Shown piece after piece: positions 1-64,000 of a stretch of DNA of 64,000 bases. Position 1 is the stretch's first letter. The number at the start of each line of letters is the position of its first letter. The DNA comes from Thuidium tamariscinum (Eukaryota > Streptophyta > Bryopsida > Hypnales > Thuidiaceae). A model generated the notes under the pieces. That model was not told the DNA's origin, did no database searches, and saw nothing but the letters and a program-made list of their open reading frames with translations. The stretch covers positions 992,001 to 1,056,000 of the forward strand of contig OX344757.2 of assembly GCA_947034885.2 (NCBI GenBank). Direction: 5' to 3'. Made by a program: the position numbers and the translations under genes.

Positions 1-2225
1 AGAGTGAATCAAGATATTAACCAGCATTTTAAACATTTTGTCACAAAGAATTGACCTTATGATGTGTAAGCTTACTTAGATTCTTGTTAAATGGTAAATA
101 GGTTCTTGCATGGTAAAAGCTTCATATTTTAGAATGTATACATAGCCAATTCCTAAATTTCCTTCTAGATCTCTATGAACAACTGTGCTATAAGATGCAC
201 TTCATATGTGTCTTACAGATGAATTCTCTTTAAATTTTGCTCTTGTATTAACCCCTGAAGGACCACTGTCCCCTCGGAGGACAATTTGGAGTTCGGGCAG
301 GTCCCGTAGACCTCAATTTTTAATGAATCTTTTTGAAACTTTCTCATAAGATAGGAAAGCTGATTACCTTCATGGGAATGTAATTTTAATTTCAATTGGT
401 GACCGGGCGCAAAAGCTAAACTACAAGAAGTCCAAATTTTCAATCAACGGGCAGAATTTTTTTTTGGAAAAAGTCAAAATTCAATTTTTTAATTTTTTTT
501 TCTAAAATAATATATTTTTGCCAACATGTGAAGCTTTCATTCACTCTATTTTGACTTGTAATGAGAAAGTTAGGGACAATCTTGTTATACGGGCAATCTA
601 AACAATTTCTTGAAAAAATAACTTGTAGGATTCATTTTTTAATGCAATATTCACAATTTTAGAAAAAAAAAATTTGGACAAGGTTATGTGTACTTTCTAG
701 AACAATCTCACGATTGGGATTATTGTATTTCAATTCCATCTTAGAGTTATTAACCATTTAGTTTTTCTTTCAATCTTGGACCTACATCTACTTAACAATT
801 TTTGAAAGAATGAAAATCAAGTGTTTTTTGTGTGAAATTTTTTTCCTAGACTCTCAACTCAATTTCTGAATACAAAAAATTATGAATTCAAAGTCTGTAG
901 CGCAATTTATAAATACAAATTCTAGTCAAAGTCATCTGAAATTACAAAGCACAGTACAAAAAAAATTGTGTTTCCAACTTTGAATGCTGATATCTTCCAA
1001 TCTGTACAGTCAAACTTCATGAAATTTTAACCACTTGATCTCAATGAAGAGAAGTACAGGATCATATGATTAGATTCCACAGAAACTATATTTTTTGTTT
1101 TCTTGGATGAAAGCAACAGAAATGGCAGTTTCGAGATGTTTTTGACACAGAAAAGGCCTTGGTCTTGCAGCGGTAAAAAGTTTTTGTTTTTGTTTATTAT
1201 TCAAAGAAGAAACCTACTCGAACACCTCTAAAGTTAAGCATTTTACATGGAATTCAAAGCAAAAGGTAAGGAAGCATTAATATAGGTGTGAGGATGAATA
1301 TGATGGTTAGAGCAAGAATATGTTAATTTCTTCTCATGAATTGATATTACAATGAATTTTGAAATGTAGAAACAGTATAGGATCTTTTGCCAGTCTAGGG
1401 ACTCTTCAAATTTCAATTACTGAAAACAAACATTTTCACCCTGTCTTCCCTACTATGTTGCATACTTCTATTGGACGTGGGCCATGCACTTTGTGTCAAT
1501 ATTTCAAAAGAAAAAGAAAAAGAAGTCTAGCCTTCCATGGATGAAAAATTGTACATCCATCAAAATATGAACTATAGGATGCTAGAATATTGGCAGGCTA
1601 TGAATGGTTGTATCTTAAGAAAGATCACAACTGTTGGATATATAGACAGTACTATCAGCCTTATTTTAATAAATCGGATGTTCAATGAGTAGTTGTTGCA
1701 AGTAGAAATAATTGTTTATTAACAAAGAGAAAGTGGAAAAGATTCCCCGTTCTCTTCAATAAATAAAGCAAAGTCAACAACATTTCAAATTAATCAGTAA
1801 TTAGAGAAAAGTTGAAATGATCAAATATGGGTTTATTCAATTGTTACTACTAGATAGAGTTAGAGTTAGATGGTACAAGAGTGTCCGTATCCTTTACCCC
1901 TTTACTTATTGGGCTCTGCACTATTGATAGGTTATTTGCTCTTGATATGTTTGTGAATTGCAATGGAGCCTAATTGTTTATGTGGTATCATTTCATTTTA
2001 ATGCAATGGATAATCGGAGTTTGTTTAAAAATTTTGAAAGGCAAATGATTTTTTTCTGGCAACAATTATAAATTTCATACTCTTTATAAGGTTGTACGTA
2101 AAATTGTGCAATACAATTTTTCAAATTAATTGAAAAACCTAAAGTAGATTAAGTATATTGTTTATTACAACTGTGAAAGAGCTTTTTTTAGGTCCAAGCA
2201 TTGACTTCTTTACAAATTCGTGTGT
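1..2225. other. AT-rich intergenic DNA with dispersed repeat
   Basis: No convincing gene is seen. Roughly 230-1190 resembles parts of 27590-28200, 28980-30890 and 60130-60570. Shared phrases include TTCCAACTTTGAATGC followed by ATATCTTC, and GACAATCTTGTT. It therefore appears to be one copy of a dispersed non-coding repeat. The short ORFs here show no domain or splice structure that I can support. Confidence 0.5.
230..1190 (+). repeat. Dispersed repeat family R1, copy 1
   Basis: By eye this stretch aligns in order with pieces at 27590-28020, 28980-29350, 29890-30890 and 60320-60560. Matching blocks are the ...GGACCACTGTCCC... region near 270 (ACCATTGTCCC near 27620), ATATTTTTGCC near 510 (27870), GACAATCTTGTT near 575 (27920, 29130), CTACTTAACAATTT near 790 (29340) and TTCCAACTTTGAATGC near 973 (29980). 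No coding potential is evident. It could be a degraded retroelement or an LTR; class unknown. Confidence 0.45.
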
Positions 2226-2954
2226 GGGTGATTGCAAGAAACAGTTGACCTATGTTTTGTCTCATTGACCTCGAATAGGTCATTTTTTGCTCAAAACTTT
2301 GGCATCGTTTTTCCTATCAACTTCAAATCTGCAATGAAGGTGCACACAGAAGTTTTATATGTTGTTTAATTTTTACAATTTATGTAAAATTATTTTACTA
2401 TTTTTGAACTGTCCCCGGTAGGTTGTCTATAGTGGCCATTTTGGGTTTTTTTTGTCATATTTCAGACACAGGAATGCGAATTTTGAGCTGAATATTGGCA
2501 TGCGAGGGCCTCACCTAAAGTTATAGAAGAGCATGAAGAGATTTTTTGAAAGTGCTGTACTATTCAACCTCCACATGTCGTCGAAGTGGATGACTTTGCG
2601 CAAGTGTAGAGAGTAGAATTAATTTTTTCCAAACATGAAAGTTGTTGGAAAACAAAGATGAATACTTGAATGAAAAACAGATTTTGTAGTTTCGTTTTCT
2701 GTGTTTCTTTACTATTTTTACCAATTCAGTGAAAGGAGAGCAATTTTTATTGTATTTTCCATTGTCTGTAGCATTTAGAGAATTTTTTTCTTAAATATGA
2801 ATTTCAAGAGACATAATACTCTCATTGCTCTTCAAATTATCCATAATTCTCTAAATTACCCTAAAATTTATTTCAGAGGGTCATGTGACTCACAGGACTC
2901 AATGCTTTTAAGCCATTTTGAGCCAGAACCGGTAAGTGTTTCTTGCAACAACCC
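2226..2954. mobile_element. 729-bp TIR element related to the 735-bp family
   Basis: The left end reads GGGTGATTGCAAGAAACA. The right end, reverse-complemented, reads GGGTTGTTGCAAGAAACA. The flanks are GTGT on the left and ATGT on the right, a 3-of-4 match. The interior is not obviously the same as that of the elements at 34075-34809 and 53981-54714, but the length and terminal motif are shared. This suggests a non-autonomous element mobilised by the same transposase. Confidence 0.5.
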
Positions 2955-3317
2955 ATGTCTAAGAGTTTCCTAATCACTAAATTACAAATTTATTTTTAAT
3001 ATGTTGTTTGTTTTTAAAGGATTTGAAATTGCATCAAAGAACAAGGAATACATGTTTGAAAGGTGAACCTCAAGGGTCATAAACAACTCTACTTTCTTCC
3101 ACCTCTCCACCAAGGCACTTAAAAGTGGATAAGGGAGGAGGTCCAAAAACCGACCATGTAAGGGCTCGAACAGTATTTTGGACAGGTCGAACATCTAGAA
3201 ATATTTTTTACAAAGTTTTCCTTCAAAGACCGCTTCAATAGTCATGTAATCAAAGTCGTTCTATATTTTTCAAATCTCCCTAGAATTAGTTATCAATTTC
3301 TAAAGTTCAGAGGGCAT

Positions 3318-3433
3318 TGGGCTTGAAATGTTGCCCTACCTATAATGTACACTGTCATTACACTGCTGAAATCTATGAAAATGCAACATATACGAATACT
3401 GTACATTTAAGATAGGGCAGCATTTTAGAACCC
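3318..3433. repeat. Small inverted repeat (foldback, about 115 bp)
   Basis: The left arm (3319-3351) and right arm (3400-3433) are imperfect inverted copies built around TTGCCCTACC...ATGTACA and TGTACATTT...ATAGGGCAGC. About 48 bp lie between them. It may be a tiny MITE or a structured transcript. I see no clear target-site duplication. Confidence 0.5.
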
Positions 3434-4051
3434 GTTTAATTAAATAGCCTCTTCCAATAAACCGCATTCAAGGGACCACTCGAAGCAACATAAGAAAAAG
3501 TATGAGTAGAAATATGAATGTCAATTAGAATTAGTAATCGTTGTGGCCATACTCTATTCAGGAACCCTAAACTGTACTGAGAGGCAGTCATTGAAAATCG
3601 CGGCAATTTCGCCCCTTCTGCTGTCAAAAAAGCGCACTCTGCGTTGCCGTTCTTTTTGTAAGCTTATTTTGGGCCTAGGGTGCACGGTGCTCATTGAAGT
3701 ATGCAAATGCGGTTGCTTGTTCATGTTGTGAAAGATGTTTAATGTTGCAGTTCTCTTCGCAATGTCTGTTTCGCAGTAGGGAAGTTGTGGCCTTCTTAAA
3801 ATAGGATTGTAGGAGTTAAATTCCTACTTGAAGAAACGGAAGCGAAGGAACGGTGGGGTTCAATTCACTGGGATTGTGGGTACCTAGAAGTTTGTTTTAG
3901 CCCAGTTCACAGGGAGATTGATGCAACGAAACAGAGTAGGCTTGGAAGTCCGTGAACGTGGAATAGTTCATTGATAATCCACCGTTCTTAGAGTTTCCTG
4001 AAGTGCATAAACCCTAAGGGAACTCATTTATTTCATAGGTTCCAATGTTCC

Positions 4052-6076
4052 ATGGCTTCATCTTCAAATAACGTCGGTAAAATTCGTAGCTCTGAATGAA
4101 TGTTTTCTTCTGCTGATGTTGTTAATGATCAATTGAAATTGTTTTTGGAATTCCGAGGCGTTCGTTCTTCCTCAGCAAAAGCGAAGTGTTTCTTGCTGTT
4201 CAGTGAAGTGGCCTTTGTTGTTGTTTTTCGTGGAACCTAATTTCTTCACGAATGATCTGCAGTAACAGAGGACCATATTCCTTTCAACCTCGAGGCACTT
4301 CGCCATAGCTGCAGACATGAGGGAAGAGGAATATTGACAGTGGAGGGAAAAAAGGTCCTTGATGAAGAAAACTTCAGGCGTGTGTTCAGTGAACTTTTTT
4401 TGCTAAGCTTGTATTAGTATTTATGCAGTTTTCTTTGTTACTATCATTTGCTTCTGATGTTCCTTCTCTATCTTCTGAAGAAACATTTCTGTATTCCAAA
4501 GGAATGCTTTCTAACATTTTCTAGAACGCACAGGTCTAGAGATTTTTGGGAAGGGTATAAGCTGTATTGCTATGCCCATTATTCCCACTGTAGGAGATCG
4601 AAAGCACGATTCCTAGTGAGTAAGATGGGTAAGTCTTCCGCAGGCATTGCGGTCTTATTTGTTACCTCTGAACTTTTCGCTTTTACAAATGGAGGGCACT
4701 CATAGGCTTTGATCAGTAAGGTTGCTTGCACTCACTTAGTTAGAGCAGTTCAAGTTTTTGAAATTCTATACCATTCAAAAGGTTTAGATCATGTCATAAT
4801 CAATTTATTTCAGAACAATAAAACTAAGGAATGATGTGCATTGGCATTGTCCTAGGCCGAGTGGTAATGCAGTTGCACAAGGGAAAGCAGTGCACATGGG
4901 GATCCGTTTTTGACGAAACTGTGAGGCAAGTGTGGGCCATGATGGAGGATTACGAAGTGATGTGGCGTGGCCAGGACTGGAAAAATTTAAGGTGCGGTTG
5001 AATTTGCATACGAATGGAGAAAGGTCTTTGTTCTTCATTCTAGACTTCATTTGTGAATGTATGTTTCAGTGCCATGAAAGGAAGTATTTGCTGAAATGTT
5101 ATTTTGCGTTCTCACTTTTCTATTTCATTAGTGGTGTTCCTAAATACCAATAGGTAATTACAGTCTCCGAGATTTTGTTGAATGAATGTAGTATTTGTAG
5201 TATAAAAGTTTGTTGTCCTGTGGAACAGGTACCCCTATTTGAATAGGTCTAGGAGAAGAGATCAATGGTTGTGTATTCTTTTGATCTTGAATTCCTGAGT
5301 GGTTAAAAGGAGATTCTTATTTCTTCTACAGTAAGAGTGAAATGCGTTGCAGTGTTTGTGCAGTGTTTGCATTGAAAATGCTCTTATTTGCAGACGTAGT
5401 AGTTGACATTATTTTCTAGAATTACATGAGTTCGTAGGATTGTGTTCTTGAACTGTATGAAGTCGTTGTGCTTGTGTATGAACAGTATTGGAAAATCATG
5501 TTTTAAACTTTGAACTCAGATCTCTCATGGAGAAATTTGACGATGTGAAAGAGCTGTCAGCGTCCAAGAAGGGGACCTTGTTGATGCAACTTGTTGAGGT
5601 GAGTAGAGGTTATGCCTAAATGCAGCATTCGAAATAGATGTATTTTCGACTGCTGCATTTTCAATGTTAATTTTTTTTGGTGCTAGTAGGTAAGCGCATT
5701 TGTTCTTCTAAAAGTTTTATTTGAATGCAAGGATGTTGTTGATGACAGTGGAAAAAAAAGCGCACTTTCTTGGTAAATGTGATCATGATTAGGAATAAGT
5801 AGCGGGCAGAAGGTAATTGAAATTATGTCTATGTCATGTGCTTCAGGTTCACTAATACATGGTCACTGACAGGAAGACGAGTGCAGCACTGAAGGTCATC
5901 AGCTGCGACCTGCCGTTGTGAAGTTAAACTCTACGAATATATTTGACGATATTCGAGGCAGTTTGAAGAGAATTCGTTTTGACTTGGAGAAATTGAAGGT
6001 ATCTTCAGAAGCACGCAGGGAGTTTGCAGAAGGAGACAGAAACAAACGACGAAAGTCCGAGGCGACTGTGCAGTAA
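4052..6076 (+). CDS. Six-exon gene of unknown function (236 codons)
   Basis: I do not recognise this protein. Proposed exons are 4052-4076, 4263-4381, 4481-4628, 4856-4991, 5520-5598 and 5873-6076. They total 711 nt, i.e. 236 codons plus a TAA stop, all with GT-AG introns. The last three junctions are phase-consistent: phase 1 at G|GTAAGT, phase 2 at AAG|GTGCGG, phase 0 at GAG|GTGAGT. The start is ATG GCT TCA TCT. The exon 2 donor and exon 3 acceptor are the least certain. The N-terminal part reads MASSSNNVVTEDHIPFNLEA. The middle is Cys/Tyr/Trp-rich (FWEGYKLYCYAHYSHC, then VFDETVRQVWAMMEDYEVMW). The C-terminus is charged and probably helical (DIRGSLKRIRFDLEKLK) and ends in a basic RNKRRKSE cluster that could be a nuclear signal. 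It lies about 2 kb upstream of the Transposase_24-like gene on the same strand, so it may be a transposon passenger or a nearby host gene. Confidence 0.55.
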
Positions 6077-8129
6077 AGTATGTCAAACAGATAGGTGATC
6101 GAGTTGTCATTCTCATTTGCATTACAAGTGGAATGTAAAAGTTGCAGTGCCAGAATGAAAGTGAGAGTTATGTTATACTGTACAGGACAAAGACGATGCA
6201 TTTAATTCCAGAAGGTGGAATGTACCAAATCTTTTTGTCCAACCATGGAACCTGGCAATGCAAAGATGCTTTTTTTTTTTTTTTTTTTGAACAAATGGGG
6301 AGACCCCACTGTATGAAAAAGAACCAAGAGACAGAATCCTAAAACCCAAACGGCTGCACAGAGAACCAAGAAGCAGAAAAAGAAGAAACCAGAGAAAACA
6401 CTAACTGAATAAAAAGAGACCAGGCCCTTTCTGTTTTGGTGTTTCACTTGTCAGTACCTTCGAAAGTGGAAACTGTATTGTGACTTACCTATCACTTTCT
6501 GGAGATGACCAGGTTTGTTATAGAGCATTTACTTTCCTCAGTTTCTGTATTGTTCAAGAACAGTTGCCTATGACGTAGTTATTCCAATGTTGAGGCATTT
6601 CATTTGGAGGGAAAATGAACTAATTTGGAAAAGGACGTGGCTGGGGGTTGGCATTGACACAAGGAGAAGCAGTTGCAGGTTTTGGCCATTATAGAATTAG
6701 GGTATAGGATGAAGGTGTGCACAAATTTTTAATTGCATTACTGAGAATGTAACAGAACTTAGAGATTGTAATTCACCGCTTTGTACGTAGGAAATGTTTC
6801 CGTTCAATTTTATAGTGTCCGTGAAGAGCACAGACTACCTGTCTGTGAAGAAAATGTAGATGCCTGGAAGTGATTTTGTTACGTTGTTCTGTGGTAGGTA
6901 TTCTGTGCCACTCTTTAGTATGGCATCGAAATATAATTACTGAGATTTTGACTATTCCTTCCTGAAAGCAGCTATACCTTATATTTTACAAATGTATAGC
7001 CTTTAATTGGAACAGGTTCTTGAAGACGAAGATTCCGAGGAACCTGTGATGCTCTTGTTGTCGACAAAGGCGCAAAAGGTCAGCAAGTCTGAATTCTCCA
7101 CAATGTTTTACATTAATTTCTGCATTCAGGATGTGGAAAAAGAGTGCACTCACAAGGACTGAGTCGAAAAAGCATTCACTCAGTATTGCCCATGGAATAG
7201 AAAATAACTGCAGTATGGAAGTCCGAATTTCACATTGTGTGTTGTTCACTAAGATAGAAGGTAATCACTAAGAGCGGGCTGCATCATTAATGATGTGGCG
7301 GCTCAGGAAAAAAGGTAATTTCATGTGCAAGAATTGATGAATATGGAATGCGTTGGGAAGCAGGTAGAGAAATTCTGGTTTATGAGTGAACGGAGGTTTT
7401 GTGTAGGAAGCTCTAAAAATGGTCAATGCTTTCCGAAATTCTCGCACGGAAAGAAGGAACTGCTTTGAAAACAACTCGAAATTATCGGTAATGACTCGGC
7501 GGGCTTTGATAATTGAAACTGTGAAGGGATAAGTACTGCAGGCACTTGCATGTGGTAATTAAGAATTACCAACCACTTTAGAAGAAAAGGTAGATGCTAA
7601 ACATGGAAACCACTATTATCCTTATTGATGAATGCTTGAAATGGAGAATGATGCAGGGAAATGGCTGATGGATTTGAATGCTTACTTTTGGCAGGCCCCA
7701 CGTTCCCGATGAAAATGCCGGCTGCACTTAATGGCATATGCTGGATTAAGAAAAAGACGAGCACTTTTTTGTGCTCGGAAGAAGTTGTCAGTGACTCGCA
7801 TGAATGACGTTTACAGTGAGGACATGGAAGAACCCCGTTGATTTTTTCCTACATTTGTCGTCTAGTTAGCGGCATCCGGGACCCGACGGTACGTTGCATT
7901 TCCTTCGCAGAGGGTGTTGTCGTTCTTGTCACGTAGTCCAGAGTCAGCGAAAACTCCTACGAGTCGGTTACCTTCGTGAGTTTAGGGAACTCTGGACCTC
8001 AGAAAGCATTGCTTGTATTTTGAGTGCGACGTACACGACTAACCTGTTATCCATAGAGGTTGGGCCTTCCTATTCTCTGCAACGTAGAAAGTTGTGAATC
8101 ACTTAGTCATTTCGATTTTTCGAAACACA
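6077..8129. other. Intergenic region between two plus-strand genes
   Basis: No supported gene. An 18-T run near 6271-6288 is followed by a purine-rich stretch to about 6420 that could be the remnant of a retroposed transcript. Base composition is higher in GC than in the AT-rich blocks, so undetected small exons are possible between 7000 and 8100. Confidence 0.4.
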
Positions 8130-10997
8130 ATGGACTTGAAGGGAGACTCCGTGAACCTAGGCGACGATGAAATCGTGAGGGACATACAGTTCTCATCGGA
8201 AGACTGCATGGGCTCTCAAGTCCCCGAGACTGAGGAGGTGAGCATGTTAAAGAAGAGTATGAACTGAATCTTGTGGTGCATTGCATATCATAAAAGTAAT
8301 TGTGGGAGAGGTTTTCTGTGACGTGTGCGTGACCCCGTTTCTGTTTTTTGGTGACAGCCGCGTGGTTTTTATGGATCCTCTCAAGATGCTGCCGCGTATA
8401 GTCCTTCACCAGTAAGTACTATCGTACAACCCAATGAATAGCGGGGGCTTGTCATGTTTTTGGAAACAATGGGAGGGAGAATGGTATGGGGAAGTACTTT
8501 GATGAATTGCATGAACATGGATACTCTTGACAGTTTGATTGGTAATGTTGTCCAGTACATTCCGTTTCGAGGAACGCCAACACCACCATCGCAGTATCCG
8601 CAGGTGTGTCGTAAAGTCTTTTGCTGTGTCGTAATGTTTTTTCTTTTGTTGTTATACAAATTGTACGTATCTGTAAATGGAAGGTTGATTTATGAAATAA
8701 TGATGTCAAACTAAGATTCGGTTGTGGATTGGTTCGATTATTGAGGAAGTGTAGTGCACAAGGAATAAGGATTCTACTTGTATGTAAATGTAATTGTCAA
8801 AGTATGTTGCAGTCACTGAAAGACTATGTTTGAGGAAGCTAATGTGAAGGAGTCAGCAATGTTAAATGTGTACAGACATGTCTAATATTAATGTAATAGT
8901 TAGACTTAGTGCACACAGTATGTATCGTACGGAGCTGCATTGGGAAAAGAATTTGAGCGTCATCTGAATTAATCATGTACATTCGTTATGTTTTTTGGAA
9001 TTCATGTTAAGAACTTTTTTAAGATTGTGCAATCAATGAATTGTTAGCATGATGTGAAGTTACGACGTGATTGTGACGTGGGAGTGAAGTGAAAGTACTG
9101 TTTTAATAGGATTATTTGTATTCATCCATGTGTTTGTTCGAAGTGAACGTCATGAAGAGATTGTAATGTATTCAAATTGTGGTGCGACTTAAATTGATGG
9201 TGAGAGTCATGTGAAAATTCAGTGGAAGCATGTGAGGCAGTGATGAGAAGTTCTGCCAAACCTGGAGCAGTAGAACCTCATGTCTCTCCATTAGACATAG
9301 CATAATGCTACTGAACAAGGGAATACATGTAATTGGTAATGTGCTCTTCACCATGAAGAAGAAAGTAACAGACCCCTACATGTGTAGACGACATGTTGTC
9401 GTTTCTGAAACAAAGCGAACAATAGGAGGATGAAATCTTAAGCACAGTAGAATAAGAGTAGGTAAGTGGGAAGGATTTATAGTTTATGATACAATACGGC
9501 AATGTCTTCAAAGAGTATATTATCCGTGTGCTGAGTAGTATGTTTTCTATTTGTTGATGCACGTCTTCCATGAAAGGAATTTGTTTCAACCATTTTGCGT
9601 TAGTGGAGATGATGTTTTTTTGCAGTGGAAGTGGTTGGAGAATTGCATTCCAGTAGTCCTTGTCAAGATTGTAGGGGACAGGGTTAAAAAATGAATATGA
9701 ATTTGTGAACATGAATGTGATTTGGAAGAGTATATTGCATGTATAGGGTGTGACAGTGGACTGTGTTGCGACGCAGATTTCCTACAGTCAACAGAATGCG
9801 TGGCCAAACTATGGACCAAGTTATGGCTCCAGAGTGCATCCAATGCATCACTCCGTTGGGAGTGGAATGTACTCTACTTTTCCAAGCGCGAACTTCAATT
9901 CCATGTCGCAATCCTATTCATGCCATACTCTAGGTGGCTTGCCTGATAGTTTTCTATTCTCCCAAATGGGACACTTACCTCTTGTTCCTCCGAACATGGA
10001 ATGGATGCACGATCGGACAGTAAGTCCAGCAGTGCATGAACGTTTTCGAGGAGCAGCAGTTACCGGGGGTAGCTTAAGGTACGCAGAACCGCGACCTCTT
10101 TCCATGCATGAGCCGACAAGTAGTGGAGGGCAGTGGTATTGTCCTCGTCCTAGAGTGAGGGACGAGGACTAACAAGAGGACATTCCCACCAAGGACAGGC
10201 ATGTGACAGGTGCATCAGTTGCACCTTCCGGTGGTAGGGTACAGAAGACGCAGAATCATCCAGTGCCGCCTCAGCCATCAGAGTTACGACATTCTCCACC
10301 TCCTGAATCAACAGAAACTCAGCAAAGAGTGGTCCGCAGCGATAGTACAGGTGTGGAGCGGACCCCTACAGCGTCTAAGTTTCGGACAGAGATATTCAAT
10401 GCAACAACGCCATCAGAAGGCACTACTGGTATGCAACACAGTGTGGACACTCCAAGTAAGTCAAGTACCCCTCAATCTTTAATGCAGAGGAAAGCTCTTA
10501 GAGAAGATGACAAGATGTATCTAAAGGAAGTGAAAACGGCCATTGCAGAGGGAAGGGTACCACAAGTGACAGTAGCTCAAGATGAAAATGGTAACATAGT
10601 CCGTTATAAGTCTCAATTTCTGAATGCGCTGAAGCTAGCCGCCCATGTAGTAGTGCAAGACGCATACATAAATGTCAATGATGAAGAAACAATGAATGAA
10701 ATAATGGAGGAGGTTAGGAGGCAGTTTGTAGTGCCTAAACCTTTGCCTGCTGGAATGGTACAATCGTACTTGAAAGGTTATTTCAAGAGATGTAGAGCTG
10801 AGTACCACAGATTTTGGATTAAGAACGGGGACAAAAAGAAGCCTGATGGTTGTAAACAAGCGGCATGGTTGCAATTGGTAGATTTGTGGAAGTCAACAAA
10901 AGGAAAGAAGGAATGCAACAAGAACAGGGAGAATGCGACGAAGGACACATTGGATGTGGTACAGCTTCTTAACTTCTCAGTTTGTCTTTGTATATAA
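8130..10997 (+). pseudogene. Transposase_24/TnpA-like CACTA-associated gene with in-frame stop
   Basis: Four exons join in phase 0: 8130-8237 (starts MDLKGDSVNL), 8358-8411, 8556-8603 and 9777-10997, with GT-AG introns. The third intron is about 1.2 kb. The N-terminal half is low-complexity and rich in Ser, Pro, Tyr and Gln (YSPSP, TPTPPSQYPQ, WPNYGPSYGS). The C-terminal half (about 10490-10940) matches the plant transposase Ptta/En/Spm (Transposase_24) pattern: LPAGMVQSYLKGYFKRCRAE, WIKNGDKKKPDG and AAWLQLVDLWKS, then a Lys/Asn-rich tail. TAA at 10170-10172 interrupts an otherwise continuous frame, leaving the conserved region beyond the stop. Proteins of this type bind CACTA transposon ends alongside TNP2. 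Either a point mutation inactivated it or the region downstream is a separate ORF starting later. Possible further exons lie at 11502-11600 and 11714-12775. Confidence 0.6.
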
Positions 10998-11501
10998 ATG
11001 AGAACAATATGTTGTGAGACATGAAGTAATACAGTTATGTGCTTTGTATGCGACCCGTTGTAAGGAGCTGAAATTCTGTTTGTGAGGAACCAATTATTGC
11101 AGGAGGCTAGTAGCAGCTGGCCGAGTGCACTTATTGGTAATTGATAGAAGAACTGATGTTAGTCAAAATTGCTCTGTAAGCTTTTTTTTTGGAATGACAG
11201 TAAACGGCAAGAATCAATGTCACTACCGACCTTTGGAAGTAGAATGTGTTGATGCAGGCAATGATAGCTCAGTCTGAAGAACTGGTCATGACAGCAGGAA
11301 ATGGTATTCTGTATAGTAGTGGGAAGATAAGATTAAATGAGTGGGGCACATATACAAGATATTGTTGTATGTAGCGGTAGCTTCCTTCTCTGAATTAACC
11401 AAATGTTGTCATAAAGTTGTTCATAGTGAGAGCAAATGAAAATGATTTCTTGTTTGACGATGTCCACTCATCCGGTGGCTCGGATGGAGTAAATGTGACA
11501 G

Positions 11502-12775
11502 GATGAAAGCATTCAATTACCGGGAGAGCGGGTTCAAAAAGAGGTGGATGTTGTGAATAGGAAGAGCTCAAGGTCAGATGTACGGAAATCTGAAATATTG
11601 GTAAGTGTGGATTACTTCTATGAGAAATGCACGTGTGTCTTCCCGTTGTAATGATAATGTACTAAGTTTGGCATGTTTTAACAGTAGTGGACTTTGAATT
11701 CTTGGGATGGCAGGAGTATATAGCTTCTTTGTCTGAGAAGCCCTTCACTGGGCCAGTGGCGACTTCGAAGGAGCCGAGGAATCCTATGAAGGACATTAGT
11801 AATCAACTCCATAAAGCAGTGGACACGATATTGTCTACCTACGAAGCCAGATGTGGCTCATTGCCATCCATGGCAGTGAATAGAGAGCAAGAAAAAGCAG
11901 GAGTTGCCTTGATGGGAAGTGAAGGACTAAGAAGCTGTAAGAGTGTTTGTCGAACAACAGCGGAGGTTCTAGGTAGTTTGCGTCCACCTAGCATGGTTGA
12001 AAGGGAAACTGGTTTGTCTCCATCATGTGCTCCGAATGCGGATATTTTGAGCCGCCTGCCAGATAAACACAATTCCCCGATAAGAAAACGAAGTACAGAG
12101 GATGGAGTTGAAGAAACGAAGGCGAACTTGCAGATGAACAAATTCCTGAATGATGCAAAGGCTCTGGAGAAACATGTGATTGGGAATGGCAAAGAGAAAG
12201 TAAGGCATAATGACATGGACGTTGGAGTTACCAAAGAAGTCATTGTTCTCCTTTCATCTTCGTCGTCGTCAGATGGAGTGGGTTATAGTCGTTTGCCTGG
12301 AGGTTCGGGCACAAGGGTAAATGACGTCACCAACATATCCAGAGCAACACTGAGGGCAGAAATAGAAGAGTTGAAACGGCAGTCCATTGAAACTGCAAAT
12401 GCGTTGAAGGTATCGGGGAGGTGTTCTAGTGTAGAGTTGGAGAAAAATAAAGGCACGCGACAAACTGAAATGCAGTATGAAGACCAAGTTAAGCAAAAAT
12501 CTTTGGAAGGAGAACAGAATGCAGTTGATCGTCGTGTCCATGAGCAAAGAAGCAAAGGGAATCCATCAAAAAATGTCGGCACCCCTGTCCATGAAGCTGA
12601 CGTGGACCTGAACGGTGAATTGGAGTGCACGTTCGAGGAGGAAATGGAAGAGGTAGATGCCCTACAAGAAGATGAGGACGACGTAAGCGAGGAAGAAGAA
12701 CCACCAGTACTTCAAAGGGATGTAGTGAAGCGGAAATTGGATTCTGAGTACGGTGGTGCAGGGTTGTTCTGTTAG
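11502..12775 (+). CDS. Acidic, coiled-coil-like ORF; probable 3' exons of the Transposase_24-like gene
   Basis: Two exons fit together in phase 0: 11502-11600 (after CAG, ending ATATTG|GTAAGT) and 11714-12775 (after GGCAG, starting EYIASLSEKPF). The long exon encodes about 350 residues with Ser-rich patches (a Ser run near 12256-12273), an EELKRQSIETANAL stretch likely to be helical, and a very acidic C-terminal zone (EDEDDVSEEEE) followed by VKRKLDSEYGG. The last residues before the TGT TAG stop lie inside the inverted terminus of the 18.5-kb block, which begins at 12759, so the natural C-terminus may have been lost. No named domain is recognised. Same strand and phase as the gene upstream suggest one transcription unit, but the connecting intron (about 500 bp) is only inferred. 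Confidence 0.5.
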
Positions 12776-12949
12776 ACATATTTTTGGGTTTCGGCGTCGT
12801 GTTGGACGTCCGATGTCGCGTGTCGTATAAGACAACCTGTCGCTACCCCGTCCCGTCCCGTCGCGCAAGGGTAAATTTTTTTACCGCGAAGTAAGAAGTT
12901 TTTGCCTACGTGGCAGGCTGTCCACGCTGACGTGGAAAGCGAGGCAGGG

Positions 12950-13130
12950 CGACTATGGGTGGGGCGACTACGCATCAAGATAGGGCGACCACGTATGTGG
13001 TTTTGAGGGCGACATCTTATCAAGGGGCGACCTCGGGTGGGCGACCGCGGGTGGGCGACCTCTTATCAAGGGGAGACTGCGGGAGGGCGACCTCGGGTAT
13101 AGGGGCGACCGCGGGTGGGCGACCTCTTTG
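12950..13130 (+). repeat. GGGCGACC short tandem repeats, left subterminal
   Basis: About eleven irregular copies of a 12-22 bp unit of the form GGGCGACCNCGGGT are present, with TCTTATCAAG variants. The same unit occurs at 13355-13450, as a mirror at 30958-31061, and five times within every 162-bp satellite monomer. Confidence 0.75.
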
Positions 13131-13665
13131 TTGGAATTTTCAAAAAAACACCCAAAACTGCCATTTTTAGTGGAAAAAACAAAAAAAATAGAAATGGTAA
13201 TTTTTTGCATATGTAATGGTAGGATCTTCTAACATTATAGTATGAGAATATGTGAAAAAAATTTCAAAAATTTTCACCACATAAATTGCAAGATAATTGC
13301 ATTCAAACTTCAAAGTAAGGAAATCATTTTTGGGGGGACTTTGGCAACCTCAAGTGGGCGACCTCTTGTCATGGGGCGACTGCGGGAGGGCGACCTCGGG
13401 TGTAGGGGCGACCTCTTGTCAAGGGGCGACCGCGGGTGGGCGACCTCTTTGTTGGAATTTTCAAAAAAACACTCAAAACTGCCATTTTTAGTGCAAAAAA
13501 CAAAAAACAAATAGAAATGGTAATTTTTTGCATATGTAATGGTAGGATCTTCTAACATTATAGTATGAGAATATGTGAAAAAAATTTCAAAAATTTTCAC
13601 CACATAAATTGCAAGATAATTGCATTCAAACTTCAAAGTAAAGAAATCATTTGGGAGGGGACAAT
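13117..13665 (+). repeat. Tandem duplication, 321-323 bp
   Basis: The block starting GACCTCTTTGTTGG near 13121 recurs at 13442 (offset 321). CATATGTAATGG recurs at an offset of about 323. The shared sequence includes the A-rich AAAACTGCCATTTTTAGTG stretch and a run ending CAAACTTCAAAGTAA. The two copies differ by only a few bases and small indels, so the duplication looks fairly recent. Confidence 0.75.
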
Positions 13666-13689
13666 GGCAAATTAAGGTAGACATGCCCA

Positions 13690-14760
13690 TTTAAAATCTA
13701 GCTATATTGGAGCCAATTCTAATAGGGGCACAGATTTCTTTAAAGTGTGCACATGTTTTTTCAATCAAATCCAAATGGAATCATAATTTTTCAATCAAAA
13801 CTGTAATTTCTGTAAATTTTTTGAAGTAGACAATTTTAAATTACAAAACCACCTCTAGGCTAAGGTCATAAACAACTTATAAACATCCTATAACCACCTA
13901 ATCAACAACTAGATGTTCTCTATTTAAATAGAAACACATTACTCCAATTTGTCATAAAATCCTTGATTTTGTCATAGAGTGAAGGGAATTGGGTTTTTTT
14001 TAGGTAGAAATGGGGCCAAAACTAGAGTGACAAAAACAAACTGGTCTACTTGGTAGAATGGAGTTTCAAATGAAAATAGACTAGTCTACTTTAGCTTAAG
14101 AGATTTGATTTCTTAACTTAAAAAAAAATTCAATTTAGATCTTGACTTTAAAAAAATTATTCTTCAAAACTAAATTGAAAATATAGGAAAAATAACTATA
14201 AAAAAAATAATGTAAATTTCATTTTATTTTAAATTGTTAGTAGAAGGTACATCATAGAGGAAAAAATAAATCATGAATAGCTCTAAGGTGGAATTAGAAA
14301 TACTAGTTCTAATAGTGAGATTGTTCTAATAATCAAAGTTAATACTACAAAACTATTTGTTTAAAAAAGAATTAAAATTGAAGTAAGAAATGAATCCTAT
14401 GTCAAACAATTTCAAAATCTTTTAATTATTGACCGCAAAATAAAATGCTTCATAATCTTCACATCATCAATCTAAATAAAATGAATCAAAGTTCTAAGTA
14501 GACAAAATTACAATCTATAAGAAAAAAACATTTTAAAACTTTTGTGAATTTGTTTTTACCTACATAATTTAGATCTAAACTTATTTTGATATGATTCTTG
14601 CCTTTAGGCACTGATTCAAATAAAACTACATTTCTAAAAAGCTAATAAGATTTTCTATCTTACAAAAGTGTTTCAAAAAGTTCCATAAAAAATTGACCTT
14701 ATAGGAACTTGTCCAAAATCCATGTTGACCCCTTGTAGAGACAATGAAACTTTAGGAGAT
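13690..14760. other. AT-rich DNA, no gene seen
   Basis: Very AT-rich sequence with many short homopolymers. No ORF, repeat unit or terminal motif that I can support. Confidence 0.5.
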
Positions 14761-14997
14761 TACAATCTACTCATGTATTACTTATCAAGAAGATTTTGAA
14801 ATATAAAATTATGGATTGTGATTTTTTTTTAAATCATCCCCATTTGATTTTTTCTAATCTTCAAGGATCATCATATTCTTATATTTCTTAGCAAGTTAGC
14901 ATCTTCACCTAAAATTTAAAAATTAGAAGAAATAGATTTGAATTAAAACTTCTCTTTGTGAGTTACGTAAAAGTCAAAGAATCATCCTAATGTTGTA

Positions 14998-16025
14998 CTG
15001 AAGGGCTGCACTATGTAATATGTTAGGACATCATGTGCATTCAAGCCCCTAAAAGATGAGGGCTATGTAGGTACATTTGATGAATTAAAATAGGGACATC
15101 TTTACGTAAATTTCTAAAGTCAAGTCATTTCAATCACCCTATCTTTATTTTGGAATTTTTTGGGGTGCTAATTAATTATACCCTATGTTCATTATATATA
15201 GAAAAGAGTTGCATTTTTCTTGCAAACACAAAGAGAAGAGGATTTAAGGCCTTATTCATTAAAATGAGACAATTTACATATTTTGAGACTTTACCCTAAA
15301 TTTTTTTTATTCATTTATCATTGAATTGACGATAAGATGAGATTGCAACCTTTGGACAATTAAAGGTTTTTACATGTATTATTGTATTAAAGTCTCAAAT
15401 TATCAAATAGACTCACAATTATAAAGTTATGACCATTTATCTTCGACTCTAAGATAAAATTGAGACTATACTTTGTCTCAATATAAGAAATAAGGCCTTA
15501 TTTCTTATTAAAACTTTAACTAAACATGTGATACATTTAAAAAAGACTAGATAAGCAATACTTCCATTCAACAATTGCATTCAAACACATTCAAAGTGTG
15601 AATACTTATAAGAGCACAACCATTAGTTGTCACCCATTAGTTGTCACCCATTAGTTGTCATGCATTAGTTGTCACCATTAGTTGTTACCATTAGTTGTCA
15701 TGCATTAGTTGTCACTCTCATTTATATGTAGAGCTCATGCTCTCATAAAATTTAGTTCATTAATAGGATTCTTAATTTCAAACTTTGTTTACTACATAAT
15801 AGTTTAGATTTTTGGAGATTCTTTTAGGCAACCCAACTTTAGAAAAAGAAGAAGAAGGTAAAGTTGTGTATTATTTCATATCCTTCATTATTTATAATGA
15901 GTAATATCCCATTTTAGTAATGCTAGTTTACATCTAAAAATTGTCTAAAATTTAGGCCAAGAGAATTAAAACCACACTTCATTTGATTGCACATTATAGT
16001 TAAAGAATTGGGAGTGCCCTTCAAG
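14998..16025. mobile_element. 1,028-bp insertion with 8-bp TSD (hAT-type candidate)
   Basis: ATGTTGTA occurs at 14990-14997 and again at 16026-16033. Deleting one copy plus the intervening sequence rejoins a normal unit of the 218-bp satellite. The ends share a short inverted motif: CTGAAGGGC at the left and, reverse-complemented, CTTGAAGGGC at the right. An 8-bp duplication with short termini is typical of the hAT superfamily. No transposase is encoded. It contains the minisatellite at 15621-15715. Confidence 0.75.
15621..15715 (+). repeat. Minisatellite, 7 copies of CATTAGTTGTCAC(C/TG)
   Basis: Seven consecutive 13-14 bp units begin with CATTAGTTGT. They alternate endings CACC, CATG, CAC and TAC. 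The array lies inside the 1,028-bp insertion. Confidence 0.85.
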
Positions 16026-17639
16026 ATGTTGTATTATTGAATAATTAGATTTCAATATACAAAAAAATGAATGAATATTTGTGTAAGAACTTCATCATTT
16101 TAATTTCTCTATTTTTCAAGCATTATTATATTCATGTATAATTTACCACCTTCACCAAAAATTTTAAGACTAGAGGGAAGAGATTATTTTAACTTAGAAC
16201 TTATCTTCTAATTTTATATAAAATTCATAGTCATTTTAATGGTGTATCATTTATAAAGTGGATTTTAGGATACAAAATAATGATTTGAATTTTGTATAAT
16301 TAAGAATTTCTTTGTTTGAATTTTTTAATTTTTCAAGCATCAATATATTCATGTATTCTTCATTACCTTTACCAAAATTTAAAAATTAAAGGGAAGAGAT
16401 TTAAATGAAAACTTTCCCTTTTAATCGAATCAAATCTTAAAGCCATCATTATGGTGTAATATTCATTAAGTGAATTTTAGAATAAAAAATAATGCATGGA
16501 TATTTGTGAACGATCTTCTCCATTTGAAATTCTCTATTTTCCAAGCATCATTATATTTATGTACTATTTATCAATTTTCACCTTCAACAATAAAGAAAAA
16601 AGAAAAAAAGAAGAGGTTTAAATAAAAACTTCTTCTTTTGATTTATACAAATGTTATTTGAAGGCTCATCCTAATGGCAAATTATTTATCAAGCAAATTT
16701 TAGAATTCAAAATAGTAGATGGAGACTTTAATAACAATTTGCCTATTTCAATTTTTCCTATTTTTGAACCATCATCATAGTCATGTCTTATTTAGGCACC
16801 ACTTTCATTTCATCTTTAAAATTAGAAGGAAGAGGTATAAGTGAAATAAGTTTTCTTTTTGATATACAACTTTATTTTGAAGGCTCATCCTCATGGTGAA
16901 TTATTTTATCAAATAGATTTTAGAACTCAAAATAGTGGATGGAGACTTTATTAACAATTTGCCTATTCAACTTTTTTCAATTTTCAAGCATCATAATACC
17001 TATGTCTTATTTAAATATGACCTTACTCTCATCTTTAAAATTAGAAGGAACAAATTAAAAAATAAAACTTCTCTTTTAGATTTATGCAACTTTTATTTGA
17101 AGGCTCATATTTTTGGTAAATTATTTATCAAGCAAACTTTAGAACTCAAAATAGTGGATAGAGATTTCAATAACAACTTGCCCATTTGAGTTTTTCTATT
17201 TCCAAAGTATCACCGTACTCATATTTTATTAGGTCACCACCTTCATGTCAATTCTAAAAATTAGTGGAAAGATATTTAAATGAAAACATTTTCTTTTTGA
17301 TTTACAAAAATGTCAAAGAATTATCCTACCAAAAACATATATCAAATAAATTCTAATATACAATATAATAGATGGAGACTCAAGTATATAAGAATATATC
17401 CATTAGAATTCTCCATTCTTTAAGCATCATTCTACTCAAGTATTTTTTATTACCTCAATCTACGATTTTAGAATTAGAAGGATGAAATTTAAATGATAAC
17501 TTCTCCTTTTAATTTATGTAAATGTCAATGAGTCATTTTAATAATGACTTATTTATGAATTGAACTTCAAAATACAAAATAATAAATAAAGATCTATGTA
17601 AAATTGTAAATTGTTCCCCATTTAATAAATCAATATACA

Positions 17640-18110
17640 AAAAATTACAATTTTATTTACAAAAACATCCATACAATAATAAATTCCCCTCTATACAAAA
17701 GTTGAATGCTCATTGAAATTTTTGACCTTATCACTTCAATTATAAAGTAGAAAAAATTCATAGATTAAAATAGACATACAAAAATTAAAGCTTTACTATA
17801 GATAATTCAAGATAAACAAATTTTGAAAAGAGCTTTAATATTTAGCAAATGATATAAGACATCTATCCATTGAAGTTTAATCTCAAACATAAACATTGTC
17901 TTAGCTCTTCAAATATAAAATGTACATTAATATGTTCAAAAATTGATGCAAGTGTAACTCATCATAATCAACTTTACTACTCTTCCCTCCAATTTAAAAA
18001 AAATGCCATACTCTATGTCTCATAGACAATTACTTCTCTACAACCTCTTATAGAAGAATACTGGTTTAGAGTCACCGCATAGGGAAGATAGAGCCATTGT
18101 CCCCAAATTT
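17640..18110. other. AT-rich spacer before the GC-rich satellite
   Basis: No gene or repeat is recognised. The sequence changes abruptly to the GGCGACC-containing satellite after about 18110. Confidence 0.5.
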
Positions 18111-18540
18111 TCAATTTTTTGCAATTTTTTGGGTATTTTGGGTCTTGGGGACCTCTTTGAAGGAGAATGTGGATCTAGGGCGACCTCTTGTAGGAGAACG
18201 CAGGTGTCGTGCGACCTCTTAAGGAGAATGCACTGTTAGGGCGACTTCTTAAGGAGGTGGGAGTTGTTTACCCCCCAAATTTCAATTTTTTGCAATTTTT
18301 GGGCCATTTTTAGTCTTAGCGACCTCTTTGAAGGAGAATGCGGGTCTAGGGCGATCACTTGCATGGGAAACGCGCTGTTAAGGCGACCTCATAAGGAGGT
18401 AGGAGTTGTTTGCCGCCCAAATTTCAATTTTTTGCAATTTGGGGCCATTTTGGGTCTTGCGGACCTCTTTGAAGGAGAATGCCGTTCTAGGGTGACCTCG
18501 TGTGGGGCTACTTCGGATCTAGGGGCGACCTCTTGTGGGC
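18110..18540 (+). repeat. Degenerate left edge of the 162-bp satellite
   Basis: Diverged units carry AATTTTTTGCAATTTT, GGCCATTTT and GACCTCTTTGAAGGAGAA blocks at irregular spacing of about 140-170 bp. Similar diverged units close the array at 26935-27290, so both edges keep an older form of the monomer while the core is homogenised. Confidence 0.75.
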
Positions 18541-21500
18541 GACCGCGGGTGTGGGGCGACCGAAGGTAGGAGAACGCGCTGTTAGGGCGACCGCGGGTGG
18601 AGGTGGGAGCCATTCCCTTGTCCAAGTTCAAAAAAAGGCATTTTTGGGCCATTTTGGGCCATTTTGGGGCGACTTCGGGTCTTGGGGCGACCTCTTGTGG
18701 GCGACCGCGGGTGTAGGGCGACCAAAGGTAGGAGAACGCGCTGTTAGGGCGACCGCGGGTGGAGGTGGGAGCCATTCCCTTGTCCAAGTTCAAAAAAAGG
18801 CATTTTTGGGCCATTTTGGGCCATTTTGGGGCGACTTCGGGTCTTGGGGCGACCTCTTGTGGGCGACCGCGAGTGTGGGGCGACCAAAGGTAGGAGAACG
18901 CGCTGTTAGGGCGACCGCGGGTGGAGGTGGGAGCCATTCCCTTGTCCAAGTTCAAAAAAAGTCATTTTTGGGCCATTTTGGGCCATTTTGGGGCGACTTC
19001 GGGTCTAGGGGCGACCTCTTGTGGGCGACCGCGGGTGTAGGGCGACCAAAGGTAGGAGAACGCGCTGTTAGGGCGACCGCGGGTGGAGGTGGGAGCCATT
19101 CCCTTGTCCAAGTTCAAAAAAAGTCATTTTTGGGCCATTTTGGGCCATTTTGGGGCGACTTCGGGTCTTGGGGCGACCTCTTGTGGGCGACCGCGGGTGT
19201 GGGGCGACCAAAGGTAGGAGAACGCGCTGTTAGGGCGACCGCGGGTGGAGGTGGGAGCCATTCCCTTGTCCAAGTTCAAAAAAAGGCATTTTTGGGCCAT
19301 TTTGGGCCATTTTGGGGCGACTTCGGGTCTTGGGGCGACCTCTTGTGGGCGACCGCAGGTGTGGGCGACCGAAGGTAGGAGAACGCGCTGTTAGGGCGAC
19401 CGCGGGTGGAGGTGGGAGCCATTCCCTTGTCCAAGTTCAAAAAAAGTCATTTTTGGGCCATTTTGGGCCATTTTGGGGCGACTTCGGGTCTAGGGGCGAC
19501 CTCTTGTGGGCGACCGCGGGTGTAGGGCGACCAAAGGTAGGAGAACGCGCTGTTAGGGCGACCGTGGGTGGAGGTGGGAGCCATTCCCTTGTCCAAGTTC
19601 AAAAAAAGGCATTTTTGGGCCATTTTGGGCCATTTTGGGGCGACTTCGGGTCTTGGGGCGACCTCTTGTGGGCGACCGCGAGTGTGGGGCGACCGAAGGT
19701 AGGAGAACGCGCTGTTAGGGCGACCGCAGGTGGAGGTGGGAGCCATTCCCTTGTCCAAGTTCAAAAAAAGTCATTTTTGGGCCATTTTGGGCCATTTTGG
19801 GCCATTTTGGGGCGACTTCGGGTCTTGGGGCGACCTCTTGTGGGCGACCGCGGGTGTGGGGCGACCGAAGGTAGGAGAACGCGCTGTTAGGGCGACCGCG
19901 GGTGGAGGTGGGAGCCATTCCCTTGTCCAAGTTCAAAAAAAGGCATTTTTGGGCCATTTTGGGCCATTTTGGGGCGACTTCGGGTCTTGGGGCGACCTCT
20001 TGTGGGCGACCGCAGGTGTGGGGCGACCGAAGGTAGGAGAACGCGCTGTTAGGGCGACCGCGGGTGGAGGTGGGAGCCATTCCCTTGTCCAAGTTCAAAA
20101 AAAGGCATTTTTGGGCCATTTTGGGCCATTTTGGGCCATTTTGGGGCGACTTCGGGTCTTGGGGCGACCTCTTGTGGGCGACCGCAAGTGTGGGGCGACC
20201 GAAGGTAGGAGAACGCGCTGTTAGGGCGACCGCGGGTGGAGGTGGGAGCCATTCCCTTGTCCAAGTTCAAAAAAAGGCATTTTTGGGCCATTTTGGGCCA
20301 TTTTGGGGCGACTTCGGGTCTTGGGGCGACCTCTTGTGGGCGACCGCGGGTGTGGGGCGACCGAAGGTAGGAGAACGCGCTGTTAGGGCGACCGCGGGTG
20401 GAGGTGGGAGCCATTCCCTTGTCCAAGTTCAAAAAAAGGCATTTTTGGGCCATTTTGGGCCATTTTGGGGCGACTTCGGGTCTTGGGGCGACCTTTTGTG
20501 GGCGACCGCGAGTGTGGGGCGACCAAAGGTAGGAGAACGCGCTGTTAGGGCGACCGCGGGTGGAGGTGGGAGCCATTCCCTTGTCCAAGTTCAAAAAAAG
20601 GCATTTTTGGGCCATTTTGGGCCATTTTGGGGCGACTTCGGGTCTTGGGGCGACCTCTTGTGGGCGACCGCAGGTGTGGGGCGACCAAAGGTAGGAGAAC
20701 GCGCTGTTAGGGCGACCGCGGGTGGAGGTGGGAGCCATTCCCTTGTCCAAGTTCAAAAAAAGGCATTTTTGGGCCATTTTGGGCCATTTTGGGGCGACTT
20801 CGGGTCTTGGGGCGACCTCTTGTGGGCGACCGCGGGTGTAGGGCGACCAAAGGTAGGAGAACGCGCTGTTAGGGCGACCGCGGGTGGAGGTGGGAGCCAT
20901 TCCCTTGTCCAAGTTCAAAAAAAGGCATTTTTGGGCCATTTTGGGCCATTTTGGGGCGACTTCGGGTCTTGGGGCGACCTCTTGTGGGCGACCGCGAGTG
21001 TGGGGCGACCAAAGGTAGGAGAACGCGCTGTTAGGGCGACCGCGGGTGGAGGTGGGAGCCATTCCCTTGTCCAAGTTCAAAAAAAGGCATTTTTGGGCCA
21101 TTTTGGGCCATTTTGGGGCGACTTCGGGTCTTGGGGCGACCTCTTGTGGGCGACCGCGAGTGTGGGGCGACCCAAGGTAGGAGAACGCGCTGTTAGGGCG
21201 ACCGCGGGTGGAGGTGGGAGCCATTCCCTTGTCCAAGTTCAAAAAAAGGCATTTTTGGGCCATTTTGGGCCATTTTGGGGCGACTTCGGGTCTTGGGGCG
21301 ACCTCTTGTGGGCGACCGCGAGTGTGGGGCGACCGAAGGTAGGAGAACGCGCTGTTAGGGCGACCGCGGGTGGAGGTGGGAGCCATTCCCTTGTCCAAGT
21401 TCAAAAAAAGGCATTTTTGGGCCATTTTGGGCCATTTTGGGCCATTTTGGGGCGACTTCGGGTCTTGGGGCGACCTCTTGTGGGCGACCGCGAGTGTAGG

Positions 21501-24500
21501 GCGACCAAAGGTAGGAGAACGCGCTGTTAGGGCGACCGCGGGTGGAGGTGGGAGCCATTCCCTTGTCCAAGTTCAAAAAAAGGCATTTTTGGGCCATTTT
21601 GGGCCATTTTGGGGCGACTTCGGGTCTTGGGGCGACCTCTTGTGGGCGACCGCGGGTGTGGGGCGACCAAAGGTAGGAGAACGCGCTGTTAGGGCGACCG
21701 CGGGTGGAGGTGGGAGCCATTCCCTTGTCCAAGTTCAAAAAAAGGCATTTTTGGGCCATTTTGGGCCATTTTGGGGCGACTTCGGGTCTTGGGGCGACCT
21801 CTTGTGGGCGACCGCGGGTGTGGGGCGACCGAAGGTAGGAGAACGCGCTGTTAGGGCGACCGCGGGTGGAGGTGGGAGCCATTCCCTTGTCCAAGTTCAA
21901 AAAAAGGCATTTTTGGGCCATTTTGGGCCATTTTGGGCCATTTTGGGGCGACTTCGGGTCTTGGGGCGACCTCTTGTGGGCGACCGCAAGTGTGGGGCGA
22001 CCGAAGGTAGGAGAACGCGCTGTTAGGGCGACCGCGGGTGGAGGTGGGAGCCATTCCCTTGTCCAAGTTCAAAAAAAGGCATTTTTGGGCCATTTTGGGC
22101 CATTTTGGGGCGACTTCGGGTCTTGGGGCGACCTCTTGTGGGCGACCGCGGGTGTGGGGCGACCGAAGGTAGGAGAACGCGCTGTTAGGGCGACCGCGGG
22201 TGGAGGTGGGAGCCATTCCCTTGTCCAAGTTCAAAAAAAGGCATTTTTGGGCCATTTTGGGCCATTTTGGGGCGACTTCGGGTCTTGGGGCGACCTTTTG
22301 TGGGCGACCGCGAGTGTGGGGCGACCAAAGGTAGGAGAACGCGCTGTTAGGGCGACCGCGGGTGGAGGTGGGAGCCATTCCCTTGTCCAAGTTCAAAAAA
22401 AGGCATTTTTGGGCCATTTTGGGCCATTTTGGGGCGACTTCGGGTCTTGGGGCGACCTTTTGTGGGCGACCGCGAGTGTGGGGCGACCAAAGGTAGGAGA
22501 ACGCGCTGTTAGGGCGACCGCGGGTGGAGGTGGGAGCCATTCCCTTGTCCAAGTTCAAAAAAAGGCATTTTTGGGCCATTTTGGGCCATTTTGGGGCGAC
22601 TTCGGGTCTTGGGGCGACCTCTTGTGGGCGACCGCAGGTGTAGGGCGACCAAAGGTAGGAGAACGCGCTGTTAGGGCGACCGCGGGTGGAGGTGGGAGCC
22701 ATTCCCTTGTCCAAGTTCAAAAAAAGGCATTTTTGGGCCATTTTGGGCCATTTTGGGGCGACTTCGGGTCTTGGGGCGACCTCTTGTGGGCGACCGCGGG
22801 TGTAGGGCGACCAAAGGTAGGAGAACGCGCTGTTAGGGCGACCGCGGGTGGAGGTGGGAGCCATTCCCTTGTCCAAGTTCAAAAAAAGGCATTTTTGGGC
22901 CATTTTGGGCCATTTTGGGGCGACTTCGGGTCTTGGGGCGACCTCTTGTGGGCGACCGCGAGTGTGGGGCGACCCAAGGTAGGAGAACGCGCTGTTAGGG
23001 CGACCGCGGGTGGAGGTGGGAGCCATTCCCTTGTCCAAGTTCAAAAAAAGGCATTTTTGGGCCATTTTGGGCCATTTTGGGGCGACTTCGGGTCTTGGGG
23101 CGACCTCTTGTGGGCGACCGCGAGTGTGGGGCGACCAAAGGTAGGAGAACGCGCTGTTAGGGCGACCGCGGGTGGAGGTGGGAGCCATTCCCTTGTCCAA
23201 GTTCAAAAAAAGGCATTTTTGGGCCATTTTGGGCCATTTTGGGCCATTTTGGGGCGACTTCGGGTCTTGGGGCGACCTCTTGTGGGCGACCGCGAGTGTA
23301 GGGCGACCAAAGGTAGGAGAACGCGCTGTTAGGGCGACCGCGGGTGGAGGTGGGAGCCATTCCCTTGTCCAAGTTCAAAAAAAGGCATTTTTGGGCCATT
23401 TTGGGCCATTTTGGGGCGACTTCGGGTCTTGGGGCGACCTCTTGTGGGCGACCGCGGGTGTGGGGCGACCAAAGGTAGGAGAACGCGCTGTTAGGGCGAC
23501 CGCGGGTGGAGGTGGGAGCCATTCCCTTGTCCAAGTTCAAAAAAAGGCATTTTTGGGCCATTTTGGGCCATTTTGGGGCGACTTCGGGTCTTGGGGCGAC
23601 CTCTTGTGGGCGACCGCGGGTGTGGGGCGACCGAAGGTAGGAGAACGCGCTGTTAGGGCGACCGCGGGTGGAGGTGGGAGCCATTCCCTTGTCCAAGTTC
23701 AAAAAAAGGCATTTTTGGGCCATTTTGGGCCATTTTGGGGCGACTTCGGGTCTTGGGGCGACCTCTTGTGGGCGACCGCAGGTGTGGGGCGACCAAAGGT
23801 AGGAGAACGCGCTGTTAGGGCGACCGCGGGTGGAGGTGGGAGCCATTCCCTTGTCCAAGTTCAAAAAAAGGCATTTTTGGGCCATTTTGGGCCATTTTGG
23901 GCCATTTTGGGGCGACTTCGGGTCTTGGGGCGACCTCTTGTGGGCGACCGCAAGTGTGGGGCGACCGAAGGTAGGAGAACGCGCTGTTAGGGCGACCGCG
24001 GGTGGAGGTGGGAGCCATTCCCTTGTCCAAGTTCAAAAAAAGGCATTTTTGGGCCATTTTGGGCCATTTTGGGGCGACTTCGGGTCTTGGGGCGACCTCT
24101 TGTGGGCGACCGCGGGTGTGGGGCGACCGAAGGTAGGAGAACGCGCTGTTAGGGCGACCGCGGGTGGAGGTGGGAGCCATTCCCTTGTCCAAGTTCAAAA
24201 AAAGGCATTTTTGGGCCATTTTGGGCCATTTTGGGGCGACTTCGGGTCTTGGGGCGACCTTTTGTGGGCGACCGCGAGTGTGGGGCGACCAAAGGTAGGA
24301 GAACGCGCTGTTAGGGCGACCGCGGGTGGAGGTGGGAGCCATTCCCTTGTCCAAGTTCAAAAAAAGGCATTTTTGGGCCATTTTGGGCCATTTTGGGGCG
24401 ACTTCGGGTCTTGGGGCGACCTCTTGTGGGCGACCGCAGGTGTGGGGCGACCAAAGGTAGGAGAACGCGCTGTTAGGGCGACCGCGGGTGGAGGTGGGAG

Positions 24501-26935
24501 CCATTCCCTTGTCCAAGTTCAAAAAAAGGCATTTTTGGGCCATTTTGGGCCATTTTGGGGCGACTTCGGGTCTTGGGGCGACCTCTTGTGGGCGACCGCG
24601 GGTGTGGGGCGACCAAAGGTAGGAGAACGCGCTGTTAGGGCGACCGCGGGTGGAGGTGGGAGCCATTCCCTTGTCCAAGTTCAAAAAAAGGCATTTTTGG
24701 GCCATTTTGGGCCATTTTGGGGCGACTTCGGGTCTTGGGGCGACCTCTTGTGGGCGACCGCGAGTGTGGGGCGACCAAAGGTAGGAGAACGCGCTGTTAG
24801 GGCGACCGCGGGTGGAGGTGGGAGCCATTCCCTTGTCCAAGTTCAAAAAAAGGCATTTTTGGGCCATTTTGGGCCATTTTGGGGCGACTTCGGGTCTTGG
24901 GGCGACCTCTTGTGGGCGACCGCGAGTGTGGGGCGACCCAAGGTAGGAGAACGCGCTGTTAGGGCGACCGCGGGTGGAGGTGGGAGCCATTCCCTTGTCC
25001 AAGTTCAAAAAAAGGCATTTTTGGGCCATTTTGGGCCATTTTGGGCCATTTTGGGGCGACTTCGGGTCTTGGGGCGACCTCTTGTGGGCGACCGCGAGTG
25101 TGGGGCGACCAAAGGTAGGAGAACGCGCTGTTAGGGCGACCGCAGGTGGAGGTGGGAGCCATTCCCTTGTCCAAGTTCAAAAAAAGTCATTTTTGGGCCA
25201 TTTTGGGCCATTTTGGGCCATTTTGGGGCGACTTCGGGTCTTGGGGCGACCTCTTGTGGGCGACCGCGAGTGTAGGGCGACCAAAGGTAGGAGAACGCGC
25301 TGTTAGGGCGACCGCGGGTGGAGGTGGGAGCCATTCCCTTGTCCAAGTTCAAAAAAAGGCATTTTTGGGCCATTTTGGGCCATTTTGGGGCGACTTCGGG
25401 TCTTGGGGCGACCTCTTGTGGGCGACCGCGAGTGTGGGGCGACCAAAGGTAGGAGAACGCGCTGTTAGGGCGACCGCGGGTGGAGGTGGGAGCCATTCCC
25501 TTGTCCAAGTTCAAAAAAAGGCATTTTTGGGCCATTTTGGGCCATTTTGGGGCGACTTCGGGTCTTGGGGCGACCTCTTGTGGGCGACCGCGAGTGTGGG
25601 GCGACCAAAGGTAGGAGAACGCGCTGTTAGGGCGACCGCGGGTGGAGGTGGGAGCCATTCCCTTGTCCAAGTTCAAAAAAAGGCATTTTTGGGCCATTTT
25701 GGGCCATTTTGGGGCGACTTCGGGTCTTGGGGCGACCTCTTGTGGGCGACCGCAGGTGTGGGGCGACCGAAGGTAGGAGAACGCGCTGTTAGGGCGACCG
25801 CGGGTGGAGGTGGGAGCCATTCCCTTGTCCAAGTTCAAAAAAAGGCATTTTTGGGCCATTTTGGGCCATTTTGGGGCGACTTCGGGTCTTGGGGCGACCT
25901 CTTGTGGGCGACCGCGAGTGTGGGGCGACCGAAGGTAGGAGAACGCGCTGTTAGGGCGACCGCGGGTGGAGGTGGGAGCCATTCCCTTGTCCAAGTTCAA
26001 AAAAAGGCATTTTTGGGCCATTTTGGGCCATTTTGGGGCGACTTCGGGTCTTGGGGCGACCTCTTGTGGGCGACCGCGAGTGTGGGGCGACCAAAGGTAG
26101 GAGAACGCGCTGTTAGGGCGACCGCGGGTGGAGGTGGGAGCCATTCCCTTGTCCAAGTTCAAAAAAAGGCATTTTTGGGCCATTTTGGGCCATTTTGGGG
26201 CGACTTCGGGTCTTGGGGCGACCTCTTGTGGGCGACCGCAGGTGTGGGGCGACCGAAGGTAGGAGAACGCGCTGTTAGGGCGACCGCGGGTGGAGGTGGG
26301 AGCCATTCCCTTGTCCAAGTTCAAAAAAAGGCATTTTTGGGCCATTTTGGGCCATTTTGGGGCGACTTCGGGTCTTGGGGCGACCTCTTGTGGGCGACCG
26401 CAAGTGTGGGGCGACCGAAGGTAGGAGAACGCGCTGTTAGGGCGACCGCGGGTGGAGGTGGGAGCCATTCCCTTGTCCAAGTTCAAAAAAAGGCATTTTT
26501 GGGCCATTTTGGGCCATTTTGGGCCATTTTGGGGCGACTTCGGGTCTTGGGGCGACCTCTTGTGGGCGACCGCGGGTGTGGGGCGACCGAAGGTAGGAGA
26601 ACGCGCTGTTAGGGCGACCGCGGGTGGAGGTGGGAGCCATTCCCTTGTCCAAGTTCAAAAAAAGGCATTTTTGGGCCATTTTGGGCCATTTTGGGGCGAC
26701 TTCGGGTCTTGGGGCGACCTCTTGTGGGCGACCGCGGGTGTAGGGCGACCGAAGGTAGGAGAACGCGCTGTTAGGGAGACCGCGGGTGGAGGTGGGAGCC
26801 ATTCCCTTGTCCAAGTTCAAAAAAAGGCATTTTTGGGCCATTTTGGGCCATTTTGGGGCGACTTCGGGTCTTGGGGCGACCTCTTGTGGGCGACCGCGGG
26901 TGTGGGGCGACCGAAGGTAGGTGAACGCACTCTTA
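18540..26935 (+). repeat. 162-bp satellite array with 1,802-bp higher-order repeat
   Basis: The motif CATTCCCTTGTCCAAG occurs 51 times between 18611 and 26800, almost always 162 bp apart. Exceptions are one 161-bp step (19259 to 19420) and 172-bp steps caused by a third copy of GGGCCATTTT. Each monomer contains about five GGGCGACC motifs. The 172-bp steps begin at 19744, 20078, 21384, 21880, 23186, 23844, 24988, 25160 and 26466. An 1,802-bp period (nine 162-bp plus two 172-bp monomers) appears as 20078 to 21880, 21384 to 23186 and 23186 to 24988. Diagnostic variants repeat at the same distance: GACCTTTTGTG at 20490 and 22292, and again 22454 and 24256. Long ORFs on both strands arise only because 162 is divisible by three. 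Confidence 0.95.
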
Positions 26936-27290
26936 GGGCGCCCTCTTAAGGAGGTGGAAGTTGTTTGCCCCCAAATTTTCAATTTTTTGCAATTTTGGGG
27001 CCATTTTGGGGCTTGGGGACCTCTTTGAAGGAGAATGTGGGTCTAAGGCGACCTCTTGTAGGAGAACGCGGGTGTAGGGCGACCTCTTAAGGAGAACGCG
27101 CTGTTAGGGCGACCTCTTAAGGAGGTGGGAGTTGTTTGCCCCCAAAATTTCAATTTTTTGCAATTTTGGGGCCATTTTGGGGCTTGGGGACCTCTTTGAA
27201 GGAGTACTCGGGTTTAGGGCGATCATTTGTATAGGAACGCGGGTTTAAAACATAATTTTATAGGAGAATGCTTGTCTAAGGCGATTGTAG
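26935..27290 (+). repeat. Degenerate right edge of the 162-bp satellite
   Basis: Two diverged units resemble those at 18110-18540. They carry TTGTTTGCCCCCAAA, TTTTTTGCAATTTTGGGG and GACCTCTTTGAAGGAG blocks. Similarity fades after about 27290. Confidence 0.75.
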
Positions 27291-27589
27291 TTGGTGTGTG
27301 AGCTATTACCTTGCTTTTGGATGAGTTTCTTTTATTTTGAAATTTTTTGGCCATTAAAACGAGGTTTTGAATTTCTTAACTTTCTTTCAATTCTACTTGA
27401 AGAATTATTTATTATTATTTTTTGTCCGAGGGTTCTCATATCATCACAGACTCTGGAGACCCTAGAAATAGTTATTTTCTAAATTATTGAAAAATATTTA
27501 TTGCTTACCTCCTCTTTGTTTCTTCGATTGAGTTTAGAGAGCTTAATGTCTTTATATTTTTCTCTAGGAATGTATTTTAGGAGTTCTTG

Positions 27590-30500
27590 ATTTCTAGGGT
27601 TTGTAATGCTTGAAGAACCATTGTCCCTTTAGGGAACAAATGAGATTTTATATAGGTACCTATTGTCTTAATTTTTGTCTTGATTATTGGATTTTTTTTT
27701 GAAGATAGAAAAATTGATTAGCTTCATATGAATTTATATTTTTTCAATTAGTATCCAAGATAAAAATTTATGCCTAAATAAACTCAAAACAAAAGAGAGG
27801 AGTAGCCCACAACAATTTTTAAAATCAAAGTTTTATTTTTTATTTTTTTCTCATAGATTATATTTTTGCCTACATGAAAAGTTTTGATACATTTGGATTT
27901 ATTTTGAGAAAGTTATGAACAATCTTGTTTCTTGGACAATTGAATCATTGTCTTGAAAAATAATTTATTGAATTCATATCTAAATGCAATATTTACAATT
28001 ATTAAAAAGGATATCCACGAATTTTTGTACTAGTTAGGTATAAGAATCTAAGGTTAGATGCCGAAAAAAAAAATTTCAAATTTTTCTTCTCTTTGCTATA
28101 AAAATGAGAGTTTAAGTATTTTTTTTTGTAGAAAAATGGCCTTGGTCCTTTAGGGATTAAGAACTCAAGTGTTCTAAAATTGCCCTTGTTCTTCAAATTG
28201 TCCCTCTATATAGTGCTAAAATCTTTATTATGGTTTGCAAGCTCTTTCTTGTAATTATGCATTAAAAATAAACAATCTGGTTGTCTAGTTAAAACTTTTA
28301 ATGTCATTTAAGAATGACGAAAAGAAGCCCTAAAATAAAGATGCATTAGGGAACTATGTGGGTTGACTTTATGTACCTTGATATTATTTTTTTATCCCCC
28401 AAGATTCATTCCAAATATCTTATTATGGAAAGAAAGTTGAAGAACTATTGGTAGATGACTCTAGAATTATTCTCTGTGAATAGGTGACAACATTTAAAGA
28501 AGAGTATAGTAAGAATGCAAGAAAAGTATAAATACACAATGGAATCTATGTTGTATTTTATTAGAAAATTTGCCGAATTAATGAAAATGAATTAATAATA
28601 TGGAAAAAATACAATAGTGAAGTTTCTGAAAATGCATCAATTAATGAAGAAGTTGAGTGTATTGATCTAAAGAAGCAATTGGCAAGTAGATAGTTGGTGG
28701 ACTTGGTTATGGATAAACCATGGTTGATGAAGCCCTTGAAAGTAGTTTCCTCCATCCATTGTTTTGTAATAAGACATGATATTATTATACTAGCATAAAT
28801 TCTTAAGCCACATTGCATGCCTCTAAATTTCAAAAAGTAATGTAAATAAATTAACTCGTTCTTTTATGATGTGCCATTTAAAAAAGAATATTGAATATCC
28901 TATATGCAAGGTGATAAGGTGTTGAGGTCTATGTATAGAATCTCAAATTTGAATTTTCTTGTGCAAATTTTTGTAATTTTTGACATAAAATTTACTCTCA
29001 TTTGTTCATTTCTAAATTATTATGTGAAAAAATTTGCAAAAATGAAATTAAAATATAACTTGTAAGGGATCAAAAATCCACTTGTCTAAAGCTATGATTA
29101 ATTGTATTTGGACTAAACATAAAAAATTATAGACAATCTTGTTTATTGAGCAATTATAGAAACTTCTTGAAAAAGTAACATATTAGATTTCATTTTGAAT
29201 GCAATTTTCACAAATTTTCTAAAAAATTGTTTGTCAAGGTTAAATTTTCTTCCTAGAAGAATCACACAATTAGAATTTACATGTTTCAATTACATCTTAG
29301 AACTATTAATAATTTATTTTCTTGTTCAACCTATTTCTACTTAACAATTTGTTAACCCCTAAGTACTCAAGCAACCATTTTTGGTTGTTGCCTTACTTTG
29401 GGTATAATTTTTGGGCATAATTTCTTTTTGCTTTACTTTAAAAAAATAGATTGTCTTTCAACATTTACATTCAAAACTAATGAAGATCAATATGGCCAAA
29501 AAGAAATTATTAAAAAAATATCATGAAGTGTTTATAATTGCATAGTGTTGAAAAACTTAATATTTGGAGAAAGTGTTGATGCTCTCATTACTAGATCTTT
29601 TTCATTTTTTCACAAATCAATAGAAATCATAGTTTTGACTAATTCAAATAAAACATCAAGTACTATTTAAGATGAAAATTGTATTTTTGGTGATTTTTTT
29701 GAAGTTATATCTTCAAAATTCATTTGAAGATAATCTAAAAACAACTTTATAACTGTATCTATATAGATAATTTCTATTTTTTGTGCTTCACATAATCTTC
29801 TTTGATGCTAACTTCAAAAAAATTATAGAAATTATATTTTATCACATTTGTATTTTGTCCTAACCCCTTGGGCTCTTAGGAGTAATTCAACATAAAAAAC
29901 AAAGTCTATAGTGCATAAATTTTCCACAAATAGTGGTCAAAGTCATTGAAATTGTAGGCCAACATTCAAAATTTTATTTTTCCAACTTTGAATGCAAATA
30001 TCTTCTAATTTGTGGGTGATTGCATGAAAGACTTGTACTATTTGTTGCGTTTTGCAATAGTACTTCTGACTTTTTTTGGAGTACTATTTAATTAGAAAAA
30101 TAATTTTTAAATTAAAAAAATATGTCTTATACATACACCTTTAAGACAAAGGTACCTACAAAAGGAATTGTATAGGAAAATTTTCTAAGTAGGAGAACTA
30201 GAAAAGTGCCAAACCTTAAGAAAATACATACCTTCATGTTTTAATTAGGGAAAAATAGTAAGAATAAGTAAATACAAAAAATAAAAAGTGTCCATTTGCA
30301 ACAATTTTATGGAGATGGTCATTCAGTTAAAAATCTACCAAAATAATATTTTATATGTTTCAAAATACAAGCAAAATGAAGCTCTCTTTGTAGATCTCCA
30401 CATGACATAAAATTAACTATTTTTAAGAATCCTTGTGTGTAAAACTAGAAGTCTATTAGAAGACCATCTCATCCAAATTTCATCTCAAAATCATTAAAAA

Positions 30501-30890
30501 AACGGTATTCCATAGTACTAAGAACTTCCAAATTGTCATATGTGACATTCAATCACTAGTATTATTTTTATATTAAATATTTTTGAAAATTATCAAAAAT
30601 TCATGTAAGCTATATGATAGTTATGAGTACCTTTTCTAGAAATCTTGAGTCATTTGGAGCAAAAATACAAAAGTTATGGTCAAAAAATAGATCAACATGA
30701 GACATGTGATGAAAAATAGTACAAGTCTTTCATACAATTGCCTTTATATGGTCATACCTCATGAAAATTTTATCACATGATTTTAGACAAGTGAAGTAGA
30801 AGATTTTATTGTTACATCCACTTTTTTGTATTTTTAGAGAAGTGTAACAAATGTAATTTGCAATAGAAGAGGTTGCCCCCTTTTTTTTGC
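27590..30890 (+). repeat. Dispersed repeat family R1, broken second copy
   Basis: Pieces at 27590-28200, 28980-29350 and 29890-30890 match 230-1190 in the same order. Unrelated AT-rich insertions lie between them, as does the 729-bp element at 30014-30742. No coding sequence is recognised. Confidence 0.45.
30014..30742 (+). mobile_element. 735-bp TIR family, diverged copy
   Basis: The interior is clearly homologous, in the same orientation, to 34075-34809: matching TACCTTCATGTTTTAATT, TTGCAACAATTTTATGGAG and CATCTCATCCAAATTTCATC blocks. The ends are degraded: GGGTGATTGCATGAAAGA at the left and, reverse-complemented, GGCAATTGTATGAAAGA at the right. The flanking sequences on both sides resume the R1 repeat, so the copy inserted into R1. 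It is the oldest-looking of the three copies. Confidence 0.8.
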
Positions 30891-30915
30891 AATGGAATTT
30901 CTCCATATGTTAACT

Positions 30916-30922
30916 AAAAAAG

Positions 30923-30955
<33 letters not shown>

Positions 30956-30957
30956 AA
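30916..30957 (+). repeat. A-rich tract (about 40 bp)
   Basis: An almost pure A run with a few G interruptions ends exactly where the GGCGACC-type repeats of the right subterminal region start. It may be a retroposon tail or an assembly-sensitive homopolymer. Confidence 0.8.
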
Positions 30958-31061
30958 GAGGTCGCCCTTACCCGAGGTTGCCCTTACCCGAGGTCGCCCC
31001 ACCCGAGGTCGCCCCTACCCGAGGTCGCCCTACCCGAGGTCGCCCTACCCGTAGTCGCCCT
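30958..31061 (-). repeat. GGGCGACC short tandem repeats, right subterminal
   Basis: Seven copies of a 15-16 bp unit read on the minus strand as AGGGCGACCTCGGGT. They are oriented opposite to the left subterminal copies at 12950-13130, so both sets point into the block. Confidence 0.9.
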
Positions 31062-31169
31062 AAAATGTAACACGTAGATGCCACATGGCATCCAGGTGGC
31101 ATTATTTTCCACGTGGTAATTTAAAAAAAGTCAAAGGTAAATTTGACTTTTATGGACGTCGCGGAGGGT

Positions 31170-33265
31170 CTACTGGACGTTTCGTGACGTCGCGATGTTG
31201 CGATGTCGCAATGTCCGGCAGAACAACCCTAGTTTCCCTGGAAAGTCTGGGTGCCGGTTTGTCCCCCCCTCACGAACGAACTGCTCACTTCGCCTTCCAT
31301 TACGGATAATATCATTACCAGACATGGGCTCCATTTCTGTCTCCAATTCAGCCCCATAATCAAATGTAGCAAAGTCCCCTCTAAAGTAATGATTGGCTTG
31401 TAAGAAACGCCTATGACAATTACAATACACCATTTTCCTTAAGACTTTGGAATAACGTGCTACTATGTTCGGTCCACAAACAGTACATGCTTTAAAGCCC
31501 TTCGTCATCATGCCTGAAACCAATCCATAACCAGGGAAATCGTGTAGTGTCCACATTAGACAACCACGAAGACCAAAGTACGCATCGCCACCCTCTGCTC
31601 GTGCATCCATGGTTCAAACCCCCTCGGGCTTCCACAACTCTTGCAGCTCATCAATAGCTGGCTGTATAAAAACGTCAAAGGCATGTCCGGTGATAAGTAC
31701 TTTCGATGGAATTAGTAAAGTCAGCATCACAAAATACTTTTTGGTCACTAACCAGGGAGGAAGGTTGTAGTTGAAAAACATCACCGGCCAGATGCTCGAT
31801 GTGCTCCTCTTCTCAGACCATGGATTAAAGCCATCAGTCGCCATCCCCAAATGTAGGTGTCTAGGGTCAGACCCGAATCTGTTCTCCATTGACTCCGGTT
31901 CTAACTCCGTGTCTACGCACTTCCATTGAGGTGAATCAGCTGTGTGTCGCATTTTCCCATCTGTACTGCGATTGTGAAGGTGCCAAGTATTTAGTTCCGA
32001 CAACTTTTTTGAAGCAAACATTCTTTGCAACCTAGGTATCAATGGGAAATGCCTTAGTACCAAAGAAGGTACTCTAGAACGACCACACTGTTTGTAACGA
32101 CTACTACCACATTGGGGGCAGCTGTCCTCCGCCTCCATCAATCCTTGGAAGAGAACACAGCCTTCTAGACACGCGTGAATTATGTTATACGACAACCCGA
32201 AATTCTTCAACACTTTGTTGGCCTCGTACTCCGACTTAGGTAAGACATTCTGAACGGGTAAAATACTCTTACTCAAGAGCATTAGAAGCTCATTGACAAA
32301 TGCATTCGAAACATGATGTGTGCGGCAACAATTCAAAATCAATAGGGTGGCACTCAGCATGGACAGTGATGCACCCTCAAACAAAGGCAGGGTGGCTGCC
32401 ATTTCGACTCCCGGATTCTCACCACCTTCGCCATTCGGAATCTGGCCAAACAATTCCTCCATGTCGTCTTCTTCAGTGTCCGAGTTTGAACCGTCGTCGC
32501 TACTCGACGATGAGGGCTCTTGAAATAGCGGGTATACATTTTCGGGTGCATCCTGGAATTCTTCATCCTCGTCATTTACCACTGGTGCTTCTTCGGACCC
32601 TACTGAAACTTCAAATGCTGCTGCTGAATCGGAAGTGCTTCCTCCATTGGAATTCTGTCCAAGTCCTCCATTACTCAACAACTGATTCTGTGTAACCTCC
32701 ACTGCTGCACGATGAATTACGTTTGCTCTTGCAAAAGCATGTCTTACCATGCGGGCAACCCCCACACCTCCATCCAGTGGAATCTCTTGAATGGGCTCTT
32801 GCAGTCCAAGAAATGCCCTTGCATTCTCACCAATACTGGCCTCCCATTCCTCATCCGAAGAGTCCTCTTCTTCTCCCTGTCACAGAAACAAAATGATCAT
32901 TACAAAAAATGCAGTGAACCTTCAGTATTGCAATAACATGTTTCCCATGTCTACCATTTCATAAAGCTCTACTGAAAAATACTTACAGGTGCACATCCCC
33001 GAAGAGCACCATGTCGTCCCCTGAGCTTCAAATGACTCACAACAGTCCTTCTACTGCATGGTTTCCTTCGACCACCACAAATGTTGCACGGGCATCTATA
33101 TGTGCTAATGCCTTGCCTCGCTGCTCTATCTTCATCCCTCCTGTACAATTTCAAGTCTCTGGCTTTGATGCGCTCTGGATGAGTCAAAGGTAATCTTTGA
33201 CTACCCTCCATTTCCATATTCGTAGTTCCTGTATTACTCGACTGAATTACGACTTCCGCATTCAA
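31170..33265 (-). pseudogene. TNP2-like CACTA (En/Spm) transposase, truncated with in-frame stop
   Basis: Exon 1 (33265-32987) ends GCACCT|GTAAGT and exon 2 starts at 32876 after a CAG acceptor. Both are phase 0, giving a 110-bp intron. Exon 1 holds the N-terminal Cys/His region (YRCPCNICGG, then VVSHLKLRG). Exon 2 has a long acidic Ser-rich linker, then the Transposase_21 core: CPQCGSSRYK, DGFNPWSEKRS, SSIWPVMFFNYNLPPWL, LLIPSK and FIQPAIDELQELW. TGA at 31614-31616 interrupts the frame just after this. Reading continues directly with LRGCLMWTLHDFPGYGLVSG and FKACTVC, both standard for TNP2. The C-terminal part expected in TNP2 proteins (typically 700 residues or more) is missing because the sequence runs into the TIR of the 18.5-kb block at 31230. 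This enzyme class cuts and moves CACTA elements. The copy is inactive as read. Confidence 0.85.
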
Positions 33266-33928
33266 CTTACAGGTTTACACCGAAAGAAGTCTGAACTTCG
33301 TATGTATAATGACAACTCCATGCTCTTTCTTCGCAGAAGTACATAGTTTACCTTCATAAAACTGAAAATACTTTAGGTCGGACTTCCAAGTAATGCAATC
33401 ACTAAAAAATTTCATCACTGTCCTCTGAAATAAAGAAATGAAGCCAAGTGCTTAGTACAGAAACATATTTCACTGTGCTTGGTTTGGGTTCATAATCGCA
33501 CTGCTCAGCCACCATTCACTCCGGTCTTGCACTGCTCATAACTTAACGAGCAGAGAACGCCCCTTTATCCTTCTGCTCATAAATTACAAAATTCAGAACA
33601 AATGCGTAAAAAAATTTAAGGAGTCACAACCACCTGCCAAATTCAGTGGTTAATGAAAACAGTATAACCTCGCACTGAATTCAGTGGTTAATGAAAAGCT
33701 GTACATTATATTTCTCGACAAACTACGCTCGTTTTCTCATGTGCCGTTCTTACGTTCTAATCATCTTCTCCATTCTACCTTGTTCTAACAGTACACGAAC
33801 CGCCCTCCATTCGCCTTTACACGAAAAAGTACAACCTCAGAAGACAATTTACAGCTGCTTCAATACTACGATTGATCCATACTTTCTATAAAACATGTTG
33901 TAGCAATTCAGTACCTGAAATTTGTCGG
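33266..33928. other. Spacer between two minus-strand genes
   Basis: A possible upstream or promoter region of the transposase pseudogene. No domain-bearing ORF is seen. ATTCAGTGGTTAATGAAAA is present twice close together (near 33640 and 33680). Confidence 0.4.
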
Positions 33929-35066
33929 TCAAGTTCTTAAACCGCTGTCTTCCTGTTGTTGAGCACCACAAACTTGGACGTAAAGGAAGTTATCGTATTC
34001 CTCCTCCCAAACGTCAAAAGGATATTCACCGCTGTATAAACAGGACATGCTATACGTGTTCTTGTTATAAATGTGGGTGAATGCAAGAAACACCTGTACT
34101 ATTTCTTGCGTTTTACTACAGTACTCATGACTTTTTCTGGAGTACTTTAAAATTAGAAAATTAATTTGAAAAAAATATGAAAAATATGAACAATGTATAG
34201 ACTTCTAAGATGAAGGTTTTCACCCGAAGGAAATTGATAGAAAAATTCTCTAAGTAGGAGAACTTAAAAAGCGCCAAATCTCAAGAAAATACATACCTTC
34301 ATGTTTTAATTCGGGAAAATTAGTAAAAATAAGTAAATACAAAAAACAAAAAGTGGCCATTTGAAACAACTTTATGGAGATGGTCATCCATCAAAAAAAT
34401 CATTAAAATAATACTTTATATGTTTCAAAATGCAACCAGAAGGAAGCTCACTTTGTGGACTTCTACAGGTCATAAAAATAACTTTTTTCAAAATTCCTCA
34501 TGTGGAGAGCTATAAGTCTATTAGAAGACCATCTCATCCAAATTTCATCTCAAAATCATTAAAAAAAGGTACTCCTTAGTGACTAAAAACCCCTAAACTA
34601 CCAAATGTGACATTTAATCACTAGTACTATTTTAGTATTAAATTATTTTTGAAAATTATGAAAAAATTATGTAAGGTGTATGATAGTCATGAGTACCTTC
34701 TCTAGAAATCTTAAGTCATTTCGAGCAAAAATGCAAAAGTTATGGCCAAAAAACAGATCAGCACTTAGGTGGTGACGGGAAATAGTACAAGTGTTTCTTG
34801 CATTTACCCATGTCGTCCACTGTGTCTTCCCAGAACTGCTTGCCATCGGTGAAACCTTGTGCTATCCACTCAAAGTGCTCCTTATGCTGTAATGTCAGAT
34901 GCTCTAGATATTGCTCCTCTGATGACTCGAAACTTTCGAAGCTCTCGAGGACTGAATCTGGGCTCCAATCCTGCGATGTTCCAATCACTGTAATATGTGG
35001 AATGCTTTCACCGACTAACTCCTCCGCCATCATATAGACTTCTTCCTTCAATAATGTTGTGGACAT
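33929..35066 (-). pseudogene. 132-codon acidic ORF split by a 735-bp element
   Basis: The protein is not recognised. The 5' part (35066-34810) starts MSTTLLKEEVYMMAEELVGE. It is rich in Glu and Ser, with ESFESFESSEEQYLEHL, and reaches FWEDTVDD. The 3' part (34070-33929) continues YNKNTYSMSCLYSGEYPFDV, then WEEEYDNFLYVQVCG, and ends GLRT with TGA. Removing 34075-34809 and one copy of the 4-bp duplication gives 399 nt with no stop, i.e. 132 codons plus TGA. The exact in-frame repair on both sides is strong evidence that this was one exon before the insertion. It may be an exon of a larger minus-strand gene extending to about 35750. Confidence 0.7.
34075..34809 (+). mobile_element. 735-bp TIR element inserted in an ORF, TSD ATGT
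   Basis: The ends are GGGTGAATGCAAGAAACA and, reverse-complemented from the right, GGGTAAATGCAAGAAACA. The inverted match continues through (C/T)TGTACTATTT. ATGT flanks both sides (34071-34074 and 34810-34813). There is no coding capacity. A very similar copy lies inverted at 53981-54714 and an older one at 30014-30742. The superfamily is uncertain: a 4-bp duplication with a GGG terminus does not fit a well-known class that I can name with confidence. Confidence 0.85.
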
Positions 35067-35274
35067 TAATTTAAATTTGTTTTACTAACTCCACCAATCT
35101 AGAAATTGAAGTAAACAGTCTTGGGTTTAGGGTACATGCTGCCTCAAATTTTTGTTTTCACCACCTGCAACAGAAGTCATGATATTGTGACTTGTGTCAA
35201 AATACTTTAATGCATAGCTCTTTCTCACTGTCTCAAAGTAGTTTAAATGTAACATTGTAATACAATATAGATCG

Positions 35275-35750
35275 ACCACCATTCACACAATTTCTCGACC
35301 CCTTTGTTAAAAAATTCAGCATTCTTCATACACATGGACTCTGACGTCGACCACAATGTATCATATTTTTCTAATTTTTTTTCAATTACAAACGGGCAAA
35401 GGCATTGCACTACAAAGAAGCAAGAAGAACTCCTACGCGACAAAGCCGGACACATGAACAAATACCTAACGTATGAAAACAAGAGGAGGTCTTGTCCCGA
35501 ATTCCACACCACAGAAGTTTTTTATTCTTCGAATATTAGGGTACCCTGTTTCAGGCGGACGCTTCAAATTGTTTTGACAACCTAGGATTCCACCAGTGTC
35601 CACCGCAAAATAAAATCACGTCGACTGGCCCATGTGCTTCAATACTATTATACTGATTTTCACAAGGTTTCAAGATATCCATTTCAGTCGGATACAACGA
35701 CTGCGTAAATTGTATACAACAAACGAAGTCGCCACAATCTTCACATTCCA
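35275..35750 (-). CDS. Candidate exons of an unknown minus-strand gene
   Basis: The stretch 35750-35551 is open on the minus strand and reads like protein: VECEDCGDFVCCIQFTQSL, then DILKPCENQYNSIEAHGPVD and ILFCGGHWWNPRLS. A second open stretch (about 35400-35275) reads KLEKYDTLWSTSESMCMKNA. Splice sites joining these to each other or to the split ORF at 33929-35066 were not established. The Cys-rich first part (CEDCGDFVCC) may bind metal, but no family is recognised. Confidence 0.35.
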
Positions 35751-35829
35751 CTTCAAATTCAGTTCATTCAAGGAAGAAATTACAGTGCACATAAACCCCC
35801 GTCACTCTCAAGCACCGGTTTCCAATGCC

Positions 35830-37300
35830 GTCCACATGCCGCTATGACTGCTACACTTCCGGGTACAATTAGAGACTTACCGGAGCGCTTTAGGGTGACC
35901 ACTACGTCGGCTTAGTTGTCATGCGTGAACTTTCGGGCTTCTGAAAACATGGATTCAAACTTCATGACCTGCATACAGATGCTCTGAATGAGAAAATCAA
36001 AATTTGCTGCGCGTGAACAGAATTTCACATAAAGGAAACAGTACAATCACATGTGAAAATGAAGTCTTACAGAGTAGTTCTGCTTCCTCACTCCGGCTAA
36101 TGAAAATTGGATATTCAGTTCAATTGCGTTTGTACTAAAACTTTTTTCTGAAGTAATGGTAACGACACAGACCATTAGTCGAAAATGAAGCTAACATAAA
36201 GAGAACTACACAAATGCGCGCGCGTTACTAATACACCAAGTTCAACAATTACACATTACATCAATACATGATACATGGTTCTTTACTTCGAACTCCGGCA
36301 ATCTTGTTGATCAACTACAGTCCTTCGACTATAAAGCACGGCGTACTGTAATTGCAACTCTCAAGTGAAACGACCGACGGAAAAATGTCGAATGCCAACT
36401 TCCTGTTTTATGGAACTCATGCGACTCCGTGCCTTGCTTCTTCTACTCACATTTCCCAATGCTACACTAAGAAAAACATTCTCATTCCGACTAACGTTAA
36501 ACTTCTACTTAGAAAAGGACCAGCACATTGCACATGAACTGCAAGGGATTTCAGGAGAAATGGTTTACCTCGATGAAAGAACACTGCATTGTTCTTTGAG
36601 TAACATGTGCCTAGGGTTCAACCGCTGGTTCTCTGGATTCTAATGTTTCGCAGGAAAATAGCATTCCATAAAATGTATGCACCTACGCAATGAAATTCAA
36701 AAAGGATTCACAAATTACCTGCCTTCAATATACACTAAGCACTGGAATGATTTCAATCCATTGTACAGCACCCGCGCCAAGCCGATCGTGGAGCAAGGTA
36801 TCCACAAATCACGCAGTCGCTCCACTTCCTCCGTGTCTATTTATGAATACAAATGACAAGAAAACATAACCTACTGGAAACCCTACAGCGGCTTCCTGAA
36901 AAGCTCTTCACGAATCCAGATTCCAATACATCACCGGCAGGTCGCTGGGAAGGTTCATTTCGCAAGATTTCTCTCCCAAGTTATTACGAAGTTACTCTGT
37001 ATCGCAACCTGTCGCATCTTATATTACGCGACACAAACAAGTGGCGCCTAATCCTTAAGTGCGGTGCTGCACTGCCCAACGTGAATTCGTATTAGTAACC
37101 GATACAATTCCTCAACGACTGAAGTAAGCAGAAGTTGCTGTTTATGGCTTTCCTTTCAGAAAACTGGACAGGGCCCATTGCATTAGATATAAAAGGCAGT
37201 CAACACAAGGCCGTTAAGTTCTGTTTTACTAACCAAAGTTCTTTGCTACACGCAACTCTGTTCCAGTATGCAATCTTATAAAAAATTTAAATTAATTAAT
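35830..37300. other. Mixed-composition DNA, no supported gene
   Basis: GC content is higher than in the AT-rich blocks to the right, and short ORFs occur on both strands. I could not find phase-consistent splice pairs or a domain. It could contain upstream exons of the minus-strand gene. Confidence 0.35.
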
Positions 37301-40300
37301 GTTCTTTGCAAAATAAATTAATTACATACATATAAATATTTATTTATTTATTTGTAAAATATATTTATATATATATATATAATATTCAGTTCTATATAAA
37401 TAAAAATATGTAAAAGACTCTACATAAATCTTTATGGGTTTGGGTTTAGGCCTAGCTTGAATAAAAGTAAAAAAACGTTGAATTTCAAAATGCCTATACC
37501 CTTTCAAACGCAAATACTATGTTGTCGAAAGTCGGAATGTTCTTCACCCAATGTACACTTGTACTCACAAAGATCTCTTTGGCGGTACTAAGTATGGGGG
37601 GTTTGGTTTCACTGAGCAAGGGAACTCAAGGCATTTAACTAACTAAAAAACAAACTTCATGAAGGTATACATTTTAAAATGTTTACAAAAAATTATAATT
37701 CAAAAAAATAAAAATAAAAATAAAAATAATAGTATAGAAGACAGTGATATTTCTCATCTACCAATGGAAATTGAATAGATTTAACCATAATTATTATATA
37801 AAAATCTTCAATATCAAATATTAATTCTACACAAATAGAAAATTTAATTCTTTCAACATTTTACAATCAAACTAATCAATCATTCACACTAAACTTCAAT
37901 TTCGTGGTACATGTTCTCTATCATTGCTAAATTAGTTCTCATCAATCCCATTTTAATCAATAGTTACTTTTAGGTATAATTTGAATCATCTTCATGAACA
38001 AGGGAGGAACCTAATTTTGGCTTGTTATTTTTTTTAAATTCAATTAGCGCTTTCTTTATTTTTCAATCACATAATCATTGGAAATAATAAGGTTTGCATT
38101 ACCATTGTGAGTGAAGACAACAATACTCTACAAATTCACAAAGATCTTTCTATTTGAAATTGAAATCTTAAAAAACATACTCTTTTTGTGAACCCTACTT
38201 TTGTGAGTGGAAAGCAATGTGTGATAAAAGAAATCACATTACTAATGCATTATTGTTTTATTGAATTCAAAGATTGTTGGCCACTATAACTCTATTATGC
38301 TTCTGGTGATTTCTTTCTATAATATCTAGGTCAGCATCTTAAGAAAATTGTAGAAATCATTCCACTATTTTTGGAGGTTAGTTTCATAGAACTTTCACTT
38401 TTGTATTTCATTCACAAGTGAAACCAACAAATAATTTTGACACATACGTTAATTGCAAATCAATTCACTTATTCATCAAGAATTACAAAAAGAAAGTTCA
38501 CATGTAAGAGTTGAATTCATGAATTCATGTGTTCATAAAACAAATTACTACTTGCAATTCCACTAATATTTTTAGACATAAAACAAAAATGTTGTTTTCG
38601 TAACATACACTACTTCTCATAATACATGCAAGTATTTATTAAAATGAATTTTTAGAAACTTTCATTTTCCATGAGCTTCGCCAATGCACACAGTTCTTTA
38701 TTGGATGCTTTTTTGGAGGACTTACATTCATGAGCAACTACTCTGATGTATATCAACTTTTTAATAATTTTTATGAAGGTTACCATTAAATTTTTTGAAA
38801 TGTCCGATATGTTTCTTATTTCTATACGTTTATTACTATTCATAATTGAATCTCATAACTGAATCTCATAACATCTTCAATATTCATTTTACATTTATCA
38901 CTTCTACATTTTAATTCATTCAATAGGAATAATGTTTAAATTATAAAAAATATTGATGACTTAGAAGTTGTTAAGCGAAGGGCAATTTTGAGTACAAAAG
39001 ATTCAACAAAAGAGAAAGAATTTCTCATACCTAAAAGGAACTTACAAGAATTTTATTAAACATTTAGTATACATATCTGGTGCTTCTTTCAAAGTCCTCT
39101 ATGCAATAATGACAACTATATTTTGAAAACATCTTTTCCAACAAATCCCTCTATATTTTTTCAAGGGGATAAAGAAGGTTATAATTTGTAATTTATAAAG
39201 AGTTATAGTAACTTGCCACCTCCACGTACATGGCAATAATTTTTAACCTTTTTAGCAAGGATGCAATAAATTTAAAAAAAAATAATTGTCATAAGTAAGT
39301 GTTCATATATTTCTCGATTGGCACTGCCTAAGACTCAACTGTTATTGCCCAAAAATAAGTGAATACCTGGAGAGATAACTTAGAGTAACCTTCAAAGACC
39401 ACTTGCGAGCATATTTTGGACCCCCTATTTTGTATCCTAGAATTTAAATTTTTTGAAATTTTAAATACTCTCCTACTTTGAAAGTTCATAATGAAGATTA
39501 TTGAAATTCGAAAAATGTTGATTATAATTAGTTAAAAATATAGAAAGCGGCAGAATACACTGTAGAACTGAAAATAATTTTCATACACCTATTTTGTATA
39601 CGAAAAAAATGTCTACAAAATGAACTGAAAATTGTGAAAAATAGTTTTTCAGTGAATGATTTTTTGTCTTCAATATTGATGTCCTATTCATTTTAATTGA
39701 TTTTCTATAAATATTTGAGTTGATAAAAAACAATTGTTAGTCTTCCATTAATTTACTCTAATAATCATTTCATATGTCATTTGAATTCAAATTTTGGGCA
39801 ATAGAAGTTTATAGTCACTGTTAAGTACATCTCAAAATTATAGGTTAACATCATATGTTATAGAAATGTATATAGGGTGTTCAACAATGACTTTAACACA
39901 CATAGTTTGTTTTTATACAATAAGTTCTCTTCCTGGGAGAAAATACTACATATAATTTACAGTAATAACAACTTCTCAAACAAATTCTCATATAATTCGG
40001 GGCATTCGATATTGCATGGAAAAACTCAGTTGCAATAAGAAACGTAGTGTTCGAACATAACAGTAGGGAATTACAAATAAATTCAGAAATTGGAAAAATT
40101 AAACAAAGAAACGCAACTTCTTCGTCCTTGTAATAGTTTTCTACAATCTTTCAATAATCAAATACATGCATTTCTTTGCTTAAAAATGGAAGATTTAAAT
40201 ATTTTTACTCTCTAATTAAACCACTTTAGGTTTACAATTGTTTAGTTTACTTATAGAAGTCTTTGAAATGGACATAGAAATTAAAATATAATTGACATTC

Positions 40301-42400
40301 CTACTTTTATGGTTTTGCTAAAATTCAGATGTTACACTTTTAATTGTTTTTCATCTCTTAAGTATTACCTTCATACACATGACATCCATACTTCTGCTTA
40401 ATTATTTTCTGCATTTGTGTATTTTAATTCTATTATACACAATGATGTATTTTGAAATTGATTCTTCTTTAACGTTTCATTATTAAAGCACATCAAAGTT
40501 TTACACATTTCTTTGATTCACTTAGATGTAACTATTTTAAAGCAATAACACTATATTCATACATATGGTTACTTTGGTTTATCATAGATAATTTCAAAAG
40601 TCACTCCTACCTTGTTCACAATTATAATCAATTCATATAGCACCATTTCTGATTATATATATATTATGGTTAAATACAAATATTTATAGAAAATTAACTT
40701 AATTTACATAACAAAATTAAGACTCTACTCTAGCGCCCTAATCCAACTGAACATATTCATATGGTAAAGTTCATTTCATTAATGAAAAGTTATCTTAAAA
40801 GAAAGGCTACCAATTGAAAATGCAATGACAAATATGTTCTGGAATTTAGACATTTATAAATTGACATTGAAAAAATGCGTAATACATATCCTCAGATATA
40901 CCAATTTATTTAATATAGTTTTAACTCTAAAAGAATTGTAGAGTATTAACTTTTCAGCAAAACATCAACTTCAAAGTAAAAAAAAAATTTAAAAATTCTT
41001 GGTAATGACCCTCTAAAATTCTCTATTAATGAGTCTATTTTAAAGTCCACTTCAAACGGACTTACTCAAATGGTGAATTTTAATTCTTTATTGAGAAGTA
41101 ATAGTAAAAGCGTGGCTCTCCATTGTAAATGGAATGAAAATGATGTCATGTGAAATTGAACATTTCAAAATGGCTTTTGAAAAAAATCCATACTACCCAT
41201 CATTTATATCTACCAATTCATTGAATATAGTTAAACCTTCAAAATAATTGTTGAATAGGAAATTTTTTGCTAAAAGTCAACTTGAAAGTAAGAAAATAAG
41301 TTTATCTGTTATTTTTGACAAGCCCTTTGTAGCGCTCTCTCTATCAATTCATAAACAACGTCTACAATAAAATCTTTAATAAGGTACAACATATTCAAAA
41401 TGCTAGTGCAAAAGTTGATAATGAAAATATATTAAAGTCTTCATACATATATTAATCTTTCTTTGTGCACATATTCTAACTAAGCAGAAATACATGGATT
41501 ATATTTTAGAGTGTTAAGTCAATTGGAAGTGAATATACCGTTTCTGAAAGTTCTCCTACTCCAAGGTCTACATGTAAAGAGTGCAATTTTGTTATCAAAT
41601 AGAATATAATGAACATGTAAACTCTTAACATACTTTGGAATAGAAAACGTGTTAATTGCAACTTTCAAATATAGAGAAAACTCTTCAATATACGCACACG
41701 TGCTTCCAATTTCTTTTATTGTTAAATTTGAATATTTAATTTTCAATTATTTATAATATATACAAGTTTCTCTTCATAACATTTCTCTTTGAAATTTTTT
41801 AGTCAAACATAAAGAATTACAAATTTCTCTATATTCACTGTAATTGAGCTAGTTTCCTTCTTGCAACGACAAATGATACATTACAGTTGTATAAATTTTA
41901 CAATTTTAAATTTTGTACTCTCAGGATTTATTTATTTAAATGTCGTTTTCTTGCAAATATAATTAAAGAAATTATAGTTCATGTATCTTAAGACATTTAA
42001 ACCATTACTACTGTTGCGGACAATTTATGGCTTATAGATGATTGCTCGGCAACGTCAAAAAAGACTGGAACAAATTCTTAATTTTTTTCAATTTATTAAA
42101 TATTTTATTAAACATCCAAAAAAATTCGTCATATAATTTGTAGTCTTCCCTGTCGTTCTGTAAATGTTAATTAAAAGTTAACATAGACAATGGATCTCCT
42201 AATATGCTATTTCCATAGGGAAATTTAGCAAATTCAACTTATAAGCTCATGATCCATAGTTGTATTCAAATAATTCATTTCTTATTGACATTTCGTTCAA
42301 CTACTGTAGTAAATTCCATGCACTATAAGTTTTTATTTAATTTTTTTATTTACATTTTCAAAAAAGTAGTAAACAATCATTACTTCATTGCATTTTGAAC
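37300..42400. other. AT-rich DNA without recognisable genes
   Basis: The composition is strongly AT, with a short (TA)n tract near 37364-37380. I see no domain-bearing ORF, terminal repeat pair or tandem array in this 5-kb stretch. Confidence 0.5.
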
Positions 42401-42408
42401 TTTTTAGC

Positions 42409-42768
42409 AGGGTTGTTTTGTCAAACATATTTTTGGATTTGGGTGTCGTGTACGACGTCCAACGTCGCGTGTCACGGTGACAACTTGTTACGAAGGGCGT
42501 CCCACCTCGTCGCGAAAGTCCATTTTCAGCAGCTCAAAAAAATGAAAATCTTACTATTACTATGAACCTAAATGAAGAATGTAATATGTATTCATAAAAT
42601 TGAAACACTTAATTGAAACCCAACTTATATATGTCAAAATTTTTAATTTCTAATGATTTATTTTTAAGTCAACTTGATTTTTAGTCAATGAGACGTCATG
42701 AGGGCTCTACTAGACGTTGCGTGACGTCTGTCTGTCGCGATGTTGCAATGTCCGGCAGAACAACCCTG
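42409..42768. mobile_element. 360-bp hAT-type MITE with perfect 8-bp TSD
   Basis: CTTTTTAG occurs at 42401-42408 and 42769-42776. The left end is CAGGGTTGTTTTGTC. The right end, reverse-complemented, is CAGGGTTGTTCTGCC. The CAGGG start and 8-bp duplication are hallmarks of the hAT superfamily. The terminal 60-100 bp closely resemble the ends of the block at 12759-31231, including GACGTCC and CGTCGCG motifs at the left and a near-identical CGCGATGTTGCAATGTCCGG at the right. No coding capacity. Confidence 0.92.
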
Positions 42769-42776
42769 CTTTTTAG

Positions 42777-44170
42777 ACATTTCCTTCTCTACGGCATTGT
42801 AGTTAAAAAATGAAAACGGTTACTATTCCATTTAGTTTCTTCTATATAGGTACATCTAAATGTTCACCCATAGTGAACACCGTAATTTTTTAAAGGATTA
42901 TCTCTATGTAGGGTATAATTCTCAATCACATTTTAAATAAAAATTCTCATTATACTACTGCCTATTTTCCAACTCAGAATTGCAAATACACTACATGTCA
43001 AGGAGACATGTAGTTGCACTTTCACGTAATAAATATAGTTATTTTTTTTTCCTTTGAAGCAAATGGACAAATACAGTTTTCTTCAGAGCAATTCATTAGT
43101 TCTGAAATGGCAAAAAAAATTTCACGCATTGTGAGGATTTATCTTATTGCTTCGCTGTCTATCCTTGAAGGCTTCAGTAAGTTCACCACTAAATCTTCCA
43201 AACCGCAAAGACTTCACATGATTTAACTTCTGATCAATGCCATTTCAGTCATCCTTGCAATGACGTATTCCTGGCTATGAAATCCGGCACTTGGACATGG
43301 TGTTCTTGCACTAAATTTGTTTACAGTATCTAAAGAAGGACAACTTCACATTTCCATAAAACGACGACCACGGTGAGGTTAATTCATCATTTGCATGTGC
43401 ATGCAATAAATACACGGAGGACATAAAAATAGTTGGATAATTGTTCGGTGCAAAGAAGCATATGATTCAATGTCAGAATTCAGCTCAGTAGATGCCAATA
43501 TAAGAATTCACGATCTGGGAATTAAGTTATTGCAGACTTCATGTTACCTACTTCCCGAAAACTCTCGCTTTCTTAATGCATGACGGCTGCCTTTTACTAT
43601 ACGTGGCGTGCTGTCGTGCATACTCCGTTTGACGTTAGATAAAGGCTTCTATACGTGCTAAAAAACACTCCTAAATGGCTGAACCTCCTCATAAAAACTG
43701 ACAAAGACAGAGAGGCCGTGCTTGTATACCCCTATGCATATATGCTGGCATCATTCGTCGCAGTGCACGGGGGGCACGGGAAACGTCTTATGCATCCGAA
43801 ACCACTACACCCAAGAATTCCCTCGCGGTTCTAGGACTCTGGAAGTATAGAACAGTTCGTTTTTTGCAAGGTTTCTCATGCATGGTCTAACCCAGTGATA
43901 GTTACTTCGCATTGCGTGTGTCTACTTCTACAACTGAATGCTTTCACCTTACCGCAGCGGTCACGCAAATCACTCTGCAACGATCAATAATTGATTGGAA
44001 GAAGGTCAACAGTTTCCTACTTCAGCGATATGGCATCTTTAACTTCTTGTATGCCTTGTTATAGTCATGAATTCATGATTACTGAAGTGACTTCCACTAC
44101 TTCTACAGGGTTGCCTGTATCAAGCTGTTTGAATTTGTGAAGGCATTCTCTGCAAATTGGTCATATCAAA
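42777..44170. other. Spacer with higher GC from about 43200
   Basis: No gene is supported. Composition shifts from AT-rich to more balanced near 43200, which resembles the gene-bearing segments elsewhere in the window. Confidence 0.35.
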
Positions 44171-44179
44171 GAGAGTAAG

Positions 44180-44455
44180 ATGGAGGGAGAGGGGCGCATG
44201 AACCACGAAGACAACTCTGCAATTGACGACACAGTTCACCGTTCAGAAATCGAGATCTCGAGCTCCATTACTGAGGTTAGAGAGGCGGATAGCAGAGGAA
44301 CTGACGAAGCCTCTACATTTGGCAGGAAGCGAAAGATTCAAATGAGGTTGCAATTGTAGGAGTTGTTGACAAACTGCAACTTACTGTTGGAGAAGACAAA
44401 GGTACTCAGCGAATACATTCAGGTTTTTTTGGAGGATGGTTCGAGGGATGGCTGA
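44180..44455 (+). CDS. Short unknown ORF, possible first exon(s)
   Basis: ATG at 44180 opens MEGEGRMNHEDNSAIDDTVH and then reads SEIEISSSITE. Direct reading stops at TAG (44357-44359) after 59 codons. A 49-bp GT-AG segment (44276-44324) would, if spliced, switch to a frame (EAKDSNEVAIVGVVDKLQL) that stays open to about 44455. That intron would be unusually short for a plant. The general style, a short acidic first exon, resembles the start of the gene at 8130, but no alignment is convincing. Confidence 0.3.
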
Positions 44456-44859
44456 CATGCGAATGAAGACGCCCCAGTGAGCACTCTTTATTAATTATTC
44501 TTCGAGTGCATCACACAACAGATTCTGAGAACAGGACTCAATGATAGGAATGCTGCCTTCGAGGATTCTATGTTATATCTGCGTATATTAATCTTATGAA
44601 GTTCCAAACTTCAATGACTTTACTAAGTACACTTTTGTGCTACGCTGTGAATTATGATATTTAGTTACAGTACTTTGATATTTCAGTTCTCATTGCAGTT
44701 CTTGTACAGAAATTGCCTTCGCTTTCACGTCTTCACTCAGTGCCTCATCCACTTGCCTTTTTCTGTCCAAAAATGTATCAATCCAAATGTCGACAGGATC
44801 CGTTACTTATTAGAGGACCAGAAATCCAAATCTAAGGATTCCTTTGACACATGCCAAAT

Positions 44860-45030
44860 GCAACTTTGGATTCTGCGGACAAAGACAATTCTTTGTCTTC
44901 AAGTATTCAGCAACACGGCTGTGGTCATGCCCTTTTAAAATTTCAAGACAGTCTCTATACGTGCTCCTGTACTCATGTTCCAAGTCACTACTTACGTTCA
45001 TGAAAATCTTCATGAGAGCACCTTTTCTCT
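44860..45030 (-). CDS. Candidate exon of an unknown minus-strand gene
   Basis: The minus strand is open and protein-like here: VSSDLEHEYRSTYRDCLEIL, then HDHSRVAEYLKTKNCLCPQN and PKLHLACVK. It lies downstream of the ORF at 45465-46064 on the same strand and could be one of its later exons. No family is recognised, and the splice boundaries are not fixed. Confidence 0.35.
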
Positions 45031-45464
45031 TTGATCACCTTCATTCATGTAAAAATGAAAAACTTGTGCGGCTTATGGATCGCACATAAGTTTTCAATGG
45101 TTGTTTCTTCCCATGTCTATTGGATGTAAATGCCTGCCTTACATTATGAAGCTTCTGTGGATATCTTCATCGCCGAAGCGGAATACATTGAAAAGCATAT
45201 GGGAAATGACACATTTTGAATCTCCGCCTTAATTCCTTCAATTCTCATACACAAATTCATAATTCAAAGAGATGATTATTCATCTGCTATTGGAAGATTG
45301 AACTTCAGATGATTCACTCAATTCCACTGCCTGATAGTTTCGTTTTGTACTTTATTTCAATCATCAAGGTACACCGGAATCGTGATTCACTCGGCTTGAC
45401 AATATGTAGTACAACTTAGACTGAAAATAAGTAGTACCAGTATTCTGCGTCTTGTCACAAAGTA

Positions 45465-46064
45465 CTATGTATACTGCGTGCATCTAATTTTTCCTTCTCT
45501 TCTGCAGAATGGGTAGGGGAAGTGTCTGTGTAGAACTGCTGTGTAGACACCTACCGAAGAGAGGGCAACGCCATTTACTCCTTCTCCTTTCCCGTCAGTG
45601 GATGCGTCTATCTTCTTCAGCTTGTACCGCGACACGTAATTTACCTCCTGCCTAGCACCTTGACGAAACGAATTGCTTTGTCGCTGACGTTTCGACAAAC
45701 TGAAATTGATGTCTACCACTGTGTCCAATGTCCCTGTCGTTGAAGAAGTTGCATCATTCTGGCGTGCGTCATCTTCACAATTCTCGGGCTGTAACACCGA
45801 ATGACCTATGGCTTTGCTGGAAAGCCGTCTACAGAAGGACTTTGCATACTCCGCACCTTCTTTAATGTCGTCAACATCCTCGTATCCTAAAACACCGTCA
45901 TGGGAAACAACTTCACCATCCCAAGAAGACGTCGTATCCCTCCTCATAGATCGAAAAGGTGACTCCTGGAAGTCTTCGTCGTCGCAGTCTGGACTGAAAT
46001 GCCGGAATCGTTTCAGTGCACGGGACTCCCTCCCTTGCTGTTTAGTACGCTTCTTCCGCGCCAT
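45465..46064 (-). CDS. Unknown basic/acidic nuclear-type protein, probable first exon
   Basis: The 199-codon ORF starts MARKKRTKQQGRESRALKRF, a strongly basic start that could serve as a nuclear or nucleolar signal. An acidic patch (DCDDEDFQESPF) and a Ser/Thr/Asp-rich middle (DATSSTTGTLDTVVDINFSL) follow, then a second basic cluster (SKRQRQ, RYKLKKID). No catalytic motif or named domain is visible. The C-terminal 30 residues look less protein-like, so the true exon may end near 45540. A possible following exon is at 44860-45030. Confidence 0.45.
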   Translation of the reverse strand: MARKKRTKQQGRESRALKRFRHFSPDCDDEDFQESPFRSMRRDTTSSWDGEVVSHDGVLGYEDVDDIKEGAEYAKSFCRRLSSKAIGHSVLQPENCEDDARQNDATSSTTGTLDTVVDINFSLSKRQRQSNSFRQGARQEVNYVSRYKLKKIDASTDGKGEGVNGVALSSVGVYTAVLHRHFPYPFCRREGKIRCTQYT

Positions 46065-46079
46065 ACTTGTAGGATAGTG

Positions 46080-46904
46080 TAAGCCCTCTACAAATTTTCT
46101 TCCACAGACAGATTCATGTCTCTCAAACTCTCCTTCTAGACTGTACCTGTTTCAAAAAACAAAAATAACTAACTCCTATCCCAAGTGTGCAAAGATGCTG
46201 CAACTGATATTCCTCTCAGTTTTATAGTCGAGCAGTCGTTAATTGTATTTTTTTATATTGAGGAAATCAGTAATGTAATTTCTGGTTACAATTTCTGTCG
46301 ACTTTCATTGAATTAGAGCACAAGGGAGGCTCGATGCGTGTTCGAGACGTCAAATTCTGGAGTTGCACTATATATGGCGTTGAAACATACCTTCTGTTTT
46401 TAGACAGTATCCCACTCAATCTCCTCTGAATTTCAAATTGAACATCCTTTGTCAGAAAAAAAAAAAAAAAATTGATGACCCGGAGGTCTTTACAGAAAAA
46501 GGACATTGGGCACTCCTGGATAGAAGTGCACGTGTGCAGTTGTTGTTGAAAATACCAAAAAAAGATAATGAGGACCTCAGGAAAATCAACCCCTTCCACT
46601 GCTGTTTTTGAGGGTTCACCGCTGTAGGTGCTCTTCAATTATACTGTTGATATTGACAAGCAACTCTGCAACAGCGTTGTCCGAAGCAAAGCACAGCTTT
46701 TGCATTGTAGCAGATTTGTTGTAGCTCTGGCTTACTTATGCTTATCTACCATTCATGGGTTGCGCTGTCAATTCTCTGAAACAGAATCACACAATTAGAA
46801 AAGGTTTGGAGGCTTCTTTTCCAATGGATTTCTATTTCGGTTATTTGTTTTTAACCACTTGCATATTCCATTCCATTGCAAAAGACATAGTACAAAGCAA
46901 CTAA
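46080..46904. other. Upstream region of the minus-strand ORF
   Basis: This would contain the promoter of the ORF at 45465-46064. I see an A run near 46459-46473 but no gene. Confidence 0.35.
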
Positions 46905-48921
46905 GGGTGTGTTCCCACTTGGCCTTATAGCAGCAATCTTAAGATAAAATTCGGATTGAAATTGGAAAGGCGTTCCCACTTGTCATTGTTTGTCAGTCTG
47001 CCGGTTTGGTAAGAGCGCTGTTTCAGGTAATAATGAAAAGAATGATTCAAAAAGAAGGTGATGACTGTGTGCTTCCACGTGTTAAAAAAATGGAAATGTG
47101 CAGGGTCTTTGGCCTGTGTTACGTAATGGGCGCTCTCGTGGGCCATTTAGTTCTTAGAAAGACTTGTTTGGTAAGGCCTGCTTCATGGGGCTGGGATAAC
47201 TAACCCCTTTGCTTCAACTTGGGTAAAATGCTGTAATTTCTTTATTTTACACACTATTTTCCTTCTTCAAATTTTGAATTCATATTTGCAATTATAGACC
47301 TTGATTAGGTAGGAGGCTTTGCAAGTAGGGGTGATGAATGGCCAAACTAGGGGGGGTTTTATTTTCATTGCACCTCTGGTAAAACATGGTAATGCCAAGC
47401 GAGGGGCCTAATCCACCCGGATCTATTTGATGGTGATAGTCAATTTAAGTCAAATCAAGTTTTTAGACCAATGGTAATATGGCCCTTTTTTAAAGAGGAT
47501 TATTAATTTTTTGGCTCATTTATATTGGGGACTTTAAATGAAGTAGACCATACTTAAGCATGCAATTTTGAATATATTTAATTCGTGTATGCGATTTTTG
47601 TAAGGTAGAAGCATCAAAACTATCAAATTATAGAATTCCACATACTTAGAGTTCATTTTTTTTTAACAATTTTTTTTTGGTTGTAGCAATTGAAAATCAT
47701 GTATTTAAACTAAAAATTGGATGTTTTAGGTAATTTCCATTATTTCCCAAAGTGTTTGCTCCCTAGATCACTAAAACTATTCAATAAATGTACTTAAATC
47801 TGAACCTTGCTAAAATCAGTATTGAGCCAATTAGATTTTGGTATGTATCCTGAATTTGTATGTAAATTTGAATCAAGCATTTGGTGAACATATGAACTGA
47901 AGTCTATGGATGATTTTGAATGAGTGCAGGATCTATTGCAAGAGATAGGTCTAGTATTAAGTGTTTCTTGGTTATAACTTTTAATCACTTGGAAAAAAAA
48001 TCATCAATTTCAAGCACATAGGTGAAAAAAGAGAAAAAAAGTATTAGAAAATGCCAAACTAAGATAATGCCCTTCCACATTTTTGGCATAAAGCTTCTAA
48101 ATTCTCATTTCATGTGTTGTATAAAGTCAAGATATCAGGGAGACACGCAGAGTATTCCACCTGTATTTTGTGGTGAACCCTAGATTCATCCAAAAACGTC
48201 CTCAGACTTCAATTAATTTGGGTTCCAAATGCTTGATTCTAATTTGTTGATGTAAATTAAGGACATATACCAAAATCTAATGGTCATACTATTGATTTTA
48301 GTATGAATTAGATTTGGGTGCATGTATTGTAAAATTTCAATGGTATAGGGAGCCAACACTTTCGAAAATAATGAAAATTGCATGTGACATTTGAGGAATC
48401 TTCTTTTTTTACAATATTAATTAATTACTTCACTCATTAATAACAGGAAAAAGATTCATTCTAGGAATAAGCTCCAACTACGTTGAATTTCTTATTTGGA
48501 TGGTATTGGTTTTCTGGTCTTTAGGGACACAAATGTTCAGACAATTCCCCCGAAAGGTCTACCAAATACCTGTGTAGGCTAGAAGCAGTCTCTCTGGAAA
48601 CAAATCGGGAAATAAAGGGAAAAAAGAAGATGCAGGACCCAAGTATGGCAGTTCCAACCTTAATTGTTAAAAAAAAAACATTCTTTCATATTTTGACGAG
48701 CTCTTATCTAATAACAAATGGATTTTGCTAACACCATGTGGGAACATACCCTTAGCCATCGATGCTGGACAATTGCAGAAATTTTCATTTTTATTTTTCA
48801 TTCATTCTACTATAATGAAAGATTCGAACATGGTGAACTTCATTTAAACAGAAACATCCCATTACTTACACTCTTATCTAATAACAAATGGATTTTGCTA
48901 ACACCATGTGGGAACATACCC
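46905..48921. mobile_element. About 2.0-kb PIF/Harbinger-like non-autonomous element
   Basis: The left end is GGGTGTGTTCCCACTTGG. The right end, reverse-complemented, is GGGTATGTTCCCACATGG. TAA flanks both ends (46902-46904 and 48922-48924). A 3-bp TAA duplication with a GGG start fits the PIF/Harbinger (Tourist) group. The right end is present twice because of the 170-bp tandem duplication at 48701-49040; the inner copy ends at 48751 and is followed by TTA. No transposase ORF is seen inside. Confidence 0.65.
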
Positions 48922-49040
48922 TAAGCCATCAATGCTGGACAATTGCATAAATTTTTATTTTTATTTTTCAGTCATTCTACTATAAGGAAAGATTATAACA
49001 TGGTGAACTTCCTTTAAACAGAAACATCCCATTACTTACA
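48701..49040 (+). repeat. Tandem duplication, 170 bp, two copies
   Basis: CTCTTATCTAATAACAAATG starts at 48701 and at 48871. The copies match through ACAGAAACATCCCATTACTT with scattered substitutions. Each copy contains the right terminus of the element at 46905-48921. Confidence 0.9.
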
Positions 49041-51531
49041 CACCTCTGTCAATCTAAGTACGTATTCTCAAAAGTACAAATGTGGTAGATATTTGAAAAA
49101 TACGTGCGTAGTTGATGTCTAAAATGTATAGTAATCCAAAATATTTAAGTTAGTGCAATTCTAAATCTAAATCTCACATATATTTAAAATACATGTGATT
49201 ATTTGAAATCTCTATATATTTAAACCCATCTTACATGTTAGTTTCTTCTAAGACCGTGCAGTCTTAGAAAGGGCATTTGTAATTCTGCCATTTTAACGAA
49301 ATATCCCATCAATTAAAACATATGTCTAATTGAAATTAATTGCCTAAAGGTTTCCTAGGGAAACTGTGACTACTAACATTATTTTGTACATGAATTCCAT
49401 AAACATTTGCACTATTCCGTAGTTAGAACCTATGTGTTCATTTCTTTTTGTGCCAAAACTCTTGCATTTTTCCTCGAAATGATTTATAATTTATAGACAA
49501 GTTACTCTGTACTACCATACTCCTTTGGAAATTTATGATATTTAACATTACCATAAAAACTTGAAGGGAAGATAATCAAGTAGTAATGAAAATTAAGCAA
49601 TTTCAATGCTAGAGATTTTCTGTACTCGAGTAATTGAACTAATTTTTCGTTCCTCCTTTTTGTCATGGTTTTCTGAAACCTGTTTTTTAATATTTAAAGA
49701 ATATTTAAAAATCTAGAAATCTTACTCTTAGGTTATGTACAAATGTTAGAGGGGGGATGTTGTTTTTAGGGTTTTCAAACCCCTTCTCTGTATTTTGTTA
49801 ATGACTTCTAGGTGGAATTCTTATATTTCAAAAGTATTTTTGTAATTATTAATTTCATTGAATATCCAACATTTTGCAAATTGAAGTTGTTTAGGATAAT
49901 ATTTTGTAAGGTGCTAAATGACACGTGGAAATTTTTATTTTGAAATGTCCACTATATACGTTGCAAGATATTACCAGGTCAATTATCAGAGTTGTTTTGG
50001 TATGCCTAGGAAACTCACATGCCTACTCTTTAGAAGGTTACATTTGTTTCATCAAATATTCAAAATCATGTGTTTTCATTGCATTCACTTTACAATGCAA
50101 ATTGTTCATACACTCAAGAAAGTTCAAAGAATTTCAAATTGTAATATACGAAAATAAGGCAATACAAATATTTTATTTTTAAGTGCTAAATTGCATACTA
50201 CTCTTTTATAAAATTGAAATATGCCAATCTCATTGGTTAACCCTTAAAGTTTTTTGAAAATATTTCCACCAAAACAAATTTGAAATCGTGATTTCTAATA
50301 GGAGGGCAATTTCTTTAATTTACATTTATTTTTCCACATATTTTAGAATAGGATCGTCTCATATTGTAATATTGAAACTTCTAAAGAATTAGACTTGTAT
50401 GTATGTTTCTTGGGGTTTACATACATGAACATGTACTAGCAATTTACATTCCAACAATTAGTCACCTAAAGAGCCTTTTCGCTTTGTAATTTCTATATTT
50501 CTTAACTAATTGTACAAAGCTTCTACATAATTATTTAATAATTATCTAGAGTGTCATTTCCTTGAGGTTTGGGGTGAGATCTTTTTCAAAATAATTAAAA
50601 TATTTTCTTTTCTATCTATGTACTTGATACAGAGCTCACCTAATTGGTTATTTCCACATGAAAGATTCCAAATTTTTTGGCAATATAGTTGTGGTGGCAG
50701 TCTCACTTAAAATCTTTTTTTTTTGGTGGGGAATTTCTACACAATATTAGCGCAAGCGGTATCTTTGAGGACCAACCATTTATAAGACTTATGACTTCAC
50801 AGTTCAGGGTTTATACGTGACATGTTTTCTTTCTTATTTAAATGGGTAGGCTTAAGTAGATTAAATAAAAAATGTTCTTTTGAAAATTGAGGAAAGCTTA
50901 TATTGAAATTGGTGTATTTCATTTTCATATAACTAAAAAAAATTTTAAAATTCCATTTTGATGAATGAGTTACAAGTTATGGAGATTTTGAGGTTACTAT
51001 GGGGCCTCTTCTAGAATCTATACCTAGCAAATAAATTCGAAATGCCGTTTTTCATCCAATTTCTTATATAATTGGAGAAAAATAGGAAACACTTGGTTTT
51101 TAAAATGTACCAACACGTAGGAACAATTGGTATTGTCTTCCTTTAACTTAAAAAAAATGTCATTATTTAGTTTATTTGGTCATGGCCTTCTCTCTTTTTA
51201 TTCACTATTTTTTCCTATTTTCTGTACAATTCCAAATGGTTTGTAAATTTTAAATTATGCGAAATACATCACAGTAATAAAGAATTTCAAGAGTTACAAT
51301 CCATTTAGACCTTTGTCCATATGGATATGGTCTTCCAAAGTGCACTTGCTTAGAATTTCACTGTATAAAAAATAATAATTTAGGTCATTAGAAACGCTGA
51401 AATCTACCAATATACGTGGCGAAGACTGCTGAAAGTTCTTTTACATATACTTGAAATTCAATTCCCGAATCTTACACAATTACTTTTTTCTTTAGATGTT
51501 TTTTCTTGAAATTCGCTATTTTTATAATACA
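49041..51531. other. AT-rich DNA, no gene seen
   Basis: No domain-bearing ORF and no repeat that I can define. Short ORFs near 49920-50180 overlap in two frames and look like chance. Confidence 0.45.
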
Positions 51532-51747
51532 CACTAGTAGAACCCCCCGTTTAATTTGACAAGGCCCAATTTTTCTTGACAGATTTTGCTAGGCATCAAA
51601 AGTAACAACCCGTGTTTTTATATCAACAAAAACGTTCAACACAACATCAATGCTGACATAAAAACACGAGTTATTACTTTTGATGCCTAGCAAAATCCGT
51701 CAAGAAAAATTAAGCCTTATCACATTAAATGGGGGTTTCTACTAGTG
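51532..51747. mobile_element. 216-bp CACTA-type foldback MITE, TSD ACA
   Basis: It starts CACTAGTAGAA and ends TTCTACTAGTG, with ACA on both sides (51529-51531 and 51748-51750). The arms (51532-51624 and 51655-51747) are near-perfect inverted repeats of about 93 bp around a loop of about 30 bp. The CACTA terminus and 3-bp duplication are diagnostic of the En/Spm superfamily. The high arm identity points to a young insertion or one with hairpin origin. It could be mobilised by a TNP2-type transposase such as the relative found at 31170-33265. Confidence 0.95.
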
Positions 51748-51750
51748 ACA

Positions 51751-52741
51751 TAGAGAGTTCTGAAGCATTGTATTTTAAAACATTGATCTCCTAAAAGCTT
51801 TAGGGTCAATGGACCTCGTACTCATAAAACTGTTTAAAATATGAAGGAGTACTAATTTAATGTTTTCCGTGAAAGAAGACGTGTTCATAACTTTCCCTGC
51901 TGCGCACACCCCATTACCCACAGTTCAGTGTTCTCTGCGAAGTGAATGCCACAGATTGCTCAAGCTTTTTCATCACAACAAATGGAGTGTTTCTGTATAG
52001 TTCTTTCAGGGTTTTGGTTCACACAACCATTCTTTGTATGCTCAGTGCAGAAGAATGCAATGCAGCTAGGGCGCTATTCTTAGTCACTGTCGGGCTTCTA
52101 AGATAAAAGTTCAATACTGTTCCTGCAAAGAACAGCACAGACAGCATACAGTTCCCCAGCGGAACCTCGTTAGGATGGCAGAATAAAGGCCCTCCATTCT
52201 GTGCCTGTCTGTAGTGTTGAACTTGATCTCCCGTGTTTTGTTTTGTTCTGTATCTGTTTTTCTGGTGAGATGCTTTGCTTTTTTTTTTTCACCTAATGCG
52301 ATGTGTTCGCGTGTTGGTTTAGGGTTCGAAAATGCAGTTCCAAGCGTCATATCAGAATCAAATATGCAGTCATGACCAATGGAGTAAATGAATACCTGAT
52401 TCGACAGAAGTCACTCCCTTCACACACATGTAATGGAGTGTATCATTACATTGTATTTCAGGAAATCATAGCAAATTACACGTAATTAGCGAATGATCGT
52501 TAAACAAAAGAGCGTGAAGTGAAATCCCAGTGATTGCACGATGGACTCGACATTCTCAAATGAGATTTGTCAAATGTTTCTGGAGTCCCTGTTCCTCTTT
52601 TGCGTCCACAGAGCCTTTCTCTTCCGTGTCATACTGTATCGCTACTCGTTCCTTACCTCAGAGATTGAATTCCATTTGCCTATTGCCGGCCTTCATCTCG
52701 CGTCGGAACTCCCTTTCCGTAAAGTGAGGGACGTGGGGGCG
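51751..52741. other. Spacer left of the B3 module
   Basis: Composition becomes less AT-rich after about 51890. On the minus strand near 52540-52720, short open stretches such as TEREFRREMKAGNRQ and TRKRKALWTQKRNRD could be later exons of the ORF at 52742-52945. Splice sites were not established. Confidence 0.3.
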
Positions 52742-52945
52742 TTACAGTTTGATTGCATTTTTCTTAGCAGCAATGGCGATAAGCACATCTTTCGAGAGGA
52801 CAATGACGAAGTCATCGCCGAAGTGCTTGGTGAGTTCGCTAAAACGGCCTTCATGCACTTCGACTTCTACCCTACATTTCCGTGATGTATTGTTCTTACA
52901 TCCGACGATACTTCTTTGTTTTCCAGTTATCGCTTGCAGTTTCAA
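52742..52945 (-). CDS. Conserved exon-like ORF divergent from B3 gene 1
   Basis: The minus strand encodes CRVEVEVHEGRFSELTKHFG, then DDFVIVLSKDVLIAIAAKK. The related sequence at 62665-62797 (plus) encodes LELTKHFGEDFVIFLTKDLS. Between the two copies, base changes in this frame fall mostly at third codon positions (for example GGC/GGA, TTC/TTT, ATT/ATC, AAA/AAG). In the opposite frame they fall mostly at first positions. Both have a GT at the same place after the block (GTAACG here, GTAAGT in the other). I therefore take the minus strand as coding. The family is not recognised. The B3 exon starts about 145 bp away on the other strand. Confidence 0.5.
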   Translation of the reverse strand: MKLQAITGKQRSIVGCKNNTSRKCRVEVEVHEGRFSELTKHFGDDFVIVLSKDVLIAIAAKKNAIKL

Positions 52946-53090
52946 CGTTTCTTATCAAAGCCATTGTTACTAAAGTAGGGGATATGTTGCAGTCACCTGT
53001 CAACAAAAATGCAACTTCAAATCGTAGTGAATGCATTGCAGGAGAGCTTTGTAATTTTCCTTGTACTTACTGGTATTTGTTTGGTCGCAG

Positions 53091-53441
53091 ACCCTTCCCG
53101 CCGCTTTTGTGCGCAAATTTGGTGACAAATTCCATGCAGAAGTGGAAGTGAAAATGGCAGGTGCAACGTGTGTTTGGAATGTCAAAGTGAATGTTTACTT
53201 CATGAAGAATGAACCGCATGTTTCATTTGGAGGTGGTTGGAAGCACTTCATGCGGTACAACTCCATTTTTCAAGGTCAGAAACTGAAGATTACTCTAATA
53301 GGGACTTCTCTTTTCAAAGTCACTCGAGTCAGCGGGCATGGCGAATCAGAAAGTGCGCAAAGCAGGACCGAAAATCGTGCCATCCGCCGCAGCTTACGGC
53401 TTCGTGGGGTCAGTACTCAGGTGTCCGCAACCATCGCCTGA
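53091..53441 (+). CDS. B3-domain protein, exon with complete B3 core (gene 1)
   Basis: After a CAG acceptor at 53088-53090, the exon opens TLPAAFVRKFGDKFHAEVEV. It then has CVWNVKVNVYF, VSFGGGWKHFMRYN and GQKLKITLIGTSLFKVTRV. This matches the plant B3 DNA-binding fold in order: an (I/L)P..F strand, a W.V strand, the GGGW..F helix start and the G..L.F.L..T..F.V final strand. After the domain come a Ser/Glu linker and a basic RRSLRLRG motif, then TGA. The upstream exon and start codon are not identified. B3 proteins are nuclear transcription regulators; the single domain and divergent sequence suggest the REM type, which is an inference. The related exon is at 62080-62403. Confidence 0.75.
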   Translation, partial: TLPAAFVRKFGDKFHAEVEVKMAGATCVWNVKVNVYFMKNEPHVSFGGGWKHFMRYNSIFQGQKLKITLIGTSLFKVTRVSGHGESESAQSRTENRAIRRSLRLRGVSTQVSATIA

Positions 53442-53980
53442 TATCAAGGTGATTTGAAACTTAGTAATGTGCTTGCGGGAAACCAGACGAACATATATGT
53501 GGCATAAGCAGATCGTTTTCAAGAAGTTCAGCGAAATGGCACCGAAATCATGTACATAGGTCACACATTTCCCGTCAAAGAAGGGTGTCTTGGAGAGAAG
53601 TTCGTCACATTTTCAGAGGGAGATTAGTGTGTCACATTTAAACAGTGACTCACTGACAACGTTTCTTTTTTCTTTTCTTTTTTTTAAAAAACCAAACGGA
53701 CAATTTCCATTGATACTGACAATGTTTCTTCAAATCAGTTGCTTAGTGCTTTACCTTTTTCTTTGATTCCAACCCTGTGACAATTTCCAAAGTCACTGAA
53801 CAATTTGTGGACTGCAATTACAGTTTCATTTTCACAACCAATGTGCACATTGAACAATTTCATGTGGGCGTAATTTTCTTGCAATGAAAATTGTTAGTAA
53901 CTCCTGTGAATTTGCTATAGAGATGTGAATAATCCATGTTTCTGTGTGTTGTGTTTGGTTTAGGGTTCTCTTCTTGTGTG
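53442..53980. other. 3' region of B3 gene 1
   Basis: Likely untranslated or intergenic. A pyrimidine-rich run (about 53665-53690) is followed by AAAAAACCAAACGG. No gene. Confidence 0.35.
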
Positions 53981-54714
53981 GGGTAAATGCAAGAAACACT
54001 TGTACTATTTCCCGTCACCACCTAAGTGCTGATCTGTTTTTTGGCCATAACTTTTGCATTTTTGCTCGAAATGACTTAAGATTTCTAGAGAAGGTACTCA
54101 TGACTATCATACACCTTACATAATTTTTTCATAATTTTCAAAAATAATTTAATACTAAAATAGTACTAGTGATTGAATGTCACATTTGGCAGTTTAGGGG
54201 TTTTTAGTCACTAAGGAGTACCTTTTTTTAATGATTTTGAGATGAAATTTGGATGAGATGGTCTTCTAATAGACTTATAGCTCTCCACATGAGGAATTTT
54301 GAAAAAAGTTATTTTTATGACCTGTAGAAGTCCACAAAGTGAGCTTCCTTCTAGTTGCATTTTGAAACATATAAAGTATTATTTTAGTGATTTTTTTGAT
54401 GTATGACCATCTCCATAAAGTTGTTTCAAATGGCCACTTTTTGTTTTTTGTATTTACTTATTTTTACTAATTTTCCCGAATTAAAACATGAAGGTATGTA
54501 TTTTCTTGAGATTTGGCGCTTTTTAAGTTCTCCTACTTAGAGAATTTTTCTATCAATTTCCTTCGGTGAAAACCTTCATCTTAGAGGTCTATACATTGTT
54601 CATATTTTTCATATTTTTTTCAAATTAATTTTCTAATTTTAAAGTACTCCAGAAAAAGTCATGAGTACTATAGTAAAACGCAACAAATAGTACAGGTGTT
54701 TCTTGCATTCACCC
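53981..54714 (-). mobile_element. 734-bp TIR element, inverted copy of 34075-34809
   Basis: On the plus strand it starts GGGTAAATGCAAGAAACACT and ends GTGTTTCTTGCATTCACCC. The interior is a close reverse-complement match of 34075-34809, with few differences visible. The flanks are TGTG and TATG, a 3-of-4 match, so the target duplication has decayed or was imperfect. Confidence 0.9.
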
Positions 54715-57630
54715 TATGTCCATTTTTTTTAAGCAATTGCACAGTGCTTGCTTTAATTTTCATTCATCGGAGGTCATTGAGATTATTTTTAATCGAAGTA
54801 TATTACTTTGGAGGGTTCATTATCAAATATGGTTTAAATTACCTGCACATGTTCCTTAAATTTGAATACGGAGATAAAGCCTCTGTCAGAATTGCAGTAT
54901 GCCTGTGATTGTCTTTTTTTGGACTAGGAGGACTTCAAAATTCAAAAGCTAAATGAAGACACGGCATATAGGCCTTATACGAGAACGCTTCTTCCACCTC
55001 ACTTCTTGCATTTACACTGTCGGGTTTGAACGGCTGTCTGCAATCACTGCAGCTGTAAAGTACAACTACAGATTTAGCTTGCTGCGAATGACCTTTTTTC
55101 TAAATAAGTTGTATTGAGAGATAGCATTGCCAGAGGATGTCAGACCACTCTTGAATTCCGGGTTTAGGGATACAAAGCCGTTGTATTGGGCATCCACATA
55201 TACCGATATTACATTTCAGTAGGTCATTCCCTGGTTCACACTTCTGCTGTTCGTCAATTATCTCAAATTATTCGATCCCCTAAGTAAGGGCAACAATTTG
55301 AGTGCGTGACGTCCTCCTGCTGAAGGCGATTAGGGTCTGTAATTCAGGATTTCTGGAAGTCCAGACTGTTAGATGGAATGCAAACGGAAGGAAGGTAACT
55401 TAGTCTGGATGTGTTATTAGGCTTGCGATCTTCAAGGACATCCACAGTGCACCACAATTAAGGTTCAGAGAACCATTTCCATCTCACGATGTATAATTTT
55501 TTAGTGTGGCTTTGGTCTGGTACTTGTGTAACCTATGAAGCTTTACCATGGCCAATTGGCCCAAAAGCTGCTTCCACATCCAACCCGGAAAATCAATGTC
55601 CCTTGAATTTTAATTAAAAAAATTTTCCCTTCTAAAATCCAATATATTCCTCAAACAGAAATGCATATGCTGATACATTGACCATTAATCTATGCATATA
55701 AAATTAAAAACGCAATACCAGATATGTAAAGAAGACATGGCATATGAATGCGTCGCTCGTTTTGTTCTTCTGTAACCGTACACTTTCAAATGAGGGGATG
55801 CAGTGTGGCATATGCAAATAAAGAATTAGGAAAATTTTAATACTACAATTTCTTCTATTATAATTAAATGTTAGAATATTGCTATTTCGGAGCGCATTTG
55901 TGACAGTATTATAGAGTGACAATGAGGTCACTGGGACTTTAGAAAGGGCTTCAAATAATGAAGCAGACCACATGTTGTTCACAGAGGTCGATTCATAAAT
56001 TCACGGTATTTGCCATTTTTTTCAAATCATAAATGTTCAAATTTTGCAAACACTTGAAATGTATTGTAGTCTTTTTTTTCTAAATTACCTAATTTTGAAG
56101 ACTCAAAATGAAATGTACGAAAATTTAGATGAAATTGCCAGACGAATTTGAAATAAGGAAAAATATTAGATGAATTCACGTAATTTTAGATGTTAACCAT
56201 AGTAGGCATCCTAGAAATGGATGAATGTTGGAATTTGGAACATCCCTATAACATTTTAAATCACAAGTAAGGCTATTCTCCAAAAATGAAAAGAAACAAA
56301 TAGATGCATACTTTTCTTGTCATTAGCATATAGCAATGAATTGCATAATTAACAAGTTCTGGGGTGATTGCCGCTTGGAGGAATGGCCGGTGCCATGGCA
56401 ATATACAAATGTCAGTATCAAAAGCATACCGTTTAAGACAACATCTCCCCACTAAACAAGGTCCATTTAGTCTCGCATGAATGAGGTCCACGTCATCTCA
56501 AAAGAACAAGGGGGCCAGCTCATGTCAAGCATAAGGGCAACCTTTGCAAGTGAGTCAGTCCAAACTACAAATTTCAAATCTGGGTTTCGTATGGAACGGG
56601 TGAATTGACCGAGTATTGCCCCATCGAGTCAAACCCTGCAATTTTTAATTTTTAGTGAAATTTTCTTTTGCAATTTCTGAGGCCCTCAATTAGGGTTGAA
56701 GAGCATTAGAAAAAGTCCTTCATTTTGTAATAACATTATAAGATGTTGTTGCACATTTTTGGAATGGATATGGTACTTATGTTTTAGAAAATACCAAATA
56801 CTAAATTTCTTCACTACTGGTCAATTTTAATTTTATAATTTATTTTATCTTCAAGAATGAAGTTGACAATTTTTGACCTATAATTTTACAAAAAACAAGA
56901 TATATATTGCTTAAGTAATAATCCCTAAATAGTTATTTAAATAGACATTTATTTAAAATTAAACCCTCTAATTAAAATTTGTTATACTGCATTGTTTGAG
57001 GTTTTCAATTGACATGAACCTCAAAGCCTCACTCTAGAAAAAGAAAATACAAAATTGGATTCTAAATTTCCTGTACCACAATTATCATGGAAAAAAAAAC
57101 AAATAATGTATTATAAGACTATATCTAAAGTTGAACACAATGGTAACCTTATAATAATAAAAAAAATATTATGCGATTTTGGAGTTTAGGTGGTTTTCTC
57201 ACTAAACCTTTGAAAACATAATAATAGGCAATGCATTTATGTGCACAATTCTCCATTTTCTGACAATGCAGTATTTGAATTCAATATTAATTCAAAAAAT
57301 CTATCAAGATTATGCTTTTATAGTTCTATGGATATAAATAATTACTTTAAATAATATGGAACCTAACTCTATAGACACTTCTTTATTTGAAAGTTGTGTT
57401 AAACTTCCCTAAATCACTACATCAACTTCTTTGTGATAAAGGATAATCTTCCCATATACATACTTAGTCTACAAAATATTACACACTTCATTGGAATTGA
57501 ATTTATATACTTTATAAGAATGCTCAATTCCTTAAGCCAAGGTGGCGAACGTGAGTACTAAGTAAATATGTCTAATTAATTAAAAAACAAAGTTTACTCA
57601 TTTCTTTGTCTAACATTTGTCAAAATGAAC
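54715..57630. other. Mostly AT-rich DNA, no supported gene
   Basis: A less AT-rich patch lies at 54950-55600. Short ORFs have no recognisable domain. No terminal repeat pair or tandem array was recognised. Confidence 0.4.
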
Positions 57631-57634
57631 AAAA

Positions 57635-57646
57635 GGGGGGGGGGGG
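57635..57646 (+). repeat. Poly-G run (12 G)
   Basis: Twelve consecutive G follow AACAAAA and precede TCCCAAAGTCC. This is unusual in this AT-rich context and could form a G-rich secondary structure. Its length may vary between individuals or reads. Confidence 0.9.
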
Positions 57647-58239
57647 TCCCAAAGTCCAGTTGGCCTATCCTTCCATGAGACTAGCTCCCGGTTGGTATGA
57701 CCAAGACTGGCCTTTGGGGTTGCCTGGTTATTGCATTCGAGTGCTCTTATAGTAGCCCATGAAGATGAAGCCAAACATTATGGGATATTAGTACCCAATG
57801 TAGGTCACTGTAGAGTTCTGTATATGCCTTATTTGACAAGTTTTGATAAATACAAAATTAACTACATATGTGTAAATTGATGTCTATTCATGAAGGAAGT
57901 AGATATTTGTTTCTTTTTCCTACTAGTTTCAAGTGTATCCTATAATTATGTCTTACATGTCATGCATAACATTTTCCTCTTCTGAGAACTACTTAACCAT
58001 GCATGACGCTTCAAAAATTAATTAAGTTAGTTGGAGAAGACAAATGGTCGTTGGAATTTCAAAGGTCACCATTGTTCATGTACATTTTGTAGTAACTTTG
58101 AAATTTAGTCATGGGTTCACTCTCAGTTTGAATAATGCTTCAAAGATTTAGTGTACTTGTTAGTTCTTTTCATATAGATAATCCTTGCAATAAGATGCTT
58201 AGTACATCAATTTTTTGCAAAATTAGATCATTAAAAAAA
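57647..58239. other. Intergenic spacer
   Basis: 57650-57830 is higher in GC than its surroundings; the rest is AT-rich. No gene or repeat unit recognised. Confidence 0.4.
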
Positions 58240-58269
58240 CACAAAAAATTTCCTTTCTAATTAAATGAT

Positions 58270-58815
58270 TTTCCCAATGCCAACCTCATAGTAAAAAAAG
58301 ACAAATTGAATGCATTTTCCTGTTAAATGAACCTTCAAAGAAAATAAAGGGAAATGGAATGCACTTTCTAGTGACATGAAACCCTTAAAGAAAAAAAAAG
58401 GGAAATGAAATGCACTTTCTACTTAAATAGGACCTTCAAAGAAAGAGAAGGAAAATACACTTTTTTATAAAATGACTTTCCCAATGGCAACCTCAATTTC
58501 AAAAAAAGGGAAATGCACCTTTTTATAAAATGAGGTTCACAATGGGAACCTCGGAGAAAAGAGAACGGGAAATTCACCATTAGTCCCTCAAACATAAAAA
58601 AAGGAAAATGAACCTTTTTAGAAAAATAAGTGCCCAATGGAAACCTAATATATAACAGGAAGAGAAATGCACCATTGGGAACCCCAAATGGAAAAAAAAA
58701 GAGGAAAATGCACCGTTTTATGAAATAAAGTTCCCAATGAAAACCTCAAAGAAAGAAATAGCAAAATGCAGCATGGGGACCCTCAAAGAAAAAAAAAAGG
58801 GGAAATGCACCTTTG
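58270..58815 (+). repeat. Degenerate minisatellite of about 35-60 bp units
   Basis: About eleven units carry variants of GGGAAATGCACCTTTTTATA, then a CCCAATGG(G/A)AACCTC block, then an A-rich AAAGAAAAAAA tail. Unit lengths alternate between about 35-42 and 50-60 bp because some units lack the middle block. Confidence 0.75.
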
Positions 58816-60129
58816 TTATGATATTTTACAATGATCACATGGTCTTCTACTTCGTTGAATATAAATTAGTAACGATCAAAAATTTACATTTTTATGTTTT
58901 TATTTCTGTAGTTCCACTAAAAAAAAATGTTCTTTGATTTCAAAATTTCCATCAAAAAATTGTATAATACTGTTTTGTTTTTCTTATGTACTCTAGAATT
59001 GGAAATAAAAGAAACTTACTTTGCTTGTTTGCAAATGTAGTTTCATTTCCTTTTTAAATTTGTTGATAATTTTTTTTTGACATCATAATGCAATGAAAGC
59101 AGATTTCATTGCTTATTATATTCTTTACTGTATTATAGAACTTGGTGAATTATTCACTCAAATAATACAAAGACACATTTCTTATTTTTCAGCTTTTGAA
59201 ACATGCAGACTAATTCTACTAGTTCACAAATAATTCACAAATAGTTTTACTGTCATTATTACAGTGCCTTTCATTGAGGGTTATTCCAATTCTGTATTGA
59301 CATGTATACAAAGAGAAATACATTAAAATGCATTTGCTTTGAAATGCTAAAAAAGAAGATAAAAGATTTTTTTTAAACCTTTGCTTGTCGTACCAGAAAT
59401 TTCTCACAAATATGAAAAAGTTCTAAATGAAATTCAAAATGCATTTTTTTTTTCTAAAAGAAAGCTTCAATTTTTTGTAACAATTTAACTTCCTCAAAAA
59501 CGCAATAAGATACCTAAAAGTTTTCTCACTTAGCAAATAACTTTTTTTCGCCTGAATTTATTTTAAAATTTAAAATATAGTAAAGTAAGAATATACAACA
59601 TTCTTTGAAGTCTTAAAAGTTCTTTGTGATAGTCATTAATAAAATAGAGACTTCAGTAAAATGAATACACAGTATTAAATTTGAATAATGAGTCAATTAA
59701 ATTAATTTCAAATAGTTAAACATAACAGAAATATTTATTCATTCAGAAATTTGACTTAGTTTCCAATTTTTGTTAATTTTTTATTCATTCATGTTCTAGG
59801 AATGCCATTTTGAAGTACTAATTGCTTTTTAGTCTAGGAAAGTCATTAATATTTTTACCCTTAACCATTATTAAATTAATTAAATTATTATAAAAATTAT
59901 TGAGTTATTATTATTAAAATTATGAGTTATTATTATTAAATTAGTAATAATGATTACATAATTATCTCCCAAGCTAAGTCATTCTGTACCTTCTTCTCAG
60001 AGAAATGGAGGAAAATATTTTGGTGAACCCTTTAATCAATTAAAAAATATCCCCTTCTTTCATGAATGATCAATAAATGAAAGTTATGAGTTTATTTTGG
60101 CCTTAAAAAAGGCAACAAACTTTATGGGT
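58816..60129. other. AT-rich DNA with short TTA-rich repeats
   Basis: GAGTTATTATTATTAAA occurs twice near 59900-59940. No gene. Confidence 0.45.
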
Positions 60130-60570
60130 GGAGGTAGATGAGTAATTTCAGTAGAACATTACAATTGAATGAAAATGAGATAAATACAGGACACAATGCA
60201 AAACAATGTCTTCAAACAGCACAAATTATGAACCGCATGCTCATAAAATGGGTTTGTAAATACGCTATTCACCAGACTTCGTGGAACTACATGCATCTGA
60301 TAGCAGAAAATAAAAAAAAATTTACCAACTTTGAGTCGTCATATCTTAGAATTCGTATGGTCGAACTTGATAAAAATTTTGCCTCATGATTATAGACAAG
60401 TGAAGTCTGTTGCTATCATTAGACTTAAAAAAGAAGAGCTCCTCTGATTTTTTGGATGAATGTAACAAAAATTGCAGTTTCTTGTGGGTTTTGATGGAAA
60501 AATTGTCTTGGTCCTTTTAGAGGTGAATGAACTATTTCACAATTGTAATTCTTGTCTTCAAATTGCAGGT
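60130..60570 (+). repeat. Dispersed repeat family R1, partial copy 3
   Basis: CCAACTTTGAGTCGTCATATCTTAG-like sequence (60325) is followed by TCATGATTATAGACAAGTGAAG (60385) and TTGGTCCTTTTAGAGG (60508). These match 973-1170, 29980-30850 and 28130-28200 in order. No coding sequence. Confidence 0.45.
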
Positions 60571-62079
60571 TACAGTTTTCCAAAAATATGCAATTACTTC
60601 TGTTTTGGACTTCCATAATATTGGGTGTTCATACAAACTTATTCGTACTTCAGAAATTTTCTTAAAAAAGGGTTGCTGACAACTCAAACATCAGGAAACA
60701 ATTATGATAATGCCCGAAATACAGTTTCACACATATCACCCAACACATTATGATCAAAACAGTTTTAGGGGACCGTAAACAACATGTAAGGCAATATGTG
60801 ACAAACACAATTGCATGATACGAAGAAAAACAAGAAATTAACATAGCAGTCATTTTCCACCATCAGACAGTCACGTTCTCTGCAGACTTGTGAATCACTG
60901 GGGCCTGGTTAACTCTGAATACAAATCAACGTGAACCTGAAATCACAAAGCCTTCCATATTCCTTGTCTCTAATATAAATCAACATACATCTGTGCTACT
61001 AAGAATTTCATGTTGAGATCATCTTCATCCAGTGCAGCCCAGCACATTTGTTTCATTCCACAGTCTGTGCACATAGCATGTGTGAGAAGCCCTTGAAATT
61101 TGCAATTGTAAAAAAGTCCTGTATGTTGCTTTCACAATTTATTTGAACGATTGAAAGTGTGAGAGCAGACGAATGCAAATATCATGAGTCAAAAGTCGTG
61201 TACAGTGAAGTGCAAGGAACACAGCAGAAATTGGAATTGTAAGCACTTACTGTTGGGGCTTACTAAATTCTGGTGTTCTACTGCAGGGGGACATAATTTT
61301 TAAAAGCAACAAGCACCATGAATTACAATGTGTGAAGGAGGTGCACTAATTCTAGTACTTATGGAATACTGTTTTATCATATGCCCAATGTCATACCGCT
61401 GGTCTGTCAATACCAGAATGTTTGAGATGACCTTTTTAAAACAGTTCTCTGTATAGGTTGACTTATGTACAGTGATATTCGTGTGTTATTTAGTCAGAAC
61501 TGAGGCTTTGCTAATTGCTGTCTAAACAGTGCTTGTCTTGTGCAGCGGCAGCACGGCAATATAGAAAGCATTTTCTCTCAAAATTCAAGTTAACCCTGGG
61601 AACCCATTTTCAAGACACATGCCTGGCACTGTAAATTTACTTCGCATACCGCGTGGATTACAATAGTGACGACTGTTACTGAAGAAAGCATCATGAATAT
61701 GCACATTGGTTACAAAAAAAGAGCAGGATTCCAGTTCAGGAATCTTCGTGATCGGTTCTCAAGACCGCCACATCTTGTACTCTGTACTACTGGTGTAGTT
61801 AAAAAAAGGTAATGCACTGACGAAATTGTAGAACCCTAAATTTACATATGTAGCAGGCCGCGAACAAAATGTAAGTCAATCATAGCCGGCAGTGAAATCT
61901 TACTACTTACAGATGTGTATAGGAAATCTTCAACCCGGCGAAAAAATGTAAACGCTCGCCTTCCTCGAAATTGACTTCAGGTGAAGAACCCGCGAACTTG
62001 GATTTACGGAGCACCACAGCGCTCTTCTTGGGCACTGCGTCATCTTCAGCAAGTCCTCCGATTAGTGAACTTCCTCTAA
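60571..62079. other. Downstream region of B3 gene 2
   Basis: More balanced composition than the AT-rich blocks. No domain-bearing ORF was found on either strand. Confidence 0.35.
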
Positions 62080-62403
62080 TTAGGCGCCACGCAGCCGTGA
62101 AGATTGGCGAGTCGCTAACAAATGCTGCGTGGGGGCGCGCGCTGCCGCCAGTGCTCCGACTCCTACTCGGCTTACTTCAAAAACATTTTCCAGGGACAGT
62201 GTAAATTGGATGATCTGTCCTTCGGAGATGCCATTGAATCGCATAAATTGTTTCCATCCCGCGCCGAAAGAAACGTGTGGTTGGTTCTTCATGAAGTACA
62301 CTCTGACATCCACGTCCCAAATGCTCGTCCCGCCAACCATCTTCATGGAAACGACAGACTCGAAGCGGTGGCCGAATTGGCGCACGAATTCAGCTAGAAT
62401 AGT
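62080..62403 (-). CDS. B3-domain protein, exon with complete B3 core (gene 2)
   Basis: On the minus strand, after a CAG acceptor (62404-62406), the exon opens TILAEFVRQFGHRFESVVSM. It then has SIWDVDVRVYF, VSFGAGWKQFMRFN and GQIIQFTLSLENVFEVSRV. The match to gene 1 (53091-53441) runs the length of the domain with no gap, at more than half identity by eye, and includes YFMKN(E/Q)PHVSFG and the SRLRG tail before TAA. It is a paralogue in inverted orientation, about 9 kb away. Splice acceptor position is conserved. Upstream exons are not identified, so the start is unknown. Likely nuclear DNA binding; target unknown. Confidence 0.75.
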   Translation of the reverse strand, partial: TILAEFVRQFGHRFESVVSMKMVGGTSIWDVDVRVYFMKNQPHVSFGAGWKQFMRFNGISEGQIIQFTLSLENVFEVSRVGVGALAAARAPTQHLLATRQSSRLRGA

Positions 62404-62649
62404 CTGGTTGATCGGCAAAAAAAACACTTAGGTCAAGGAATTCAACAGCATCACGAGGGAAGTGGAACAGAGTAACATTTAAAAGAAGTAATTCACACAA
62501 ATTACAACGTCCCTGACACTTAGAAACAGGGACTTCCTAAACTTGGCACCGTGACCTCACTCTATTGTGACCTTCCATTTCGACGTTTTCTTCTGACAAT
62601 GTTGTCCTACTTGGGAAGAGAACGAGAAGAAGGTGGATACGGTAGACTT

Positions 62650-62797
62650 TAACTTCTATCGCTCGCAGAAAGGGACGAACATCGCCTTGAACTCACCAAG
62701 CACTTCGGAGAGGACTTTGTCATCTTCCTTACAAAGGATCTCTCGGCAGCCATTTCGAAACAACTGAATTTACGGAATTGTAAGTGGAAGGACAGTG
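62650..62797 (+). CDS. Conserved exon-like ORF divergent from B3 gene 2
   Basis: The plus strand reads LSLAERDEHRLELTKHFGED, then FVIFLTKDLSAAISKQLNLR, and ends at AATT|GTAAGT, a good splice donor. It is the counterpart of the minus-strand ORF at 52742-52945. A TAA lies just upstream in frame (near 62648), where gene 1 still reads RVEVEVH, so this copy may have lost part of its exon. The protein family is not recognised. Confidence 0.45.
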
Positions 62798-64000
62798 AAA
62801 ACCTCTTAGAGATGATATGAACTCGCCGAGGAAACCGAGCGGCAACGAGTAAGACGAAAATAGAAAATGGCTATGGCGGACGCGAGACAGGAGAAATGCT
62901 GATATGGGAAAAATTGTGAGAATGCAATGGAAGGAAGGGGCCGGAATGTCCATTTACCCAAATTTCCGCTCCTCTTGTGTCACTGAATTTTGTACCTCCG
63001 ATCTCCTATGATTGTAGGAGATCACATGTACCGATTCTGCTTTGGCGGCGGTGAGCGAAGTGAAATTTGCGTAATGAAAGGAAATGACAAATGCAATTAT
63101 GAAGATTGCACAACTAATTCGGAATTGACAACACGAATTTACTGAACTGACGACCAACTGCATCGAATGTCGCTGACGCTGTTCCAGCTTGAATCCTTAC
63201 TGTTCAGGGCAAAGTGAATCGCACATACTTAAAACCTCCATTAGGACCTGTGCATATCGTCAGTGTCTTCTCTTGTTGATGGCGTGCAGTACCACAACAG
63301 CCACAAAAGAGTTCCAATTTTATGGCGTCAGTTACGCCGCCCTCATTTCCAATTCCTCTAGTTTAGCCAAGCAACGATACTATGAGTGAAAAGGGACAGA
63401 TGCACAGAATGAGTTGTGGGAGAAATGTAAATCCTGACGAAGCCATAGAGTTCTCAGGTTTGAAAATGGTTTTCCATTTGTTCCAAAAAAAAAAGAATTT
63501 GAGGGGGCGAGAGCACCTCCACATCCGGGTAAGTCTGAGTTCAACACAATCAAATTCACTGAATTTGATTAACGAATTTGACGATTTTGCATGAACTCAG
63601 GACGGTAGTACTACAAAGTAACACCATGGTCATATTTTTGATCTCAGTTCTCTTCTCAAAATACCGTTACCGTCACTAATGACATCATGTACATGTATAT
63701 GTTATTATTTAATTTATTTTAGCAAAGGGGAAATGGAATACATTCAGCAGAGAGTTCTTTTAACTTATACTTTATCACTCAGTAATTTTGAAGATTTTGA
63801 TAACTTCATAATATATACTTGCAGCAACAATGAAGTCTTCAGCAACTATCAACGTCAGAAGCTACCTTGTACAACAATCAAAAATAGAAATTAAATCTTT
63901 TTTAATTAAGACGAATGCAAACAATCCATCAGAAATTTGTTGAGAAGCTGTTAGACAAGAAATTTTTTTATAATCTAAGGTTTTGTGCACTGAAAGCTAC
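62798..64000. other. Right end of window, no supported gene
   Basis: Small ORFs on both strands, none with a domain or clear splice pattern. Composition returns to AT-rich after about 63640. Further exons of the ORF at 62650-62797 may lie here on the plus strand. Confidence 0.35.

Follow-up and report, generated by a model that had tools for sequence, protein, structure and literature searches.

The window, which is the whole 64-kb stretch of DNA analysed here, holds a satellite-bearing element of the hAT type (the window copy, W) with a broken gene on each side, and a MITE with the same kind of ends (Table 1). The first-pass annotation had matched the termini of W to those of the MITE, and this holds: CAGGGTTGTTCTG is exact on the left of W, has one mismatch on the right –the terminal base, A where G had been described– and shows one and no mismatches at the two MITE ends. 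Allowing up to two mismatches, this 13-mer occurs seven times in the window against a mean of 1.62 in shuffled sequence, and at least seven occurrences were reached in 0 of 100 shuffles. The MITE lies where it had been placed, but it starts at 42408 and measures 361 bp, not 360 bp from 42409; its target duplication is 8 bp long, and it fits the MITE definition. W itself is ruled out as a MITE in the sense of a short, gene-less element, at 18.5 kb and with ten relatives of 8.9–12.5 kb. Between its repeat-bearing parts it contains no ORF of at least 120 aa. It also lacks an 8-bp target duplication: the left flank reads cggtggtg and the right flank gtttccct. The inward-facing subterminal repeats proposed earlier are present at both ends, with GGGCGAC on + only at the left (16 and 0) and on − only at the right (6 and 0).

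Table 1. Features of element W, its flanks and its MITE relative, in positions of the window
Feature	Position	Strand	Remarks
Satellite-bearing hAT-type element, W	12759..31231	+	18,473 bp; probable hybrid, without target duplication
W left terminal inverted repeat, CAGGGTTGTTCTG	12759..12771	+	exact match
W right terminal inverted repeat, TAGGGTTGTTCTG	31219..31231	-	one mismatch to CAGGGTTGTTCTG, at the terminal base
W left subterminal GGGCGAC cluster, first to last motif start	12947..13438	+	16 motifs, all inward
W 323-bp tandem repeat, 1.8 copies	13085..13670	+	TRF; 303–322-bp unit in 8 of 10 relatives
W 219-bp tandem repeat, 2.6 copies	16620..17186	+	TRF; 219-bp unit in 9 of 10 relatives, 226-bp unit in one
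W degenerate array edge, periods 30 and 142 bp	18176..18532	+	TRF
W 162-bp satellite array, 51 units by anchor count	18503..26940	+	TRF and unit comparison
W degenerate array edge, period 171 bp	26875..27244	+	TRF
W right subterminal GGGCGAC cluster, first to last motif start	30961..31054	-	6 motifs, all inward
MITE with ends as in W	42408..42768	+	361 bp; target duplication CTTTTTAG at 42400–42407 and 42769–42776
Left flank, gene X (provisional name)	10173..12758	+	broken after CGGTGGTG; 97% copy at C11:9594895-9595894 uninterrupted
Right flank, CACTA transposase gene (Transposase_21)	31232..32879	-	broken at GTTTCCCT by the right end of W

As had been proposed, the hAT-type element encloses the whole satellite. 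TRF resolved the array into 51.5 copies of 162 bp with 96% matches, and GGGCGACC is abundant in the unit (226 occurrences in the window, 0.42 expected). Comparison of 50 units gave 23 distinct sequences. The mean edit distance between units was lowest at lags 11 (3.46) and 23 (3.59), every remaining lag from 1 to 24 giving 4.1–6.3, and the minimum over lags 2–24 was matched by 38 of 2000 order shuffles. The higher-order structure described earlier is present but modest, a weak repeat of about 11–12 units. A foldback or Tetris-type element, in which long inverted ends bear the tandem units in both orientations, is ruled out by the single orientation of the array (261 motifs on +, 0 on −) and its central position, the clusters at the ends being short.

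Ten satellite loci besides W were fully read among the 38 listed (7 of 7 listed on contig C1 and 3 of 4 on C2), and all ten proved to be complete, each bounded by inverted ends and flanked by an 8-bp target duplication; an earlier end search had already placed six of them between end pairs. Forty of 133 candidate satellite loci were scored. Upstream of 38 of the 39 listed loci, a same-strand element end lies at 5.0–6.8 kb (limit 8 kb, ends selected from among those listed), 26 of these ends being of W's type and 12 of the sister type; at the exception, C11:15789318, the nearest listed end is 12.7 kb off. With all ten read loci and 38 of 39 listed loci inside element ends, the satellite is therefore a standing part of these transposons. 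W is not a one-off; it is their extreme array expansion. The first-pass annotation had named a satellite occurring widely without these termini as the finding that would contradict it, and this is not what the listed loci show; nor do they form a strict satellite, with long arrays independent of transposons. In a genome search, the terminal inverted repeats, which start CAGGG, gave 270 end occurrences against 26 for the reversed control. Among the 100 listed ends, 9 of 10 convergent pairs of 10.4–12.5 kb hold a scored satellite, one pair of 10.5 kb holds none, and three convergent pairs span about 51 kb.

The ten relatives belong to two subfamilies. Six are of W's own subfamily, 10.4–12.5 kb long, with CAGGGTTGTTCTG ends and 3–6 array units; four, of a sister subfamily, are 8.9–10.4 kb long, with other ends and a homologous array of 6–12 units. 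W is 95–99% identical to the relatives of its subfamily over long aligned pieces (only those of more than 1500 bases were used), and the interiors of the two subfamilies are 83–87% identical over such pieces. The array occupies the identical internal place in all ten. In the six W-subfamily copies, GGGCGAC forms three clusters –left, middle and right– and the middle one is the 162-bp array. The first reading of the satellite, as an amplification of the subterminal repeats, was consequently rejected for its direct source in W: all ten fully read relatives, in both subfamilies, have an array in mid-element, and judging by these comparisons the W array is a separate cluster common to both. Because this cluster is present in both subfamilies, the array would predate their split; alternatively, it may have spread between them by recombination. 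The intermediates that had been sought do exist, with 3, 3, 5, 5, 5, 6, 6, 7, 7 and 12 units against 51 in W. As these real intermediates still lie between their ends, like the 51-unit copy, the growth step of the array is open to study.

Ends of W's type also bound elements of about 29.4 kb. The one that was read has the target duplication CGCACTGG. Its large ORFs number five, one of them for a hAT transposase, and were delimited from stop to stop with starts not proven. Target duplications of 8 bp were found in all 11 fully read relatives (six of the first subfamily, four of the second, and this 29-kb element). Above or near cut-off, Pfam recognised in the five large ORFs the hAT transposase (DUF659 at 7.2e-32 and Dimer_Tnp_hAT at 1.9e-7 in one ORF), a protein kinase (1e-12 in another) and a weak RING. 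All 13 convergent end pairs of 26–31 kb hold the kinase gene, in a census of 100 listed of the 270 ends and of family-A kinases on contigs C1–C4. The transposase ORF was found at 41 scored places (of 869 candidates) with 94–100% identity and without stops in 19. The kinase was found at 72 places with 90–100% identity and at 10 more with 71–72% (of 702 candidates), and ORF4 lies 4.0–8.5 kb downstream of 62 of the 72. A dN/dS of 0.14 in one pair of kinases points to purifying selection. Six peptide patterns for the kinase, run once over viral contigs to look for a viral source, matched nothing. Starship carries a tyrosine recombinase and Teratorn carries viral genes; a giant transposon of these types is ruled out, as Pfam found neither a recombinase nor a viral family in the five large ORFs. 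The 29-kb five-gene transposon is probably the mobile parent of the short elements. Such a parent, combining a transposase, a kinase under selection and a motif common to its ends and upstream regions, would be unusually complex for hAT.

In the 29-kb element, the 57 exact GGGCGAC motifs all fall in six clusters: the left end has one, and each of the five large ORFs has another upstream of it. The four internal clusters stood upstream of four different ORFs in 13 of 200,000 random placements, with a 900-bp limit chosen after the map had been seen and a layout taken from one 29-kb copy. Because the clusters mark the two ends and precede each large ORF, the layout suggests a putative self-regulatory binding site. 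We consider it somewhat probable that a DNA-binding protein encoded by the element recognises GGGCGACC, and that it would act in transposition at the ends and in regulation before the genes. A lesser but serious chance is that the clusters are passive: GC-rich tandem repeats that tend to expand, without any part in binding, in arrays that grow neutrally. The range of unit numbers from 3 to 51 and the mixed orientation of the right-end cluster of the 29-kb element (8 on +, 6 on −) favour passive clusters, and we know of no protein that binds GGGCGACC; however, they would not account for the placement of all 57 motifs, nor for end motifs that face inward in all 11 short elements. Building on a binding role, one may picture, as a doubtful possibility, a self-regulated multi-gene hAT element with GGGCGACC on its ends and all its promoters, whose kinase and RING-type protein would be maintained by selection and required for mobility or the control of it; the short satellite carriers would be its parasites and their arrays multi-site landing pads. 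If it were true, arrays would win or titrate the shared binding protein, and their length would be selected rather than a product of drift.

The flanks of W belong to two different genes of one or more giant CACTA-like elements, with the left end in one and the right end in the other. The CACTA transposases, together with a B3-domain match that fell just under its cut-off, suggest a plant as the host. The 97% copy of gene X on C11 continues past CGGTGGTG without an element, and the transposase homologues read through the GTTTCCCT site, which is exact in one of them and keeps its last seven bases in the other. Because the left and right homologues show different insertion sites, the ends of W point to two insertions. 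We therefore hold it probable that W is a recombinant of two copies, a hybrid without target duplication, with a deletion and later array growth as part of its history. The first-pass annotation had the whole of W preserved between transposon ends: the satellite does lie inside, but a single intact insertion does not agree with these ends. It had also considered that the ends might come from two separate small elements, and because they point to different insertions this is right in part, for separate insertions of full-size elements, not small ones. If confirmed, the hybrid flanks would connect the longest array with recombination between copies, a process that would delete or reshuffle chromosome segments.

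At 14 of 17 gene X loci, a transposase lies 20–110 kb upstream on the same strand (chance mean 0.46, maximum 4 in 5000; 27 X matches were merged into the 17 loci, the five weakest of 37 transposase matches were omitted, and the extent of C5 was assumed). At W, 19.5 kb separate gene X from the transposase that follows, the element standing between the two, and each has its own partner, 27 and 65 kb away. This spacing favours the hybrid and argues against an assembly misjoin, by which two satellite-bearing elements would have been joined through their arrays and both the length and the mismatched flanks would be artefacts. A near-identical array (96%) is where misjoins happen, and mismatched flanks are what they leave. 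However, the flanks apparently come from two neighbouring same-orientation CACTA-like elements on one contig, which would be rare for random copies, and the 8.4-kb array, with its many distinct units, is not collapsed, so that we find a misjoin unlikely. We also find it improbable that W inserted only once and that other DNA took the place of its right flank afterwards, as through a deletion starting exactly at the right end, with no recombination between elements. Only one element is present now, and a high-identity continuation of gene X was found only on C11 (other matches reach 68–83% over parts); yet the right flank starts exactly at an 8-mer that is intact in one transposase homologue and matched in all but its first base in the second, a continuity expected of a second true insertion site, and a chance deletion rarely stops at the end base. 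A free satellite family picked up by the elements, rather than an array born inside them, would fit homologous arrays in subfamilies with different ends, but it is very improbable with no free locus among the 39 listed, possibly bar the one with its end 12.7 kb off, and with the array at a matching place in homologous interiors.

When the two halves of W were compared with the ten relatives, they did not point to different parents: the same two relatives come closest to both, narrowly ahead of the others, at 97.6–97.8% identity for the left half and 98.5–98.9% for the right. The missing second continuation of gene X fits the loss of an excised segment, and is not evidence by itself.

Our best explanation as a whole, in which we have good confidence, is that W is a non-autonomous member of a giant hAT transposon family. 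The elements of about 29.4 kb would supply transposase to the short elements and the MITE, and the length of the middle array would shift by unequal exchange or by slippage in gap repair. Two copies in the same orientation, which sat in gene X and in the transposase gene of an adjacent giant CACTA-like element, probably recombined with deletion of the intervening DNA, leaving a hybrid without target duplication. Further unequal exchange would have extended its array to 51 units, perhaps some 11–12 units at a time.

The plant hAT elements Ac/Ds and Tag1 share hAT ends, an 8-bp target duplication and short subterminal motifs, but they measure about 3–5 kb, carry a single transposase gene and are not known to have a central satellite. 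The element hobo also belongs to hAT. Tandem copies of hobo were proposed as a DNA transposon seed of satellites (McGurk and Barbash 2018, as told in the available parts of PMC7214746 and PMC12628747), with whole elements in tandem, whereas in W it is an internal 162-bp unit. In the accessible text of two reviews of transposon-born satellites, from 2022 (PMC9659126) and 2025 (PMC12628747), we found no internal satellite array in a hAT element; the first has 'hAT' in two reference titles only, and the second lacks the term and mentions hobo once. Among the matches listed from the open-access literature on hAT-borne satellites, giant hAT elements and subterminal repeats, there was no described counterpart.

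Subterminal repeats together with a large putative autonomous copy are known from En/Spm, where the element's own TNPA protein recognises the repeats, and from Tgmt*, of 20.5 kb (PMC2613891, in excerpt). Those elements differ from W in their CACTA ends and transposase, the 3-bp target duplication of Tgmt* and the absence of any mention of a kinase in that excerpt.

Internal tandem arrays are already known as satellite nurseries. The foldback transposon Tetris, with the TIR-220 satellite of Drosophila virilis, resembles W in that tandem units were amplified within a non-autonomous DNA transposon, reaching as many as 66 copies in homogeneous arrays (PMC7214746, in excerpt). There the terminal inverted repeats hold the units and the arrays lie near heterochromatin, whereas the W family has a single, central array in one orientation, still inside element ends at nearly all listed loci. 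Galileo, of the P superfamily in Drosophila, differs in superfamily and transposase and bears its repeats in long inverted ends; like W, it has variable internal tandem repeats and ectopic recombination between copies (PMC4168063, from the part available).

At the genome level, we found that the 162-bp satellite array is a regular component of one transposon family. In the genome searched (363 Mb, 19 contigs), the 13-base end of the window element occurred 270 times against 26 for a reversed control, and the end of a sister subfamily –related hAT elements with other ends and a homologous array– occurred as a 21-mer 92 times against 0 for reversed controls. One 162-bp unit used as query gave 278 matches (40 of 133 candidates scored), and we grouped those listed, a part of the 278, into 39 satellite loci. 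Ten loci were fetched at full length in contig order (7/7 on contig C1, 3/4 on C2), six of them already known between end pairs from the 13-base end search. Each of the ten was a complete element, bounded by inverted ends and an 8-bp target duplication: six had window-type ends (10,390-12,516 bp) and four had sister ends (8,907-10,358 bp; left CAGGGTTTTCTTG, right CAGAGAAAACCCTG).

The first-pass annotation had proposed looking for intermediates with 5-50 copies. Intermediate arrays were present in these elements: they held 3, 3, 5, 5, 5, 6, 6, 7, 7, and 12 units, and that of the window copy held 51 (counted with an anchor, allowing up to 5 of 21 mismatches). Outside the array, the longest aligned pieces of the window copy and the six window-type elements were 96-98% identical on the left and 97-99% on the right. 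Loci beyond the fetched ten were judged from coordinates; a same-strand element end lay 5.0-6.8 kb upstream in 38 of the 39 listed (26 window-type, 12 sister-type), the exception being C11:15789318, with a sister end 12.7 kb off.

Internal tandem arrays of DNA transposons are known as satellite seeds for Tetris, Galileo, and Helitrons, according to PMC9659126, PMC4168063, PMC12628747, and PMC7214746. New compared with these are the hAT context, the intermediates in series, each within a complete element, the array tied to a putatively recombinant insertion, and a likely 29-kb parent with five ORFs that include an apparently selected kinase.

For the window copy, the earlier claim that its termini match those of the short element (MITE) was borne out, since a 13-base end is common to both. 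GGGCGAC clusters face inward at both ends, and the edges of the array are degenerate. An 8-bp target duplication was sought around the block and was absent. The left flank is a gene that we named gene X, whose 97% copy on contig C11 continues directly past CGGTGGTG. On the right, the block abuts a CACTA transposase gene; two transposase homologues are uninterrupted at this site, with GTTTCCCT exact in one and its last seven bases in the other.

Gene X and the CACTA transposase probably belong together in a single giant CACTA-like element that forms a family of its own, because 14/17 gene X loci keep a fixed order, with a same-strand transposase 20-110 kb upstream (random mean 0.46, maximum 4 in 5000). 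In the window, the order is gene X, hAT element, transposase, with 19.5 kb between the match starts of gene X and the transposase. Each also has its own partner: 27 kb upstream of gene X there is a transposase match (70%), and 65 kb downstream of the transposase there is an X-like stretch (71%). We suggest that hAT copies inserted in like orientation into two adjacent CACTA-like elements, one into each, and that the two copies then recombined into the hybrid window copy; this would account for the missing target duplication and both flanks. Both halves of the window copy are closest to the same relatives, which is neutral for the hybrid reading. An assembly misjoin could also have produced the mismatched flanks, but we consider it unlikely. 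Contig C11 (17.5 Mb, ~5% of the genome) holds 15/37 CACTA transposase matches and may be a sex chromosome, a B chromosome, or a heterochromatic one.

Units of the window array are least different at lags 11 and 23, a signal reached by 38 of 2000 shuffles. This pattern gives modest support to expansion by about 11-12 units at a time, and 12 units is also the length of the longest ordinary array read; the window array may have grown in such steps.

Features of the window (C9:992001-1056000; bare coordinates) and of the genome
Feature	Position	Remarks
Gene X	10173-12758	left flank
hAT-type block	12759-31231	13-base end: left exact, right with terminal base changed
CACTA transposase gene	31232-32879	right flank
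MITE	42408-42768	ends same as block's; 8-bp target duplication
170-bp tandem duplication and arrays of 51- and 95-100-bp units	48701-49041 and 58282-58821	outside the element
B3-like DNA-binding domain	53055-53441	E 4.6e-6, just under Pfam's cut-off; suggests a plant genome
Gene X/CACTA transposase neighbourhood	C9:976684-1088455	
29,450-bp hAT element	C1:7134478-7163927	pieces L037-L040; sole giant copy read
Frame, 1134 aa		29-kb element; DUF659 and hAT dimerisation matches
Frames, 403, 506, and 725 aa		29-kb element; ~100-aa stretch in common, 35-47% identity
Frame, 725 aa		29-kb element; weak RING matches, best E 0.0005, below Pfam's cut-off
Frame, 527 aa		29-kb element; protein-kinase match, E 1e-12
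112-bp tandem repeat	L037:6554-6833	2.5 copies
~51.3-51.6-kb convergent pairs	C2:8496968-8548247, C2:13392366-13443958, C3:20984598-21036221	

Among 100 ends listed on contigs C1-C4, 26 neighbouring pairs were convergent within 60 kb: 13 at 26-31 kb, 10 at 10.4-12.5 kb, and 3 at about 51 kb. The last may represent a larger element class or nested insertions; two contain the kinase, and the third (C3) holds a match at C3:21013840 to ORF4, one of the five large frames, defined stop-to-stop, of the 29,450-bp element. This element has the target duplication CGCACTGG, and its 403-, 506-, and 725-aa frames are accessory proteins paralogous to one another, of which one has a RING-like stretch. Compared with E4, one of the short elements, ~280 bp at the left end are alike at 89% and ~200 bp at the right end at 82%; elsewhere there are two ~215-bp stretches at 71-73% and short motif-level matches only. 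The 29-kb element is likely the autonomous parent of the short satellite carriers.

The genes of this element recur genome-wide as dozens of near-identical copies. The kinase was inside 13/13 convergent pairs of 26-31 kb. Genome-wide, 82 kinase places were scored of 702 candidates: 72 were 90-100% identical (by our count from the listing, 34 full-length copies and one partial copy lack stops) and ten were 71-72% identical (eight without stops). A sister end stands 22-28 kb away from nine of these ten, always in the same relative orientation; it is therefore probable that giant relatives of the sister subfamily exist as well. Comparing one kinase of each kind (Nei-Gojobori) gave dN 0.18, dS 1.25, and a ratio of 0.14; judged from this one pair, the kinase is apparently under purifying selection. 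Both kinases contain HNDLSPRN, and DFG is replaced by DWG in the sister kinase. ORF4 follows 4.0-8.5 kb downstream in 62 of the 72 closer kinases. For the transposase, 41 places out of 869 candidates were scored; these are 94-100% identical, and 19 of them lack stops. Thus, from their recurrence, the giant-element genes seem to travel together as one unit.

In the 29-kb element read, 57 GGGCGAC motifs form six clusters: the left end has one, and each of the five frames is preceded by another, whose near edge is 0.2-0.4 kb upstream of the frame. The last of these doubles as the right-end cluster and is mixed (8 on +, 6 on -); end clusters are purely inward in 11/11 short elements. Random placement put the four internal clusters upstream of four different frames in 13 of 200,000 trials, with the cluster midpoint within 900 bp of the frame, a limit chosen after the map was seen. 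From this one copy, we favour a candidate element protein that would bind GGGCGAC at ends and promoters, modelled on TNPA of En/Spm as presented in PMC2613891. The 112-bp tandem repeat, perhaps an early-stage array, falls inside the cluster that precedes the transposase frame.
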